Shown one piece after another: positions 1-64,000 of a DNA stretch of 64,000 nt. How positions within the stretch are numbered: position 1 is the first letter of the stretch; every line of letters starts with the position of its first letter. Location: positions 57,335-121,334 of IMG/VR virus record IMGVR_UViG_3300034082_004432; one strand, written 5' to 3'. The stretch comes from a virus. The notes beneath the pieces are model-generated. The model ran no database searches, had not been told where the DNA came from, and saw only the letters and a program-made list of their open reading frames with translations. The position numbers and the translations under genes were made by a program.

Positions 1-2489
1 AAAGCACCCCTCAATTTCCAAAAATTCCATTTACAGGTGAAGGAAATACTCTGGTCACTTACAACATATGGAATACTGTCAATCCAGACTTATCCCCAGT
101 TACAAAAGAGGCTTATAAATATATTGGTCCAGCAATCAAGGGTAAAAATACAGGAACACTCAGAACAATAAAAGATCCAACATATGGAGCTCAAGTAGAA
201 GTAACTTCAATAAAAACAGTTACGCAAATAATGAGATATTTTCCAACTTCTTTTGATGCTGTATATCAAACAAATGCGGAAATTGTAAATCCAGATGGCA
301 ACAAAGAACCGATATTGGCTAGAGGAACTTTAGGCAACAATGGATTTCACATAAATTTTTCAATATCAAATTTTCAAGAATCAACATCTTCTATCACAGT
401 ACTTGTAGCTGGTGGGATACCAGATAAAAATAATGATTTTATATGTAGTATGGCCATTATTTTTGAATTAAATAAAAAACCTGTCATAAAAATTTATGAT
501 CCAGATACAAATCAGTTTTTGATACAAACTGATGTAATTGCTCCAGTACTAGATTCAACTACAATGTCATCCTATGATTTGTTTGTGCATTTCGCAGGAC
601 CAAACATGCTTATAGGTTTTAGTCCTGACATCACAAAATGGAACACTATTATAAATTTTAGTGGAAGAGAAGTTTATTTTAATCCAGCCACTTCAATAGT
701 TATGACGATGAGCAATTGCAATCTCAAATTTAGATATTCAGCAATTATTTTTAATAATTACAATAATGATCAACCAGCGAATTCTAAAGAAAACTATATT
801 GTTGCTGAGTTCAAGTATTCTGGGTCAAAAATTCCAGATGTAAAAGCGTTTGTCGATGTAGTAAAAAAACATTTTGAAAAATCAGCTTATATGATAAATG
901 CATCTCCAAGGTCTACTGGATTTAATGAATCAAATCCAAAAGATAAAAACATTTCATATTTTAAGGACTTTAGATTAGACGCAAATCAATTTTCTGATAT
1001 AGTTCCTATAAAATTTCCAAATTACACAAGCGCAGACAAAGACAAAAAAACAGTTTATTTAAAACTCATATATAATACAACAATTGAAGGTCCAGCATTT
1101 TTACAAATTGAAGTACCTCATCCTGGAATATTAGCTGCTGAAGGAGTAGCAAATTTAAATTCAGGCAATAAAGGAGAAACAGATTACAAGTTTGTTAATC
1201 CTGTACTAAATCAACTTTTTTATGAAGTTGGAAATGTTACTGGATGGGTTGATTCTTGGTCTGTTAGTTGTCAAGCAGTCTTATCAAATTTATCTAGAAT
1301 TACAAAATCTGCAACAATAACCTTAAAAAACATAGATTCCGAAGAAGGATACAAATTTATCAACGCTATTGAAAACAATTTGTTGGTAGTAACAATAGAT
1401 GCTGGTTATGTTCAAGGAAGCTTAAGCACTTATTTTCAAGGTTTTATTACAAATTCTTCATATTCCAGAAAAGGAAATGACAGCACTTTTACTCTTACAT
1501 GTCAGGATTTAGCATCATTTATACTTGATAATATTTACTTTGATAAAAACATCTTGCTAGCTGGAATGAGACATGACTTAGCTATTGATTCTATTATGGC
1601 TAGTTCTGGCTTTTGGTCATATTATTTTAGAAATAACAATGATTCATTATCGGGTGGAGTAATAAGTGGAATTGATTTGAGATTAAATAGCAGCTCCACT
1701 AACAATCAAGATCTTATTAAGCTTAATCCATTAGATAAAATTTATGACAAACTTGGAAAACTTCTAGAAAGACTAAACAATCCATATTCTTTACCAACTT
1801 TTAGATGGGCAGAAAAGTATGGATTTATATTGGAATGTCGAAATAACTACATAGATAAAGATCTGAAATTTACAGGCTTAAATCCAGCTGGCACTCAATA
1901 TCTTTTTCAAAGCAACGAATCAAATCCACAGAATTATTTGGCAAAGTTTCAAACTGATTTGCATGGATTGTTAGTTGATGAATATACTATTACTACTGAT
2001 ATCAAAAACCTAGCTGCAGGAGTCAGAGTATTTGGTACAGCTATAACAGGATTCTTAGCTGATGAAAGATACTCACCTGCTTCCGTTTCTTTGCAAGATG
2101 TTCCCATTGAGGCTCAACTTAGCTTGCTAAAATATCTAGCTAAAGCTCCTTTTGATGCAACACAAGCACCATATGTAGGCTTCAAAAAATATTTAATTTG
2201 GGCTACTCAAAGAAATGAAATTCCAGATCAACAAGTCTTGAAAAGAATTACTGATAGTGTTGAGCTAGTTTCCAAGACTCCAATAAGCGCAATATCTTTT
2301 TCATGCTATGTTACAAAGCCACTTACATTTCATGGAAAATTTATGATAAATGTTTTCCAAGGACAAAATGCAAACTTTACTGATCAATATGTGTATCAAA
2401 GTATAGATTATTCTTACGATAAAAATAACAACTTAATAACAGCAAATGTAAGAGGAACTAATATGCCAATTTCTTTAGGGGGAGTATAA
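1..2489 (+). CDS. Tail hub/baseplate-like structural protein, 5' partial
   Basis: The reading frame is open from base 3 with no stop before the ATG at 231, and the upstream codons read as normal protein, so the gene starts left of the window and the 231 ATG is probably internal. The visible part is about 829 residues. The middle section (about bases 1230-1560) has the pattern of phage tail hub or late-control-type proteins: a beta-rich segment with FQGFITNSSYSRKG followed by TLTCQDLASFIL, where an excursion to a lesser-known alpha segment follows. This resemblance is by pattern only. It lies first in a run of tail-type genes and is followed after one base by a small ORF, so it belongs to the same operon. 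Function as a tail hub is inference; virion structural protein is the safer call. Confidence 0.6.
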   Translation, partial: STPQFPKIPFTGEGNTLVTYNIWNTVNPDLSPVTKEAYKYIGPAIKGKNTGTLRTIKDPTYGAQVEVTSIKTVTQIMRYFPTSFDAVYQTNAEIVNPDGNKEPILARGTLGNNGFHINFSISNFQESTSSITVLVAGGIPDKNNDFICSMAIIFELNKKPVIKIYDPDTNQFLIQTDVIAPVLDSTTMSSYDLFVHFAGPNMLIGFSPDITKWNTIINFSGREVYFNPATSIVMTMSNCNLKFRYSAIIFNNYNNDQPANSKENYIVAEFKYSGSKIPDVKAFVDVVKKHFEKSAYMINASPRSTGFNESNPKDKNISYFKDFRLDANQFSDIVPIKFPNYTSADKDKKTVYLKLIYNTTIEGPAFLQIEVPHPGILAAEGVANLNSGNKGETDYKFVNPVLNQLFYEVGNVTGWVDSWSVSCQAVLSNLSRITKSATITLKNIDSEEGYKFINAIENNLLVVTIDAGYVQGSLSTYFQGFITNSSYSRKGNDSTFTLTCQDLASFILDNIYFDKNILLAGMRHDLAIDSIMASSGFWSYYFRNNNDSLSGGVISGIDLRLNSSSTNNQDLIKLNPLDKIYDKLGKLLERLNNPYSLPTFRWAEKYGFILECRNNYIDKDLKFTGLNPAGTQYLFQSNESNPQNYLAKFQTDLHGLLVDEYTITTDIKNLAAGVRVFGTAITGFLADERYSPASVSLQDVPIEAQLSLLKYLAKAPFDATQAPYVGFKKYLIWATQRNEIPDQQVLKRITDSVELVSKTPISAISFSCYVTKPLTFHGKFMINVFQGQNANFTDQYVYQSIDYSYDKNNNLITANVRGTNMPISLGGV

Positions 2490-2490
2490 A

Positions 2491-2718
2491 ATGCCATTAT
2501 TTCAATCTCTATCTTTTGTGATAAATGATCAGATAAGACAGAACACTATTAATATGCAACAAGGTTTGACGTTGAGGTCTAATGTAACTCAGGCCTTACA
2601 AGTTATTAACGTCAATAAAAATAATATAATAGAAGAGCAAGATGTTTTACGCTGGGGATATGCAAACTGGGGCGTTGAAAAAGTAACATCAGATTATAAG
2701 CCACAAGAAATTAAGTAA
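2491..2718 (+). CDS. Small tail-operon protein, unrecognised
   Basis: A 75-residue protein that I do not recognise. The ATG is preceded by a clear Shine-Dalgarno run (GGGGGAG about 6 bases upstream) lying inside the last codons of the previous gene. Its TAA stop overlaps the ATG of the next gene by one base (TAATG), so it is translationally coupled inside the tail operon. The sequence has no membrane segment or cysteine motif. It begins with a hydrophobic stretch (LFQSLSFVI) followed by a polar, Asn/Gln-rich part. Small proteins at this position in phage tail operons are often baseplate accessory parts, but nothing in this sequence proves that. Confidence 0.6.
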   Translation: MPLFQSLSFVINDQIRQNTINMQQGLTLRSNVTQALQVINVNKNNIIEEQDVLRWGYANWGVEKVTSDYKPQEIK

Positions 2719-5700
2719 TGGGAAATACACCAATTTATGGGTTTGGATATATTGAACCAAACCAAGATTTATCAGAAAACATTGATTTAGATGAGCTACG
2801 TTTTAAAGCTATTGAAAATCAAATGTACAACCTATATCAAATTTTCAAGAATGGAATTATTGAAGACGATCCATCTATCCCATCTTGGCGTATACAAACT
2901 TACTCAAATGAATTTAGATTAACAAAAATAACTATTACTTCAGGTAAAGGTTTTGTCTCTTATAAAGCTGGCAAAACATCATCTTCAAAAGATGTAACTC
3001 TGCCAACTATTCCAACAAACGTAGGAATTTCTAAAGTCTATGTTTATGCTTATGAAAATGCCAACACTGCTATAACAGGCGACGTTGATTTTGTTACTTC
3101 CCTAACTGAAATAAATGATAGTGTTAATTATATTTCGTTAGGATATTTAGAAATCAATGTTGCTTCCAATGCTATATCTTTGTTTGAAACTACAAGACAA
3201 GATATTACATTATTTTCATCTCTGTCATATTTAATAAAAAATCATAAACACATTGGTGGATCTGGCAACCCATCACCCATAGATTTAACTAGCGAAGTTA
3301 AAAATCAAATTACAAGCGAAAATATTTCTTCAGTAGACGCTTCAAAAATTACTTCAGGTGTACTCAACTCTGCAAGATTACCCACTATCAACCACTCATC
3401 ATTAGAAGGTAAAGGCAATCTTACTCATGATCAACTAGAAACAGCTTTGTTGGCAGTTGTGAATAATGATGCAAATGATAAAATGTCTGATTTGTCAATT
3501 GCAAATAGATTGCAAATGTTAGTAGCTTTGAAAAAGACTGGTGGAGTTGGATTTACTTTTATTGACTCTACTCAGATAAATACTATCACATATGTTCCAG
3601 GCATTTATCCAAACACATCAACAAATGCTGCAACTGGAAATTCAGCAAATTTCAAACAAACTTCATCTGTGCCTAGTCAGTATACTTTGGCAACTATTTA
3701 TGATACAGCGCCTTACAATTCAGGACTGGGTATAAGTGGAAGTGTAACATCAAGCAATTTTGTTGGTGATAAATCATTCGTTGTAAAAAATGATTTCTTG
3801 CAAGCCAAAACAGTAGCTTCTTCATTGGGATCATCCGTAAATTCATTTTATAGTAATGTGAATATTTCGGGATCTGCGACTACTGGTAGTTTCACTATAG
3901 ACACACCATTAAACTACACAACTCTTTCTCAACCAGTATCAAGTATTTTTGATACTACTGGAAATTGGGATACTGGACTTGTATTTACAACAACATATGC
4001 TTCAAATAAAGTTAAAGTAGACACAAGTTTATTTGCATATACTTTATTTGATCAACCAAAATCATTTGACTATAATTCAAAAGTAGGTTTTGGCTTTTCA
4101 GCTGGATTGGGCGAAACTGGGGCAGCACTTGGAAAAATTTATATGTTCCTTGTTGTTGGCAATGGTAATACTGATCCAGGATTATTGTACGATCAACAAA
4201 TAAATTTTGCACCAAATACTGGCACTGGTGCATCAACTATATATATCTCGCCAGTAACAAATACTAAGATTTTTGATGATACTACTTACGGATTTACTGG
4301 TTCAACTGCCACTTATTCATCTGTGAATTTATCAACATTTGGTGATAATAGTCTAAAGTCATCTGTTTTGGGATTTGGTTTTTATTTCTCCACTGATCAA
4401 GGTTGGAATGCTGAAAAGCAAATTAAATTTGAGCTTATTACTCCAACAGATTCTCAGATAAATCCATCAGGAAATAATGATTCTTTAGTATTAGCAAGAA
4501 GAAATGCAAACGATCAATCATCATCTGTCTTTACTTGGAACGATTTATACACTTACAAAAATGCTAATTTTTTATTGAGATTTGATTCAGGCGATATCAA
4601 TACTCAATACAATCAAATTCAATATGATATAGATGTTCCTACAGGCACAAAATATACAATTCAAAGTAGATCTAACACAAGTTCAGATTTATTCTATAAT
4701 TTTAAGACAGTATCCGAATCTGATGTTATTATAGCTACGCCTAACACCAATTCTAGTACTGGACGATATCTTGATGTATTATTTTCTTTGTATTCAAATG
4801 AATTCCAAAGTCTTGCACCTACAGTTAATAATCTCAAGATAAATTATTCAACTGTTGGCAGTGCCACTACTAGAGCATATGACAGAAACTTAACTGACAC
4901 CTCAAATCAAAAATTTGGTTGGGTAAGTGATGTTTATTACAATAAAAATGCTGGGTATGGTGTTACAAATCCAGACGATACAAATTACCTAAAAATTTAC
5001 GATACATCTAAAGTAGGTAATTGGGTGTATCTTAGAAATAATAATCTTATTTCTGCAGCTAGTAATGTTTTAGAAACAACAGTTGAAGACGGAATAGATG
5101 CTGGGACTTTAAGAAATTACTTAACTCCAAATCAAATATTCCTGAAATCAACAAATTATGGTTTGGACAATCCATCCGATTATCAATCTTTGCCAAATGG
5201 TGGAAATATAATTTGTGATACCAAAAACGATAGAATTATTTTGACAGATATTGATGGTAATTTTACAAAAGTAATTCAAGGCAACATAAGATTAAGATTA
5301 TTGTCAAGAGATTTTGTAGCATTATCAGCTTCATTCAATCCAGATACAAGAAAAATATTTATTGCATTTTCTCAGAATATATCTTTTGTAGATTTGACAA
5401 AAATTTACATTAATTACGACAATATATCTGTGAGAGGGGATGACACTAGACTTTCAGGTGAATATTTTGATCCAATTTTTGACAATTCTTCAACTTATGT
5501 TTTTACTATAGATGACACTGTTGAAGGACGTGCATTATCTGTCGCACTTAAAAATTCGCTTACCAAAAAGATAAGACTTGATAAAGGCTGCTTCACAAAC
5601 TCTGGATTTTCTATAAATACAAATACAATTTTATCAGCTACGATTCCAACATCAACAGTATCATCTGTAAACAGAACCGAACAATTTGTTGCGGGTATAA

Positions 5701-6383
5701 GTACATCAATAACAGGGACATCTTCTATTGCAGCTGGACTAGCAGTTTCTACAACTACTGTAAATACAGTAACGGACTATAATGGAGATGGAACTATATC
5801 TTCTTCTGTTATGTACGGACCAAATGCTCAATCTGATGACATAATTTTAGATTTGTGGCAAGGGCCCATTCATTTTGCAAATATTTACAATCCAGTGTCT
5901 GTTCAGTACGATGAAATAAATTCTTTGATAATATTAGCCCAACCTCATTCAAGATCAGTTCTATGCTATAAAAATGACACTGACTTAACATTACAATGGG
6001 CTATAAGTTCAGACATAGTTAATTACTATGATAATAAATTGGGGTCAGCTTACTTATTATCTAATGGAAATGTTTTATTGGGAAGCCCAGCAATAGACTC
6101 AAATGATACTGGAAAATTACAAGTATATAATGTTTCAAATGGATATATTGAAACAAAGCTTACTTTTAATAATGATGTAGTAAAAGCTTTGCCTGGACCA
6201 GCTTCAGATTTATCAAACTTTTATGCACTTACTGATGATGTAATAAATTATGGAGCAAATTCAAGATTGCACCTTGTAAATAACTCAGGCACTATTTTGT
6301 CTACTTGGGGGGATAACAACGAATTATTTCATCCTAAAGGTATGAGAATTATTGCAAATGACAACATCTTGGTATCGGAATAA
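2718..6383 (+). CDS. Large tail/baseplate structural protein with fibre-type N-terminal module
   Basis: A 1221-residue beta-rich, Ser/Thr/Asn-rich protein with one Cys-poor body typical of phage fibres. Around residues 170-250 it has YLIKNHKHIGG, then SPIDL, then DASKITSGVLNSARLP, then NHSSLEGKGNLTHDQL; this run recurs in degenerate form in the 2857-residue protein encoded at 20089. The DASKITSG...ARLP type of sequence is common in phage fibre proteins. The last ~150 residues look like propeller repeats: the protein ends in LFHPKGMRIIANDNILVSE, which matches the first strands of an NHL-type blade but stops halfway. The gene overlaps the previous stop by one base and the next gene follows 3 bases later. 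Role in the baseplate or fibre is inferred from context. Confidence 0.65.
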   Translation: MGNTPIYGFGYIEPNQDLSENIDLDELRFKAIENQMYNLYQIFKNGIIEDDPSIPSWRIQTYSNEFRLTKITITSGKGFVSYKAGKTSSSKDVTLPTIPTNVGISKVYVYAYENANTAITGDVDFVTSLTEINDSVNYISLGYLEINVASNAISLFETTRQDITLFSSLSYLIKNHKHIGGSGNPSPIDLTSEVKNQITSENISSVDASKITSGVLNSARLPTINHSSLEGKGNLTHDQLETALLAVVNNDANDKMSDLSIANRLQMLVALKKTGGVGFTFIDSTQINTITYVPGIYPNTSTNAATGNSANFKQTSSVPSQYTLATIYDTAPYNSGLGISGSVTSSNFVGDKSFVVKNDFLQAKTVASSLGSSVNSFYSNVNISGSATTGSFTIDTPLNYTTLSQPVSSIFDTTGNWDTGLVFTTTYASNKVKVDTSLFAYTLFDQPKSFDYNSKVGFGFSAGLGETGAALGKIYMFLVVGNGNTDPGLLYDQQINFAPNTGTGASTIYISPVTNTKIFDDTTYGFTGSTATYSSVNLSTFGDNSLKSSVLGFGFYFSTDQGWNAEKQIKFELITPTDSQINPSGNNDSLVLARRNANDQSSSVFTWNDLYTYKNANFLLRFDSGDINTQYNQIQYDIDVPTGTKYTIQSRSNTSSDLFYNFKTVSESDVIIATPNTNSSTGRYLDVLFSLYSNEFQSLAPTVNNLKINYSTVGSATTRAYDRNLTDTSNQKFGWVSDVYYNKNAGYGVTNPDDTNYLKIYDTSKVGNWVYLRNNNLISAASNVLETTVEDGIDAGTLRNYLTPNQIFLKSTNYGLDNPSDYQSLPNGGNIICDTKNDRIILTDIDGNFTKVIQGNIRLRLLSRDFVALSASFNPDTRKIFIAFSQNISFVDLTKIYINYDNISVRGDDTRLSGEYFDPIFDNSSTYVFTIDDTVEGRALSVALKNSLTKKIRLDKGCFTNSGFSINTNTILSATIPTSTVSSVNRTEQFVAGISTSITGTSSIAAGLAVSTTTVNTVTDYNGDGTISSSVMYGPNAQSDDIILDLWQGPIHFANIYNPVSVQYDEINSLIILAQPHSRSVLCYKNDTDLTLQWAISSDIVNYYDNKLGSAYLLSNGNVLLGSPAIDSNDTGKLQVYNVSNGYIETKLTFNNDVVKALPGPASDLSNFYALTDDVINYGANSRLHLVNNSGTILSTWGDNNELFHPKGMRIIANDNILVSE

Positions 6384-6386
6384 AAT

Positions 6387-7352
6387 ATGAATATCCAAAT
6401 AGATAATAACAAACCAATAATAAATATAATTGATGATGAAAATAATTTATCTTTTGAGTTTATTTCTGCAGACAAAAATTATTTAGTTAGTAAAAATGAT
6501 TTAAGCGCCAGATTGTTGATGAAAAAACAAACTGTGGCTAACATTTTATTGTCAGAAAATATATTAGAAATTTCTTTTGAAAAAGTTATCTCTTATATTC
6601 AATTTATTTCTGTCAAGTTTAAGTTTGATTCAATTGTAGAAATTCACAATAATTATATTATTTTTTCAAGAGGCAACAAAGATTATGTAATTGATTTTCA
6701 AACTACCAAATATAGTTTTGAATCAAATGATACTCTTCTACTCATTCTTGATAAATCAGAACAAACTATCAAAGTTTCTGAATTAAGTTCTTTTGCAAAT
6801 AATTTTCAATCGCAGAGTTTTAGATCTTTCACTGCAACTAATTCATTTCTCATTGATGATACTTGCAAAATGCCTGAATTTTCAATTGGAAGCTATGATG
6901 ATCTTGCCTTTTCTACTCCAAGACCAGTAAGACAAGGAAACCCAGTTATATCAACTGTTCCAGCATTAATTGATACAAATTCTTTAACTGATGATATTGT
7001 CTATTACAATACTGGATTGGGGCCAACTTCAAAAACAATTTATTTCAAGATTGTTTGTAATACTGTTATTGAAAATACATTATCAACTGGCGACATATCT
7101 CCAAAATTACAGCTCAAGGTTTATCTTCCTAATGGGTTGGATACAGTCAAAGCTCCAGTTTATGTAGATATGTATTTTGTTTCTGCTGATACAACTAACG
7201 ACATTTCGGTCTATTCTGCATCATTCACTTTCTACAAACAGGGAAGATTTAATAATATTGATTATGTAGATGGATTTATGTATTTCGACGTACATTGCCC
7301 TTTAACTGTACAAAAATCAATACCTTTCCAGTTTGATTTTCAACTTTTATAG
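6387..7352 (+). CDS. Tail-operon structural protein, unrecognised
   Basis: A 321-residue protein without a family I recognise. It is acidic and beta-rich by composition (alternating hydrophobic residues with many Asn, Ser and Asp), with one Cys near residue 160 (DDTCKMPEFS) and another near 225. The C-terminal third, from about residue 205, reads like an Ig-like or jelly-roll fold (TIYFKIVCNTVIEN, LQLKVYLPNG, VYVDMYFVSA, YFDVHCPLTV). A similar strand pattern occurs in the first protein of the window around base 1055 (TVYLKLIYNTTIEG), which suggests a shared beta domain between the two. It starts 3 bases after the previous stop, with no clear Shine-Dalgarno, so translation is probably coupled. 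Likely a virion component by context. Confidence 0.55.
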   Translation: MNIQIDNNKPIINIIDDENNLSFEFISADKNYLVSKNDLSARLLMKKQTVANILLSENILEISFEKVISYIQFISVKFKFDSIVEIHNNYIIFSRGNKDYVIDFQTTKYSFESNDTLLLILDKSEQTIKVSELSSFANNFQSQSFRSFTATNSFLIDDTCKMPEFSIGSYDDLAFSTPRPVRQGNPVISTVPALIDTNSLTDDIVYYNTGLGPTSKTIYFKIVCNTVIENTLSTGDISPKLQLKVYLPNGLDTVKAPVYVDMYFVSADTTNDISVYSASFTFYKQGRFNNIDYVDGFMYFDVHCPLTVQKSIPFQFDFQLL

Positions 7353-7372
7353 GGTTCAAAACGGCTGGCAAA

Positions 7373-7388
7373 GAATATTTTAATATTC
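7373..7388. repeat. Short inverted repeat between tail genes
   Basis: GAATATT and AATATTC form a 7-bp inverted repeat separated by two T residues, in the 57-base gap between the 321-residue gene and the GTG-started gene at 7410. It is purely A/T apart from the outer G:C pair, so it would be a weak hairpin and could be chance in AT-rich DNA. It is the longest gap in the tail operon, so a processing or regulatory site is possible. Confidence 0.3.
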
Positions 7389-7409
7389 CCTGTTTAGCGG
7401 TGGTTACAA

Positions 7410-10400
7410 GTGCCATATAACGTTACAATAATTTTACCAAACAATCTTACAAGCGGATATCTACAATCTGAATTTATTAATCTAGGTCAGCCTTACACTA
7501 GTAATTCTTATTCCAAAGATCCTACGCTTGATAATAATAGAAATACTCTTACTTTTAGCTTTGAAGTAAGAGATAGTGGCACTCGTGAATTAACATATTT
7601 ACGCAGAATCAAAACTCTTTATTTATCCAATGATCCAGAATTTGATCCTGTAGCAACTGTCGCAATCCAAACTTGGCCTTCAAACTCTTATGTATTCGAT
7701 CCAACTTATGATTATGAATACACTCTCAACCCACTCTATTTCTTTGACAATACATTAAACCAAGGAACTATGGCTACCCCTACTGCGGGTGGAACTGGGT
7801 TGTTTAAGGTCTACAACTGGCCTTTAAGCGCATCTGGTGGTCTTTCTACTGTCTATATGAAAGCCATATTAGAAGGCCCAAATGGTACTGATATTGAGTA
7901 TCCAATGGGTTATGGTATTTTTGATCAGATTAGATGGGAAGGCGAAATACCTGTAAATCCTGATTTTCCAGAGATACCAAGTGCTAAATCTGGTTATGTT
8001 GGAAAAAATACACTTCTTTCTTTTGTAAGTGGCAACCAAGTATCTGCTCAAACTGAAACAACTGGAATAGGCAGATATGTAGCTAGTGTTTATGAAATTT
8101 CAAACACTGGTGGAACTTATGATGCATACTCAGCGAAAAATACTACCAAAAGAACTCTTATACCATCAGCATCCATAGCATCAACAACACTCACTGCATA
8201 TAGATACTTTGATGGAAACTACAATGCTTCGTCTTTATCATTAGGTGCAAATATTGGTCTTACTAGTGCAAGTTATGGCAAAGGTGTATTTTTCTACAGT
8301 AAAACCAAGCTTACACCATCAACAAGTAAGACAGACTATTACACACAAGCTGGATTTTCATTTACAACATCAGGAATTGCTGTAACATCACAAGCATTTT
8401 TAAAACTTTACTCTGCTCCTGATACTAGTGCAAATGGAAATGAAATTGTTTGTAGAGTAGATATTCCAAATAATGATAATCCAATAGCATATCTTTACAC
8501 TAGAATTAATGGTTCAGATAGCGCAAATAAACAAATAACCACTCTGCCTCATAGTATTCTTCCATTGCTTCAATCTGGCGGTTTGATGGAAATGTATTAC
8601 TCTTCTATGGGTACTACAAACTTATGCATGGTTGAAACATATTTCACACCATATTTAGATCAATCAGTAGTTTCAAGAAAGAGTTATTTGCTAGGTAATG
8701 CTATCTTGGCATCTTTTGGCAGTTCGTCAGTCGGAAGTGCTTTTGGCTATCAAATTTCACAAGCAACTGGGTCTACATTCTCTGGTGGGTTAGTTGTTGA
8801 AGAATTATTTTTAGCTCAAGGTAAGTCAAAGCTCTCTGCAGATATTGGCGACTGTACCAATGATGATATTTCACTTATCAATGCTCCAGTAACTGAAATT
8901 GAATATGGATGGAATGATGCTGTTAATGAAGAATTTATTGTTCTTACTGATGCTCCTTCTGATGTAACTTTCACTACAAACATCACTTCTATTTTATATG
9001 AAGTAGATAAACTTGATAGCACCAATTCATATTCTGTTCCTTTGCACTATGAACTTCAATTATATAAACCATCACTAAGCAACAGAAGCAGATTTGAATT
9101 TGCATTTAAGCACGGATCAGATGATGTTTACGTAGCATTCAGCTCAGTGTCTTCGTATAGGTCCCATACTCAAAATAGCTTGACAGTAAATTGGGATAGA
9201 CCTTTCGGTGTAAGATGTGATGATGGATTTGCTTATACTGATGCTCCACTAAATGCTCCAACAATTTTAGTAAAGTTTAGCGGTGAAAAAAATGAAATTT
9301 CTGTTTCATATAGAAGCGAAGACAATAAATTAAGAAGACAAGTTTTAAGATCTTATCAACCACAAGCTGATGTCACAAAATTTGTTTTTGAAATTACTGA
9401 ACAACTTCCAAATTCATTCACTGGTAGATTTAAGAATAAGACTTATACCGGCACTTATTTATTAGTCAAAGAGATAACAGGTAATGGTATTAATCTTGTT
9501 GGTGCTGTTGATATGCTTTTGCCTATTAATTCAAACACATCTGGATTAGGATATTTTGTTGGATTTGGTGTTCGTAAAAGTTCTTATAATAATGATGGAT
9601 CTACTTACTTCCAAGATCTTAAATGGTCTGGTATTCCTAATTTTTATAAAGAACAATTTGACAACGATAGCACAATTAAGACATTCTTATTGAGCGACGA
9701 AGGGTCTACAAATTCAAAACATTATTTAGGTCAGAAATTATTAAGTGGCTTGACTGATTTAATTGATTATCAATATGAAACAGCCAACACATTACCAAAA
9801 CTTACACTAGATGCTACCAATTATACTTTCAGTGCTTTACCAAATACACCAACATATTCATCAAATGTGCTTTCTGCTGGTACTGCGGGAACGTTAGTCT
9901 TGAATGGCGGATACGTTACCTCGACTACTGATTATATTTTTGTTGCTGGTCAAGGAACAACTGCACATAATGGAGTTTATTATCAGACAAGAGTTGGTAC
10001 TGCTACAACAACCTGGAGATTAGCACGAGTTCCTGAAATGGATACTAGCGCAGAAGTTTACTCAGGTATGATGGTTAGAATTCCACAAGACTTTACAATA
10101 GCAAGTACAAAATGGTATCTTTCTACTCCAGATCCAATTACATTGAGCACATCTGATTTATTATTTACAGCAGTAGAACCAACACCAGATACAATCTCCT
10201 TAACAACAACAGGCTCAAATATAACAATTGCAAATATTACATCTTTGACAATTGATGGCACTGCACTTTCTTCATTGGCAGTCGGAAGTAAAATTCTTGT
10301 CAAAGATCAAATTGACAATACTGAAAATGGAGTTTATGTCAAGTCTGTTTCTGGATTTGCTTTAACTTCCACAAATTATAATGTCCCGTTAAGAATTACT

Positions 10401-11765
10401 GGCGGAACTGTAAATGCAGACACTAATTGGTACAAATCACAAGTAACTTTTAATGGCAATCTTGTTGATAAATTTATAAGCACTACATTCTTTAAATCTA
10501 TTACTGTTGGTGAAATATCAAGCTTTATCACAACAACAAAACCAAAATTATTTGAATTCAAGCTACATTGGAATGGATACGACAAACCATTTCCAATGAA
10601 CGAACTTAAGATAAGATTTTTTAAGAATTTAGGATCTTTGCCAGATTATAGCAATCCACTTACTTCTTGGAAATCTGTTTTATACAATCCATTTGTAGCT
10701 GGCTTCAATAATAGTCCGAATAATAATCTTATCCAAGTTCAGTTGGCAGATTCAGATTGGAACCAAAACATAACACAATCTGATGTGATTTGGGTGGCTA
10801 TAACAGTTCCATTTAATTCAGCATTGGGTAGAGCAAATGGAATAGAACTTTCTGATGTAGATTTCATACAAAATGCAGAATTTTCAGGATACAGAAGAGC
10901 AAACAATCTTTGGCATAAACTTCACGTTAGATATGAAGAAAAAACTAAGAATTTGACTCATAAAAACTCAATTCAATATAGAGTAAGAGCAGTATCTCAT
11001 GGAAATATTTCTAGCTATTCAACAAAATTAAGTAGTCCATCTCAAGTAGATGTAAATCCACCACTATACTCTGGAGATGTTCCTAATATTCTGGTTGCTA
11101 CAGAGTCTACTTTGAGAATGGTGCAGTTATCTATTCAAGCAGAGGATAATGAGTCTGGAATTCTTGCTTTTAGAGTAGGAAAAGAAATTGATAACTCATT
11201 TATAAATTATACTCCTTGGCTTCCTTGGGATAAATTTATAGTCAACACAGAAAATTCATACTATTTATATCTGTATGGTCACTTAAATTATTATGCCCTT
11301 GGACCAAAGAATACAGCATTCGATAATCAAAATATTGGATTTTCTGGACAAAGAAAAATTTGGGTTCAATTGATGGATTACATGGGAAATATTTCAGAAT
11401 CCAATCCATTAACTTTTGTTGCTACTTCTCAAGCACTAGTAGATACTCAAGCACCTTATGGAACAGTGAATTTCTTTGATCCAAAAACCAATCAAGAAAC
11501 CATTATATCTAATCTTCCTCAATCTTGGATGAAGATAGATGGTACTGACATAGTTACAGGTATTAAGGATTTTCAAATAAGAAGACTTTTAGACACAGGT
11601 AATGGTGATTGGTCAGAATGGATACCTTATTCTCCATATGTCAAGGTAGATTTTGCAGGCGAAAGCGATGGAGTTAAGAAAGTTGAAATAAAATTCAGAG
11701 ATTTTGGTAATAACATAACTCAACCTGAAGTTAAGTGGAATGCAATTAGGAGACCAAAAGTATAA
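7410..11765 (+). CDS. Large tail protein with two LVKxQ modules and Ig-like C-terminus
   Basis: A 1451-residue structural protein. Start chosen at GTG 7410: GGTGG lies 6 bases upstream and no better ATG is near. Residues about 813-1030 contain two tandem copies of the phage module with a xGxYx core: first IFVAGQGTTAHNGVYYQ with the end TKWYLSTPD, then ILVKDQIDNTENGVYVK with GTVNADTNWY. The first 190 residues describe an ordered beta region with SxDPxFDP-like segments. The last ~250 residues look like Ig/fibronectin-type domains: PPLYSGDVPN, DNESGILAF, WVQLMDYMGNIS, then a final one ending in VEIKFRDFGNN. Stop overlaps the next ATG (TAATG). Probably a fibre or baseplate protein that carries surface-binding domains; this is inference from composition and context. 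Confidence 0.65.
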   Translation: MPYNVTIILPNNLTSGYLQSEFINLGQPYTSNSYSKDPTLDNNRNTLTFSFEVRDSGTRELTYLRRIKTLYLSNDPEFDPVATVAIQTWPSNSYVFDPTYDYEYTLNPLYFFDNTLNQGTMATPTAGGTGLFKVYNWPLSASGGLSTVYMKAILEGPNGTDIEYPMGYGIFDQIRWEGEIPVNPDFPEIPSAKSGYVGKNTLLSFVSGNQVSAQTETTGIGRYVASVYEISNTGGTYDAYSAKNTTKRTLIPSASIASTTLTAYRYFDGNYNASSLSLGANIGLTSASYGKGVFFYSKTKLTPSTSKTDYYTQAGFSFTTSGIAVTSQAFLKLYSAPDTSANGNEIVCRVDIPNNDNPIAYLYTRINGSDSANKQITTLPHSILPLLQSGGLMEMYYSSMGTTNLCMVETYFTPYLDQSVVSRKSYLLGNAILASFGSSSVGSAFGYQISQATGSTFSGGLVVEELFLAQGKSKLSADIGDCTNDDISLINAPVTEIEYGWNDAVNEEFIVLTDAPSDVTFTTNITSILYEVDKLDSTNSYSVPLHYELQLYKPSLSNRSRFEFAFKHGSDDVYVAFSSVSSYRSHTQNSLTVNWDRPFGVRCDDGFAYTDAPLNAPTILVKFSGEKNEISVSYRSEDNKLRRQVLRSYQPQADVTKFVFEITEQLPNSFTGRFKNKTYTGTYLLVKEITGNGINLVGAVDMLLPINSNTSGLGYFVGFGVRKSSYNNDGSTYFQDLKWSGIPNFYKEQFDNDSTIKTFLLSDEGSTNSKHYLGQKLLSGLTDLIDYQYETANTLPKLTLDATNYTFSALPNTPTYSSNVLSAGTAGTLVLNGGYVTSTTDYIFVAGQGTTAHNGVYYQTRVGTATTTWRLARVPEMDTSAEVYSGMMVRIPQDFTIASTKWYLSTPDPITLSTSDLLFTAVEPTPDTISLTTTGSNITIANITSLTIDGTALSSLAVGSKILVKDQIDNTENGVYVKSVSGFALTSTNYNVPLRITGGTVNADTNWYKSQVTFNGNLVDKFISTTFFKSITVGEISSFITTTKPKLFEFKLHWNGYDKPFPMNELKIRFFKNLGSLPDYSNPLTSWKSVLYNPFVAGFNNSPNNNLIQVQLADSDWNQNITQSDVIWVAITVPFNSALGRANGIELSDVDFIQNAEFSGYRRANNLWHKLHVRYEEKTKNLTHKNSIQYRVRAVSHGNISSYSTKLSSPSQVDVNPPLYSGDVPNILVATESTLRMVQLSIQAEDNESGILAFRVGKEIDNSFINYTPWLPWDKFIVNTENSYYLYLYGHLNYYALGPKNTAFDNQNIGFSGQRKIWVQLMDYMGNISESNPLTFVATSQALVDTQAPYGTVNFFDPKTNQETIISNLPQSWMKIDGTDIVTGIKDFQIRRLLDTGNGDWSEWIPYSPYVKVDFAGESDGVKKVEIKFRDFGNNITQPEVKWNAIRRPKV

Positions 11766-14731
11766 TGGTGCCGACAATTTTTACAGCTAGTTGTTCTTGG
11801 AAAGGACCTAATGATAGCGAAAAAATATTATACTTCTCTGGAATATCAAAGAAAAGATTTACAAATATTTCCTTAGTAGATAGTCTTGATCCAGCTTACA
11901 CTGCCGGGACTGCATTCAAGTTAGTCGGCACAAATACAAATGACTTAGGTAGAGTTTATAAAGTAAGTTCAAATGATGAATTGTTTGTCAACTCTTCGGT
12001 AAATTATGGAGTTGATGATTATAATAATTATCTTATTTTTGAAACTCCAGTAGATGGTTCTATTGTAAATGTAGTTTTGGAAAGATATTACGCTTCAATT
12101 CATATAGCAAATCTTGTCTCATTTGAAAAAATTATTGATCTTGAAAATCAAGCAGAAAGAGCAATTACTTCTATGGTTGCTTCTGATGGTGGAATTTATC
12201 TTTCTGGCGTATCAGGAAAAATCTGGTTCTACAATGGCGAATATATTAGTGGTCCAGTATTCATTCTTCAAGACAATAGTGTAGATCTTTCTGCTTCTAC
12301 AATGATTTCTCATAAGTTTGAACATGAAACTGAACCTTATTTGTATGTTGCTTCAGATCAATTACCAAGATTATTTAGATCAAAATTAAGTACAGCATAT
12401 AATGGAAGTCAATGGGAACAAGTTTACCCATTAGGTGAATTAGCAGCAAATACAGGTGGAATTCTTTCAATGGTTTCTGCTTATAACAAGCTTTTTCTTG
12501 GAGCTTTGAATAAAAAAGTTCATAGATACTCTAGATCGCTAAATATTTCTTTATCACAGCCTACAAACTTAATTACTGAGGAAGTCATTGTCAAGGAAAC
12601 AGAAACTGAAACTCTTGAAACTTCAACATTGATTGCAAATAATATTACTGATTATGAGGCAACAGATTTTGGAGTTAGATGCTTGGCCGTTGGTAAAAAT
12701 CAAGTATTAGCTGGAATTGATAAAAAGCCTGAAATTTGGTCTTACTCTGAAGTTCCACTTTCCAACCCAACAATAGATGAAAGTTGGACATCAATTTTAT
12801 TTGATGAAGTTTTTATGAATGATCCAGCTCCAGCACAATTTTACTCATATGACAACAATACTTTGTCAAGAAATGATGAAAATGTGGCAATTGCAAGATT
12901 TCATGTAGAAAATAATCCAGCGCAATTTGATGAATTTTTAGTAGTCAAAGGCAATACAAGATCTTCTACTGGAGCTACAACTTATGGTGCTAGATTATAT
13001 GAAATTTCTGAAGGATCTGATTGGGAACAACTTTTACGAGATAATCTTCCAAGTCAAAATTTTATTAATGTCAAATGTGCATCTTGGGAATCAATAACAA
13101 CTTGGAATAATTTTACTTCTCTTGATGGATATGATTTGATTGTAAATGATCTTTTTCTACTTAAAGATCAGACTGCTTCAGGCACAAATAGTATTTTCAA
13201 TGGAATTTATGTTTACAATGGTGCTAATAATACTCCATCCCTTGTAAACATTACTCAATATATTGTTTCTGGAAGTACTAAGCTCGGTTTCTATATTGAA
13301 ACTGGATACATCAACACTGGCAACAGATATATTTTGAATTACACAGATTATCTGTCATCTGGAAATTTTTTGATAACAAAGCCAAGCTATACTTTTGAAG
13401 CTGAAGTTATCAACTTGAATTCTAGCCAAGCTGCAACATCATCTGACTTGAGAAACGAAACAACATTAAATAGTTCTGAACAAATCCCTACAAATTCACT
13501 TTCTGGATATCAAGGTTTTCAAATTGCAGATCTTTACGGACAATATTCAATCGAGTTTAATTCATCAACATTAAAGCTTTCTAGTGGATTGAATCTTGTT
13601 GAAAAAGCATTAGTCACAACTGGATTGGTAGCAGACTGGCAATTTTATAGTGTTTCAAACGGAGTAGTCTCCTCTAGTGTGCAGTCTTGGACTATTGGTC
13701 AATTTGTTAGTAATTTATCTGCTACAACTGAAACAAATTATGATGTCTTCAATGATCCTTATGACAAATATGTTCTAAAGATTATTCCCGCTTTAACAGG
13801 AAATCCATCAATTTATGTTGATAATTTAAGCATTGATGTTGATTTAGATTCTGTAATTTCAATTAGAGTAAAAGCTAAACCAAAGTCAAAAGTATTAAGT
13901 CTTGGAAAAATAAAAGCTTATTGGGCTTATGATGGAGGTATTTTCAATATAAGTGCTGAGACAGCTTTGCATTCGTCTGATGATTATATTCAATACAAGA
14001 TTGAGCCTATTTGGAAAGGTACTGTTGGAAGGCTGCAAATAGAATTTGTAGATCTTCCTGAAAATGCTGATAGACCTGACGAGATTATTATTGACTTAAT
14101 TCAAATTCAATCGATTGAAGATGTTTTTGATATCAATAATAAACTTTCAAGAATAAGATGGATAGTTGAAGACCGTGATATAAAAATTTACTTGGGTCAA
14201 CAAAAAAATCCATTTTTAGAAAAGAAAAACTTTATTTCTCTTGACACATACAGCTCTAAGTATTTAGATTCAACAGCAAATAGCTTTGATTACGACCATC
14301 CATTTATACAATTTGGAAAAATTGATAACAATGCTGGAGATTCATTGGTTGGCTACTCAGGAGTTTCATTTATTATAGGTGAAATTTATGTCCCAACAAA
14401 TTGTAAAGTTGTTGATTTCAATCAGTCTGTAAAACTTCCTTCAACTGGTGGTGTTAGGTTATTTACTTATCACGATGGAACATTATATTGTGCTACAGAT
14501 GGTTTTATAAGCGACAAAATTTCAGAAAATCCTGACGACAGACAAAGCAAGATTTTCTATTACAAATCAGATTCAGAAAGTTGGTACCTAGAAGACATCA
14601 ATTTTGCAAGAAAAAAGATTTTTGACAATGCTGGTAATTATAATCTGTATGGCGTTATCAGGCCGTTGACAGCAATTAGTTATAAAGGCAAATTGTTCTT
14701 GAGCGGACACTACGGAAATATCAACCCATAA
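11765..14731 (+). CDS. Tail protein with propeller-like repeats and one LVKxQ module
   Basis: A 988-residue structural protein. Several short segments resemble propeller blades of the WD/kelch/BNR kind: [53 protein letters not shown] near residues 135-335, and [16 protein letters not shown] near residue 900. Residues about 438-545 contain a phage module copy with [11 protein letters not shown] and FNGIYVYNG. The region of residues 660-790 looks like a carbohydrate-binding-type beta sandwich ([21 protein letters not shown]). Both ends overlap neighbours by one base (TAATG), tying it to the tail operon. The C-terminus is cut in mid-blade ([15 protein letters not shown]), as in the gene at 2718. 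Likely part of a tail fibre or tip; no enzymatic motif was seen. Confidence 0.6.
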
Positions 14732-16248
14732 TGAGTGAAAATTTGAGAAATACATTTATAGCTTTCAGTGGCGCTAGTCCTGGAATATCTACAAGCTTGA
14801 CCAATCTATCATATACTTCTTTTGATGGTAAAAGAATTTATTTAAACTTTGAAGATATAGATAGCACAGGACTAGAGCCTGCTACTGGTTTGGAATTAAG
14901 ATTTTCCGTAAGTAAAAATTTTGGAGCTATTGCAACTACAATCACCCCATCATCAACTTTTGTTGATGCCAGTTCACCGAAGACATTACAATTAATTTTA
15001 TCAGATGCAAACAGAATTGTAGATTCTTCGTATAATGGAAGTGGAGTAGCTTTAACTGCACAAACAGTCTTTGTATCTTACAATGCTACTGGTTTTGGCA
15101 GCACAGTCGCAAAATTATCCGACAACGATACACAAAAATCATTTGTATCATCATTTACAGGCGTTGGTATTTCAAATCTTACCAAAGAAGCCAACCCTCC
15201 TGTATACAATTATTCAACTACAAGTACAGACGGAACAAAAGTTTACGTTTATTACACAGAAGCTACTCCACCCCTTCTTCCAACTTCAAGCATAAGTGGT
15301 TTTGCGGTTAGCCAAAATGGTTCTGGAATTGCAATTTCAAACGCATATGTTTTGGACCCTACAAGCGCTACAAACGGTAAAGTCTTAGTTCTTGACTTAA
15401 ATTCAAGATTGGGTGTAAATGATGGAACAAATCCAGTCACTCTTACATACACTCAACCAGTATCTGATTTTTTCAAAATTAAAGATAGCACTGGTACAGG
15501 CCTAACTTACGCTGTTTCATTTGCTGGAAGTGCAGTAACTAATCTTACAAGCACTACTTTTTTACCGAGAATTACTCAAGCATACACAGGTACTGGTGTT
15601 TCTGGAAATATTGTTTATGTGAGAATGTCAACAACTACAACTCCAGCATCACCCACTGGATTTGGAGTTTCGTACTCTAGTGTAGCAAAAACTATATCTA
15701 GTGTTGGTGCAACTGCTTTATTGTATGCTGGGATTGCAACAACTCTTTATTCGCTGATAATGTCTTCATATTTTGGCCCTGAAGATATTGTGTCTGTAAG
15801 TTATAACCAGCCTGTATCTAATTTTATAACTGATAGAACTTCAAATGCCAATAAAGTTGCAACACTTTCTAGTCCTATCATAGCAGTCAATAATTTAACT
15901 GACACAACTGCTCCAACTTTAGATAGATCAAATAGTTATATAGATAAAGATGGGCAAGATATTTATTTAAAATTTACAGAAAATAGATCTAGACCTATGC
16001 TTCCTTCAACAGGCATCGAAACATTTTTTGTGTCTATCAATGGTCAATTCACTCCTATAAAATCAGCAGTTGGTTTGGGAGTTACATTTGCCACAGATGT
16101 AAAATTATCTCTTTACAATAAAATTGATTATAACAGTATAGTCAAAGTTGGTTATAGTGGGGATGGCGGAGCTGCAGCATTACGAGATAGCTCAAGTAAT
16201 TATGTTGCAAATTTTGAACCGCTTATAATATCAAATTATGGGGTATGA
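14731..16248 (+). CDS. SWM-repeat (SwmB-like) tail protein
   Basis: A 505-residue protein made of about four repeats of ~125 residues, roughly 1-140, 140-270, 270-395 and 395-505. Each has the plan: variable lead such as [18 protein letters not shown], a [16 protein letters not shown] strand, a P-containing turn ([15 protein letters not shown]), then a [11 protein letters not shown] / [10 protein letters not shown] strand, and a close such as VTNLT. This is the pattern of the SWM repeat family first named from the Synechococcus motility protein SwmB, and it resembles cadherin/Ig-like adhesion folds. Such repeats act as rigid surface spacers or adhesins. The gene starts at an overlapping TAATG and its end overlaps the next gene by 11 bases. 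Function as a tail fibre spacer is inference; the repeat assignment is moderately firm. Confidence 0.7.
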
Positions 16249-19200
16249 TAATAACGGATTTTTCGATCCAAAGTATTGGAACGAAGCTCTCAACAATGGT
16301 ACTTCGATAGGTTATGAAATTGAAGATGAAACTACGGATGTATTTGTTAAATCCGAATTTTATCCCAATGCAAGCGTAATTTATGATACTGTCCCACCAA
16401 AAGGCATATTAATACTTAACAGAAAGTCAAATGATGTAGATCCAGGAATTAAAGTGCATTATTTTTCTGGCACTGGATATTCTTCTATAACTACCGAATA
16501 CACTGACACAACTACATCTTATTCATTTTCTAAAACTATAAATGCATTTAAGATTGTTTCCGATAAAGCACAAAATATTTCAACAATATTTTTGAAACTC
16601 AAAAAAACTGGAAGCATTGTAAATCTTGGCGACAGAATTAATGTTGCTTTATATACTCATGATTCCACAAATGATGCTCCTTCTGCATCGCTTGGCAGTT
16701 TTTCATCAATACAATTTGATGATTTGACTACTTCTTTTGATTCATATTCCTTTACAAATACTGGAATTACTTTAACAGCAGATACAACTTACTGGATTCA
16801 TATAACATTAGACAACTTACCTATAGCCGTTGTTGGGCAGGCTACTATAGATATTGCTAATTTCACAAATACATCTTCTGAATTTGCATATTATGACTCT
16901 ACAAATACAACTTGGATTAGAATAGCAAATACTTCACCATATTATAAAATTACAGCATTCAATACAGCATCAGCGGAATTGTCTTCTAAAGATTATTTAC
17001 TTGATTTATTTGAAATTCCACTTAAAGAGGTATCTGTTTATGGCGGAAGTTCTGATCTTTCAAAATTTGAAGTTATTGGCAATGATCAATCAAATTACAT
17101 CTATAAAAAGTTTGATCCAGTTTATGAAGATCTAACTAACTCTACAAACAATATTTATCCAACTGTTACAAATTTAATTGTTGGTGCAACTGCTAAGAAT
17201 ACCAAGACTTATATCCTGCAAGTAAAAAAAACCAAAACATCTGACTGGGAAGATATTGTTGAAAATATTGCAGATTCAGAAACAACAGATTATTTAAACT
17301 TTACTTTTACAACACCACTTTCTTTGTATGCTGCCCGTATTGCATATCAGGGAGATTATTTTACGATTGATCAACGTGGGGACATAACTATTGCTGCTTA
17401 TGATCAATTTTCAGATGTAGTATCAGCACAAATATCAAGATTCTCAGATTTTAGAGATGCAACATCTTTTCCAAATGCAGATGCAAAAGGATTCATAGAT
17501 TTTTCTGCTGGTGAAACTACCTTTACAAATATTGATCTTACTAATGCAGCATATTTGTGGTCCAAAAAAACAGGAAATGCTTCTTCTGAAATTACAGCAG
17601 TTGCAACATTCAATGACAAAGTTCTTATTGCAGCAAATCACAAAATGTTCGTTTATAAAGACGGTGCTATATATGAAATTCTCAATGAATCACTTGTAAA
17701 CGAAAAATATCAAATTACTTGTATTCATGTTTACAATGGAAGAGCTTACGCTGGAACAAACTATGGACTTGTTTTCACATCTTTTAATGGAGAGTTTTGG
17801 AGTGTATTAAATGCCAAAGATCCTTTGTCAACAACCAATTATAAATTACTAAAGCCTATTGTTTCTATAACATCATTGGGAAATAATTTATTCCTTGGAT
17901 CAACTAAAGGCTCTACAAGTATATGCTCAGTTTATCAGTACAATGGTAAATCCATAACAGAAATCAAGACATTTTCATATGACCAAGTATCTGCATTAAC
18001 GGCTAAAGATTTCACTTTGTATGTAGGTGTTGGTGGAGATTATGGAAGTGCAGCGTCTGCAGTTTATAAATATTACAATTCTGAATGGGTACAAACATTA
18101 TCCTCAAACTTTGACAATGTTGAGTATCTTGCAAAATCAATTACAAGAAATTCAGTTGTAGCAGGATTTAGAGGAGGCCAAATTTGGGAGCTATCGTTTA
18201 CAAATGCAACAGCTAATTCTTGGTCTAAACTTTATGACACTTATGCTGACCATATTCATTATATTTATGATGACCCAAATGGCAACTATATTTTTATTAG
18301 CGCTGATAATGGAACTTATGGATATTTTAAGTCAATAAATGGTTTTAAAAAAATAGTTTCATATTCTTATGATACAAATCAACTAAACTCTACTTGGAGA
18401 TCTTACACTGGATCTGGTATTACTTGGACAGATTTAGGAGACATTGAAAGCTACAATTTTGTTGCATATAGAGGTCAAACTCAAGCAATAAATTACACAG
18501 GAGCTATTGGAAGTTCATTTATCCCTCCAACAGGTTTTACAAATAGTTCTGTTTCATTTGAAGGGGCAGTGTTAGCTTCAAAAGATGGCGCATTATCATT
18601 TAGAATTGATAGTAGTGTTGGGTATAATTTATTTGTTAATGATACTCTACAAATAAGTAATTATAATCAATCTACAAATTTAACGACTCTTTATTCAACA
18701 AACGCTTTTAATACAACAGAAGGCGATTTACTCAAGATAAAGCTTCAAACTACTAATAATGTTGGGTCTGGAACTACTTTTAAATTATTGTGGCAAAAAG
18801 CAGCTGGAGAAACATTTGAAGCAATTCCATCTTCGCAATTCTACGGCTCAAGTAAAATAAAATCTGTCACTGCAATTGGAAATACATTCTACGGTGCTGG
18901 AATGGATGGTAGTGTTTATGAATTTACTACAACTCCATATGAAAACAACAGTAGATATATTTATGCTAGATTCAAGGATGAAGCAGGCAACATTCAAGGC
19001 GTAGCTCTTCCAGCTCATGCTTCTGGATTTCCATTAGTAAGTGACAGAATGATACAGGTGGCAAATACAGCAAATAACACAAGTTCATTTATTCAATACA
19101 CCAACACTACTATTGTCTCAAATTCAAATACAACAATCAATCCTGTGACTGGAAATACTCAGAACAACCAGAATAATAATCCAACACAGGGTCAAACAAA

Positions 19201-20083
19201 TGCAAATACTACACCCACAACAACGACAAATACTAATTCTAATAACCAGAATTTATCTACGACTAATAATTCAGGCGTTATCTATCAAATTCAAAAGAAT
19301 GCTGACAACTCGCTATCTAGGAAGGGGATTTATGTTCCCCCTTCAAGAACTTACCCAGTTTACGCTCCTGACCGTAAAATCAGAGAGTATGGAATTTATG
19401 AAGTTCAGCCAATTTATGTTCCAACACTTATTACGTGGACACAGATTGTTGCCTTAATTTTAAATAAATATCCATCAAGCCCAGATTCTTCATTAGATAA
19501 CGGCACACAAGTTAATATTTATGTAAAAACTGGCAATACAAGAGCAGAATGTATTGCTGCATCATACGGAGATCCTCAGTCATTGTCCACAATCAATGAC
19601 AGTCTTGCACAAACAACTACACAATCACTGTCAGTAGATTTATCTGCATATTCAGGAAAATGGTTGCAATACAAAGTAGAGTTGATAACTGCTACTCCAA
19701 ATGTCACTCCAGAATTGCTGTCTTTGACTATTTCTTACACTTCATCAACAGGCAGCTATTTCTTCACAAGAATGTTTGATACATCTAATTATGACACTGA
19801 TGCTCCAATGATTAAAAGAGGATTATTATCCTCTAACGAATTAAAAAACAATGGTAGCATCGTGTACGGATACACAACTTCTGATGACACTAATGAAACA
19901 TTTAATTTTGCTAACTACACAGTAATTTCGCCTAATCAAACATTCGAATTATCAGAAGCATCAAGCAAAATTAGATTTGGAATTTTTCTTACAAGTGTAG
20001 GAACAACTCCATCTATGGTCTATGATTTTGCCGTACAACTTGATATAGGAGATGCTAGCATCAAATTCAATCCAAGTTTATAG
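16238..20083 (+). CDS. Tail protein with propeller, PA14-like domain and Asn/Thr-rich linker
   Basis: A 1281-residue structural protein. Residues about 449-710 are propeller-like ([40 protein letters not shown], the last close to an Asp box). Residues about 745-875 match the PA14 plan: a [19 protein letters not shown] strand pair, [12 protein letters not shown], then [20 protein letters not shown], which is the usual PA14 ending. PA14 domains bind glycans in many surface proteins. Residues about 937-1015 form a low-complexity Asn/Thr/Gln linker with almost no hydrophobic residues. The C-terminal ~200 residues are a beta sandwich that ends in [14 protein letters not shown]. Start overlaps the preceding gene by 11 bases. 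A receptor-binding or fibre role is plausible. Confidence 0.68.
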
Positions 20084-20088
20084 ACAAT

Positions 20089-23000
20089 ATGGCTAATCGT
20101 ACATCAATTTACAAGTTTTTATATTCATCGTTTGGCGATATTTGGTATCCAGGTTATGACTATGAAAATATGCTTACAGCTGAAACCAATTTTTCAGGCA
20201 TATACTCTTTCTTTGGGCCTGGAATCATCAATGGGTGGAATGTAACAAAGTTAGAAGATAGTAGAGCTGATCAAATTTTGCTTCTTGATGGATACAATTC
20301 TAGTGCATCAAGCGAATATGGTCAAAAACTTGCTTTATTGAATCTTAATTTTTCTATAACTTGTTTAGCAGCTACAACTACAAATATTACTTTATCCAAT
20401 ACTCAAACAATAGATGGTATTTCTGTAGTAGTTGGTGATTTGGTATTAGTGAAAAATCAATCCACATCTTCTCAAAATGGCGTTTATACTGTCGCCTCTG
20501 GCTCATGGACTAGACATTCTTTACTTAATTCTTCTTCAGATTATTCTGATAACTTTGTTGTTTATGTAAGTTCAGGCACAGTAAATCAAAAAACTTTATG
20601 GATTGGCAGTGTTGCATCGTCAAACTTTACATTAGATACAAGTAATTTATATTTTGAAAATGCTTTCAAACAGTGCATAAAAGTTAGCACAGGCGATGGC
20701 ATCATTGATAAATATGCAGCAAAGACAGAAAAACCATATTACTTTAGGCAAACAATTGGTAATATTTTTTATGTCTGGGCTGAGTCTGGAATATCTACTT
20801 TATCTGATGAAGTATGTAATATTACTTGCCCATTAATTCCTGATGCTAAATACAACACATATTCGAATGCAGTCTATCTTGCAACTGTAATTTATAAAGC
20901 AGACCCAACATATACTGATTATAATGTTATTTCAGAAATAATATATGAAGAAAGAAGAAATCAAATAAATGAATCTTCAGGAGAATTTCAAAGACAACTT
21001 CAACTTTCATACCTCAAACACAAACATTTGGGAGAAATTAATTCAGCTTCCAAAATAGATTTAGGAAATTATCTAGTCTTGTTTGCATCAAATAATGATG
21101 GAAGTCTTTCTTATGACAATACCAATATTTTTGTACTCAAGAAGTCTGATGGATCAATTTTTAACGAATCTTTGACAAGATACGGCACTCCTGTTGTAAA
21201 ACTCGATGGAACTATACTTTCTACTTCAGATTATTCAATAAGTGAAACAAATAAATTATATTTATATCAAAATATAAAGGCAACTTCTAAAATAGAAGTA
21301 TATTTGCCATATTCTACTGACAAAACTCTTTTTGCTATAGATGTCAATCAAGCTTTGCTTTCAAGTTCATTAGTCTTTGAAAGTTATATAAGTTTGACAG
21401 ATGGCACGATTTATCAATTTACTGACGCTCTTGGAGTTACTACAGATAAGTACAATTATTTTTCTTGGACAGATTTTCAATATAATGATGCAAAAGTTTA
21501 TTTGTCAGAAAATCTTATTGAACCAGTAAATTATGAAATCAATCCGTATTCTGGAACAATACTCCTCAAGAGTTCAATACCTAACTATGATAACTTCACA
21601 TTTTCAGATTTAAGAGTAATTATTATCTCTCGCAAAGAAGAAATTAGAAATTCACTTTCAAATGATTTTATCAATAGTTTATCTGCAGACAGTATATCAA
21701 CTGGTAAAATATCACTCAATAACTTAAGAATAAACCATTTTAGCGAGAATAGATATAAAGAAACTTTGACTTTCGTTCCTGATAAATTCTTAGTAACAGG
21801 TATCGGAAAATCATACTTATATCCTCAGAATACAAATTCGTCCATTCAATACAATGATAGTTTATGCTTCTTCTATAAAAGTGCAAATATTTTTTCTAGT
21901 TTAAATTTAATTTATGTTGCTTCTTCTAGGGGTTTGTTTCAATTTAATATCAATAGCAACACAGCACAAACTACAAACTGGCAAAATGATTTTGGAAAAA
22001 TATTATCACTACAAGACAATATAATTTATCCGACAAATGAAAATTATTTTAAGAAAGTTTATGCATCAACAACTTTAGGGAAAGTTTATTATAAAGATAC
22101 TGAGGATGTATGGTCTGAATTAAAACTTCCTATAACAGAAAGCGGAATAGCAAAAACCATAAGTGCTTTTAAGATTTCTTCTGATAAAACTGCAGACGGA
22201 TCTTATCAAACTTATCAATATGGTTTGACAAACGATAAAGTTTATTACAGTATCATTCCAGACAATACAGCTTATCAAAATTGGAATTGGAGTGAAATTT
22301 CAAGTTTTTATAATAGCTCAGGTACTGCAATAACTAATATCTATAATCTTTCTGGAATTGAAGAAATATCTGTTCAAAAAACTACTTTTGTTGAAAATGC
22401 TGAAGATGATGTCACTATTCAAAGAGCGTTATACATTGGAGCAATAGGTACAAGCACTAAAGGACTTTACTACGGAGACTTTAGCCAATTATTACAAATA
22501 TTTGACGAGCCAGTAAAGGGAATTTATTGGATTCAAGATGGCACTTACAAAAATAATATTATCTGGTGGAATGATTATCAAGCATTTATAACTCACACTG
22601 CAAAGTATATTGAAGATGCTACAGGTAAGTATTGGTCTCTTCCATTCTCGCAACCTACTACTTCTTTTAGTAATGCTTTATGTGCTACTACTGGGGATAT
22701 CTCACTAACAGGAACACAAATAATTGATGGTGTATCTGTAAGTGCTGGTAATATTGTTTTAGTTAAGAACCAAACAACTAAATCAGAGAATGGAATTTAT
22801 GTTGCATCTGCTGGAAGTTGGACAAGATCAACTGAATTAGATGTCAACGCTGAATTCATCAATTGGAAAACTGTTTACGTCTTAAGCGGAACAATTAATG
22901 CTGATAGCTCTTGGCACCTTGTAGTTGAAGATGCGTTTAATTTTGGAACTTCTGATGTTGTATGGGAAGTTCAGAGACTTAAGATATATCAAAATTCAAC

Positions 23001-26000
23001 TCCTACTGGGGCTGGTTCTAGTAATATCATTAATTGCGTAGTTCAAAGAAATTCAACTACATTTCCAACTGATTATTTAGTTGGTCATTCAAATGGAATT
23101 GCAAGACTACAAGAAACATCTTTTGGATCTACAACAGCATATACTGAATTATTTTGGGAACCTGTCTTCCAAGGATCAGTAAATGCTCTTTATAGTTATG
23201 ATGATACTTCAAATTATGGAAAATTATATGCTGGAACAAACAACGGCATTTTCATTAGCACAGAACTTCTTTGGCAAGATGTAAATATTTCAAACACTCT
23301 TTCTCTTGATTATCGATGGAAAAGAGCCAATGATACATTTAGCGAAAATGATACAGAGTTTGCAGTTTTTGATAAAGAATATAATCAAATAACTAGCTTT
23401 TCCTTAAATTATCCTTATCAAATGGTATCAATTGGAACTTCATATGTGCCTGGTAATCAGCTATTCTATGAAAGAAGTTTCAATACTTTCACAACAAATC
23501 CTTGGAATAATACACAAACTGATAGCACAAGAATAATTACTTATATCAACAATGAACCAAGTACAATTCCATTTTATTCCAATGCGTCTGAAGGCAAAAT
23601 AACATTTACCCAATCAGTACTTAAAAAAGATATTGATAATGTAAAATTGTCTGTAGTTCATGATTTTCCAACAATATCGGATGCTGGAACAAAACCTCAT
23701 TCTTCAACATTTGTTCCACTATATAAAACAAAAAAACCTATTGCATTACTAGCTAGAGCAAACTCAAATACAGACACTAAAATATATGTCAATCAAGATA
23801 TAGAAAATTATTCTCTGATAGAATTGAAGAATGGCAATAATTATGAAATTGCCATAATAAAATCAATTGATAATACTTCTTTTCCTTCAGAAATCTCATT
23901 ATCTGTAGCAAGACTTACAAGCACTACTACATTTGATGTTGGTACAGAAGTATATGGTATTAAAAATGAGATTGTTTCTGGATTGGAAGATGATCTTTAT
24001 CTTGCAATTTCAAATCAGACATACAACTTGGCATCTGAAAATAATTCCAATATTCAAGAGTTAGCAAGAAAAATCAAATCAATAAATTCAACTATATTTG
24101 ACTTTACTGCGCCATTTATATCACAAACAGATACAAGAGGACTTAAGAACACTTTATTAATTAATAATTTCTCAAGTAATGCTAGTTTTGATAGTTTAAA
24201 TTCATCATTCAAAAACAGAACAGAATTAATTCCAACAGTAAATGATTTTGAAAGTGATCCAATCCAAGTCAAGGGAATTATTGGTTTGACAAAAGATGGC
24301 ACAGGTACAAGAATAATTACTGAAAAGGGTGTTTGGAAATATACTGGATATTGGGAGCTTGAAAGCACATTAGACAGTGCTTTTGATACCAGTTATATTT
24401 CATATAATCCGAATCTTGAAATAATTGTTGGCGCTTCTAATGGGCTTTGGAAGTTTGACACAACTTGGCAAAAACAAACTTCATCAGCAAGACAAAATGC
24501 ATATCTCACTGGTTTCTGGAATGGTTCTTTATTTGAAGCATTTGCAACTAGTGATGGATTAAGTATTAAGCTTGGTTCTACTACTTTCCTATCTGACTTC
24601 CTAAAACTTACTTCGAATAATGTAAATGGACTTTTCAAAGGTACGTATACAAAGAATAGTGCTGGAACTGTATCTGAATTTGAAAGTTTACACGCAGCAG
24701 GAGACGATGGATATTATGTTATGACAAATAGCACACAATATTCAACATTCTCTTCATTCCTTGTTCCGAGAAAAATGTTCAATGCTGGAAATCCTGAAGG
24801 CGTAAACAAATTCTATAAATCTTTTCAAGCATATAGCGTTCCTTCACTTACAAAGAAATCAGAATATGCAAATCCATTATTTATTCTTACTAATGATGGT
24901 ATTTTAAAAGTAAGAAATTGGAAATATTCTTATCCAGATGATTTAAATTCTTCTGACTTCATTGTTGAGAGCAGATATTTGAGAGGACTACATTGTTTCT
25001 CTTATGCAATTGACACTGAAGCCGCTATTGGATCTACTCCTGGCAAATCTAAAATTTACATCGGAACAAATGATGGAGTTTACAGATCTTTTGATGAGGG
25101 AAATTCTTTTGAAAGATCAGACTACATTGGTACACTTCCAACTTGTGTTTATGATCTTCAAGTCTTTTCTTCTACATTTGACAGCATCACTCAAAATGTT
25201 TTAGTTGCTTGTAGTAATAATGGAATTTGGTACACACTTGATGATGGTGATTGCTGGTATAGAACTGGTGAAAATACAAGTGAAGGATATAGTCCAGTAC
25301 TATTTGCATCCAAGCCTTCAAATGACATCAGATTTATAAATAATGATAGTTCTTCAGTCGGATATTTAGCGCAGACATTTACTACATCTTCAACTGCAAG
25401 CACAATTTCAAAAGTATCTGCATTCCTGTCAATTAGAGAACAAGACAACATTGCAAATTCTTCATATAATGACAGTCTTGCAAATACAACTCTTACTGCT
25501 TATGTTTACTCTGTTGACGCCAATATAAGGCCACAAACTCAATTAGCTGCTTCAAGTCCTATCACATCTTCAAGTGTAAATGTTGGTGGATTTACAAGTT
25601 TCAATCTTATTAGTGCATTAGATATACCAGGAACAGGATCAACAACTTTAGCCCTTGTTATTAAAGAAACAGCAAGTTCTATTCCAATCTTTAAGTGGAA
25701 AAAAGCATCTACAAGTAATCCTTATTCTGGATATGGATATACTAGTGCAAATGCTATAACTTGGACAGGAATTAGTACAAGTTATGACTTCTTCTTTCAA
25801 GCACATTATGACAATGCTTATGCTCCAATAGAAACTATTGTTCCTATTGGTAATTACAATAACACTGAAGTTAATTGGGATAGTGGAAAAAGCAAAGGTG
25901 TTATTTCTAGTGATGATGGCTACTTATATCTAAAGCCTAAATTTGTAATATCAAACGTTTTTGATAATTCTGCTTCTATGAAGATGTCATCAGGATTCTC

Positions 26001-28662
26001 AAACGATTTCAACAATCTGATTACAAATATTTTTACTAGAACTAATCAACAATACTATGCTCAATTTTCTTTTGCAGATCTTTGGACATTTGGCACTAGC
26101 ATAAAGCACGAGACAGGAAGCGGGTTTACAAACTCTGGAATCGCAATCACTTCTATCATTGGATCATTGAAATATGATGGCGATAATAGCAACTTGTATG
26201 ACTGCCTTGAGTACGCTCTAATTGGACAGCAACCAGCAGCAATTTCAGGTATTGCAGACACATCTTTGATTTCAACTTACAAGGATTACTTGTCAGATGA
26301 AAATTTGATAAGACTTGATTTGCTCAAGACAAGATATAAGAATGAAAGCAACAAGCAGTTAAATCTAGTTCCAAAAACAGGAAGCTCTACAGGATCAACT
26401 CTTACATTTTCTACTGATGGAACTAATACTTTCACTTGGAATACAACAGACTATCCATATGCTGAAGTTGTCAAAAATGGAACTACTTTGGGTTCAGGAT
26501 TTACTGTAATACCATCAACAGGCAAAGTATCTTTCACTTCATCAATTGGTAGCACAGATTCAGTTGTTGTATATTTGAGACAAGATTGGAATGGGTTAGC
26601 AGACACAATTCCAGCAAATACTACGGTTTCAAAGTATATGATGGAAAGATTAGCCAGTTTATATATTCCATTGACATTCGTTGTTTCTGATGCTGACAAC
26701 GATAATGCAGTATCTATTTTAAGTTTAGAAAACAATATAAATTATAGCTGGGGAAATCAAGGTACGAAATTAGTTGCTTTTGGTGTTGATGATAAGATAA
26801 ACTCTGGAAACTTAAGACAATTAGTTCAAAATACAAGTGGTCTTTATTTTGATGCTAGTTCTTCATACTGGGCTGGAATAACTACTTCTTTATTGCACGG
26901 CGGAGTTAATTCATTATTTGCTGGCTATTGGAAGAAAGAAGTAGAATTTGACACTCCTAAATTTATTAAGTCAATTACTACTGCGTACACGGTTTCTACA
27001 GGTCAGAGTGTAGATAGTGCCTGCACAGTCAAATACAAGTATTCTTCTGATAAAAAGAACTATAGTGATTGGATTACTCTTACTTCAACATCTACTCTCA
27101 ATAAAGAAATTACAAACTTAAATTTCCAAATTGATATGACTGAAGGATGGAATAATGTTACAAGCCTTCCTGTTTCTCCGTATGTCAGCCAACTGTATTA
27201 CATAGAAGTTTCTCCAGCTGTAAACTATTTCTTTACAACTGCTCTTACTTCAACTGATGATATCTTTGAATACATTCTTTCAACTGATTATTCTGACACC
27301 GATAAAGCAAAATTGACTTGGGGTATTTGTAAGGGTAATAGTACAAACTGGAATGATTATGAAGAACTTATTAAAAATAATAATGGGATAATTTCTTCTA
27401 GACAAAGATCTTATAAATATACAAATGTAGCTTCTTTTGAAAAACTTACTTGCATCAAGTCAGTAAATAACAATTTTACATATTTTGTCTATAACAATAA
27501 TGAAAGATTTACTTGGTCGTTGACAGATACAGTTGAAGTCTATTTAAACTCTTCACTTCTTACCTCAAATCTTTACACAATCGACAATGTAAATGGAACA
27601 ATAACATTCAGACAAGAAGTATTGTCTGGTAATCTTGTTCAAGTTTCTATAAGCAGAATAGGAACAAGATATGAGGCTTTTGGAGAAGGCACTGTTTCTA
27701 CCGACTATAAGAACTATTTTGCTATAAATGGAAGATGGCCTGAAGATAGTAAAATTGTAGTTTTAATCAACAATGAAATAGTTCGTGGCGGATATAAATT
27801 AGATCGTTATGATGGAAAAATAATATTTGACACTAATAAATCTTCTAGCGATATTATTACTGTATTTATCTTGCAAAGTTCTGATTATAGATTAGGACTT
27901 AAAGTTGAGACATATGCTTCAACAGCATCAAGTACTTACAACTTTGAATTCACACAAAATTCAGTGCCTAATTCAAATGTTTACTCTCATTACTTAAATA
28001 CAAACATTCCATCCTTAAAGGCTGAAAGTTTGGCATTGAAATCAGATGTTTCATTTGCTTCTGTCGGATCTTCTACCCAAATTGCTAGTTCATCAAGAAT
28101 TTACGTTGATTACAATTATTTATCTGACAACAAGCAATACAAGCCAAAAACAAGATGGTACAGAACTAGAGTTTCAGGTGGAGGGACGACAACCATAGAA
28201 TTGGACTCTTCACCAAACTACAGAGATAGATTGGTTCAAAGAAAATCAGATTTGAATGCAGCTAATGATTATTTTAAGATTAATGATATCGTTTATGTGA
28301 CATTAGAGCCAAATGACAATTTTGATTATGGAATCATGTATACTTCTGAACCAATTGTAATTAGATCTTTATCTGCTCCTTATGTGTACGACGTTCAAAT
28401 TAAATCCTTGAATACCATTATTGACAATAAAATATCAGCAAATAGTTCATTGCAAGCATATTATAATTTCAATGGAAGTTCTGATCTTTCTACTATTGAA
28501 TGGTTTGAATGGACAAATGGTGTTTCAAATAAAATTTCTGAAGGTAGTTTGCTTAATCCAGCTGTCGTTTTAAGAAATATGGCAATATCTTTCATAGTCA
28601 AACCTTATGATGGAACAACTTACGGAACACCAATAGAAAGTCAAGTTCTTTACATTGTGTAA
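20089..28662 (+). CDS. Giant tail protein with LVKxQ modules, Asp boxes and a vWA-like domain
   Basis: A 2857-residue protein, the largest of the window. In order: a N-terminal segment with YPGYDYENML; an LVKxQ module at about 97-190 (LVLVKNQSTSSQNGVYTV); LSYLKHKHLGEI with IDL near 310, shared with the 1221-residue protein; propeller-like stretches; a second LVKxQ module at about 865-960; Asp boxes at about 1667 (SFDEGNSF) and 1717 (TLDDGDCW) as in sialidase-type propellers; a von Willebrand A-like domain at about 1950-2275 with MIDAS-type DNSAS at 1959-1963, SNLYDCLEYAL, and VVSDADNDN; and several short beta modules of the form VEVYLNSSLL...YTIDNVNGTITF. A beta module is also inserted inside the vWA segment at about 2092-2168. 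It ends the tail operon. Probably a long fibre, tape-like baseplate protein or tip adhesin; binding activity is inferred, not shown. Confidence 0.65.
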   Translation: MANRTSIYKFLYSSFGDIWYPGYDYENMLTAETNFSGIYSFFGPGIINGWNVTKLEDSRADQILLLDGYNSSASSEYGQKLALLNLNFSITCLAATTTNITLSNTQTIDGISVVVGDLVLVKNQSTSSQNGVYTVASGSWTRHSLLNSSSDYSDNFVVYVSSGTVNQKTLWIGSVASSNFTLDTSNLYFENAFKQCIKVSTGDGIIDKYAAKTEKPYYFRQTIGNIFYVWAESGISTLSDEVCNITCPLIPDAKYNTYSNAVYLATVIYKADPTYTDYNVISEIIYEERRNQINESSGEFQRQLQLSYLKHKHLGEINSASKIDLGNYLVLFASNNDGSLSYDNTNIFVLKKSDGSIFNESLTRYGTPVVKLDGTILSTSDYSISETNKLYLYQNIKATSKIEVYLPYSTDKTLFAIDVNQALLSSSLVFESYISLTDGTIYQFTDALGVTTDKYNYFSWTDFQYNDAKVYLSENLIEPVNYEINPYSGTILLKSSIPNYDNFTFSDLRVIIISRKEEIRNSLSNDFINSLSADSISTGKISLNNLRINHFSENRYKETLTFVPDKFLVTGIGKSYLYPQNTNSSIQYNDSLCFFYKSANIFSSLNLIYVASSRGLFQFNINSNTAQTTNWQNDFGKILSLQDNIIYPTNENYFKKVYASTTLGKVYYKDTEDVWSELKLPITESGIAKTISAFKISSDKTADGSYQTYQYGLTNDKVYYSIIPDNTAYQNWNWSEISSFYNSSGTAITNIYNLSGIEEISVQKTTFVENAEDDVTIQRALYIGAIGTSTKGLYYGDFSQLLQIFDEPVKGIYWIQDGTYKNNIIWWNDYQAFITHTAKYIEDATGKYWSLPFSQPTTSFSNALCATTGDISLTGTQIIDGVSVSAGNIVLVKNQTTKSENGIYVASAGSWTRSTELDVNAEFINWKTVYVLSGTINADSSWHLVVEDAFNFGTSDVVWEVQRLKIYQNSTPTGAGSSNIINCVVQRNSTTFPTDYLVGHSNGIARLQETSFGSTTAYTELFWEPVFQGSVNALYSYDDTSNYGKLYAGTNNGIFISTELLWQDVNISNTLSLDYRWKRANDTFSENDTEFAVFDKEYNQITSFSLNYPYQMVSIGTSYVPGNQLFYERSFNTFTTNPWNNTQTDSTRIITYINNEPSTIPFYSNASEGKITFTQSVLKKDIDNVKLSVVHDFPTISDAGTKPHSSTFVPLYKTKKPIALLARANSNTDTKIYVNQDIENYSLIELKNGNNYEIAIIKSIDNTSFPSEISLSVARLTSTTTFDVGTEVYGIKNEIVSGLEDDLYLAISNQTYNLASENNSNIQELARKIKSINSTIFDFTAPFISQTDTRGLKNTLLINNFSSNASFDSLNSSFKNRTELIPTVNDFESDPIQVKGIIGLTKDGTGTRIITEKGVWKYTGYWELESTLDSAFDTSYISYNPNLEIIVGASNGLWKFDTTWQKQTSSARQNAYLTGFWNGSLFEAFATSDGLSIKLGSTTFLSDFLKLTSNNVNGLFKGTYTKNSAGTVSEFESLHAAGDDGYYVMTNSTQYSTFSSFLVPRKMFNAGNPEGVNKFYKSFQAYSVPSLTKKSEYANPLFILTNDGILKVRNWKYSYPDDLNSSDFIVESRYLRGLHCFSYAIDTEAAIGSTPGKSKIYIGTNDGVYRSFDEGNSFERSDYIGTLPTCVYDLQVFSSTFDSITQNVLVACSNNGIWYTLDDGDCWYRTGENTSEGYSPVLFASKPSNDIRFINNDSSSVGYLAQTFTTSSTASTISKVSAFLSIREQDNIANSSYNDSLANTTLTAYVYSVDANIRPQTQLAASSPITSSSVNVGGFTSFNLISALDIPGTGSTTLALVIKETASSIPIFKWKKASTSNPYSGYGYTSANAITWTGISTSYDFFFQAHYDNAYAPIETIVPIGNYNNTEVNWDSGKSKGVISSDDGYLYLKPKFVISNVFDNSASMKMSSGFSNDFNNLITNIFTRTNQQYYAQFSFADLWTFGTSIKHETGSGFTNSGIAITSIIGSLKYDGDNSNLYDCLEYALIGQQPAAISGIADTSLISTYKDYLSDENLIRLDLLKTRYKNESNKQLNLVPKTGSSTGSTLTFSTDGTNTFTWNTTDYPYAEVVKNGTTLGSGFTVIPSTGKVSFTSSIGSTDSVVVYLRQDWNGLADTIPANTTVSKYMMERLASLYIPLTFVVSDADNDNAVSILSLENNINYSWGNQGTKLVAFGVDDKINSGNLRQLVQNTSGLYFDASSSYWAGITTSLLHGGVNSLFAGYWKKEVEFDTPKFIKSITTAYTVSTGQSVDSACTVKYKYSSDKKNYSDWITLTSTSTLNKEITNLNFQIDMTEGWNNVTSLPVSPYVSQLYYIEVSPAVNYFFTTALTSTDDIFEYILSTDYSDTDKAKLTWGICKGNSTNWNDYEELIKNNNGIISSRQRSYKYTNVASFEKLTCIKSVNNNFTYFVYNNNERFTWSLTDTVEVYLNSSLLTSNLYTIDNVNGTITFRQEVLSGNLVQVSISRIGTRYEAFGEGTVSTDYKNYFAINGRWPEDSKIVVLINNEIVRGGYKLDRYDGKIIFDTNKSSSDIITVFILQSSDYRLGLKVETYASTASSTYNFEFTQNSVPNSNVYSHYLNTNIPSLKAESLALKSDVSFASVGSSTQIASSSRIYVDYNYLSDNKQYKPKTRWYRTRVSGGGTTTIELDSSPNYRDRLVQRKSDLNAANDYFKINDIVYVTLEPNDNFDYGIMYTSEPIVIRSLSAPYVYDVQIKSLNTIIDNKISANSSLQAYYNFNGSSDLSTIEWFEWTNGVSNKISEGSLLNPAVVLRNMAISFIVKPYDGTTYGTPIESQVLYIV
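25963..26910 (+). other. von Willebrand A-like domain segment within giant tail protein
   Basis: Within the 2857-residue protein the segment opens with VISNVFDNSASMKMSS, which has the DxSxS metal-site motif, then QFSFADLWTFGTS, then DNSNLYDCLEYALIG at the place where vWA domains carry their conserved Thr (here the T position appears as Asn), then IPLTFVVSDADNDNAV for the usual VSDG strand, then LVAFGVDD and the closing LFDASSS-like end. An extra beta module (about bases 26361-26590) splits the domain. The assignment is from motif order only. Confidence 0.55.
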
Positions 28663-28667
28663 AGGAA

Positions 28668-28697
28668 TTGGGAAAATTATATAAAGAATAATATACT
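28668..28697 (+). promoter_or_regulatory. Candidate promoter for protease-chaperone operon
   Basis: TTGGGA at 28668-28673 and TATACT at 28692-28697 are separated by 18 bases, in the first real gap (53 bases) after the tail operon. The expected start would be near 28704, giving a leader of about 12 bases that contains the Shine-Dalgarno of the subtilase. Sigma-70-like by sequence; not proven. Confidence 0.45.
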
Positions 28698-28715
28698 TGT
28701 ATCGAGGTGAACAAA

Positions 28716-29678
28716 ATGCAAGACAAAATTCAATTTATTCCTGAAGAAGACTTAAAAGTTGTATCGGTTCCGTTTGCAGCACTGTCTCAAACCCAAAACT
28801 GGGGTATGTCTCTAGCAAACATTCAAGATGTTTGGCAAGTTTCAAAGCAGGGTGAAGGTATAAAAGTAGCAATTCTAGATACAGGTTTCTCAGAACATCC
28901 TGACTTGGTTGAGGCTTGGAAATTAGAAGAAGCTGTAAACTGCTCTGCTGACGCAAGTGTTAATGATCAAGGCAGTGGACATGGTGTTCACGTAGCTGGA
29001 ATTATTGCTGGTTCTGATAATGATTTTGGCGTAGTTGGCGTGGCTCCCAAAGCAAAATGTTATGCTATTAGAGTTCTTGATAATAGTGGCGGTGGAAGCT
29101 ATGACACTATAGCAGCAGGCTTGAGAAAAGCAATTGACTTAAACGTAGACATTATTAATATGTCCTTGGGAGCTCCATCTGAGCCTCCATCATTTATTCA
29201 TGATTTGATCAAAGAAGCGGTGTCAAAGGGTATTGTTGTAGTTGCAGCAGCTGGAAATGATTCTCATGCAGTTAATTATCCAGCTAGATACGATGAAGTA
29301 ATTGCTGTTGCTGCTTTAGATGAAAGTGGAAATCTTGCCACTTTCACATCAAAAGATTTTACAGTAGATATTGTTGCTCCTGGCACTAATATTTATTCCA
29401 CTCACTTGAATGGAAACTATTGTAAAATGTCAGGCACAAGTCAAGCATCTCCATTTGTTGCTGGTATTTGCGCATTGATAAAAGCAGGCTTAAAGAATCA
29501 AAATCTTCTTCCTGAATTTGGAAATCAATTCTGTCAAGAAGACATGATGGTTGCTTTAAGAAATATTTCAAGTTTGCAAAATGTTCATGTTCAACCTGGA
29601 GACGAACAGAATTGGGGACCTGGAGTTCCTAAACTTGCAAATATTGATTGGTCAACTATTACTGTTAAAAAATCTTAA
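28716..29678 (+). CDS. Subtilisin-like serine protease (S8 family)
   Basis: The start is taken as ATG 28716 because GAGGTGA at 28704-28710 is an excellent Shine-Dalgarno 5 bases upstream; a GTG at 28707 would lie inside it. The 320-residue product has the full subtilase triad: Asp55 in VAILDTG, His89 in SGHGVHVAGIIAG, Ser242 in GTSQASPFVAG, plus the oxyanion Asn181 in AAAGND. No signal peptide or membrane segment is visible and the region before Asp55 is short, so it looks like a cytoplasmic or virion-borne mature-type enzyme, not a secreted zymogen. It is followed by signal peptidase and trypsin-like genes, so three different proteases are in a row. It may process virion or host proteins; the substrate is unknown. 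Confidence 0.9.
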   Translation: MQDKIQFIPEEDLKVVSVPFAALSQTQNWGMSLANIQDVWQVSKQGEGIKVAILDTGFSEHPDLVEAWKLEEAVNCSADASVNDQGSGHGVHVAGIIAGSDNDFGVVGVAPKAKCYAIRVLDNSGGGSYDTIAAGLRKAIDLNVDIINMSLGAPSEPPSFIHDLIKEAVSKGIVVVAAAGNDSHAVNYPARYDEVIAVAALDESGNLATFTSKDFTVDIVAPGTNIYSTHLNGNYCKMSGTSQASPFVAGICALIKAGLKNQNLLPEFGNQFCQEDMMVALRNISSLQNVHVQPGDEQNWGPGVPKLANIDWSTITVKKS

Positions 29679-29740
29679 CTACGAGCAAAAAGCTAAAAAA
29701 AAGAAATGTCTTCAGCTCCTTTTATTACAAGAGGTGAAGC

Positions 29741-30199
29741 ATGAAAAAGAGATTATTAGTTTCTTTGGTAATTGGTTGTATTCTATTGTTATTGGCTTAC
29801 TGTCAGCCATACAAATTAGTAGTAGTTGTTGGTCGTTCAATGATGCCTACATATAAAAATAGACAAATATTGTTGGCAAAAAGAACTAAAGATTTTAAAA
29901 AAAGCGATATCGTAGTAGCTTTGAGTGATGATAGAAGTTTGATTGTTAAAAGAATATTGTATACTCCAGAAGAATACTATTACTACATGATGAAAAAAAA
30001 TGGAGTTTTTCAACTTATAGTTGATAACTCTTATCATTCAATCTTGGAATACAAAAGTTTAGATGACGTTTATATGATGGAATTGAAAGTACCAAAAGAT
30101 CATTATTATTTAGTTGGAGACAATCTTAATGAATCTGATGATAGTAGAAGATTTGGAACTATTGATGAAAAAGACATTTTGTACAAAGTAATACAATGA
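29741..30199 (+). CDS. lepB: Signal peptidase I-like membrane protease (S26 family)
   Basis: A 152-residue protein with AGAGGTGA as Shine-Dalgarno. A single N-terminal membrane segment (about residues 5-20) is followed by the classic signal peptidase I boxes: catalytic Ser33 in GRSMMPTY, catalytic Lys70 in LIVKRI, and the box E run VGDNLNESDDSRRFG near residue 130. Spacing and total length fit the short, single-span bacterial type. The enzyme normally cleaves signal peptides from exported preproteins at the outer face of the cytoplasmic membrane. In a phage it could act on exported phage or host proteins. It overlaps the next gene by 4 bases, so the two are coupled. Base composition resembles its neighbours, with no sign of very recent transfer. 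The gene symbol is by family. Confidence 0.85.
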   Translation: MKKRLLVSLVIGCILLLLAYCQPYKLVVVVGRSMMPTYKNRQILLAKRTKDFKKSDIVVALSDDRSLIVKRILYTPEEYYYYMMKKNGVFQLIVDNSYHSILEYKSLDDVYMMELKVPKDHYYLVGDNLNESDDSRRFGTIDEKDILYKVIQ

Positions 30200-30870
30200 A
30201 TTTTAAATTAGACGTAAATTATTTGGATGGTTTGATAAAGACTAGCCAGAGCACAGAAAAGATTGAAGATCCAGTTAAAAAAACAATACAACTGGGCCTT
30301 CAATCTTCTTGTTCTATCTACGTAAGATCTGGTAAAAAAAATTGGTCAGGCAGTGGTTTTTATATTGGTAATAACATTGTAATTACTGCTGGACATGTAG
30401 TTCCGAACGATGAAACATTAACTGAAATATTAGTTTCATTTGATAATAAAAATTTTATTCCAGCAACTTTTTTGATATCTGATCCAAATATTGATTCAGG
30501 AGCAATCAGAATTGAAAGAGTACCTGACAACATTCCTGAATTAAGGCTTGTTAATAGCGATTCCGTTGAGGTAGGAGATATAGTTGCTGTTATCGGATCT
30601 CCAGAAGGCTTTCACGACACAGCTACAGTTGGTAGAGTTTCGAACGTACACCAAACTATCAATGATCCTAATATGCCAGCTTGGAATGATATCATTTTTG
30701 TAGATGCAGACATTTTAGAAGGTTCTTCAGGCGGAATGGTCATTGGCACTGATAATTTAGTTATAGGTACAATAATGGGTGTAACAGGACAACATGCTGA
30801 TATTGGAGTTGGTGAAAATGCAGTATGCCCTTCCAATAAAATTACTAATATGCTATCCAAATTAGTATAA
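30196..30870 (+). CDS. Trypsin-like serine protease with N-terminal KTSQ motif
   Basis: A 224-residue protein with a chymotrypsin-fold triad: His67 in ITAGHVV, Asp100 in DPNIDSGAI, Ser178 in EGSSGGMV. It resembles the single-domain S1C/S1B proteases (DegP or V8 type) but has no PDZ domain, no signal peptide and no membrane segment, so it likely works in the cytoplasm or virion. Residues 9-18 read [10 protein letters not shown]; the motif [IV]K[IT]SQ recurs in four other proteins of this window. Its position at the end of a ~20-residue leader is where a zymogen-type activation site would be. Starts with a 4-base overlap with the signal peptidase gene. The protease fold call is strong; substrate and self-processing are inference. 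Confidence 0.82.
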
Positions 30871-30871
30871 T
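30842..30871 (+). promoter_or_regulatory. Candidate leaderless promoter before dnaJ
   Basis: TATAAT at 30866-30871 overlaps the stop codon of the trypsin-like gene, with a weak TTACTA at 30842-30847 (18-base spacer). The ATG of dnaJ is 7 bases after the last base of the -10 box and there is no Shine-Dalgarno, so transcription from here would begin at or next to the ATG. Confidence 0.45.
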
Positions 30872-30877
30872 GATTTT

Positions 30878-31861
30878 ATGCCAAACCCATACGATGTACT
30901 AGGTTTACCTCAGAATTCCTCATTAGATGATGTTAAAAAAGCTTATCGTAAGTTAGCAAAACAATATCATCCTGATGTCAATAAAGAAGCAAACGCTGAA
31001 GAAAAATTCAAAGAAATATCTCAAGCTTATGAAGATATATTAAATCCCCCACCTCAACAGCCGCATTTTGAACCTCCATTTAATCCTTTCAGAAATACGC
31101 CGCAAAATGCATTTAGACGTAATTTAAACACACCAATTACAGCAACAATTGAACTTGAATTAGAAGAAATCTATAGAAATGTAGTTAAAAACCTGAATTA
31201 TGAAAGATTAGCTCCATGTGGTGCTTGTTCTGGGGCAGGTGGTAGAGGAAATGTAAACGTTTGTATGACCTGTATGGGATCAGGTGAACATTACATTATT
31301 CAAAATTTAGGGTTCATGCATGTAAGAAATTATGCTGGGCCTTGTCAGGATTGTTATGGGCGTGGTGAAAAGTTTGAGTCTTTCTGTAATTACTGCAATG
31401 GTTCTGGTCATGTAAAGATTTATGAAAACTTTGATCTAACTATCAATAAAGGCCATGTATATCGTTCTACAATGATTAATGGCAGAGGCAATCATGGTGA
31501 TATTCATCAAGCACCAGGTCCTCTTATCGTAGAAGTAATTACCAAACCGAGAGATAAATATGAGATTGATGCCAACTTGAATTTAATTCATGAATTTGAA
31601 ATTGATCCAGTTATGGCATTGATTGATCCAGAGTTCAAGTATACACATGTTAACGGAAACAAATTAAATTTTAAGTTCAATACTAGTCTTAAAAATGGTT
31701 ATGTACATATTGTCAAAAATAAGGGAATTCCAACTTCAAACGATACATATTCTGACTTACATCTCAAAATAATGTATAAGGTTCCTAAAGATATTTCTGA
31801 AGAGGAAACCTTATTTTTGAAATCATATGTTGATTCTAGAAAAAGGAGGCAAATGTTATGA
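30878..31861 (+). CDS. dnaJ: DnaJ (Hsp40), type I co-chaperone
   Basis: A 327-residue co-chaperone. The J domain is residues 4-60 with HPD at 31-33, the loop that stimulates DnaK ATPase. It is followed by a Pro/Phe-rich linker in place of the usual Gly/Phe region, then four zinc-binding repeats CxxCxGxG (C114/C117, C129/C132, C156/C159, C170/C173) and a substrate-binding C-terminal part. The protein is about 50 residues shorter than the E. coli protein. A phage DnaK is encoded 3.1 kb downstream, so they probably form a phage chaperone pair for folding large virion proteins. No Shine-Dalgarno precedes the ATG. Its stop overlaps the next start (ATGA). Family call is certain; the pairing with the phage DnaK is inference. 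Confidence 0.93.
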
Positions 31862-32076
31862 GTATGGTAAAAAGAGCAACAGGTAAGATTGAAAATTTTA
31901 CAAGCGCTGAAGGCGAAGAAGTAAATGCAACTAATCTTGTTTGGGCTGATGAAAAGAAAGATGAAACTGTCACTGCACAAATTAAAGATGAACTAGTGAT
32001 TCCTGCTACTACAAATATGGATCTTGATCCTAATGCATCTGATGATGATGACAGCGTAATCGCAAAGGACTGCTAA
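31858..32076 (+). CDS. Small acidic protein, unrecognised
   Basis: A 72-residue acidic protein. The start ATG overlaps the dnaJ stop by 4 bases and has a near-perfect Shine-Dalgarno AAGGAGG at 31843-31849 inside the dnaJ end, so it is probably made at a high level. The C-terminus is strongly acidic ([11 protein letters not shown]) and ends in KDC. No membrane segment or known domain is visible. I do not recognise a family. It lies between dnaJ and a membrane protein gene. Confidence 0.6.
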
Positions 32077-32078
32077 CT

Positions 32079-32513
32079 ATGGAATCTCTTACTAATTTAT
32101 TGAAATCAACCCAGAATGAAATTATTATTTATGTAGTTTGTTTTATTTTGGGCAGTGTAGTTTTCTTTTTCTTGGCAAAATCTAAATCTGAAAGTTCAGC
32201 TGCATTACAAACTCTTGAAGTTGTAAAGCTTGTATTGCGCAGTAAATTGGGCGAAAAAGCAGACGGAATTTTAGATATTTGGATTGAAGGCTTAAAGAAA
32301 ATTCAAGATGGCGAATTCTCACAGGATGATGCTGTTGATCAATTTGTAAGATACATTCGTTTAGGATGTGCTCAAAAAGGCATTGAATTATCTGAAGAAG
32401 ATGTTGACAAGATACATATGCTTGTTCTTTCTACATTGGAAACATTTGTAGGTAAGAAACCAAAGCAAATTCAAATTGCAGTTAACAAATTCAACGCAAT
32501 GAATCATCGTTAG
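32079..32513 (+). CDS. Single-span membrane protein, unrecognised
   Basis: A 144-residue protein with AAAGGA Shine-Dalgarno 9 bases upstream. Residues about 15-35 (IIIYVVCFILGSVVFFFLA) form one clear membrane helix, probably with a short outside or inside N-terminus. The rest is a soluble helical domain of about 105 residues (LGEKADGILDIWIEGLKK, DDAVDQFVRYIRLG, EEDVDKIHMLVLS). Residues 8-12 read LKSTQ, similar to but not the same as the KxSQ motif seen elsewhere. A holin or membrane scaffold is possible, but nothing specific supports it. The gene ends the operon, as a strong terminator-like hairpin follows. Confidence 0.6.
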   Translation: MESLTNLLKSTQNEIIIYVVCFILGSVVFFFLAKSKSESSAALQTLEVVKLVLRSKLGEKADGILDIWIEGLKKIQDGEFSQDDAVDQFVRYIRLGCAQKGIELSEEDVDKIHMLVLSTLETFVGKKPKQIQIAVNKFNAMNHR

Positions 32514-32530
32514 GACTGCTTTCTTTCACA

Positions 32531-32573
32531 AAACAACCATTTTGTTGACATCAACAAAATGGTTGTTTCTTTA
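32531..32573 (+). terminator. Rho-independent terminator with perfect stem
   Basis: Bases 32531-32548 and 32551-32568 are an exact 18-bp inverted repeat around a 2-base centre (AAACAACCATTTTGTTGA and its complement), which folds as a 16-17-bp stem. It is followed by TCTTTAA with several T residues. It lies right after the membrane-protein gene and ends the dnaJ operon. Its arms could also serve as a protein-binding palindrome, as a -10 box starts 10 bases further on. Confidence 0.65.
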
Positions 32574-32574
32574 A

Positions 32575-32583
32575 TGGTATACT
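32575..32583 (+). promoter_or_regulatory. Extended -10 promoter, leaderless, for UvsW-like helicase
   Basis: TGGTATACT at 32575-32583 is an extended -10 element (TGN plus TATACT). No good -35 exists at 16-18 bases. The helicase ATG is 8 bases after the last base of the box and has no Shine-Dalgarno, so the mRNA would be leaderless. Confidence 0.5.
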
Positions 32584-32590
32584 GGTTATT

Positions 32591-34357
32591 ATGGTAGAAG
32601 TTGAAGTTTACAATGATAAAAGTGTCATCATAAACCACGACGATCCTATGGGAAAATTACCCTTCCCTTATCAAGAAGCTTTAAGGAATGAACTTTCCTA
32701 TAAAGTACCTGATTCTGAATGGTCTGCAAAGTATAAAACTGGTCAATGGGATGGAAGAATTTCTCTTTATGTGAAGCGAAATCAATCTTTTCCTACTGGT
32801 CTTACTATGCGTGTGGCTCGTCTTTTTGATGAATTGAATGTAACATATAAATTTTCTGATAAAAGAGAAAAGCCCATTAGAGATTACAATATAACTTGTG
32901 ATTTTATGGGAAAAGATCTTCGTGATTATCAAATGATTTCAGGAGACTTATCTCTTAAAAATCAACGTGGAATGCTTGCTCTTGCTACTGGAGCTGGAAA
33001 GACTATGACTTCTTGTTATATCTTTCATAAACTCAAAGTAAAGCCTGTTGTATTCATTGTTCCAGCTATTGAACTTCTCAAACAAACGCAAAAAGAATTT
33101 GAGAAATATCTTAAAATTGATGGTCAACCTGTTAAAGTTGGTATTGCTGGAGGTGGACTCTGTGATATCAATATGGAAGGCATAAATGTAATTACTTATC
33201 AGACAGCTCTTATTGCATTTGATAAGAAATATATGGAAAGCAATAATAAGATAGTTGAAGACTCTGGAGAAGGATCTAAACCTACTGGACTTCTTCAAAA
33301 AGAATTAGACGAGTCAACTATTAAGTACAAAAAAGCTCGACAATTAGCTTCTGGTAAACTTTCAGACTTATATGAAGAAGTTGAAAAAGCAGAAGAAAAT
33401 GGCACAAAAGATGCTGAAAAATTGCGCAAGAAATATGAGCGTGAAATTAGTTTACTGATAAAAACAGAATTAGCTGCTTATAAGAAAGCACAAACAGCTT
33501 GGGATAATAGGCAAGATACATTATTTCAGAAAGCACAAGTTAGAAATGTAATTCAGTGCTGCAATGCTTTGATAATTGATGAAGCACACTTGGCTGCTGT
33601 TGTCACTGAAGAAATTGGAAATCAAGCAAAGCAAGCATATTACAGATTGGGACTTTCAGCTACTCCTTTTCGTACTGACAATCAAGAAATTAGAATTGAA
33701 GGCACACTAGGTGGAAAAGTTTGTGAAGTAAGTGCTAGTGATCTTGTAGAACGTGGCTTTCTTGTTCCACCCAAGATTTTTGTAGTAAATATTAGTACTG
33801 TTGAACCTGGACAGACTTATCACGAAGTTTACAATCTAAATATAGTAAATTGCTGGGAAAGAAATTTCAGAATTAAACAATTCGCTGAAGGATTGAAAGC
33901 AAAGGGTGTTCCAACTCTTATTCTTGTTGAAAGAATGGAACATGGCAATATTCTTGAAGGAATGATTGAAGATGCTGTTTTTGTTCCTGGAGGCGATAAG
34001 GGTGAAATTGATCCTAGTGATGAGGAAAAGAATTATCGTCGAAGAATGCTTAATTCAGTTGAAAACAACGAGATAATTTTGATTGCAACACAGTGGGCAA
34101 ATGTAGGTGTTGATGCTCCTAAGATTTCTGGATTAATTCTTGCGGGTACTAGTTCATCTCCAGTAACTACATATCAGCAAGTTGGAAGAGTGCTTCGTTG
34201 TGTTGGAAAGAATGTTGAGGACTCTATTAAAAACGGAAAACCTGAAGCTATAATTATAGATTTTGCTTCAAGCCATAAGAATTTGAGATCTCACGTAAAT
34301 ATGAGGAAGAAAGTATATAAGAATGAACGAGCCTGGAAGATGTTTGAATTGAAATAA
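32591..34357 (+). CDS. uvsW: UvsW-like superfamily 2 DNA helicase
   Basis: A 588-residue superfamily 2 helicase resembling phage T4 UvsW, which unwinds branched DNA and helps replication restart and recombination. The N-terminal ~100 residues (LPFPYQEALRNELSYKVP, GQWDGRISLY) fit the UvsW N-terminal DNA-binding part. The Walker A motif is TGAGKT at 133-138, DEAH at 330-333, and QQVGRVLR at 529-536 is motif VI. Between motifs I and II there is a long charged, probably coiled-coil insertion at about 205-310 (ELDESTIKYKKARQ, LRKKYEREIS). It is the only gene of its transcript unit on this strand before the antisense ORF. The symbol is given by similarity; the insertion makes it longer than T4 UvsW. 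Confidence 0.85.
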   Translation: MVEVEVYNDKSVIINHDDPMGKLPFPYQEALRNELSYKVPDSEWSAKYKTGQWDGRISLYVKRNQSFPTGLTMRVARLFDELNVTYKFSDKREKPIRDYNITCDFMGKDLRDYQMISGDLSLKNQRGMLALATGAGKTMTSCYIFHKLKVKPVVFIVPAIELLKQTQKEFEKYLKIDGQPVKVGIAGGGLCDINMEGINVITYQTALIAFDKKYMESNNKIVEDSGEGSKPTGLLQKELDESTIKYKKARQLASGKLSDLYEEVEKAEENGTKDAEKLRKKYEREISLLIKTELAAYKKAQTAWDNRQDTLFQKAQVRNVIQCCNALIIDEAHLAAVVTEEIGNQAKQAYYRLGLSATPFRTDNQEIRIEGTLGGKVCEVSASDLVERGFLVPPKIFVVNISTVEPGQTYHEVYNLNIVNCWERNFRIKQFAEGLKAKGVPTLILVERMEHGNILEGMIEDAVFVPGGDKGEIDPSDEEKNYRRRMLNSVENNEIILIATQWANVGVDAPKISGLILAGTSSSPVTTYQQVGRVLRCVGKNVEDSIKNGKPEAIIIDFASSHKNLRSHVNMRKKVYKNERAWKMFELK

Positions 34358-34376
34358 TCTACGACGCTGTAGATTA
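34355..34376. terminator. Short hairpin between helicase and antisense ORF ends
   Basis: TAATCTAC and GTAGATTA form an 8-bp stem with a 6-base loop, directly at the helicase stop and 10 bases beyond the stop of the opposite-strand small ORF. There is no long T run on either side. It may act as a weak two-way terminator. Confidence 0.35.
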
Positions 34377-34385
34377 TAAGTTGCC

Positions 34386-34463
34386 TTACAATTCTACGTT
34401 GAATAATGCTGAAATAACTTGATTCATCATTTCTTCGAGCTGTTCAAAAATTCTCATAATCAT
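34386..34463 (-). CDS. 25-codon antisense small ORF
   Basis: A short ORF in a 271-base gap. The product begins MIMRIFEQLEEMMNQV and is 25 residues long, amphipathic and probably helical. Its support is a strong Shine-Dalgarno AAGGAGGC just 3 bases before the first ATG (9 bases before the second ATG, the better-spaced start) and a TATACT box plus hairpin further upstream on the same strand. It may be a small regulatory or membrane-active peptide, or a leader peptide. No family is recognised. Confidence 0.5.
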   Translation of the reverse strand: MIMRIFEQLEEMMNQVISALFNVEL

Positions 34464-34484
34464 TTGCCTCCTTACACAAAAATA

Positions 34485-34514
34485 TCCACTGGCCTAGATT
34501 TATCCGCCAGTGGA
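34485..34514 (-). ncRNA. 5' leader hairpin of the antisense transcript
   Basis: TCCACTGGC at 34485-34493 and GCCAGTGGA at 34506-34514 are an exact 9-bp stem with a 12-base loop. On the minus strand it is followed by TATTTTTGTG and then by the Shine-Dalgarno of the small ORF. The predicted start (7 bases after TATACT) is about 34515, so the stem would lie at the very 5' end of the RNA. It could be a stabilising cap, an attenuator or a protein site; it also looks like a weak terminator. Confidence 0.45.
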
Positions 34515-34521
34515 CAATAGT

Positions 34522-34527
34522 AGTATA
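34522..34527 (-). promoter_or_regulatory. Candidate -10 box of the antisense transcript
   Basis: On the minus strand the bases read TATACT. No strong -35 box was found. Support comes from its exact spacing to the following hairpin and ORF, and from the same TATACT box appearing before the subtilase and helicase genes. Confidence 0.35.
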
Positions 34528-34628
34528 CAACATTGAATGGTTTACGTCCTATTAAGATTTCTTAATAAAAGTTAGGCTGCGCTTTGCAAGGAATAATAAA
34601 TTGCTTATTTGCGCATTGGAGGTGTGCT

Positions 34629-34982
34629 ATGTTTCATCAAACCATCGTCGGCAAACCCAAATGTTGTCTAAATCGTAATTGCAAAACTCAATTCACAAAA
34701 GCTTCCCATCTTGGTTGGCTTCCCAAATCTGAAGTTGAAGTTTATGCAATTATGAGATGCCCAAAATGTAAAGACACATTTGCAGTAGTACAACTTATGT
34801 CTATGGCACACGATTATAGATCTAATCTGCCAAGAGACGAAAGTAAAGTAACTCCTAGTGGGCCAATAACAAAAAAAGAAACATTGGACTTTAAGAAAAA
34901 ATTGGAGAATAAGGATTCTTTAAAAGAATTAATGGAAGGATATGTGCCTGGAGGGACAATATTACCTGACGAAACAGAATAA
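34629..34982 (+). CDS. Small zinc-ribbon-type protein
   Basis: The start is set at ATG 34629 because TGGAGGTG lies 4 bases upstream; the in-frame ATG at 34584 has no Shine-Dalgarno. The 117-residue product has two Cys pairs, KCCLNRNC near residue 15 and CPKC near 46, which fit a zinc ribbon. The rest is charged and polar with DFKKKLENKDS and a Gly/Pro end. Zinc ribbons of this kind are found in nucleic acid-binding regulators and in small phage proteins, but I cannot say more. The next gene, dnaK, begins 15 bases later. Confidence 0.65.
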   Translation: MFHQTIVGKPKCCLNRNCKTQFTKASHLGWLPKSEVEVYAIMRCPKCKDTFAVVQLMSMAHDYRSNLPRDESKVTPSGPITKKETLDFKKKLENKDSLKELMEGYVPGGTILPDETE

Positions 34983-34990
34983 TGTACAAT
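34962..34990 (+). promoter_or_regulatory. Candidate leaderless promoter before dnaK
   Basis: TACAAT at 34985-34990, directly preceded by TG, with TTACCT at 34962-34967 (17-base spacer). The ATG of dnaK is 8 bases after the last base of the box with no Shine-Dalgarno in between. A very similar TGTACAAA sits at the same distance before the macro-domain gene. Confidence 0.45.
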
Positions 34991-34997
34991 TATTCTT

Positions 34998-36689
34998 ATG
35001 AGTTATGCAATTGGAATTGATTTAGGAAGTACTTTTAGTGTAGTTTCTTATGTTAATGAGAATGATCAAGCAGAAGTAATTCCAAATGATTTAGGCGAAA
35101 GAATCACTCCTAGTGTTGTTAGCTTTGGAGATGAAGTTTATGTAGGGCAATATGCTGTCGATATGGAGCAGCATTTGCCCTATTCTCATACTATACGTGT
35201 CGTTAAGAGACATATGGGGACTAACAAGAGATTTGATATTAATAACAAATCTTATAGCCCAGAAGAAGTATCATCTTATATTTTAAAATATCTCAAAAAT
35301 TGTGCAGAGAGACACTTAGGCACAGAAGTAATTGAAGCTGTTATTACTGTCCCTGCATATTTCAATAATGATCAAAGGCAATCTACAAAAACAGCTGGAG
35401 AATTGGCTGGCCTCAAGGTATTACGCATCATCAATGAACCTACTGCAGCATCTTTGGCATATGGTCTTGATAAAAAGAATGATGCAACAATTTTAGTTTA
35501 TGACTTGGGTGGTGGAACTTTTGATGTTACTTTACTCAAGCTTATGGATGGAGTTGACTTTCACGTTCAATCAACATCTGGAAATACTTCTCTTGGTGGT
35601 GTAGATTTTGACGCTGCTATTGGAAAAATTATTAGCCAAAAAACTTCTCATACATTAGATCCTGTTGATTTAAGAAACATATCAGAAAAGGCAAAAAAGA
35701 TGCTTTCTCATATGACTGTTGCTAATGTCATGATTGAAAAAGCACCAATTAAAATTACTCGTGAAGAATTTGAAGAGTCTATCAAGGCGTATATTGACAA
35801 AACTATGGTGTGTGTCAATGATGCTTTAAGGGATGCAAATACAAAAACAGACAAGGTAGATGAAGTTGTATTTGTAGGCGGTAGTACTAGAATTCCAATG
35901 ATTGAAAGAGTCATTGAAGAAAAGTTCGGAAAAAAGCCAAATAAGTCAATTAATCCTGATGAAGCCGTATCGATAGGGGCAGCAATTCAAGCATCAGTTT
36001 TGACTGGAAAATCAAGCAGAGAAGTGTTTCTTTTAGATGTTTGCCCTCTTTCATTAGGTGTAGAAACTCAAGGTGGCATTATGAGTATATTAATTCCAAG
36101 AAATACTCAAGTGCCAGCAGTTGTTAAGGAAATCTTTACAACTGCTTATGACGATCAATCTTCTGTTGATGTAAAGATATATCAAGGAGAAAGACCAAAG
36201 ACTGTTGATAATTTATGTCTTGGTGAATTTAAGTTAGATGGTATTGAAGAGAAACCTAGAGGATTACCTAAAATTGAAGTGGCATTTGAAATTGATGCAA
36301 ATGGTATACTTTCAGTTAAGGCTCAGGATCTAGATACTGGAGTCAACAAAGATATTGAGATTACTGGCCAAGCATCGTTATCAAGTGAAGAAATATCAAA
36401 AATTATTGACGACGCACAAAAACACAAAGAAGAAGATGAATACTTTAGAAAGATTACAAATATACACGATCTTCTTTATGATTGTGAAATTCAAATTGAA
36501 GAATTACTTCGAACAAATGTTTTAAATAATGAAGATATAATTGATTTGAAAGATCTTAAAAAGTCTATCGAGGATGATGGTAAAAGTCAAAATAAAGAAC
36601 TTTTATCAAGTCTATTAGAATCTGCTAGAGAAACTTTAAAAGAAAAATCTTTACTGGTACACCAGATAGCAAAAGAGAAAATGGAATGA
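34998..36689 (+). CDS. dnaK: DnaK (Hsp70) chaperone, compact form
   Basis: A 563-residue Hsp70. The ATPase domain has IGIDLGSTFSVVSY, the phosphate-2 loop in LVYDLGGGTFDVT and the adenosine motif VFVGGSTRIP; the linker-like VCPLSLGVETQGG and substrate-binding strands follow, then a short helical lid. It is about 75 residues shorter than E. coli DnaK: ATPase lobe II is trimmed around residues 200-260 (GGVDFDAAIGKII then PVDLRNISEKAKKML) and the C-terminal lid is short. With the phage DnaJ it forms an ATP-driven folding system; no GrpE was seen, so the host exchange factor may be used. Stop overlaps the next start (ATGA). Confidence 0.93.
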   Translation: MSYAIGIDLGSTFSVVSYVNENDQAEVIPNDLGERITPSVVSFGDEVYVGQYAVDMEQHLPYSHTIRVVKRHMGTNKRFDINNKSYSPEEVSSYILKYLKNCAERHLGTEVIEAVITVPAYFNNDQRQSTKTAGELAGLKVLRIINEPTAASLAYGLDKKNDATILVYDLGGGTFDVTLLKLMDGVDFHVQSTSGNTSLGGVDFDAAIGKIISQKTSHTLDPVDLRNISEKAKKMLSHMTVANVMIEKAPIKITREEFEESIKAYIDKTMVCVNDALRDANTKTDKVDEVVFVGGSTRIPMIERVIEEKFGKKPNKSINPDEAVSIGAAIQASVLTGKSSREVFLLDVCPLSLGVETQGGIMSILIPRNTQVPAVVKEIFTTAYDDQSSVDVKIYQGERPKTVDNLCLGEFKLDGIEEKPRGLPKIEVAFEIDANGILSVKAQDLDTGVNKDIEITGQASLSSEEISKIIDDAQKHKEEDEYFRKITNIHDLLYDCEIQIEELLRTNVLNNEDIIDLKDLKKSIEDDGKSQNKELLSSLLESARETLKEKSLLVHQIAKEKME

Positions 36690-37081
36690 AAAAGGCAGGA
36701 GTTTGGGCTTCTATAATTTGTGCAATACACTGCACTTTATTGCCATTACTATTTATTTTAGTTCCTACAACTGGCGTTTATTTATTTATTAATGAAACTT
36801 TCGAATATATTTTATTGGCAGTTTCATTAATATTTAATATCTCAAATGTTTGTTTTGGATACAGACAACATAAATCAAATAAAGCAGTTGCATTATTGGC
36901 TTTGGGATTATTTTTATTTGTAACAGGAAGACTGTTGCACAAACATAATGATCATCATGATTTTGAAATTGATTTATTTAATATTTTTATGATTGGTGGT
37001 GGTCTTATAATGGCTATCTCATCAATAGTTAACGACAAACTTTGCAATCAATGTAAAAAATGTGGAATTGATAAAAAATGA
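36686..37081 (+). CDS. MerC-like integral membrane protein
   Basis: A 131-residue protein with about four membrane helices. The N-terminal ASIICAIHCTLLPLLF, with the CxxHC core, and the segment ILLAVSLIFNISNVCFGYRQHK fit the MerC domain family (known for mercuric ion transport and present more widely as a small membrane family). The segment HKHNDHHDFE is His-rich, and the end CNQCKKCG is a Cys-rich tail, so metal binding is likely. Fused by 4-base overlaps to dnaK and to the next gene, so it is coexpressed with the chaperone. The family call is by pattern; transport of mercury is not implied. Confidence 0.65.
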   Translation: MKKAGVWASIICAIHCTLLPLLFILVPTTGVYLFINETFEYILLAVSLIFNISNVCFGYRQHKSNKAVALLALGLFLFVTGRLLHKHNDHHDFEIDLFNIFMIGGGLIMAISSIVNDKLCNQCKKCGIDKK

Positions 37082-37569
37082 AAGACAAAAAAATAGATAG
37101 GCATTCGCTTGATAACAGTGACCGTTACGAGCTTATACCTATCTTAGTTGAAAGTGTTGTTGTAAACCCCGAAGAAAAATCTTTTATTGTATTGAGTGAT
37201 GGAGATAAAAAATCTGCCATAGAAATTAATTCTTTTGAATCGGGTATGTTGACTTTTGTAGCCAAAGATTACCACAAGAATTCTCACATACAAACTATAC
37301 ATCAGGCTTTTGTAAAATTGCTTGAAGTATATAAATCAGAAGTCGTAAGTGTTGAAATAGAAAATAAAGTTGGAGATGTAATTTATACATCTGTCAAGTT
37401 TTTAGATAAAAATTTGAATAATTTTTATTTTGTAATGTCTTTATGTGATGGAATAATTTTGTCCATATTATCCCAGACCAATTTAAAAATTGTTTCTGAT
37501 GTCTGGGATAATATGGATCCTCTAGATGAGGATTGGGATTATGAAAACTTTATGTTTGATGATGACTAA
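37078..37569 (+). CDS. DUF151/BFN-like protein
   Basis: A 163-residue protein. The plan follows the DUF151 (bifunctional nuclease) family: VESVVVNPEEKSFIVLSDGD, then a NSFESGMLTF segment, then IQTIHQAFVKLLEVYKSEV, then VKFLDKNLNNFYFVMSLCDGIILSILSQTNLKIVSDVW. In the family, the last part has the DAIALA-type helix; here it reads CDGIILSI. The C-terminus is acidic (DPLDEDWDYENF). It is the last gene of the + strand cluster and ends 5 bases from the convergent gene. Family match is by pattern only and may be remote. Confidence 0.5.
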   Translation: MKDKKIDRHSLDNSDRYELIPILVESVVVNPEEKSFIVLSDGDKKSAIEINSFESGMLTFVAKDYHKNSHIQTIHQAFVKLLEVYKSEVVSVEIENKVGDVIYTSVKFLDKNLNNFYFVMSLCDGIILSILSQTNLKIVSDVWDNMDPLDEDWDYENFMFDDD

Positions 37570-37574
37570 TCTAA

Positions 37575-38594
37575 TTAGACAACGTAGCACATAAAGTCAA
37601 AGTCAACAGTCAAGATACCAGTGCTTACAGAGAAGTTGGTAGCATTGATGATTGCTTTTGATAATCCAATACCAGGGATCAAGCTACCCCAAGTTGGAGC
37701 AACGTTAGCAAAGCCAGTTTGTTGTGCAATTTCAAGTGCAAATGTAACATCACCAGCACTTGCAAGAACAGCTCTACCAGCAGATTGAGTGGTAACACCA
37801 GCAGTTGTTTCAGATGCATATGTAGATCCAACAACAACAGCACCCTTGCCCTTACCGGAGATGGTCAAGCCATTGACACCGATATGTGGGAATTGAGTAC
37901 CATACTTGTAAGAAATTCCGTTGCCAGAAAGAACGGATGGTAACATAGTACCGCCACCACCACTTAATTGATAGCCAGCATTTGGATCACTGAAATCGTA
38001 AGGGTTGATGAAGTATGTTTTTTGAGTTTCAACGTTAACGTCAACACTTGCTTCTTGGATGAAATATTTTCTTTCACCAATTTGAGCTCTAAAGTCGTAG
38101 AAACGAGCAACTCTTGTAGGACCAAACGCAGTAGTACCAGATCCACCAGTTCCAACAGGATTCAATGTTGGGTGAGGCTGGTTGGAGTTTACAACGAAGA
38201 ATGCAGAAGTTCCAAGTCCTGAATCGCCATCACTTTCAAGTGTAAGAGAAACAGATCCACCACCTTCATTGATGCTAAATGAAGCTGATTTGAGGATAGG
38301 TAAGGTTGCAGATGTAGGATCTAAGATCTCATTGATTTTTTGTGTTGCGATAGCTCTTCCGTCGGCAGCAGCACCACCACCAATCAAGATAGGAGCTTGG
38401 ATTGAGATAGTCTCAGTAACTCCACCGATGTCCATAATTCTGGTTTTTGGACTTCCTTGCATCAAGACCTTAGGTGAAGCATCAATAGTAATGTTTCTAC
38501 TTGCGCTCTCTACAATGTATGATCTAGCAGTTCCACCAGCAACTGTGATAAACACTGATTTATAAATACCAAGTATATCATTGTTAATAGGCAT
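37575..38594 (-). CDS. Virion structural protein, paralogue of neighbour (tube-like candidate)
   Basis: A 339-residue protein, Gly/Ser/Thr/Ala-rich with few charged residues, typical of abundant virion proteins. Residues about 27-90 (YIVESASRNIT, VLMQGSPKTRIMDIGGV, SIQAPI) align with a segment of the next gene upstream (LIVENFNVNQ, YIQGGPAYAIYNLGA, SISFPL), so the two are paralogues. A Gly-rich loop (QLSGGGGTML) is near residue 210. An 89-base gap lies before its start, with GTGAG as possible Shine-Dalgarno. Tail tube or major tail-type protein is a guess based on order and composition. It ends 5 bases from the convergent + strand gene. Confidence 0.55.
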   Translation of the reverse strand: MPINNDILGIYKSVFITVAGGTARSYIVESASRNITIDASPKVLMQGSPKTRIMDIGGVTETISIQAPILIGGGAAADGRAIATQKINEILDPTSATLPILKSASFSINEGGGSVSLTLESDGDSGLGTSAFFVVNSNQPHPTLNPVGTGGSGTTAFGPTRVARFYDFRAQIGERKYFIQEASVDVNVETQKTYFINPYDFSDPNAGYQLSGGGGTMLPSVLSGNGISYKYGTQFPHIGVNGLTISGKGKGAVVVGSTYASETTAGVTTQSAGRAVLASAGDVTFALEIAQQTGFANVAPTWGSLIPGIGLSKAIINATNFSVSTGILTVDFDFMCYVV

Positions 38595-38683
38595 TTTATC
38601 AACTCACTTTCAAAAGATTTATTAACTTCTTTTGTTTTTTTAGGTTATTCAAAATATTCTTTTTTTCATTGATGCTTACCTTT

Positions 38684-39634
38684 TTAAACAAAAGTGAATA
38701 ATCCATTGTCGTTCATAGAAGCATCAGGTTTATTAATTCCAGCCCATTCTGTCGTTCTCCTTATTATTTGTGCTGTCAAAGGAGTTTGTCCAATCTTGAA
38801 AACTGGATTTGGATAAGTGGTGGTGACTGGTCCAAATCTCAAAACTAGATTTGAGTCATGCATTAATCCACCATGAATGAATGTGTTTAAATCAGACCCA
38901 TTTCTGATAACTTCAGTGAATGACCCTGACCATTTTGTTGATTGAACACCTATCAATTCAATCTGATCATTCTGTTCAGTTACAGCTGATCCAGGGAAAG
39001 ATAAATATGGCATTAAAAAGACTGGAGTGACTAATTCATTTTCAATTCTAACTTCAATACTGCTTGTAGTTCTCATAGAAGATTCTTTTCTACTAGCATT
39101 GCAGTCTGCCCATGAGAGCGTTTTGCCTAATATGTATTCAGTGCTAAAATTAAAAGTTGACTCTGTTTCAGTATCTACCATAGCAGTCAAATTTATATTG
39201 ACCATAACATTATTATTTTCACTAGCAGTAAGAGTCAAGCTACTTATTACTACAGAATCTAATGAAAGGTTTTTATTATCATCAGTTCCAGGGTTGACCA
39301 CAGTAGTGGTTTTGCTTGAAAGTAAATGATGAGTATCAATTCTCAAAGCTGACATGGGCTTTGCAGCATATTGCAATATTATTTTTGAAGCCTCTTCTAG
39401 GTTGCCATCTTGATCAACTCTTAATGGAAATGATATTGAACCTTCATATTTTTTAGCACCCAAGTTGTATATAGCATAAGCTGGACCACCTTGAATGTAG
39501 TTGTTTAAGTCATGATCTTGAACTTGATTGACATTGAAATTTTCAACAATCAAGTATTTACCATTGACACAAATACCTTTCGTATTCAGTCCAGTAGAGA
39601 ATTCAGCTCTTGTTAAGATACCAGGAAATGCCAT
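38684..39634 (-). CDS. Virion structural protein, tube-like candidate
   Basis: A 316-residue protein with alternating beta-type sequence. Its GGPAYAIYNLGAKKYEGSISF segment and following residues match the 339-residue protein that lies downstream, as noted there. Later strands (SLTLTASENNNVMVNI, TKWSGSFTEVIRNGSD) look like a second related half, so an internal repeat is possible. It starts 1 base upstream of the stop of the Ig-like gene's end, giving a tight operon. Abundant structural protein by composition; tail tube family membership is unproven. Confidence 0.5.
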   Translation of the reverse strand: MAFPGILTRAEFSTGLNTKGICVNGKYLIVENFNVNQVQDHDLNNYIQGGPAYAIYNLGAKKYEGSISFPLRVDQDGNLEEASKIILQYAAKPMSALRIDTHHLLSSKTTTVVNPGTDDNKNLSLDSVVISSLTLTASENNNVMVNINLTAMVDTETESTFNFSTEYILGKTLSWADCNASRKESSMRTTSSIEVRIENELVTPVFLMPYLSFPGSAVTEQNDQIELIGVQSTKWSGSFTEVIRNGSDLNTFIHGGLMHDSNLVLRFGPVTTTYPNPVFKIGQTPLTAQIIRRTTEWAGINKPDASMNDNGLFTFV

Positions 39635-39952
39635 TTACCACTCATAATCCTTTACTTCAAAAAAACTTTTGTAAGTAGTTTGTATTGTTCCTGAGGCTTT
39701 CCAAGAATATTTGTAAGTACCAATTCTAGATGGAGTCCATTGTTTATAATATATGCCCACTGTATCTGTAGCTTGAACAGGTTCAGAATTTCCACTTCCT
39801 GATCCAACATTATAATAATATGTATGCCCGATTCCACCTGGTTCAGTCATATAGAAAGTTAAACTATCTGCTGAAACACCAGTACCACTTTCATCTTTCA
39901 AGTGAGCATAAATTTTAAGAGTTGTTCCTGATAAATATTCATTGTTAAGCAT
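39635..39952 (-). CDS. Small Ig-like virion protein
   Basis: A 105-residue beta protein. It has the order TTLKIYAHLKDESG, SLTFYMTEPGG, YYNVGSGS, VGIYYKQWTP, GTYKYSWKASG and FFEVKD, which is the strand order of small Ig-like phage accessory domains that decorate capsids or tails. There are no Cys residues. It is adjacent to the LamG-like protein and the two may form one surface module. It sits in an operon with 0-13 base gaps. Function as decoration is inference. Confidence 0.55.
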   Translation of the reverse strand: MLNNEYLSGTTLKIYAHLKDESGTGVSADSLTFYMTEPGGIGHTYYYNVGSGSGNSEPVQATDTVGIYYKQWTPSRIGTYKYSWKASGTIQTTYKSFFEVKDYEW

Positions 39953-39965
39953 ATCTATATTCCAT

Positions 39966-40796
39966 TTAGTAATTATTTTTAGTAGAATTGTAATGTGCTA
40001 CTATTTCACTTGTTGTAAGTATTCCACTTGAAATGAGAACTTGCGATACTTTTCCATTTAAGTATCTAGGATAAGCATATGTAGTAAAGTCACTTCTTCC
40101 TATTTCAGTGTGTAAAGTTGGTGTATATATTGCAGATGCAGGACCAGAATAACGTAAGATTCCATTAACATATAAATCATTAGAAGTATCACTATTAATA
40201 TTCAGTGAAATATGATTCCAAGAATTAGATGATAATGCAATTCCAGAATTGTACCAACGTACATTTCCATATCTTATGTAAACATTGCCAGAAGTTACAT
40301 ATTCTTTATTGATAGCAACACCGTAGCCATTTAAGTTTTGCTCACTTCCTATGTAAACAATCATCTGACCTGATTGAGCAACTATAGAGGAATTGACCCA
40401 TACAGTAATATTGACATCATTTGTGTTTCTAGTGACAGTGGAATTTATTCCAACGTAATTATTGGTTCCATCAAAGAATAAATAGTCAGCAGCTCCATTA
40501 TCAAAATAAGAAACACCATTGTAAAGGTATCCATTGTTTCCATAATTACTGAGGTCATAAATAGTAAAACCAGTACCTGGATATGATGAAGAATTTGGTA
40601 CAGAAAAGTACAATACAGTGTTTCCAGTACCACTTGTACCGCCCCCACCGCCTCCACCACCGCCTCCTCCAGTGCCTCCTGTGCCACCGCTTCCTCCACC
40701 AGTTCCACCAGTGCCAGAAGCAACAAACACATTTACATGGCTAGAATCAAAAAAGTATGCTCTATTTATCCAAGATTTTATAGTTGCGTTGTTCAT
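39966..40796 (-). CDS. LamG/concanavalin-type lectin-like virion protein
   Basis: A 276-residue protein. Residues about 28-60 are a Gly tract with Thr and Ser that acts as a flexible linker, followed by a LamG/jelly-roll domain at about 65-270: TIYDLSNYGNNGYLYNG, YLFFDGTNNYVGI, NITVWVNSS, SNSWNHISLNI, LYVNGILRYSG, HTEIGRSDF and the end GKVSQVLISSG. This is the standard plan of the Laminin_G_3 family seen in phage surface proteins. It may bind host glycans. A terminator-type hairpin lies just upstream, so it may start its own transcript. The domain call is fairly firm. Confidence 0.75.
   Translation of the reverse strand: MNNATIKSWINRAYFFDSSHVNVFVASGTGGTGGGSGGTGGTGGGGGGGGGGGTSGTGNTVLYFSVPNSSSYPGTGFTIYDLSNYGNNGYLYNGVSYFDNGAADYLFFDGTNNYVGINSTVTRNTNDVNITVWVNSSIVAQSGQMIVYIGSEQNLNGYGVAINKEYVTSGNVYIRYGNVRWYNSGIALSSNSWNHISLNINSDTSNDLYVNGILRYSGPASAIYTPTLHTEIGRSDFTTYAYPRYLNGKVSQVLISSGILTTSEIVAHYNSTKNNY
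40638..40713 (-). repeat. GC-rich glycine codon tract
   Basis: A run of GGT/GGA/GGC/GGG codons for glycine, with some Thr and Ser, that codes the linker between the short N-terminus and the LamG-like domain. It is an island of high GC in AT-rich DNA and could vary in length by slippage or recombination. Confidence 0.6.
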
Positions 40797-40845
40797 TATT
40801 GGGTCTCAATTGTTAAAATTCCCATTTTTCACATACTTTTACCTA

Positions 40846-40874
40846 TAAAAAAAGCTCTAGAAAATCTAGAGCTT
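40846..40874 (-). terminator. Rho-independent terminator overlapping a stop codon
   Basis: On the minus strand AAGCTCTAGA and TCTAGAGCTT form a 10-bp perfect stem with a short T loop, followed by a run of seven or more T residues. The TAG stop (40866-40868) of the 128-residue gene is inside the stem. It ends the gyrase-to-small-virion transcript on the minus strand. Confidence 0.8.
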
Positions 40875-41252
40875 GAAAATTCTGTTATCTGTATTACTCC
40901 ATTGCAGAGTAATGTTTCCACCATTGGGAGTCACAGGTAAGTTTGAAGATGTGTCAAAATATGCTATAAGTTTTTTACTAATATCGTGATACACAATATA
41001 TTGCGTAATTGTAGTTCCAGCAACTCCAGAAATAGTTAAGTCATTTGCATCTGCTACGCCTTTACCAGGAGTTATGGTTGTCATAACTCCTGATATTGCG
41101 ACAGTTCCGCCAACGTTTGCTGTAGTAGTATGATTGAGTAAATCTACTGTATATTGACTAGAAAGCAAAATTACTTTAAAAGAATCTGCTGACCAATTAA
41201 ATTCACCATTCAAAAAACCATCTCTACCACTATCAAACAATGCGTTAGCCAT
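40866..41252 (-). CDS. Conserved phage virion-associated protein
   Basis: A 128-residue protein that matches a widespread phage family starting MANALFDSGRDGFL, with WSADSFKVILL early, GVADANDLTISGV in the middle, and LPVTPNGG followed by W.N and the end RIFKL. I know this plan from many tailed phages, where it is called a hypothetical structural protein; its role is not settled. It is beta-rich, without Cys. Start has AAGGTG about 7 bases upstream. It lies 10 bases after gyrA in the same direction. Confidence 0.75.
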   Translation of the reverse strand: MANALFDSGRDGFLNGEFNWSADSFKVILLSSQYTVDLLNHTTTANVGGTVAISGVMTTITPGKGVADANDLTISGVAGTTITQYIVYHDISKKLIAYFDTSSNLPVTPNGGNITLQWSNTDNRIFKL

Positions 41253-41262
41253 AATTTACACC

Positions 41263-43782
41263 TTATTCTGTAAATTCTTCTTCAAACTCAGATTCGCCTA
41301 CATTAGGAACAACCACTGCAGTTTGTACTGAATCATTATCGTCTAAAGCAACAATAGTAGTAGCTTGTGTAGCCTTGGATTTATTGCGCAAACTGTCCAA
41401 ATTGCAACGCATCATCTTACCCCTGTTTGTCAGTACCAAGATGTCATCATTGTCATTAATAGCAAGAGCTGAAACAATTTTGCCTGTCTGCTCACGCTTT
41501 GTCTGATTGATGGTTCTTTGGCCCTTTACAGATCTACCTGCAGTTGAGCGATATTCTGAAGCAGAAGTCTTTTTACCCTTGCCAAGTTCAGTAATTACCA
41601 AGACAGAAGGATCAGACTCTGCATCAATTGCAAGCATAGCAGCAATACTATCTTCAGGCCTTAGAAGCATTGAACGGCTACCTTGACCATTCTTACCAAT
41701 ACAGCGAACTAAAGTTTCATTATAACGAACAGCCATGCCCAATGAAGTAACAAGCATTACATCCTTGTTTCCATCAGTATTCATCACAAAGTTCAAGTTG
41801 TCGCCTTCAGTTAGACTGATGGCCTTCAACCCACGCTTTCGTAAACTAGTATTGTATTCACGAATTTCAGAACGCTTAATCAATCCTTTGTGTGTGACCA
41901 TAATGAAATAGCCATCAATATCTAAAGACTTTAAAGTAATAGTTGACGAGACTGTTTCACCTTCAGTCAAATTCAAAAGATTATTAAGGTGAGTACCCTT
42001 GGATGTACGTGAAGCAAGGGGAATTTCATAACCCTTCTTCTTCAGTAAATTACCTTGATTTGTAAAGAACAAGAATAAGTCATGAGTTGTACCGCTGAAG
42101 ATATCAGAAGCTTCATCTTCTTCACGACCCTTTACTCCAATTACACCCTTGCCACCACGGTTTTGTGTTCTGAAAGTATCAAGTGGAACACGCTTGATAT
42201 ATCCATCTTTAGTAAGAGAAACGATAATTTCTTCTTCTTTGATTAAATCTTCATAAGAAATTTCATCTTCAAGGGCAAGAATTTCAGAGCGTCGATCATC
42301 TCCAAACTTTTCAGCAAGTTCAAGCTGTTCTTTGGAAATAAGACCAAGCATTTTCTTTTCTGATGCCAATTGAGCAGCCAACCATTCATTTCGCTTGGTC
42401 AACTTATCAAACTCATCTTGTAATGCACGAGTATCAAGCTTAGTCAGGTTTCCAAGAGTAATTCGGAGAACTGCATCAGCTTGTTCTTGTGATGTCACAA
42501 ACTCTTGAGCAATAAGTTCTTTTGCTGCTTCTTCTTTATTATCAGCATTGCGAACAAGCTTAATTACAGCATCAATCTTGTCAGTAATTCCAAGAAGACC
42601 CTCAAGAATATGGATACGTGCACTGTTCTTAGCGTGTTCAGCAGTAAATTTATTTGTGAGAACTTCTTTACGATGATCTACAAAAGCCTTTACAAGCTGG
42701 AGAATGGAAACATTCTCAACAACTTTCTTGCCGTCCAAAAGAACAGTGGAATTGACAGAAAAGCTTGTTCGAAGAGATGTCCGTTTAAGAAGTTGATTCA
42801 GAACAACTTGAGAACTTGCAGTCTTATGAAGCCAGATGCGAACATCCATACCCTTCTTACTTGTAAGATTCTTGAGACCAGTAATTCCCTCAATTTTCTT
42901 ACTTTCAACAAGGTCTTTGATTTCACGACAAAAGCTTTCAGCACTACTACCATAAGGCAATTCACTTACCTTGATAATTTCCTGATTACGCTCTTGAACA
43001 ATGTCGTAATAACCTTCAAGCTGAACAGTTCCACGTCCATTTGTAAAGTATGAACGAATACCATCCAACCCTAAAACCTTGCAGCGAATGGGGAAGTCTG
43101 GACCTGGAACAATCTGAAGCGCTTCGTCAGTTGTGATATCTGGATTCTTGATATAGGCATCAATCAACTTAGCAACTTCACGTAAATTGTGAGGTGCCAT
43201 ATTTGTAGCCCAACCAACTGCAATTCCACTACATCCATTAACAATCAAGTTAGGGAAGAGTGATGGAAGAACAGTTGGCTCCATCATTTCATCATTGTAG
43301 TTAGATTGGTAACGAACTACCTGATCAGACAATTCATTGACCATCAAATCACCAAATGAAGAAAGCTTTGCTTCTGTGTAACGCATAGCAGCTGGCTTAT
43401 CTTCAGGAGCAGGGGAACCAAAGTTCCCCTGTGGAGTGATCAATGGATAACGCAATGACCAAGTTTGTGCCATACGAACAAGAGTTGGATAAACTACTGC
43501 TTCTCCGTGTGGGTGGTAATTACCAGATACATCCCCACAAATCTTTGCACACTTCTTAGTCTTACCAGATGCTCGGAGTTTAAGGTCATCCATTGCAACC
43601 AGGGTACGACGTTGTGAAGGTTTCATACCATCACGAGCATCTGGCAGTGCACGATCTTCCATAACTGCAAAAGCATAGTTAGTGAAGCGCTCATCGATAA
43701 GATCGACAAAGTTCTTTTCAAGAATGGTGTCAACTAAGTCTGATGCTTCAACAACATTCTTAACTCTAAGATTCCTAGCCAT
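41263..43782 (-). CDS. gyrA: DNA gyrase subunit A
   Basis: An 839-residue type IIA topoisomerase A subunit. Residues Arg134-Tyr135 in AAMRYTEAKL carry the catalytic tyrosine that forms the DNA-protein bond. The C-terminal half has beta-pinwheel repeats, and near residue 545 TQNRGGKGVIG resembles the GyrA box (QRRGGKG), which is needed for DNA wrapping and negative supercoiling, so gyrase rather than topo IV is favoured, though the box is not perfect. At the quinolone pocket, the bases corresponding to E. coli Ser83 and Asp87 give Ala95 and Pro99, and Asp82 is Glu94. The tail is acidic. The gene overlaps the gyrB stop by one base (TAATG), so the subunits are made together. Confidence 0.92.
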   Translation of the reverse strand: MARNLRVKNVVEASDLVDTILEKNFVDLIDERFTNYAFAVMEDRALPDARDGMKPSQRRTLVAMDDLKLRASGKTKKCAKICGDVSGNYHPHGEAVVYPTLVRMAQTWSLRYPLITPQGNFGSPAPEDKPAAMRYTEAKLSSFGDLMVNELSDQVVRYQSNYNDEMMEPTVLPSLFPNLIVNGCSGIAVGWATNMAPHNLREVAKLIDAYIKNPDITTDEALQIVPGPDFPIRCKVLGLDGIRSYFTNGRGTVQLEGYYDIVQERNQEIIKVSELPYGSSAESFCREIKDLVESKKIEGITGLKNLTSKKGMDVRIWLHKTASSQVVLNQLLKRTSLRTSFSVNSTVLLDGKKVVENVSILQLVKAFVDHRKEVLTNKFTAEHAKNSARIHILEGLLGITDKIDAVIKLVRNADNKEEAAKELIAQEFVTSQEQADAVLRITLGNLTKLDTRALQDEFDKLTKRNEWLAAQLASEKKMLGLISKEQLELAEKFGDDRRSEILALEDEISYEDLIKEEEIIVSLTKDGYIKRVPLDTFRTQNRGGKGVIGVKGREEDEASDIFSGTTHDLFLFFTNQGNLLKKKGYEIPLASRTSKGTHLNNLLNLTEGETVSSTITLKSLDIDGYFIMVTHKGLIKRSEIREYNTSLRKRGLKAISLTEGDNLNFVMNTDGNKDVMLVTSLGMAVRYNETLVRCIGKNGQGSRSMLLRPEDSIAAMLAIDAESDPSVLVITELGKGKKTSASEYRSTAGRSVKGQRTINQTKREQTGKIVSALAINDNDDILVLTNRGKMMRCNLDSLRNKSKATQATTIVALDDNDSVQTAVVVPNVGESEFEEEFTE

Positions 43783-45908
43783 TAGTTTTCAATTTCCTTA
43801 CTACGTTCAAAAGACTTCTTGATAATATGAGCCTTACGTGGACCAACTTCACTTCCCATCAAAACAGAAAGCATATTGGAAGCTTCTTCAGCATCTTCAA
43901 CACCAATTTTGATAATTTGACGTGTGCCAATTTCCATAGTTGTGTGTCCAAGCTCATCTGCATCCATTTCGCCCAATCCCTTGAATCGTGTAACATCAAT
44001 TTTATCACCATACTTGGCACGATATGAATTGAGTTCTTCTTCTGTATGGATATAATTGTGATTATTTTTTACAGTTACACGATATAGAGGTGGCTTTGCA
44101 AGATACAAATGACCCTTCAAAACAAGAGGACGCATAAATCGATAGAAGAATGTCATAAGAAGAGCTGCAATATGAGCACCATCATCATCAGCGTCAGTCA
44201 TAATGATAATCTTGCCATAACGTAAATCTTCAATCTTGAATTCATCACGAATTCCAGTTCCAATTGCTGAAATTAAAGCAGAAACTTCTTCATTAGCAAG
44301 AAGTTTAGCAAGTTCATTCTTCTCTGGGTTGATGATTTTTCCACGAATAGGAAGAATTGCTTGAGTGATTGGATTTCGGCCACCCTTTGAAGATCCAGCA
44401 GCAGAATCACCTTCGACTAAGAATAACTCAGAAATAGCTACATCTTCAGTATCACAGTCAGACAATTTGCCTGGGAGTGAACCTGATTTACCTAAAAATC
44501 CTTGGCGCTTGATAGATTCAGATGCTTTCTTTGCAGCAGCTCTTGCACGAGCAGCACGTAAAGCACGTTCAGCAATCATCTTGAGAATAGATGGGTTCTT
44601 CTCAAAGTATTCTGTAAGAGCTTCAGAGAAAAGCCTATTTACAACGCCTTCAACTTCAGGAGAGCCAAGTTTGCCCTTAGTTTGTCCTTCAAATTGTGGC
44701 TGTGGTAAGCGAACAGAGATAATAGCGACAATACCCTCACGAATATCTTCGCCAGTCAAATTAGGCTCTTTTTCCTTGATAACACCCAATGAACGAGAGA
44801 ATTGATTGACTACTCTTGTGATAGATGTTTTGAAGCCACTAAGATGAGTACCACCATCAGCGGTATTAATGTTATTTGCATAGGCATAGGTTGTTTCATC
44901 ATCATCCTCTGCATATTGGAATGCAACTTGAACATTTACTTTTCCAGACTTATTTTCAAAATAAAATGGTTTTGATGGATATGGATTTGAACGAGTAGAT
45001 GCAAGATAACTTACGTAATCAGCAATTCCACCTTCAAAATAAAATTCTTCTTTGGTTCCTGTGTGCTCGTTTTTATAAACAATCTTCAAGCCACCATTAA
45101 GATATGCAGTTTCTTTTAAACGACGAACTATAACAGTTTCATCAAAATGGATATTGTCATTAGAACGCTTATTCCAAATTTTATAAATTACATATAAAAG
45201 CTGTTCATCAATATTAGTTGACTTAAATATATCGTAAAAAGTAATACCGTTTACTTCTCCGTTAATTAAGGCTTTACGCCATTTTCCAGAGCATTCAGCA
45301 AACACTTCATCAATTTCAAAATCGTCTACAAGAACTTCACGAAAAGCATCTTCAACTGCAAATTGACCAAAAATATTATAGTCAGGAGTAAAAGAAATTT
45401 TAGTTCCAGTAGAATTTGATGTGCCAATTTCCTTGACAGAAGAAACTGGAATACCACGCTCAAAAGATAATTGATATTTCTTCTTATCACGAGAAACTTC
45501 AACATCAAGATTCAATGAAAGAAAGTTTACACAAGAAGCACCAACACCGTGCAAACCACCAGATGCTTCGTAGCCAGAACCATCATCACCAAATTTTCCA
45601 CCAGCATGAAGTTCAGTTAATACAATTTCAAGAGTACTACGCTTTTTAGGGTCTTCTTGCTTAACAGCCGTTGGAATTCCACGTCCATTATCAATTACTG
45701 TCAGAGTGCGATTGTCTTTAGAAACAATGACATCAATTTTGGAACAATGGCCAGCCATATGCTCATCAACAGAGTTGTCCAAAATTTCCCAAACAAGGTG
45801 ATGAAGTCCCCTTTTACCAGTATCACCAATATACATTGCAGGACGTGTACGTACTGCTTCTTGGCTCTCCAAAATCTGAATGGAGTTTTCGTTGTATTGA
45901 TTTGCCAT
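43782..45908 (-). CDS. gyrB: DNA gyrase subunit B
   Basis: Start set at ATG 45908 because GAAGGAAA is 6-7 bases upstream; a TTG 24 bases further up (45932) is unlikely. The product is 708 residues. It has the GHKL ATPase motifs (EILDNSVDEHMAG, DNGRGIP, GGLHGVGASCVN) and the TOPRIM metal-binding part (EGDSAAGSSKGG, IIIMTDADDDGAH). The size is near that of short bacterial GyrB/ParE. Together with gyrA it forms an A2B2 enzyme that changes DNA supercoiling with ATP. A TGGTATAAT box lies upstream on its own strand, so it has its own promoter. GyrB versus ParE cannot be decided from this subunit alone. Confidence 0.92.
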   Translation of the reverse strand: MANQYNENSIQILESQEAVRTRPAMYIGDTGKRGLHHLVWEILDNSVDEHMAGHCSKIDVIVSKDNRTLTVIDNGRGIPTAVKQEDPKKRSTLEIVLTELHAGGKFGDDGSGYEASGGLHGVGASCVNFLSLNLDVEVSRDKKKYQLSFERGIPVSSVKEIGTSNSTGTKISFTPDYNIFGQFAVEDAFREVLVDDFEIDEVFAECSGKWRKALINGEVNGITFYDIFKSTNIDEQLLYVIYKIWNKRSNDNIHFDETVIVRRLKETAYLNGGLKIVYKNEHTGTKEEFYFEGGIADYVSYLASTRSNPYPSKPFYFENKSGKVNVQVAFQYAEDDDETTYAYANNINTADGGTHLSGFKTSITRVVNQFSRSLGVIKEKEPNLTGEDIREGIVAIISVRLPQPQFEGQTKGKLGSPEVEGVVNRLFSEALTEYFEKNPSILKMIAERALRAARARAAAKKASESIKRQGFLGKSGSLPGKLSDCDTEDVAISELFLVEGDSAAGSSKGGRNPITQAILPIRGKIINPEKNELAKLLANEEVSALISAIGTGIRDEFKIEDLRYGKIIIMTDADDDGAHIAALLMTFFYRFMRPLVLKGHLYLAKPPLYRVTVKNNHNYIHTEEELNSYRAKYGDKIDVTRFKGLGEMDADELGHTTMEIGTRQIIKIGVEDAEEASNMLSVLMGSEVGPRKAHIIKKSFERSKEIEN

Positions 45909-45942
45909 TTGCTTTCCTTCGCTTAATTCCAAATACAGGCAT

Positions 45943-45975
45943 AAAAAAATGCTGTGATTTAGATTATCACAGCAT
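45943..45975 (-). terminator. Terminator upstream of gyrB
   Basis: On the minus strand ATGCTGTGAT and ATCACAGCAT form an exact 10-bp stem with a 7-base loop, followed by seven T residues. It ends transcripts from the 192-residue gene. The gyrB -10 box overlaps its upstream edge by 2 bases, and the predicted gyrB start is inside the first arm, so this stem would be in read-through RNA only. Confidence 0.7.
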
Positions 45976-45982
45976 TATACCA
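45974..45982 (-). promoter_or_regulatory. Extended -10 promoter for gyrB-gyrA
   Basis: On the minus strand the bases read TGGTATAAT, a TGN plus consensus -10 element. The helicase promoter has the closely similar TGGTATACT. No clear -35 box was found. Expected start near 45967, so the leader to the gyrB ATG is about 60 bases. Confidence 0.55.
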
Positions 45983-46006
45983 AAAACAAGCGAATTTTGC
46001 TATTTT

Positions 46007-46585
46007 CTACAAGATACGATCCGCTACACTATACATACCCAATAAATCAAAATTATGGGCTAATTTTACCATATTTTCTAGTTTTCTTGATGCCATTCCA
46101 GGCATCCCACCACCAGCTGCTCCAGCACCTTGCTCTTTTCCTTTATTTTTGGCAAAACCAAAAGATAAAAATTTCACGGCATTGGCAAAATCATCAAGAG
46201 TAATTTCAAGATCTAATAAGTTTTGACCCTCAGGCAATCTTTCCCACCTAGTTTTATCAGTTCTCTTAATTTCTTCTTCGGTAGCTTCTTCGGTTTCTTT
46301 TCTCTTGCCTCTTTTTTCTTTATCAACACCACCGTCTTCGACTCCACCATATTGAATCCAAATATCGTTGGCAATTCCTTGTTCGTTATCTTCAAGTTGC
46401 TCTAATAATTTCTTTTCTATTTCAGCATCTGCCAATATTAGGCCTAAGTTTGCCAAAGGTACTAATATTTGTTTCTGACCTGAAGGAGGAGCAGTTGGTG
46501 CAACAGGCATAGCCATAGGAGCTGCTGGCATAGCCATACCAGCTAATGGATCCATGGGCATTTGAGAAATTTTAATATATTTCAT
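46007..46585 (-). CDS. Met/Pro/Ala-rich protein with split tag motif, unrecognised
   Basis: A 192-residue protein. It begins MKYIKISQMPMD, where YIKISQ is the motif shared with other proteins of this window, then a Met/Pro/Ala-rich flexible run (GMAMPAAPMAMPVAP), then a middle part with charged segments (EKRGKRKETEEATEEE), a helical LLDLEITLDDFANAVKFLSFGF, a Gly-rich linker, and the end KLENMVKLAHNFDLLGMYSVADRIL. The last segment matches the helical tag that comes at the N-terminus of the muramidase and of the gene at 61599. So the two halves of the tag are at opposite ends here. No catalytic motif seen. Likely virion-associated, but this is inference. It lies 3 bases after the next gene upstream. 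Confidence 0.55.
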   Translation of the reverse strand: MKYIKISQMPMDPLAGMAMPAAPMAMPVAPTAPPSGQKQILVPLANLGLILADAEIEKKLLEQLEDNEQGIANDIWIQYGGVEDGGVDKEKRGKRKETEEATEEEIKRTDKTRWERLPEGQNLLDLEITLDDFANAVKFLSFGFAKNKGKEQGAGAAGGGMPGMASRKLENMVKLAHNFDLLGMYSVADRIL

Positions 46586-46588
46586 TTT

Positions 46589-47065
46589 TTATCTTATTGG
46601 GGCTGAAATAAAATCAGAGCGATGTCTGCCTCTACCAGGAGTGTCAAATGCTTCTGTAGTTTGTTGAGCATTCTCTAATTTTGTTTCTGATTCTGGTTCA
46701 TCATCTTCTTCAAATGAAAATGTATCTTCAATAACATCTGGATTTAAGATATCCATTTGTCCCCAGTTTGGTTTTGTAGTGTTTGCAACTCTTCTTATAA
46801 GTTGGGAAGCTGAAAGACCCCTTCCATCAAATATATCTTCTTCATCATTGTCCCAAGATGATAAAGTGGACATAGCAACAAGAATTGCGTCTGTCATTTG
46901 TGCTTCTATAACTCTATTGTTTGTTTTTGCAAAACGTCTAGAATTGAATTTTTTAGAAATTGTAGCTGATGCCAATGCTATAATTTTAGCTTGTTCTTCA
47001 TGTGAATGAACGTCAGGAGCAATATCTTCTAAAAGTGTATGTATCTGGGACTCTAAATTTTGCAT
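46589..47065 (-). CDS. Unrecognised small phage protein
   Basis: A 158-residue protein with a helical N-terminal part (IHTLLEDIAPDVHSHEEQAKIIALASATISKK) and an acidic C-terminal half (SFEEDDEPESETKLENAQQ), ending in an Arg-rich GRGRHRSDF. There is an AGAGAG Shine-Dalgarno-like run before the ATG. It lies 3 bases before the 192-residue gene, in the same direction, and the two are probably coexpressed. No family is recognised and no membrane segment is seen. Confidence 0.5.
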   Translation of the reverse strand: MQNLESQIHTLLEDIAPDVHSHEEQAKIIALASATISKKFNSRRFAKTNNRVIEAQMTDAILVAMSTLSSWDNDEEDIFDGRGLSASQLIRRVANTTKPNWGQMDILNPDVIEDTFSFEEDDEPESETKLENAQQTTEAFDTPGRGRHRSDFISAPIR

Positions 47066-47128
47066 ATTTTATCTCTCTTGATAAATTCTTATTACTATAT
47101 TTTTAAATTGTAGCGGGTTATACCTTTA

Positions 47129-50100
47129 CTAATCTTTTGCTATTAAGTATTCTACTTTGAATTTCATGTTTCTTACTTGCCCGTTTAAAGTAATATTGTT
47201 TGCTGAAAGAGCTGTTGTACTTGGAGTTTTTATTGCAATTCCAAAACTTTTGCTCTTTGCAGTTTGATCAATTCCCAAAGTTGCTCCACCAAGATATACA
47301 GCATTATCATATCCTGAAGTCAGTGGTTGCCAAGTTTCAGGAGATGAATTATATAATTGGAAATTAGCAGTATCAATCCAATCAATATTGTCTGTACCTA
47401 AGTTATAAGCAGTTGTTTGAGTGTTTGTAATTGTACTAGGAATTGGTAATTTTATTCTGAAATTTTTGTCAGCATTTGTTGTTCCATATCCGACTTGTAT
47501 AGACAATTGAGGCAACAATTCTGCACTATTGTCTAAGTCAGTAGCTCTAGTCCAAATGTTAGATGAGCCTATCGATGAAACTACGTAAACACCATTTGTT
47601 GTTTTATTAGTTTGATCTTTTACCAAAATTCTGTCATATTTTTGCAAAATAACTTCGTCTACTTTGCTTGGAGGATTTGTCAATGAAATCTCCGATGTTG
47701 TTGCTACTTTTGCATTTGTTAGATATGAATTGGTATTTACTTTTACCCAATATAAATTTGTAGAATCCATAGTAGGAGTTCCGCTTTCATTGTACACAAG
47801 CGCATAAGTTCCTGTCGTAGCATTTCCACTTGATACAATTACTCTTTTATTAATTGATATTTCAGATGAATTATCCAAAAGCTCATGTCTATTCAAATAG
47901 TTTGTCACAACTTCATCAATGACATAAATTCCATTTTGCAAATTATCACTTTGATTTTTTACTAACAATCTATCTCCCTTTTGTGAATTAGGGATATTAA
48001 GATTGGAATTCAATGTCAAGTTTGATGTGCTAGCAAATGAACAAGCTGTGAAATTACTAATTAGTCCTTGCTGGAACCACTGTATATTGTCAGAGCCTAC
48101 AGATGTATTTGAGGGATTATAATAAAGTTCGTAGTTGATATTTCTATTTGAATCATTTACGTACAAACTTGCAATTTGAAATTCTGTTGTTGAAGTTCCA
48201 TTGCCAACTCTTATCAAATTAGGCTCAGTTTTTTTGTTAATTCTTGCTACAATATTTTCAGAGCTAGTTGTTTGATTGATGAACAATACTTTGTCATTTT
48301 GTAAAGTTGACACTCCATTGATTACATCTGGCAATGCTTGTAAATTAGCAAAGTTTGTATGGCCCAATCCGGCTACATCAATTACATGTTCAGCCCCTAC
48401 ACTTCGCCAGAACAATGGTGTGTTTAATGCTGAGGCACCAAGGTTATAAGCAGTTGAGTCTTCGGGAAGATTTAATTCGTATGTCCTGTTGTTGTATACC
48501 ACTCTTCCAAGCGCATATAATTCATTAGTGGCATCCAAGTCTGCCGTTCTTGATAACACAAACTTGTTGTTAAGAACGGCTGTGTATATTCCATTTTTTG
48601 TACTATCAGATTGAAATTTGATTGCAACTTTATCGCCAACTTGTATATTGTAGCCATCTATCATAGCTGTAGCACCAGACCCAGACGGAGCTCCCATAGG
48701 ACCAATTACAGGGATATATGTAATATCATTGAAATTTGGAATATTGCCAGTATTTCCTACTGCAGCTGCAAAAGTAGTCCTAGTGCTTACATCAATCCAA
48801 GATCTAGCTGAAGTATTTATATTTGTGCTTAAAGGATCAAAATACAAACAGAATGTTCCGAATCCAGCTGAATTTGAAAGCCTTACTGTGGTTGGATAAA
48901 GTGAAGATCCAAAAGCTGAACTATAAGCCATTGTTACTTCTTGTATTTCTGATCTCTTAAAGGTGTAAAGTTTTTGATCACGCTTACCAGCTTTGTTATG
49001 TGTGACTAATCTATTGATATCATCGTAATATGTTGTAGTTAAAGTTGAATCAATGGTGGCATCTGAATAATCTGATGTAGTTTTATTTTTCAAAACTAAT
49101 ACATTTGTGTTTGCAGAAAGTCCTAGTCCAGAATACCAGGATGTTAATGCAATTCCAGATGGTTGATAAGCTTTTTCTAGATAAACATCACCAGTAAAAA
49201 GCCCAATTGAATTCAAAGTTACAGGATCTGTAAAATTACCACTAAATGTAGAGCTATTTCCTAGTCCAGTTTGAATATAATATCCGTCTTGTGATAGCCT
49301 ACTCGTCAAGAAATAATCAGTGACAGATTCATTTTCAACAATAATATTAGCATTGGATGCATAATTATTGCTTGAGTTGAATGAAGAAATCCAAGAACTT
49401 CTATCTCTGTTGTATTTGACTTCTGAAGTTGTGGCTGTTCCAATAATATTTACAATTTGGAAGTTTTGTGAATCAACATTCCAAGATCCTGATAATTTTG
49501 GATTAGGTGAAAGCAAGAATAATTTATCACGTAATACTTGAGGAATGTAATAATATCTATTTAATGTTTGTTTTGGATTTTCGTCATATTTTGGAACAGT
49601 TGAATCTTTGTAAAGATAGGCATACAATGTACCTGTCCAGCTTGAACCTGAAGTATTTAAGATCCCATTTTTTGCATCTACGGTGAAATCAGTGCTATAA
49701 GTCTTTGAAATTACAGTTCCACCAGTTGAAACAACAAAGACATCTATTAAGGCATCTGGATAATTAGATGTAGACCATGTGTAAACATCACTAGTTGATT
49801 CTGGTCTTGCAAGATAAATTGTATTTCCAAATGAAGATGAGTGTCTTACTAAATTTTTGGCATGATCAAGATGGCCATTTATTGAATTGTATTTTATTTT
49901 TCTTAAGTAATAATTGAAGTTTGCGTCAATACTTACAATTTGATAAATTCCACTTGTTGATTTTCGTACAGTGGAGTTATATTCATCCTCACTGCTGACA
50001 TAATAAAATACTCTGTCATTGATTTCATATGGATACTGTATTGAGTCGCCACTTATATTGCTATAAAGTTGCACACCATTTCTTCTGACAAGTAAGATAT

Positions 50101-52954
50101 CTGAAGTTACTGAATCTAAAGTAACATCTGCAGCAAGAATATGTTGTATCGGCGCTAATCTTGGGAAATTCGCTACATCTAATTGATTGGCATTTAGTCT
50201 AATTTCTGAACCTTGATAAAAAACTTCACTTCCGGTATGTAAATATTTGTCTAAATCAGATGTGGCATAATCGCTTCCAAAAGTACCCTGCCTAATTCCA
50301 ACTTCTGATTGCATGTAAACTTTGTCATAAGAAAAAGTTGTGCCAACTCCCATATAGCCATAATCAATTTTGACCAAAGTAGGCCTTTCATATGGAGATG
50401 CTAATGATTTTTGATCTGTTCCAAGGGTAAACTTAGAATTATAATAAAAATCTTCGTGTGGTGTAAAATATACGCTTCCAATGCCAGTAAATGTTGGCCT
50501 GTAAATTCCATTAGAGATACTTGATGATGAATATCCAGTGCCGACAAAAACAATTACGCTATCATTTACATCAAGTAAAGTAACTCCGCTGCCACTAGAG
50601 CTTCTTATCAAGCTCGAAATTGCAGTTCCTGATGTTGTAGGTATGCTGGTCGAAGAATTGACCATAAATACTGCTTTGACATTATACTTTTGATAATCTT
50701 GCTCATACCAATCAAAATCTAATTCTTGAAGAATTGAACTACCTTTGCCTTCGGTGCTAAAGTAGTTTTCATAATTTTGAAATGATGGGAAAAGAATTTC
50801 AGGAACAAATATTTCGCCATAATGTGTTGAAGCAATGGACGCTATTTGCATAATTCCTGATATTTGTTTTTTTAAATTTGGTGATACTGCATAAGTACCA
50901 TTGTTGTTGTTAGACAAGATATTTGTAAAAATATTTTGAGTCCACGATGATAAACTATTATCATATTTGAAAACTTGTTTAGTTGAAGCTCCAATTGCTG
51001 TTACTGAATAAACTCCATTTACCAACTCGTTACTTGTATTTACAAGAACAGATGTACCAATTGCAACAGGAACATCAAAATTTGTTGGCGATAAATAAGT
51101 AGAATCAAATTTATCTACAGTTGTTGAAGCAGTCACAAATAAATTATTTTGATTTGTGATATTGACCCAAGTAACACCTATTGAACCTGCTGCAGTTTGA
51201 GTTCCAGGGGCATACAAGAAATAAGTAGTACCAGCCCCTGTAGTACCGTTTGTTATTGTGGTAATACTTCCACGTAAAACTGAATAATCAGTTGAAAATT
51301 CAAGTCCAAGTACAGTATCACAAACTGAAGCAACTCTATAAATTCCATTCTGTGATGGATATGCCGTTTGACCTGATACCAGTACTCTTTGTGATATTGC
51401 TATTCCTGAATTTACAAAATCAACTTGGCTTACATTTGTTAAGTCAGTTTGATTTGTAATAATCAAATTAGTTACAGGTTCATAGGTATAAGGATAAAAT
51501 CTTTCTTGAATATTAATTCCATCAAAATTAAGCTTAAACGTTGAGTTGTAAGTTGTAGATTTACCCAAGAACCAAACATTTCCGCCAAGACTATTTTTAG
51601 AATTCACTGCATAAACTATATTTTGATTTATTTCAGATGGTTCATTAAAATCAGAAGCTCTTACCCACAATCCAGTACTTCCAAAACCTACATTTGAAAC
51701 TGTGTAAATTCCGCTGTAATTATTGTTGTAATGCTTGACAAGTATTCTGTTTGATGTAGATAATGTTGTTGCAACACCTGAGTAATTTGTAATCGTTCTA
51801 GGTGTGCTAGTTAGTGTTCCGGTGTTTGATCCGAAATCAAAGCTGAAGCCTATTGCACTTCCAGTTGTAACTTCATAATAATAATCAACATTAGAATGAC
51901 CATAATTATATGTAGCATCTGTCCATTTCATAGACGCTGTTGAAGCTATTCCACCTGTAAGACCAATAGCTGAATAGTATCTAAAATAACCTCCACTTTT
52001 TGCAACACCAGCATTAACAAATTGAACGTTTACTGGCAAATTTGCATTAATATAATTTATTGCAGTTTTCCAAAAATCATCAGCTGTTTCAGTGCTAGTG
52101 TATGGATCTATAAGTGAAGAAGAATTTGGTTTTGTTAAACTTGAAACGTAATAAATACCGTTTTGTGATTTTGTGGTTTGATCTTTGACGAGTACTCTAT
52201 TATTTAAAGATAAAGTAAAATTGTCTAAAACCAAAGATGAATTTGTTAATCCAGTAGATGATTGCTGTAAATTTGAGGTCGTAGCACAATTTACAGCAGC
52301 TAATGCATATCTGTTTGTTCTGTCAACCCAAATAAAGGAAGTTGAACCTGCAGATGCTGTTTCAAAAGGATTTAAGTATGGACTGTAAAGATAATATGAA
52401 GATGTTCCTACTCCTACGATCTTTGCTGCTGTAAGTACATCTTCTGCTACTATTGCCCCTACAGTCCCACTACCGACTTGTGAAGATACTCTGTAAAGTC
52501 CATTTTGAAATGCTGATGATTGAGATCTTACAAGAACTACTTTTGAACTGTCTAATTTAACTCCATCAATATATGTAGAAGCAAATAGTACACTTGTTCC
52601 ACCAATTGTTGCTGAAGATAAATTAGACACTGTTCCAACGTCAGCATTTAGTTTATTGATTATGAATGAATCAAATAGTGTAAATCTTATATCAAAACCT
52701 AGATCTTGAAGTAATTTAATATTATCAGTATTTTTAACTACTGGATAATGCTGGTTAGTATAAATGTCCGCAAACTCATTGTCAATCCAAAGTCTGATGT
52801 CATCAACATTTGTGTTTATCCATTTTAATCTGAATAATTTTTTATTCCAAGTGCCAGATATGTTAGTACCAAATCCAGCACTTGAAATTTCTCTATAAAT
52901 TTCAGATTGTGAATTATCAGCGTTTACTTCAGACCAAATGAAAGCGTGGGACAT
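47129..52954 (-). CDS. Giant tail fibre-like protein made of LVKxQ-type modules
   Basis: A 1941-residue protein, low in Cys, rich in Ser, Thr, Asn, Tyr. It has about 10-12 copies of the phage module with cores such as VLVKDQTTKSQNGIYYV, RLLVKNQSDNLQNGIYVI and RILVKDQTNKTTNGVYVV, many followed by W.R..D and a G.{2}N..Y or W.{3} end. Other parts are beta modules of the VDVFVVSTGGTVISKTYS type. Modules in the middle have decayed cores (LVNTSNELVNGVYSV, IVFVGTGYSSSSISNGIYR). It is encoded on the strand opposite the tail operon, so it may be a later acquired or separately regulated fibre. Close similarity of modules suggests growth by duplication. Structural role is likely; receptor binding is a guess. 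Confidence 0.68.
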   Translation of the reverse strand: MSHAFIWSEVNADNSQSEIYREISSAGFGTNISGTWNKKLFRLKWINTNVDDIRLWIDNEFADIYTNQHYPVVKNTDNIKLLQDLGFDIRFTLFDSFIINKLNADVGTVSNLSSATIGGTSVLFASTYIDGVKLDSSKVVLVRSQSSAFQNGLYRVSSQVGSGTVGAIVAEDVLTAAKIVGVGTSSYYLYSPYLNPFETASAGSTSFIWVDRTNRYALAAVNCATTSNLQQSSTGLTNSSLVLDNFTLSLNNRVLVKDQTTKSQNGIYYVSSLTKPNSSSLIDPYTSTETADDFWKTAINYINANLPVNVQFVNAGVAKSGGYFRYYSAIGLTGGIASTASMKWTDATYNYGHSNVDYYYEVTTGSAIGFSFDFGSNTGTLTSTPRTITNYSGVATTLSTSNRILVKHYNNNYSGIYTVSNVGFGSTGLWVRASDFNEPSEINQNIVYAVNSKNSLGGNVWFLGKSTTYNSTFKLNFDGINIQERFYPYTYEPVTNLIITNQTDLTNVSQVDFVNSGIAISQRVLVSGQTAYPSQNGIYRVASVCDTVLGLEFSTDYSVLRGSITTITNGTTGAGTTYFLYAPGTQTAAGSIGVTWVNITNQNNLFVTASTTVDKFDSTYLSPTNFDVPVAIGTSVLVNTSNELVNGVYSVTAIGASTKQVFKYDNSLSSWTQNIFTNILSNNNNGTYAVSPNLKKQISGIMQIASIASTHYGEIFVPEILFPSFQNYENYFSTEGKGSSILQELDFDWYEQDYQKYNVKAVFMVNSSTSIPTTSGTAISSLIRSSSGSGVTLLDVNDSVIVFVGTGYSSSSISNGIYRPTFTGIGSVYFTPHEDFYYNSKFTLGTDQKSLASPYERPTLVKIDYGYMGVGTTFSYDKVYMQSEVGIRQGTFGSDYATSDLDKYLHTGSEVFYQGSEIRLNANQLDVANFPRLAPIQHILAADVTLDSVTSDILLVRRNGVQLYSNISGDSIQYPYEINDRVFYYVSSEDEYNSTVRKSTSGIYQIVSIDANFNYYLRKIKYNSINGHLDHAKNLVRHSSSFGNTIYLARPESTSDVYTWSTSNYPDALIDVFVVSTGGTVISKTYSTDFTVDAKNGILNTSGSSWTGTLYAYLYKDSTVPKYDENPKQTLNRYYYIPQVLRDKLFLLSPNPKLSGSWNVDSQNFQIVNIIGTATTSEVKYNRDRSSWISSFNSSNNYASNANIIVENESVTDYFLTSRLSQDGYYIQTGLGNSSTFSGNFTDPVTLNSIGLFTGDVYLEKAYQPSGIALTSWYSGLGLSANTNVLVLKNKTTSDYSDATIDSTLTTTYYDDINRLVTHNKAGKRDQKLYTFKRSEIQEVTMAYSSAFGSSLYPTTVRLSNSAGFGTFCLYFDPLSTNINTSARSWIDVSTRTTFAAAVGNTGNIPNFNDITYIPVIGPMGAPSGSGATAMIDGYNIQVGDKVAIKFQSDSTKNGIYTAVLNNKFVLSRTADLDATNELYALGRVVYNNRTYELNLPEDSTAYNLGASALNTPLFWRSVGAEHVIDVAGLGHTNFANLQALPDVINGVSTLQNDKVLFINQTTSSENIVARINKKTEPNLIRVGNGTSTTEFQIASLYVNDSNRNINYELYYNPSNTSVGSDNIQWFQQGLISNFTACSFASTSNLTLNSNLNIPNSQKGDRLLVKNQSDNLQNGIYVIDEVVTNYLNRHELLDNSSEISINKRVIVSSGNATTGTYALVYNESGTPTMDSTNLYWVKVNTNSYLTNAKVATTSEISLTNPPSKVDEVILQKYDRILVKDQTNKTTNGVYVVSSIGSSNIWTRATDLDNSAELLPQLSIQVGYGTTNADKNFRIKLPIPSTITNTQTTAYNLGTDNIDWIDTANFQLYNSSPETWQPLTSGYDNAVYLGGATLGIDQTAKSKSFGIAIKTPSTTALSANNITLNGQVRNMKFKVEYLIAKD
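47420..52570 (-). repeat. Array of LVKxQ-type modules in the 1941-residue gene
   Basis: About 10-12 degenerate repeats of 80-130 codons lie head to tail. They share the core [IV]LV[KN].Q followed by NG[IV]Y.V about 10 residues later. The best-kept copies are at the C-terminal end (bases 47420-48010) and near the N-terminus (about 52130-52220). The same module appears in proteins encoded at 7410, 11765 and 20089. Confidence 0.6.
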
Positions 52955-52968
52955 TTATACTACCAATA

Positions 52969-54336
52969 CTAATTTCTTCTAGCTTCTGGTCTATTGAAAA
53001 TTTCACTAGCTACAGCAGCTAATTCAGATCTTTCGACCTTGCTCAATGTGACAGATGCAACGAGATCACTTTTCTTACCACCAGATATAGCATGAGAAAG
53101 GCCATTGGATTTAGCGTCAAGATAAGGATTTTCGACCTGTGAAAGATCGCCAAGAAGGATGACTTTACTGTCTTTTCCGCATCTTTCTACTACCATCCTT
53201 GCTTCTCTAGGTGAAATATTTTCAGCTTCATCAAGAATAATGATAGATCTTGGGATGGAACGGCCTTGAATGAACGCCATAGCTTCTACTTCAATGATTC
53301 CATCTCTAACCATTTCTTCAAACATATTGTTTGCAGAAAGAGACTTAGATCCTAATATTTGATCGATATTGTCTTTGATTGGACCAAGCCATGCTGAAAT
53401 CTTATCAAATTTATCTCCAGGAAGAGCACCAATATCTTTACCACCAACTGGAATCAAAGGCTTCATAACAACAATTTTGTCATAAATACCTTCATTTATC
53501 ATTTGTAATGCAGCAGCCAAAGCTAAGAATGATTTACCTGTACCTGCTGGGCCAGAAAGAGTGACAAGAGCAATTGTCAAGTCAGCTAAAATTTCTAAAG
53601 CACATTTTTGTTCTAAGTTTTTACCTTGAACTCCAGAATACCCTCTAGTCTCTTTTGCGTTAGATTTTTCTTTTAGAACCTTGAAAATACCTCTCTTATA
53701 AAGAGTTGGGCAAATATTTTCTCCGTAATGGAATAAAATGAATTCATTTGGATATATGTCGCCAAGTTTATTAATTGTATCTTCGGATAATTTTTTAAGT
53801 TCAATTTCGTTATCAGACCATAGATAGTTCCAATCTTCTTGATTGGTAAGTTCAAATTTTCTTAAACCAGTGTAAATTTCATCAGAAAGTTGATCTGCTC
53901 TATAATTTTCAGCTGCACAGCCCCAAGTAATAGCACGAATTCTTAATCCGGTATCTTTTGTAATAATTGCAACCTTTTTTCTAGGATTTGCTGACTTAAG
54001 AGCCAAGCAACATTCTATAATTGCATTATCAGAGTGGACTTTAACAATATTAGGTCTTTCATTTTTTTGTAAAGGAGACTCTGTATTGTAGACAAACAAT
54101 CTTCCTCCAAGCTCATTGATCTTTACGCCTTTGAGAAGATCTTGAAGAGAGTAGTGTTCTAAATTTCTAAATACTTGTCTGGCTGACCATCCAACATTTT
54201 CTTTTCTTGTCTTGATGTCGTCCAAATCATCGATGACAGCTAATGGGATATAAATATCATTGTCACCGAATTTGTAAAGAGCAAGGGGATCGTGAAGTAA
54301 GACACAAGTGTCGATGATGTAAATATGCTTTGCCAA
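52969..54336 (-). CDS. phoH: PIN-PhoH fusion (PhoH2-type ATPase/RNase)
   Basis: A 455-residue protein. The start is TTG 54336: GAGGAG lies 9 bases upstream, and the PIN fold begins at once (KHIYIIDTCVLLHDP). The N-terminal half is a PIN domain with the acid Asp in IIDTC; the C-terminal half is a PhoH ATPase with Walker A GPAGTGKS and the Walker B-like ILDEAENISPREAR followed by LLGDLSQVENP. Such PhoH2 proteins are thought to be RNA helicase-nucleases. Phages often carry PhoH; the PIN fusion is more like the bacterial form. The gene is followed 14 bases later by the 1941-residue gene in the same direction, suggesting cotranscription. Confidence 0.88.
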   Translation of the reverse strand: MAKHIYIIDTCVLLHDPLALYKFGDNDIYIPLAVIDDLDDIKTRKENVGWSARQVFRNLEHYSLQDLLKGVKINELGGRLFVYNTESPLQKNERPNIVKVHSDNAIIECCLALKSANPRKKVAIITKDTGLRIRAITWGCAAENYRADQLSDEIYTGLRKFELTNQEDWNYLWSDNEIELKKLSEDTINKLGDIYPNEFILFHYGENICPTLYKRGIFKVLKEKSNAKETRGYSGVQGKNLEQKCALEILADLTIALVTLSGPAGTGKSFLALAAALQMINEGIYDKIVVMKPLIPVGGKDIGALPGDKFDKISAWLGPIKDNIDQILGSKSLSANNMFEEMVRDGIIEVEAMAFIQGRSIPRSIIILDEAENISPREARMVVERCGKDSKVILLGDLSQVENPYLDAKSNGLSHAISGGKKSDLVASVTLSKVERSELAAVASEIFNRPEARRN

Positions 54337-54411
54337 ATTATTGGTCTCCTCGCATTTTTGTTGATTTTGTAATCACAATGTTGTTTTCTTTTTTATGCTG
54401 ATTCAGCCCTA

Positions 54412-55401
54412 CTATAAAGGCAATTCAGGCTTGGCTGATTTTTTAAAAACAGGTCTAGATTTGTCTATATTCTCAAGAAATTCTGCAGCTTGTTCGTCAT
54501 TGTTATAAATGAATTTTCTAATGTTTAATATTTCTGAAAGTTTATTTTTATCAAACTCTTTCATTGATTCACTATCCATCATCATTGCTTGATTGACGTT
54601 TACTTTTGCTTTCAACTCACCAGTATTGTATTTTCGCAAATCTTCTAATAATTTATGTTCAATATAATCATTTGCAGTAGATAGATTTGTAGTTTCTAAT
54701 AAATCCAAATCACTATACGCAGCTTTTGTTATATTGCCATTGATAAGTTTTTTTCCATCAGGAGATACAACAGCATTTTCTTCTCTTAGGAAATATAAAT
54801 TTGCTTTTGGTATACAAATATAAATTTTAAATGGAAGTGCTTTGTCAACATCTTCATTTGTTGTTAATCTTAATACTTCATTCTCATCATTAACTATTGA
54901 AATTACAAGTTTAGTTTTGTCATGGTCTTTTATAACAAAATCCCATTCATAATTGTGTTCGTTTGAAGATGGAAAGAATGCTGGAACAATATTTAAGTTA
55001 TTCTTAATCTCGCATAATTTTAAGAACAAACTGAACCCAATGGTATCTTCTGGAGTACCTTTGCGGTATGTACCTACTTTGGTCCAGTCTACTTTAAAAT
55101 TTTCGTTTTCATCAGATACAATATATTCTTCGAAAAACCCTTGATCATAAATTTTTTTAAGCAAAGGATCTTCCAAAATTCTTCTAGCTCGCACAATGTC
55201 TAAAAATTGTTCACTGGACCCACCAAAATCAGGATGACATTTTCTTGCTTTAATTCTAAAAGCTTTTTCTAAAACTTCTGATGTTTTGATAATTTCTGAT
55301 CTTGATTTACCTGTTGGGAGGTCCTCTTTTACCAATCCCAAAATAAAATAGTAATCTTTATTAAAATCTATTATTTTTTTAGGGTCAAATTCATTGGACA
55401 T
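54412..55401 (-). CDS. Second J-domain protein with unknown C-terminal part
   Basis: A 329-residue protein. Residues about 16-92 form a J domain: YYFILGLVKEDLPTG, then FRIKARKCHPDFGGSSEQF with HPD at 56-58, then ARRILEDPLLKKIYDQGFF. A ~9-residue loop before helix II makes it longer than usual. The remaining ~235 residues have no DnaJ zinc or substrate domains and I do not recognise them (NNLNIVPAFFPSSNEHNYEWDFVI, ALPFKIYICIPKANLYFL). J domains recruit DnaK to given clients, so this may be an adaptor to the phage DnaK. A TATAAA lies 7 bases upstream of the ATG on its strand. Confidence 0.75.
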   Translation of the reverse strand: MSNEFDPKKIIDFNKDYYFILGLVKEDLPTGKSRSEIIKTSEVLEKAFRIKARKCHPDFGGSSEQFLDIVRARRILEDPLLKKIYDQGFFEEYIVSDENENFKVDWTKVGTYRKGTPEDTIGFSLFLKLCEIKNNLNIVPAFFPSSNEHNYEWDFVIKDHDKTKLVISIVNDENEVLRLTTNEDVDKALPFKIYICIPKANLYFLREENAVVSPDGKKLINGNITKAAYSDLDLLETTNLSTANDYIEHKLLEDLRKYNTGELKAKVNVNQAMMMDSESMKEFDKNKLSEILNIRKFIYNNDEQAAEFLENIDKSRPVFKKSAKPELPL

Positions 55402-55407
55402 ATACCT

Positions 55408-55415
55408 TTTATAAA
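55408..55415. promoter_or_regulatory. Two-way -10-like boxes between J-domain gene and muramidase
   Basis: In the 40-base gap between divergent genes, TATAAA reads on the minus strand (55413 to 55408) and on the plus strand (55410-55415), because the local sequence CCTTTTATAAAGG is near-palindromic. The minus one ends 7 bases before its ATG, as in the leaderless candidates. No -35 box is obvious. Confidence 0.35.
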
Positions 55416-55441
55416 GGATTTAGTAATTTGGAGATTTATTG

Positions 55442-56395
55442 ATGAAATATCTTACGTTGGCAAAACTAGCTAATAAACTTGATAAGCTTGGTTCTTATTC
55501 AAAAGCAGATGAAATTACAAATACCCTTATAAAAATATCTCAAAAAGAATTACCTTTTGACATAACTGAAGGAGAAACATATAACGATCCTGACACAGTT
55601 ATGAAATACTTTACAGGTTTTGCTTTTGACATGTATACAAAGAATAAAAACATTTCAAAAAAACGAATTGAGATGGAAGTTAAGAAAAAACTTCAAGACA
55701 AAATACAAGACATGAAACTTGAAGATAAGGAAAAATATAAAAATTTTGATTTAGAAGTTATGAAAAATCTAGAAAATCAATCATGGTACAAAGATTTAAA
55801 TGAAACTCAAGATTTTGAAATGCAAGATGAATCTGTTAAATTTGATCCAAATAGTAGTGGTTTCAAGAATGCAATCAAATATATCCTAAATGTTGAAGGC
55901 GGATACAGTGACTATAATTCAAGCACTGGAGATCCAAGAACAAACTTAGGAATAATCCAAAGTGAGTATGACGAGTACAGATCTGATAAAGGTTTGGAAA
56001 AACAAAGCGTTCGTAATATTACCGTAGATGAAGCTAAAGAGATATACTTTGATAATTATTGGGTGCCAACAAAAAGTGAAACTATTTATAAAAGTTTCCC
56101 AAAAACTGCTATTGCGATCTTTGATTTTGCTGTAAATTCAGGATTATCTGGCGCTTCATCATTGGTTGCTAAAACACTAGATATTCAAAATACAAGATTT
56201 GACAATAATATGGTCAATCAGATAATGATGGCAGCTGGAACAATTGGTGATTCTCAGTTAGTTAGCAACTTAATTCAAAAAAGACGTATCAATTATCAAG
56301 ATATTATCAAGAGAAAACCACAAAAATCAGTTTATGGCCCAGGTTGGCAGAATAGAATGAATAAATTAGAAAATTTTACTGAAGACGACAAATAA
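55442..56395 (+). CDS. GH108-type N-acetylmuramidase with N-terminal tag motif
   Basis: The ATG at 55442 follows GGAG by 8 bases; a TTG 3 bases up is less likely. The 317-residue product begins with the tag: LAKLANKLDKLGSYSKAD at 6-23 and LIKISQ ending at Gln34. Residues about 35-130 are charged and helical with no known domain. From about 140 it has the GH108 plan: catalytic Glu152 in VEGGYSD, then TNLGIIQSEYD, then a C-terminal peptidoglycan-binding half with GDSQLVSNLIQKRR and YGPGWQNRMNKL. The enzyme cuts the glycan of peptidoglycan, so it is an endolysin or virion lysozyme. The tag and the lack of a signal peptide favour a virion-bound role, but lysis is equally possible. Confidence 0.8.
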   Translation: MKYLTLAKLANKLDKLGSYSKADEITNTLIKISQKELPFDITEGETYNDPDTVMKYFTGFAFDMYTKNKNISKKRIEMEVKKKLQDKIQDMKLEDKEKYKNFDLEVMKNLENQSWYKDLNETQDFEMQDESVKFDPNSSGFKNAIKYILNVEGGYSDYNSSTGDPRTNLGIIQSEYDEYRSDKGLEKQSVRNITVDEAKEIYFDNYWVPTKSETIYKSFPKTAIAIFDFAVNSGLSGASSLVAKTLDIQNTRFDNNMVNQIMMAAGTIGDSQLVSNLIQKRRINYQDIIKRKPQKSVYGPGWQNRMNKLENFTEDDK

Positions 56396-56396
56396 C

Positions 56397-56894
56397 ATGT
56401 GGTATAAATTTGCTAAGAAATATAACATGTTTGGATTGCCAATTTCTGGTGACTTAAAATTTAATTTATTTGCTGATGAAGATGCAGATGAATCAACTGT
56501 AGAAGAAACACCTTTGGAAATTCCTGACACTGAGCTTCCAGAAGAAAGAGATGAACAATTAGGTGAGAATGAAGGCCCACCAAATCCTCTTGAAATTACA
56601 GTAGAAGATCCTTCTGGTGATGATAATTTTACAACAGAAGACTTGCAAGAAAATGTTGAAAAAATAGAAAACGATCCTACAGCAATGATACAATTGCCAC
56701 CATTACATGATCGTTGCCATTGTAGAATTGAAACTTTCCCAATTTTATCTATTCCTGGCGTAAGAGATGGTAAAAGAGTTTGGCAGAAGTCTGAAAATTG
56801 TTGCCCAAAATGCTATGAAACAGCTGTAAAATTCAATGAAGCTGAAGTGCAGAGATTACTAAATAAAGGAATTGATCTTAATAGAATATCCTGA
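56397..56894 (+). CDS. Acidic protein with MuF-type HxxCxC motif
   Basis: A 165-residue protein. It starts WYKFAKKYNMFGLPISG, then has a long acidic stretch (about residues 28-95, mainly Glu, Asp, Pro), then LPPLHDRCHCRIETFP with His104, Cys107 and Cys109, then CCPKCYE. The HxxCxC motif is the signature near the end of Mu gpF-like minor head proteins, where it binds metal; the usual upstream MuF body is absent. So it may be a detached MuF tail or an analogous zinc site. It starts 2 bases after the muramidase stop. It overlaps the convergent next gene by 36 bases. Assignment is tentative. Confidence 0.5.
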   Translation: MWYKFAKKYNMFGLPISGDLKFNLFADEDADESTVEETPLEIPDTELPEERDEQLGENEGPPNPLEITVEDPSGDDNFTTEDLQENVEKIENDPTAMIQLPPLHDRCHCRIETFPILSIPGVRDGKRVWQKSENCCPKCYETAVKFNEAEVQRLLNKGIDLNRIS

Positions 56895-57431
56895 TAAATC
56901 TATATCAATCTTTTTGTTTAATATTTTTTTATTGGGATTCTTAACCAATTTCAGATTTGCTAGCAGTCTGTTTTTTAAGTCAATACGCAAATCAGATTTC
57001 ATGATTTCTTTTGCAATTAAAGATTTTATTTTAAATAAATCAATTTCAATGTGTAGCAAGTTGTAAAAAATTTTCTCTTCTATAGCTTCAAAAGTGCTTG
57101 AATTATGCTTTGCTTCTTGAATTGAAAGACATTCAAATAAGTTAGAAACAAAATATTTAATAGTATTATATTTTTGCAGATTCATAATTGATAGATCGTG
57201 TAATTCGTTTAAATTAAACAAATAATCAATGTCCCCAATTAATTGAAATAAATTACCGTCAGCATCAATTATATAAAAAGCAATAATTTTATTGTTTTGT
57301 ATTATTGATATAACTGGTTGCCCAGACCTCAAACCAATAAACATAATTTTAGAAATATTAGACGGATTACTGATTCCAAGCATATGGACATCATCTTCTT
57401 TTCTGCGAACAAAAGTTAAATATGCTTTCAT
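56859..57431 (-). CDS. Unrecognised phage protein
   Basis: A 190-residue protein. It has a beta-like N-terminal half (KAYLTFVRRKEDDVHMLGI, QPVISIIQNNKIIAFYIIDADGNLF) and a helical C-terminal half rich in Lys, Leu and Ile (IKSLIAKEIMKSDLRIDLKNRLL). No cysteine motif. Its stop lies inside the convergent acidic gene (36-base overlap). Start overlaps the upstream gene by 4 bases (ATGA-type). No family recognised. Composition is more AT-rich than the structural genes. Confidence 0.5.
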   Translation of the reverse strand: MKAYLTFVRRKEDDVHMLGISNPSNISKIMFIGLRSGQPVISIIQNNKIIAFYIIDADGNLFQLIGDIDYLFNLNELHDLSIMNLQKYNTIKYFVSNLFECLSIQEAKHNSSTFEAIEEKIFYNLLHIEIDLFKIKSLIAKEIMKSDLRIDLKNRLLANLKLVKNPNKKILNKKIDIDLSGYSIKINSFI

Positions 57432-58030
57432 TTAATGATCAAATGTTCAATCAAAGTAGATTCTTTGTAGTTTGCAGAATGACCCCAAATATTTATCCAA
57501 TAGTCAATTATTTTATTTTTTCTGGATAATGTAAAACAAGTTTCATAAATTTGATGTTCAATATTTGCTTCTGACAAAAGATAATTTGCATATTTATTTC
57601 TTGAATTGTAAATATTCAAAATATTACTTGAAAAATAATTTTGATTACATAAAATAAAATTATGTAAATCATCTTTGTCAAATGGATTTAGTCTCAATTT
57701 GTCATACACAACAGTAAGTTGCAAATCTTCAAAAATTTCTTCAATCAAGCTTATCAACTGAAGTTTTTTATTTTTAGGCAAGAGAAATAAATCTATTGGT
57801 TTTAAATTAATTTTTCTTATGTTATTTTCATTTATTTTCTTCATTTCTGAAGGATTTAAATTTTGACATGAAAATAACTGTTCTTCATAAGACTCATGAT
57901 TTTCAAAACTAATCCAATAATGTACAGGGTGTTCAAACAAAAATGCTCTCAAACTAATAATAATTTCCAATCTATCGTTTTGAGAGCATTGATTTACCTT
58001 ATTGGAAATTTCAATTAATGTATTCAACAC
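57428..58030 (-). CDS. Unrecognised phage protein
   Basis: A 200-residue, mostly helical protein rich in Asn, Ile, Leu, with two Cys in the middle (FSCQNLNPSEM, ILCNQNYF). It resembles no family I know. It starts 3 bases after the 87-residue gene and overlaps the 190-residue gene by 4 bases, so the minus strand set of four genes (58533 to 56859) is one operon. The genes here are more AT-rich than others in the window. Confidence 0.5.
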   Translation of the reverse strand: MLNTLIEISNKVNQCSQNDRLEIIISLRAFLFEHPVHYWISFENHESYEEQLFSCQNLNPSEMKKINENNIRKINLKPIDLFLLPKNKKLQLISLIEEIFEDLQLTVVYDKLRLNPFDKDDLHNFILCNQNYFSSNILNIYNSRNKYANYLLSEANIEHQIYETCFTLSRKNKIIDYWINIWGHSANYKESTLIEHLIIK

Positions 58031-58033
58031 TCA

Positions 58034-58297
58034 TTATTTTTTGCCAAATAAATGATAAACAGCTTCATTGACGATTGGCTGTAAGCTCATTCCTTTTGAA
58101 TATAATCTCACGTTGGCAATAGAACCATAGCTTTCATCCAAATACTTAAACAATCTTCTTAACTTTCTATCAACTTCGATTTCAGAAGGATTGTAATTTT
58201 TTTGAAGAGCACAAAGTCTTCTGATAGCATTTTCGCCATCAATTTTAATGATCTTCATCTCGTAAGTTGGTTGTTGCGGATCTGGTTCAGTACTCAT
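58034..58297 (-). CDS. Small basic protein, unrecognised
   Basis: An 87-residue protein with a Pro/Gln N-terminus (STEPDPQQPTYEM) and a basic helical core (NAIRRLCALQK, EVDRKLRRLFKYLDESYG). It could bind nucleic acid or protein partners, but no motif shows it. It begins 2 bases after the 77-residue gene. No Shine-Dalgarno is evident, so coupling is likely. Confidence 0.5.
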   Translation of the reverse strand: MSTEPDPQQPTYEMKIIKIDGENAIRRLCALQKNYNPSEIEVDRKLRRLFKYLDESYGSIANVRLYSKGMSLQPIVNEAVYHLFGKK

Positions 58298-58299
58298 AA

Positions 58300-58533
58300 T
58301 TATTTACTTATATCTAAATTTTGTACGTGAATTTCGTTATATGCAAAAGCAACATTTTGGCTTGGGACATTGAATAAACATATCACCATCTTCTCATCTT
58401 TGAATATAGTGTAAAAATCTTTATTCACTAAAAGAACACCCTCAATTGGTCCTATAAGTGCTGATGGATTGTAGGTTTGAATTTTCCATTTTCCATTACC
58501 CCTATTTTGTGAATTATTATCAACTGTTGCCAT
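58300..58533 (-). CDS. Small unrecognised protein
   Basis: A 77-residue protein with a polar Asn/Gly N-terminus and a beta-like body (YNPSALIGPIEGVLLVNK, MVICLFNVPSQN). The start has a strong GGAGGA Shine-Dalgarno about 8 bases upstream, and it is the first of a four-gene minus strand operon divergent from clpX. No family recognised. Confidence 0.5.
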   Translation of the reverse strand: MATVDNNSQNRGNGKWKIQTYNPSALIGPIEGVLLVNKDFYTIFKDEKMVICLFNVPSQNVAFAYNEIHVQNLDISK

Positions 58534-58594
58534 ATTTTTTCCTCCAAAACGAATATATTATTATTTGTAGACTCACTTATATCCTACCTATATG

Positions 58595-58611
58595 TATAAT
58601 ATTTAGGAGGG
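58595..58611 (+). promoter_or_regulatory. -10 box and Shine-Dalgarno before clpX
   Basis: TATAAT at 58595-58600 (preceded by TG) is followed by AGGAGGG at 58605-58611 and the ATG at 58618. The expected start, near 58607, would be inside the Shine-Dalgarno, so the leader is very short. No clear -35 box. Confidence 0.5.
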
Positions 58612-58617
58612 AAACAT

Positions 58618-59970
58618 ATGGGTAATAAGACATTAGTTCACGCTTGTAATTTTTGCGATAGACCGGCCACCAAAGATGTATTAGGCGAATTAGAAATATT
58701 TGAGTACAAAATTGCAAAAATTTATCTTTGTGATCAATGTTTCAAGAGCTACAAAACTGGAAATAAATTTGGACAGCTTCAAATTCATCAAAACATCATG
58801 TCATTGATAATCAATGCTGAAGATGATGCTCCTATTCTTAGTTTGAAAGAAAAGTTAGCTGAAGTAGCTCCACTATCTAAAAAGTTCTTATTTGAAAGAA
58901 GACAGAATATTTTTAAGAAAGTTACTCCACAAGATCTTTATGAAAATTTAGACAAAAAAGTTGTTGGGCAAGATAACGCAAAGAAGCGAATTAGTATAGC
59001 TGTGTTTGAACATATGAGAAATATCATGCATACTAGACTAAATGATAAGCAAAATATTTTGTTTCTTGGTCCTTCTGGTAGTGGAAAAACTTTGATTGTT
59101 AATACAATTTCTAAGTTTTTAGATGTGCCTTATGTTTCCGGAGATGCAACATCTTTTTCTCCAACAGGCTTTCAAGGATCTGATTCAGACTCTGTAATTA
59201 CTGATTTATTGATAAAAGCAAATGGTGAACCTGGCCTTGCGGAAAAAGGTGTCGTTTTCATTGATGAAATTGATAAGCTTGCTTCCAATATGAGTTCAGC
59301 AACAAGATTAGAAAGCTTTCATTATTCAACACAAAGCACTCTTTTGAAGTTGATAGAAGGCAAAAAAATAAAGGTAAATTCGTCTGCTTTAGGAGAACAA
59401 GGCTCTCCTCCAGTAGTAGTCGATACATCTAGTATTTTATTTTGTTTTGGAGGCGCTTTTAACGGGCTGGAAAAGATTGTTGCTAAGAAGCTAGGTCTCA
59501 CTGAAGGATCTATAGGATTCAGAAATACAAAAAGTGCTGATTATGAGACTCAAATAAAAAATTATGAAATTTATGAAAAAGCTTCACACGAAATTTTGAG
59601 TGAAAGTTTGATTGAATATGGCATGTCTACAGAGTTCGTTGGCCGAATTCAGAGCATAGTTCCTTTGGTTCCTTTATCAAAAGAACAAATGCTATATTGC
59701 TTGTTGCAACTTGAAGACTCTCCAATAATTAAGAATCAAATTATGTTTGCTGAATCTAATGTTGAATTGATGTTCGATGAAGAATATTATGATGAAGTAG
59801 TTGAAAAAGCCATCAAGTCTGGCACTGGAACTAGAGCGTTAAATTCTATAGTAAAGGCTTCATTATCAAGTGCAGCATTTGATTTATTGGGATTACAACA
59901 CAGCCAAGTAAAAAAGGTTTCTATATCTAAAGGTTGTGTATCAAATCCAAAATTATACACACTTGAATAA
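58618..59970 (+). CDS. clpX: ClpX ATPase (unfoldase)
   Basis: A 450-residue AAA+ unfoldase. An N-terminal zinc-binding domain has Cys10, Cys13, Cys38 and Cys41, as in ClpX. The AAA+ part has Walker A GPSGSGKT at 151-158, Walker B VVFIDEID near 213, and the sensor-2 arginine in GTGTRALNS at about 402-410. The IGF motif needed to dock on ClpP is present (Ile299-Phe301, in EGSIGFRNT). No clpP gene was seen here, so it could use host ClpP and redirect proteolysis, or work alone as a remodelling ATPase. It is divergent to a four-gene operon. Two residues of pore loops were not checked. Confidence 0.9.
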   Translation: MGNKTLVHACNFCDRPATKDVLGELEIFEYKIAKIYLCDQCFKSYKTGNKFGQLQIHQNIMSLIINAEDDAPILSLKEKLAEVAPLSKKFLFERRQNIFKKVTPQDLYENLDKKVVGQDNAKKRISIAVFEHMRNIMHTRLNDKQNILFLGPSGSGKTLIVNTISKFLDVPYVSGDATSFSPTGFQGSDSDSVITDLLIKANGEPGLAEKGVVFIDEIDKLASNMSSATRLESFHYSTQSTLLKLIEGKKIKVNSSALGEQGSPPVVVDTSSILFCFGGAFNGLEKIVAKKLGLTEGSIGFRNTKSADYETQIKNYEIYEKASHEILSESLIEYGMSTEFVGRIQSIVPLVPLSKEQMLYCLLQLEDSPIIKNQIMFAESNVELMFDEEYYDEVVEKAIKSGTGTRALNSIVKASLSSAAFDLLGLQHSQVKKVSISKGCVSNPKLYTLE

Positions 59971-60005
59971 AGGTTGTCTATTTTGACATCTAGTAATTTA
60001 ATAAC

Positions 60006-60941
60006 ATGGAAAATCATGAAATTATTAAGCTTGCAGTAAGGTTAACAGAAGAGAATAATTATGTTTGCAAAATTGCTGCAATCAATCAAGCTTTTATGAT
60101 TAAAGCAAAAGATAAGCTAGGTACAATCGATACTTTCATTACTGTGAGAGGTATTGAGACAGCAGATCAGTGGAAATTAGCATTTACAACTGCAGGATTC
60201 TCTGATGTAATTGTCTCCCCTTTTAGAGGAAGTGGCAATCTGTCTATGAAAGATGTAAATAGTGATTTATTTGACGCAGTTTCTGAACGTGCAAAATGGA
60301 GATTTGAGACAAAACCTGAAGGTTACAATACTCCTTTCACATCTTATAATCCATATGCTGGGAAAGATACTGAATTTGATTCATCTGACCCTAGATTAAG
60401 TAAAACTGTTTCCGTTGATGACACTAATGAATATCAGAAATATTTATTTGAAAAATATTTTAAAAAAGAAAAAGACAGAATTTTTTCAGGTTGGTTTGAT
60501 GGAAGTTTGGTAGATTGGTTGTCTAAAATTGCTAGTATTGATACAGAAGTAAATGAAATATTAAGTAAAAAAACTTTTGCATATTTGTATTCTTCTCCCA
60601 AGATTATTCAATTTATGTATGACATGAGTGTTCACAATCCAGAATTTGATCCGAAAACTTTTGAACCAAGCAAAGTCCAAATAAAAAATCTTATAATAAA
60701 AATGTATCCTTTAATAAATATTTTAGTTTCGTCTGATGTTGATGCTGATGAATTTCCAGAAAATTTAATTTACCCTCAACTTGATATGATTGTTCAAAAA
60801 GCAAGAAATCATAAATTTTTCAAACAATATGAACAAAAAGACTTAAACGAAATGCAACAATCTGAAATTAATCAGCAATTTGAAAAAGATAAAGCAACAT
60901 ACCAAAAAATAAAGAGATTCTTGAGAGGTCTTTCAGCATGA
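60006..60941 (+). CDS. Unrecognised protein with diverged tag-like N-terminus
   Basis: A 311-residue protein. Residues 5-34 (IIKLAVRLTEENNY...MIKAK) look like a diverged copy of the tag motif of the muramidase (LAKLANKLDKLGSYS...LIKISQ). The rest is mainly helical with a Trp/Phe-rich middle (FSGWFDGSLVDWLSKIA) and a charged end. No catalytic or membrane motif. No Shine-Dalgarno is obvious. It overlaps the next gene by 4 bases. The gene may code a virion component, but this is inferred from the tag only. Confidence 0.5.
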   Translation: MENHEIIKLAVRLTEENNYVCKIAAINQAFMIKAKDKLGTIDTFITVRGIETADQWKLAFTTAGFSDVIVSPFRGSGNLSMKDVNSDLFDAVSERAKWRFETKPEGYNTPFTSYNPYAGKDTEFDSSDPRLSKTVSVDDTNEYQKYLFEKYFKKEKDRIFSGWFDGSLVDWLSKIASIDTEVNEILSKKTFAYLYSSPKIIQFMYDMSVHNPEFDPKTFEPSKVQIKNLIIKMYPLINILVSSDVDADEFPENLIYPQLDMIVQKARNHKFFKQYEQKDLNEMQQSEINQQFEKDKATYQKIKRFLRGLSA

Positions 60942-61618
60942 GTAAATTTAGAAAAATTGCAGCGATTCCCGCCAAGCTACCAGGCAATGCTGGCATGGCA
61001 GGTTTGTTTAGTCAGTTTATGGATGCTAAAGATATGGATGAATTCTTAAATAAAAAGAACATCTCGAGAAACTTACAATTTATAGCAGCTTTATTTCCTG
61101 GTTTTACAGACAGATATTCTCCATCAGCTTTTTACCATGCTTTAGAATATGATAAAGACAGAGGCTACAATAATACCTCTCACTCACAAGGCGCACATGA
61201 ACTTTTAGATCCAAAAATTATGGAGGAAGTGAAAAAGTTTAAGAAGAATCCTCCAAAAGACCTTAAGGATGTAGACGGAAAACCAATAAAAAGTTTGGAA
61301 AATATAAATTTACCAGAGACATCAGGAAGATATAAAGCCATGGAAGAACAATTGTATCCAGAAGAAAAGAAAGAAGCTCAAAATACTAATTCTAAATTTG
61401 TAAAAACTTCTCAAGTATCAAAAGCTAAAGAATTAGAAAGAATCGTTCCAAAGTGGACTATTGAAGATGTTATTAAAGACATGGCAAGAGTTGCAAAAAG
61501 ATCAGATCTTTCACAAGTAGACAAACAACAAACAATGATTAACATATTATCAAATTATGAAAAATTGATAGCTCCGTTGAGTAATTTTCTAAATAAAAAT
61601 GGCATACAATATAAATAA
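60938..61618 (+). CDS. Unrecognised protein with internal KTSQ motif
   Basis: A 226-residue protein. The N-terminal half is hydrophobic and Gly/Phe-rich (LPGNAGMAGLFSQFM, FIAALFPGFTD), the middle is charged, and residues 154-159 read FVKTSQ, the shared motif, with helical, Lys/Glu-rich sequence after it (KAKELERIVPKW). If the motif is a cleavage site, two parts of about 159 and 67 residues would result. GAGAGGT lies upstream of the ATG as Shine-Dalgarno. It overlaps the next gene by 20 bases. Confidence 0.5.
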   Translation: MSKFRKIAAIPAKLPGNAGMAGLFSQFMDAKDMDEFLNKKNISRNLQFIAALFPGFTDRYSPSAFYHALEYDKDRGYNNTSHSQGAHELLDPKIMEEVKKFKKNPPKDLKDVDGKPIKSLENINLPETSGRYKAMEEQLYPEEKKEAQNTNSKFVKTSQVSKAKELERIVPKWTIEDVIKDMARVAKRSDLSQVDKQQTMINILSNYEKLIAPLSNFLNKNGIQYK

Positions 61619-62360
61619 ATTATTTGAAATTGCAAAGTTATTAGATACAAAGGGTAAGTACTCTTTATCTGATAAAGTTGATAATTTCATTAAGACTTCT
61701 CAAAGTTTACTTCCAACTTTGCCAAGTGAATATCAGCCTACATCATCGCCTGTAACTGGAAATCCATTTATTGACTCAATGTTTCAAAACATGAGCGATA
61801 CAGCAGCTGGATCACAATTTGCTGGAGGTGGAATGTATGATCGTTTTTCACCTTACAAATCCAAAATGGGTCCAAATGCTCCAGGTATATTGCCTACAAT
61901 TACTCCTGCTCAATTAGCTGAATTATCAAAAACTGAAAAAGGCAGAGAGTATCTTGCACAAATGCAACTTAGAGGTGGTTTAAAAGCCACAAATTATGAA
62001 AATTTATCAAATGCAGGTATGACAAGTTTTGCAAAGCTTGTAGACCAGTTCTTGAATCCTGGAGTTGCCAAAGAAGTTCAGCAATCATTTTTGAATGATA
62101 CTTTCCCAGGCGCATTAACTGGCCAATTATCTAATATTTTGACAAGATTTCCAATTAATGAATGGCTTATGAGATTAAACCCATTTTATAACCTTGCTTC
62201 AAAATATCCTCAACATTCAGCAAAAATTACACAGAGTATAAATACTGCTGCAAAATCTGCAATAGAAAATTTAAGATATCACGATCCAGTTCAATACGAA
62301 AAAATTATTAAAGATCCTAAATTCAAGCCATTTCAAGCAAAATTTAATTTCAATATTTAG
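61599..62360 (+). CDS. Unrecognised protein with N-terminal tag motif
   Basis: A 253-residue protein with the tag in full: NINKLFEIAKLLDTKGKYSL, then KVDNFIKTSQ ending at Gln35. After this comes a Pro/Ser/Gly-rich flexible part (about 36-90) and a helical body (YLAQMQLRGGLKATNYENL, VQQSFLNDTFPGALTG). There is no known catalytic motif. It starts in the last codons of the previous gene. With its neighbour and the gene at 60006 it forms a three-gene set likely to be virion-associated. Confidence 0.55.
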   Translation: MAYNINKLFEIAKLLDTKGKYSLSDKVDNFIKTSQSLLPTLPSEYQPTSSPVTGNPFIDSMFQNMSDTAAGSQFAGGGMYDRFSPYKSKMGPNAPGILPTITPAQLAELSKTEKGREYLAQMQLRGGLKATNYENLSNAGMTSFAKLVDQFLNPGVAKEVQQSFLNDTFPGALTGQLSNILTRFPINEWLMRLNPFYNLASKYPQHSAKITQSINTAAKSAIENLRYHDPVQYEKIIKDPKFKPFQAKFNFNI

Positions 62361-62364
62361 ATTC

Positions 62365-62372
62365 TGTACAAA
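62365..62372 (+). promoter_or_regulatory. Candidate leaderless promoter before macro-domain gene
   Basis: TGTACAAA ends 7 bases before the ATG at 62379, with no Shine-Dalgarno between. TGTACAAT stands at almost the same distance from the dnaK ATG. No clear -35 box. Confidence 0.4.
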
Positions 62373-62378
62373 ATTTAT

Positions 62379-63122
62379 ATGTCAGAATTATGTCCAGTTT
62401 ATTTATCATCTGGTGATTGTTTAGTAAAAGTATTATCAAACCCAAGATTATCTTCATTTATCGCTAAAATTCAGCTTGATGTTGTAATAGAATCTTGGGG
62501 TAAAGATTGTCAAGGCAATCGTAATTTATGCACTTTTAAACATCAAATTGAAGAACAATCCTCCCCAGAACCAGAACCAACTCCAGAACCAATAATTGAT
62601 AATAAAACAAAAATTAGTATTCATAAGATAGAAAATCCTTATCTTGTCAAGGCTGATGTTTTAGTTTACCCTACTAATATTGGTCTTACTATTGATGATC
62701 CTTTACTCAATAAAATGTCTCGTGGTGTTGTTCAAAATGAGCTTGACAGATTTCAAAAACCTATTAATATGGGAACTGTTTACATTACTTCAAACGGTGG
62801 TGAAAATTCTAAAGTCAAATCTAGAAAAATTTATCACGCTACAGTGTCTGGAGAAAGTAGGCTTGTAAATGAAGTGGATCTCAAATCTGCAATGAGAAAA
62901 GCTTTGTTTTTAGCAGATGAAGAACAAGCCAGAAATGTACTTTTCATACCTGCTGATTGTGGCACTCACGATATCAATGATGCTGCTAGAGTTCAATTAG
63001 CTGCTATCAAGACCTATTTACAATCAGCCAAAGAATCAAATATTAAGAATATTTTCATCGTAATGGAAGACGAGGAGAGTTATCAAGTCTTTGAAGAATA
63101 TTATAATAGAATCTTTCTTTGA
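62379..63122 (+). CDS. Macro-domain protein with N-terminal Cys/His segment
   Basis: A 247-residue protein. Residues about 79-247 have the plan of macro domains, which bind ADP-ribose or remove it: ADVLVYPTNIGLTIDDP for the first loop, then GTVYITSNGG with IYHATVSG, then VLFIPADCGTHDIND and a final helix. The usual first-loop Asn pair is replaced by PTN, so binding may be unusual. The N-terminal part has Cys5, Cys14, Cys44, Cys51 and His55 (a possible CCCH zinc site) and a Pro/Glu linker at about 61-72. Such proteins in phages might counter NAD- or ADP-ribose-based host defence; this is inference. Confidence 0.7.
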   Translation: MSELCPVYLSSGDCLVKVLSNPRLSSFIAKIQLDVVIESWGKDCQGNRNLCTFKHQIEEQSSPEPEPTPEPIIDNKTKISIHKIENPYLVKADVLVYPTNIGLTIDDPLLNKMSRGVVQNELDRFQKPINMGTVYITSNGGENSKVKSRKIYHATVSGESRLVNEVDLKSAMRKALFLADEEQARNVLFIPADCGTHDINDAARVQLAAIKTYLQSAKESNIKNIFIVMEDEESYQVFEEYYNRIFL

Positions 63123-63133
63123 GGCATAATTGA

Positions 63134-63460
63134 ATGGAACAAAATATAGAATGCAACAACTCATCAAATTTAATTTGTGGTCTTCTTGATACCTTTAGTT
63201 GTGCAGCTTATATTTTAGATGACAATAAAAACCTGATAATGAATGACAAAGCACGAGAACTTTTTATGAAAGGTCTTGACATAAAAAATTATCTATCAGC
63301 ATCATATATACAATTTAGAGATCAAAGATACAGTTTGAAACAAAAAGATATAAATCACGGCACAAAAAGCAAATTATTTATTCTTGAAACTGTTGATGAC
63401 ACTATTGTAAAACTTTCAGAATCCTCAAAGAAATTACGACAAGTTCTCTCTGCTCTTTAA
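63134..63460 (+). CDS. PAS-like small protein
   Basis: A 108-residue protein. Residues about 15-45 (LLDTFSCAAYILDDNKNLIMND, then KARELFMKG) have the pattern of a PAS domain, where a first helix is followed by AYILDDN and a helix starting at N.KA. The end is helical (KLSESSKKLRQV). PAS domains sense ligands or give dimers in signalling proteins. No kinase part is attached. Start has TGAGG about 9 bases upstream. Followed directly by the coiled-coil membrane gene. Family match is tentative. Confidence 0.45.
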   Translation: MEQNIECNNSSNLICGLLDTFSCAAYILDDNKNLIMNDKARELFMKGLDIKNYLSASYIQFRDQRYSLKQKDINHGTKSKLFILETVDDTIVKLSESSKKLRQVLSAL

Positions 63461-63472
63461 TTGGAGGATACA

Positions 63473-63928
63473 ATGCAAGATAACGAAGTCGGATTAGAAC
63501 AACTTAAGAGCGTTTATAAAGCACAGACAGAGGCATATTTAGATTTTAATATGGCCCTCATCAATATTCTTACAAATCAAAAAGAAATATTAGCTCGTGT
63601 AGAATCTTTAAAATTATTATCCGAAGATGAATTTAAAAAACTTTCTAAAGATTATGCAGTTTTAGAAAGATTATTTGAAAATTTCCAAACAGCACAAGTT
63701 AAAAGAGATTCTGACATTGAAGAAGCAACTCTTGAATACACTGCGCAAATTTCTGATTTTGGTTCTGATATCTCTGAAGTCAAAGAAGATATCAAGAGTA
63801 TGAAGAAAATCTATTGGGATGTAAAAAACACAATAAACAGAATTATGTGGACAATTGGTGGAGTTATTGCTTTCTTAACTGTGCTTCAATTATTTACTGG
63901 CAAAACTGTATCGGATTTTGTAAAGTAA
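63473..63928 (+). CDS. Coiled-coil protein with C-terminal membrane anchor
   Basis: The start is ATG 63473 because GGAGG (63463-63467) lies 5 bases upstream; a TTG at 63461 sits in that element. The 151-residue product is helical and probably coiled-coil at about 20-120 (ILARVESLKLLSEDEFKKL, ISEVKEDIKSMKKIYW), then has one membrane segment near the end (IMWTIGGVIAFLTVLQLF) and a short tail. Such tail-anchored coiled coils may be spanin-, holin- or scaffold-like. Its TAA overlaps the next ATG. Confidence 0.6.
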   Translation: MQDNEVGLEQLKSVYKAQTEAYLDFNMALINILTNQKEILARVESLKLLSEDEFKKLSKDYAVLERLFENFQTAQVKRDSDIEEATLEYTAQISDFGSDISEVKEDIKSMKKIYWDVKNTINRIMWTIGGVIAFLTVLQLFTGKTVSDFVK

Positions 63929-64000
63929 TGCCAACTGTAGCTTGTTATTGTGAAAAATGTGGGCAAAGTTTTTTCTTAAAAGATGAATTGTATTTGCCTG
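63928..64000 (+). CDS. Zinc-ribbon protein, 3' partial
   Basis: The ATG overlaps the previous stop (TAATG) and 24 codons are visible. The start MPTVACYCEKCGQSFFLKD has CxCxxC, as in a zinc-ribbon or DksA/FmdB-type N-terminus. The gene runs off the right edge of the window, so its size and family cannot be judged. Confidence 0.55.
   Translation, partial: MPTVACYCEKCGQSFFLKDELYLP

Follow-up and report, generated by a model that had tools for sequence, protein, structure and literature searches.

A helical hairpin of about 30 residues recurs at the ends of otherwise unrelated proteins in a lineage of uncultivated jumbo phages, and the reading that we favour, with somewhat better than even confidence, is that it serves as a portable capsid-targeting propeptide, by which proteins would be docked in the assembling head, packaged, cut free and ejected. 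The segment is predicted to fold as a hairpin, a short motif lies beside it at a position that depends on the end carrying the tag, the same motif is enriched in the head module, and tagged proteins are encoded in that module. Because the hairpin sits on unrelated proteins and its adjoining motif matches an apparent head-protease site, it is probably a removable head-loading label. An earlier note on this DNA had taken the segment for a portable helix pair used for docking or packaging; the portable part of this idea held and was extended to a predicted hairpin on unrelated bodies, at either terminus, with a motif as in the head module, and from these features we infer docking and packaging.

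Phages and records

The window, meaning the whole 64,000-nucleotide stretch that was analysed, is the final part of a virus record of 121,334 bases (IMGVR_UViG_3300034082_004432), the left end of which lies inside the C-terminus of the major capsid gene (MCP). This gene is complete in a related 169-kb record (G001), and a search with the G001 MCP led to 142 viral contigs, many of them 100–479 kb in length. The closest isolate by MCP is Bacillus phage G (gp27; 47.7% identity, 99% of the query), and the portal and the head-maturation protease are homologous to gp14 and gp19 of the same phage. With all three proteins homologous to those of phage G, the bearers of the tag are, as judged from their sequences, a lineage of uncultivated jumbo phages kin to Bacillus phage G.

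Occurrence of the hairpin segment

The segment follows the consensus [L]xK[IL]AxxLDxxGxYxx(A/S)D, and a second helix follows that ends in [KR][ILV][AS](Q). A first profile was made from the three copies claimed in the earlier note and was then iterated over six related records. With the first profile, the three copies stood apart from the other proteins of the window, and two more proteins in G001 were matched. The iterated profile confirmed the three copies at their places (Table 1; E-values refer to a database size fixed at 1490 proteins) and yielded 62 copies in the six records (G000, 3; G001, 4; G002, 1; G010, 22; G011, 17; G017, 15), so that a 358-kb genome alone holds 22, and the best score in a reversed-protein control was E = 1.1. 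One or more matches at E ≤ 1 were present in 28 of 34 whole relatives, with 15–21 copies in the richest, and 24 of 47 members of a second set of relatives were matched at E ≤ 0.01. A profile search gave no match at E ≤ 10 in phage G, Tunturi_5, LR745208, Rctr197k, T4, phiKZ and Phabba, and a single match at E ≤ 0.01 in 30 bacterial genomes (~90 Mb). The profile scan of related phages, which had been put forward as a check, thus came out in favour of a recurrent segment.

The 62 copies are N-terminal in 46 cases, C-terminal in 12 and internal in four, lie mostly within the first 40 residues, and occur as one hairpin per protein and never as a tandem array. After removal of the hairpin, the bearer bodies fall into 38 unrelated clusters, 26 of which are singletons; a terminal sequence common to otherwise unrelated proteins, the mark of a T4-type CTS, is hence present. 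Many of the tagged bodies are without recognisable function, Pfam and PHROGs gave no name for most of them, and such a tag was not found described in the literature searched.

A most improbable explanation is that the segment is an ordinary helical hairpin that was spread by duplication and domain shuffling and has no common function. Such hairpins are common, and tandem tagged genes at 145–152 kb of G010 resemble recent duplicates, but the segment is terminal in nearly all cases, its L..A..LD..G.Y..AD pattern is kept across unrelated bodies, and it is nearly absent from the 30 bacterial genomes and the seven other phages.

Predicted fold

For the N-terminus of the muramidase, aligned with 27 other copies, AlphaFold predicted a two-helix hairpin (helices 2–16 and 19–36) with a pLDDT of 95–97, and structure prediction, the other check that had been suggested, thereby gave a confident helical hairpin for the N-terminal segment. 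Pfam and PDB profiles assigned the segment to no family. A Foldseek search against the PDB returned many single TPR units (rmsd ~0.5–1.3 Å) with E-values of 3.8–9; values above 1 are to be expected for a model of such length. The hairpin geometry superposes on these single units (E > 1), and the spacing of its L..A..L...G.Y..A is similar to the TPR consensus over the first half of the repeat. Unlike TPR proteins, the segment is a lone hairpin outside any tandem array. Membership in the TPR family by profile was rejected, as the Pfam TPR profiles matched one of 40 copies (E 0.15), and a TPR superhelix of tandem repeats was ruled out by the single hairpin per protein.

Tagged proteins in the window

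The features of the window, together with the protease protein of G001, are listed in Table 1. In the muramidase and the 253-residue protein, the hairpin runs directly into K-I-S-Q and K-T-S-Q, respectively, just as the earlier note had described for a KxSQ junction. Homologues of the muramidase in G011 and G017 belong to Pfam Glyco_hydro_108, and the hairpin of the 253-residue protein is conserved in G001, in a homologue with 57% identity to the whole protein. The trypsin-like protease (Trypsin_2, E 5e-20) bears a half-segment that is kept in G001 and G002; the full hairpin is absent and the hairpin profile does not detect it. This half-segment, MWYKFA of the gene at 56397 and MSKFRKIA of the gene at 60938 had been overlooked in the earlier note. 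A faint copy that had been claimed for the product of the gene at 60006 scored at chance level and shares only a short IIKLA.

Table 1. Tags, putative cleavage motifs and related features (window positions unless a record is named)
Feature	Position	Strand	Basis
N-terminal half-segment, 18 residues, trypsin-like protease (30196-30870)	30196..30249	+	helix 2 and motif only
C-terminal hairpin tag, 192-aa protein (46007-46585), residues 166-192, K-L-A-H in helix 1	46010..46090	-	profile i-E 3e-6
N-terminal short tag MKYIKISQ, same 192-aa protein	46562..46585	-	homologue comparison
Hairpin tag, GH108-type muramidase, residues 1-36	55442..55549	+	profile i-E 3e-8; AlphaFold pLDDT 95-97
Putative cleavage motif K31-I32-S33/Q34, muramidase (cut after S33)	55532-55543	+	motif pattern
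Tagged muramidase (endolysin-type)	55442..56395	+	phrog_315 endolysin, E 2e-29
Short N-terminal tag MWYKFA, gene 56397-56894	56397..56414	+	MWY tag on 37 proteins; phage G 0/493
Claimed faint copy, N-terminus of 311-aa product; not a hairpin	60006..60128	+	i-E 640, negative bits
Candidate short stretch MSKFRKIA, 226-aa protein, ends in same motif as tags	60938..60961	+	sequence
Hairpin tag, 253-aa protein (61599-62360), residues 1-35	61599..61703	+	profile i-E 4e-8
Putative motif K32-T33-S34/Q35, 253-aa protein (cut after S34)	61692-61703	+	sequence
1391-aa protease protein	G001:137821-141996		

The 192-residue protein had been likened to a circular permutation, with the two halves of the segment at opposite ends. 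Comparison with homologues points instead to two separate tags, both conserved. The C-terminal hairpin is conserved in eight homologues and has its own [KR][LI][AS] in helix 1, and the family begins with a short tag of the pattern MKY-[IVL]-K-[LI]-[AS]-Q, since most homologues start with MKY(V/L)KLAQ and the one in G011 with MKTVIKRIAQ. For the whole protein, AlphaFold gave two C-terminal helices at a pLDDT of 41, which makes them unreliable. From its sequence, the protein is better read as doubly tagged, with putative cuts at MKYIKIS/Q at the start and VKLA/H before the final hairpin. In T4, Alt has propeptides at both ends and is cut at both (PMC9026906).

The motif beside the hairpin

Among 79 non-redundant copies, with motif windows defined after inspection of the data and with one "C-terminal" entry (L112) being a truncated N-terminal copy, [KR][ILVTY][AS] closes helix 2 in 44 of 58 N-terminal versus 4 of 16 C-terminal hairpins (p=3e-4), a contrast that is inflated because the C-terminal hairpins reach the end of the protein before helix 2 is complete, and it lies in helix 1 in 12 of 16 C-terminal versus 23 of 58 N-terminal hairpins (p=0.02). 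About a quarter of the N-terminal hairpins are without the motif at the expected place. With these cautions, the motif usually faces the cargo side, whichever end carries the tag. In helix 1, [KR]-[hydrophobic]-A may be no more than a feature of the fold.

A second, shorter tag

A further 37 proteins begin with (M)(x)WY, mostly MWY[KR], against about one at a given position as predicted by the frequency of WY; none of the 493 phage G proteins and none of the 232 proteins in the bacterial part of an associated contig has such a start. Many MWY starts run into [KR]xA, often [KR]xAQ, and the frequency of [KR][ILV][AS]Q is 1.41 per 1000 in residues 1–12, 0.86 in residues 25–40 and ~0.2 further in. 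Proteins tagged with MWY or KxSQ include ART-PolyVal, InPase, NUDIX+HAD_SAK_2, PolyA_pol+HD, GNAT and PcfJ, and for ADP-ribosyltransferases and InPase, an inorganic pyrophosphatase, packaging and injection have been predicted (PMC5512222). NUDIX proteins, too, are of a kind for which packaging in the virion has been predicted. A short tag, MWYKQVL[AS]Q, is also present on the protein adjoining the portal in the head module (G001 144504 and homologues).

The two tags also occur on homologous bodies. A body that bears the hairpin in G010 (229228) has a homologue in G011 (56671) that starts with MWYRLS; the two share 22% identity across 244 residues (pairwise E 2e-9), and their alignment begins just past both tags. 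A second apparent swap, between G010 225735 and L068, was rejected, as only a C-terminal basic Cys module is shared. In G011, three hydrolases are encoded: a hairpin-tagged GH108, a GH108 that bears no tag and a GH73-type glucosaminidase, the N-terminal region of which matches the window muramidase; the tagged hydrolases would be virion enzymes and the untagged GH108 the lysis enzyme.

These observations bear on a very unlikely alternative, in which the segment plays no part in packaging and instead marks proteins for regulated proteolysis or keeps enzymes inhibited as a pro-segment. Cleavage at the cargo-side end would be expected here too, and the segment is present on lytic enzymes and, as the half-segment, on the trypsin-like protease. 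However, most bearers do not belong to one enzyme class, the same hairpin is C-terminal on other proteins, and a pro-segment should co-evolve with its enzyme, whereas homologous bodies carry different tags.

The same motif in head-module proteins

The head module of G001 (134.4–152.1 kb) encodes 14 proteins, including the major head protein, the portal and a 1391-residue protein, the N-terminal part of which is the head-maturation protease (phrog_18299, E 1e-20); the hairpin protein G001 150632 lies inside this module. Relative to shuffles, [KR][ILVT]A is enriched three- to fourfold in the head modules of four genomes (observed/expected: G001, 53/14.0; G010, 53/13.5; G011, 57/14.5; G017, 49/15.8), and ten control patterns (reversed, acidic or with other third residues) stay at about 1x in the head module. 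The value for the rest of the G001 genome is 1.27x. In a scan of 5832 class patterns, [KR][ILVT]A ranked first in G017 and second in G001, there after its own subset [KR]TA. Motif sites of the head module are conserved in 69% of comparisons versus 44% for control triplets, and conserved sites flank the protease domain (~90–250), with IIKTA at residue 30 and IRLAQ at residue 304; the portal and the capsid N-terminus (GRTALAQ) also contain conserved sites. The head proteins of phage G contain the motif 13 times where 5.8 would be expected (2.2x), numbers too few to claim an enrichment. The pattern in the head module is as would be expected of a protease recognition site, presumably one used by the head protease.

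The head-module data also weigh on two other explanations. One, which we consider unlikely, holds that the hairpin is an uncleaved docking domain by which proteins are anchored to some structure of the virion (inner body, portal/neck or baseplate), and that the [KR]x[AS] nearby belongs to helix 2 and is no cleavage site. The motif changes side with the position of the tag, closes the sequence-unrelated MWY[KR]xA tag as well and is specifically enriched in head-module proteins, all of which speaks against such an anchor, even though the hairpin forms a folded unit, in geometry like a single unit of the TPR, a fold used for protein docking, and occurs on cell-wall hydrolases, which are frequently tail components. 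The other, more doubtful still, is that the hairpin directs proteins within the infected cell, to a replication compartment, membrane or phage hub, and not into the virion. Nucleus-forming jumbo phages are known to import proteins selectively (PMC11087766), many bearers are small and of unrecognised function, and some are encoded far from the structural genes; yet GyrA, GyrB, DnaK, DnaJ, ClpX, the clamp loader and dUTPase, identified by eye in the window and G001, are untagged, and tagged proteins are present in the head module.

Relation to known packaging systems

The internal proteins and Alt of T4 have propeptides of 7–65 residues that direct these proteins to the core of the prohead and are cut off by gp21 (PMC9026906). 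Likewise, the present tag is a short N-terminal sequence on differing proteins that adjoins a putative head-protease site, and the tagged proteins resemble the T4 set in that one group of them includes ADP-ribosyltransferases and one protein, as with Alt, has tags at both ends (PMC9026906). In contrast to the T4 CTS of ~10 residues, it is a predicted folded hairpin of ~30 residues that may also be C-terminal, has ~20 copies per genome and adjoins a putative [KR][ILVT][AS] site, whereas the T4 motif ends in Glu. The hairpin has no sequence similarity to the T4 CTS, which counts against a reading as CTS.

In SPN3US and phiKZ, head (ejection) proteins have long N-terminal propeptides that the prohead protease removes by cutting after A-X-E or similar, and a CTS-like role was proposed for them (PMC5694885). 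These are also jumbo-phage head proteins with N-terminal propeptides, cleavage in the present case being presumed, but their propeptides exceed 100 residues in several cases, are cut after A-X-E, and phiKZ is without hairpin copies. That the proteases of T4 and known jumbo phages cut after Glu, not Ala or Ser, counts against the cleavage reading (PMC5694885).

Polyvalent or early-phase effectors of phages and conjugative elements offer a third comparison, as ART-PolyVal and InPase domains are found behind the short tag. Such effectors, however, are defined by domain combinations, and no common terminal tag was found described in the part of the source concerned (PMC5512222). Taken together, the present system fits the propeptide logic of T4, SPN3US and phiKZ, except that the tag is a folded hairpin, may stand at either terminus and adjoins a different site; on this reading, the 192-residue protein is doubly tagged rather than permuted.

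Proposed mechanism and meaning

Under the capsid-targeting reading, a hairpin of ~30 residues at one protein end would dock on the scaffold or core while the prohead assembles, and the docked protein would become enclosed. The head-maturation protease would then cut at [KR]-[ILVT]-[AS], often before Q and on the cargo side: where helix 2 ends in N-terminal tags, and within helix 1 in C-terminal ones. The tag would be removed, and the cargo would stay in the head to be ejected later with the DNA. The shorter MWY[KR]xA(Q) tag would do the same job for a second set of cargo. A broader version, to which we give slightly less than even chances, is that throughout the lineage two interchangeable cleavable tags load tens of enzymes per virion, and that the protease cuts at [KR][ILVT][AS] and not after Glu.

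Should the tag prove to be a capsid-targeting propeptide, a simple sequence search would suffice to list the proteins that these giant phages inject into their hosts, even though most of them lack a recognisable domain. The phages would then have a packaging tag that is folded and works at either end, and a head protease of new specificity. They would also offer a test of the long-standing prediction that proteins of the polyvalent type, such as ADP-ribosyltransferases and InPase, ride in the virion.

Further modules and genes in the phages with tagged proteins

Several tagged proteins, which bear the predicted two-helix hairpin or the short tag, share a further small basic module of approximately (K/R)WSxKYKxxINCxNPKGFSQKQYCKRK. 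In the jumbo-phage record G010, one gene run has the hairpin at the N-terminus of nearly all members, and their bodies are partly related to one another; a similar group occurs in the related record G011. The phage-encoded GyrA- and GyrB-like proteins of the window are without tags. A DnaK gene follows shortly after the protease and DnaJ-like genes.

At its C-terminus the G001 portal protein is fused, unusually, to an endonuclease-like domain, MTES_1575/DUF559, with E-values of 2e-9 and 1.5e-6. Directly downstream of the major capsid protein (MCP) gene, a second, partial MCP-like protein is encoded that is possibly a vertex protein.

The left arm of the record (stretch L001 and the start of L002) holds a long series of phage sugar and nucleotide-sugar metabolism genes, including epimerases, aminotransferases, and dehydroquinate-synthase-like and thiamine-dependent enzymes.

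Coordinates of the features (L-numbers denote DNA stretches)
Feature	Location
Basic-module bearers	L068:15925-16191; G010 225735-226940; G011 306570-307121
Hairpin-tagged run	L147:12518-18647 (G010 145.5-151.7 kb)
Similar group	G011 28.9-31.4 kb
Type II topoisomerase pair	window 41263-45932
Consecutive subtilisin-like protease, signal-peptidase-like, trypsin-like protease and DnaJ-like genes	window 28707-31861
DnaK	window 34998
Portal protein	L022:9098-11488
Partial MCP-like protein	L058:12754-13836
1.36-Mb contig JAFDWS010000002.1	L240-L279; G072:C5

A phage-like region in a bacterial assembly

The contig JAFDWS010000002.1 belongs to a MAG labelled Armatimonadetes. Its first ~532 kb contain stretches rich in phage homologues, with a GC of 0.53-0.54, together with an MCP at 80% identity and hairpins; sampled stretches around 240-372 kb have few or no phage homologues, and beyond the first ~532 kb the GC shifts to about 0.60-0.61. 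Either the contig carries a prophage of very large size, or its assembly is chimeric.
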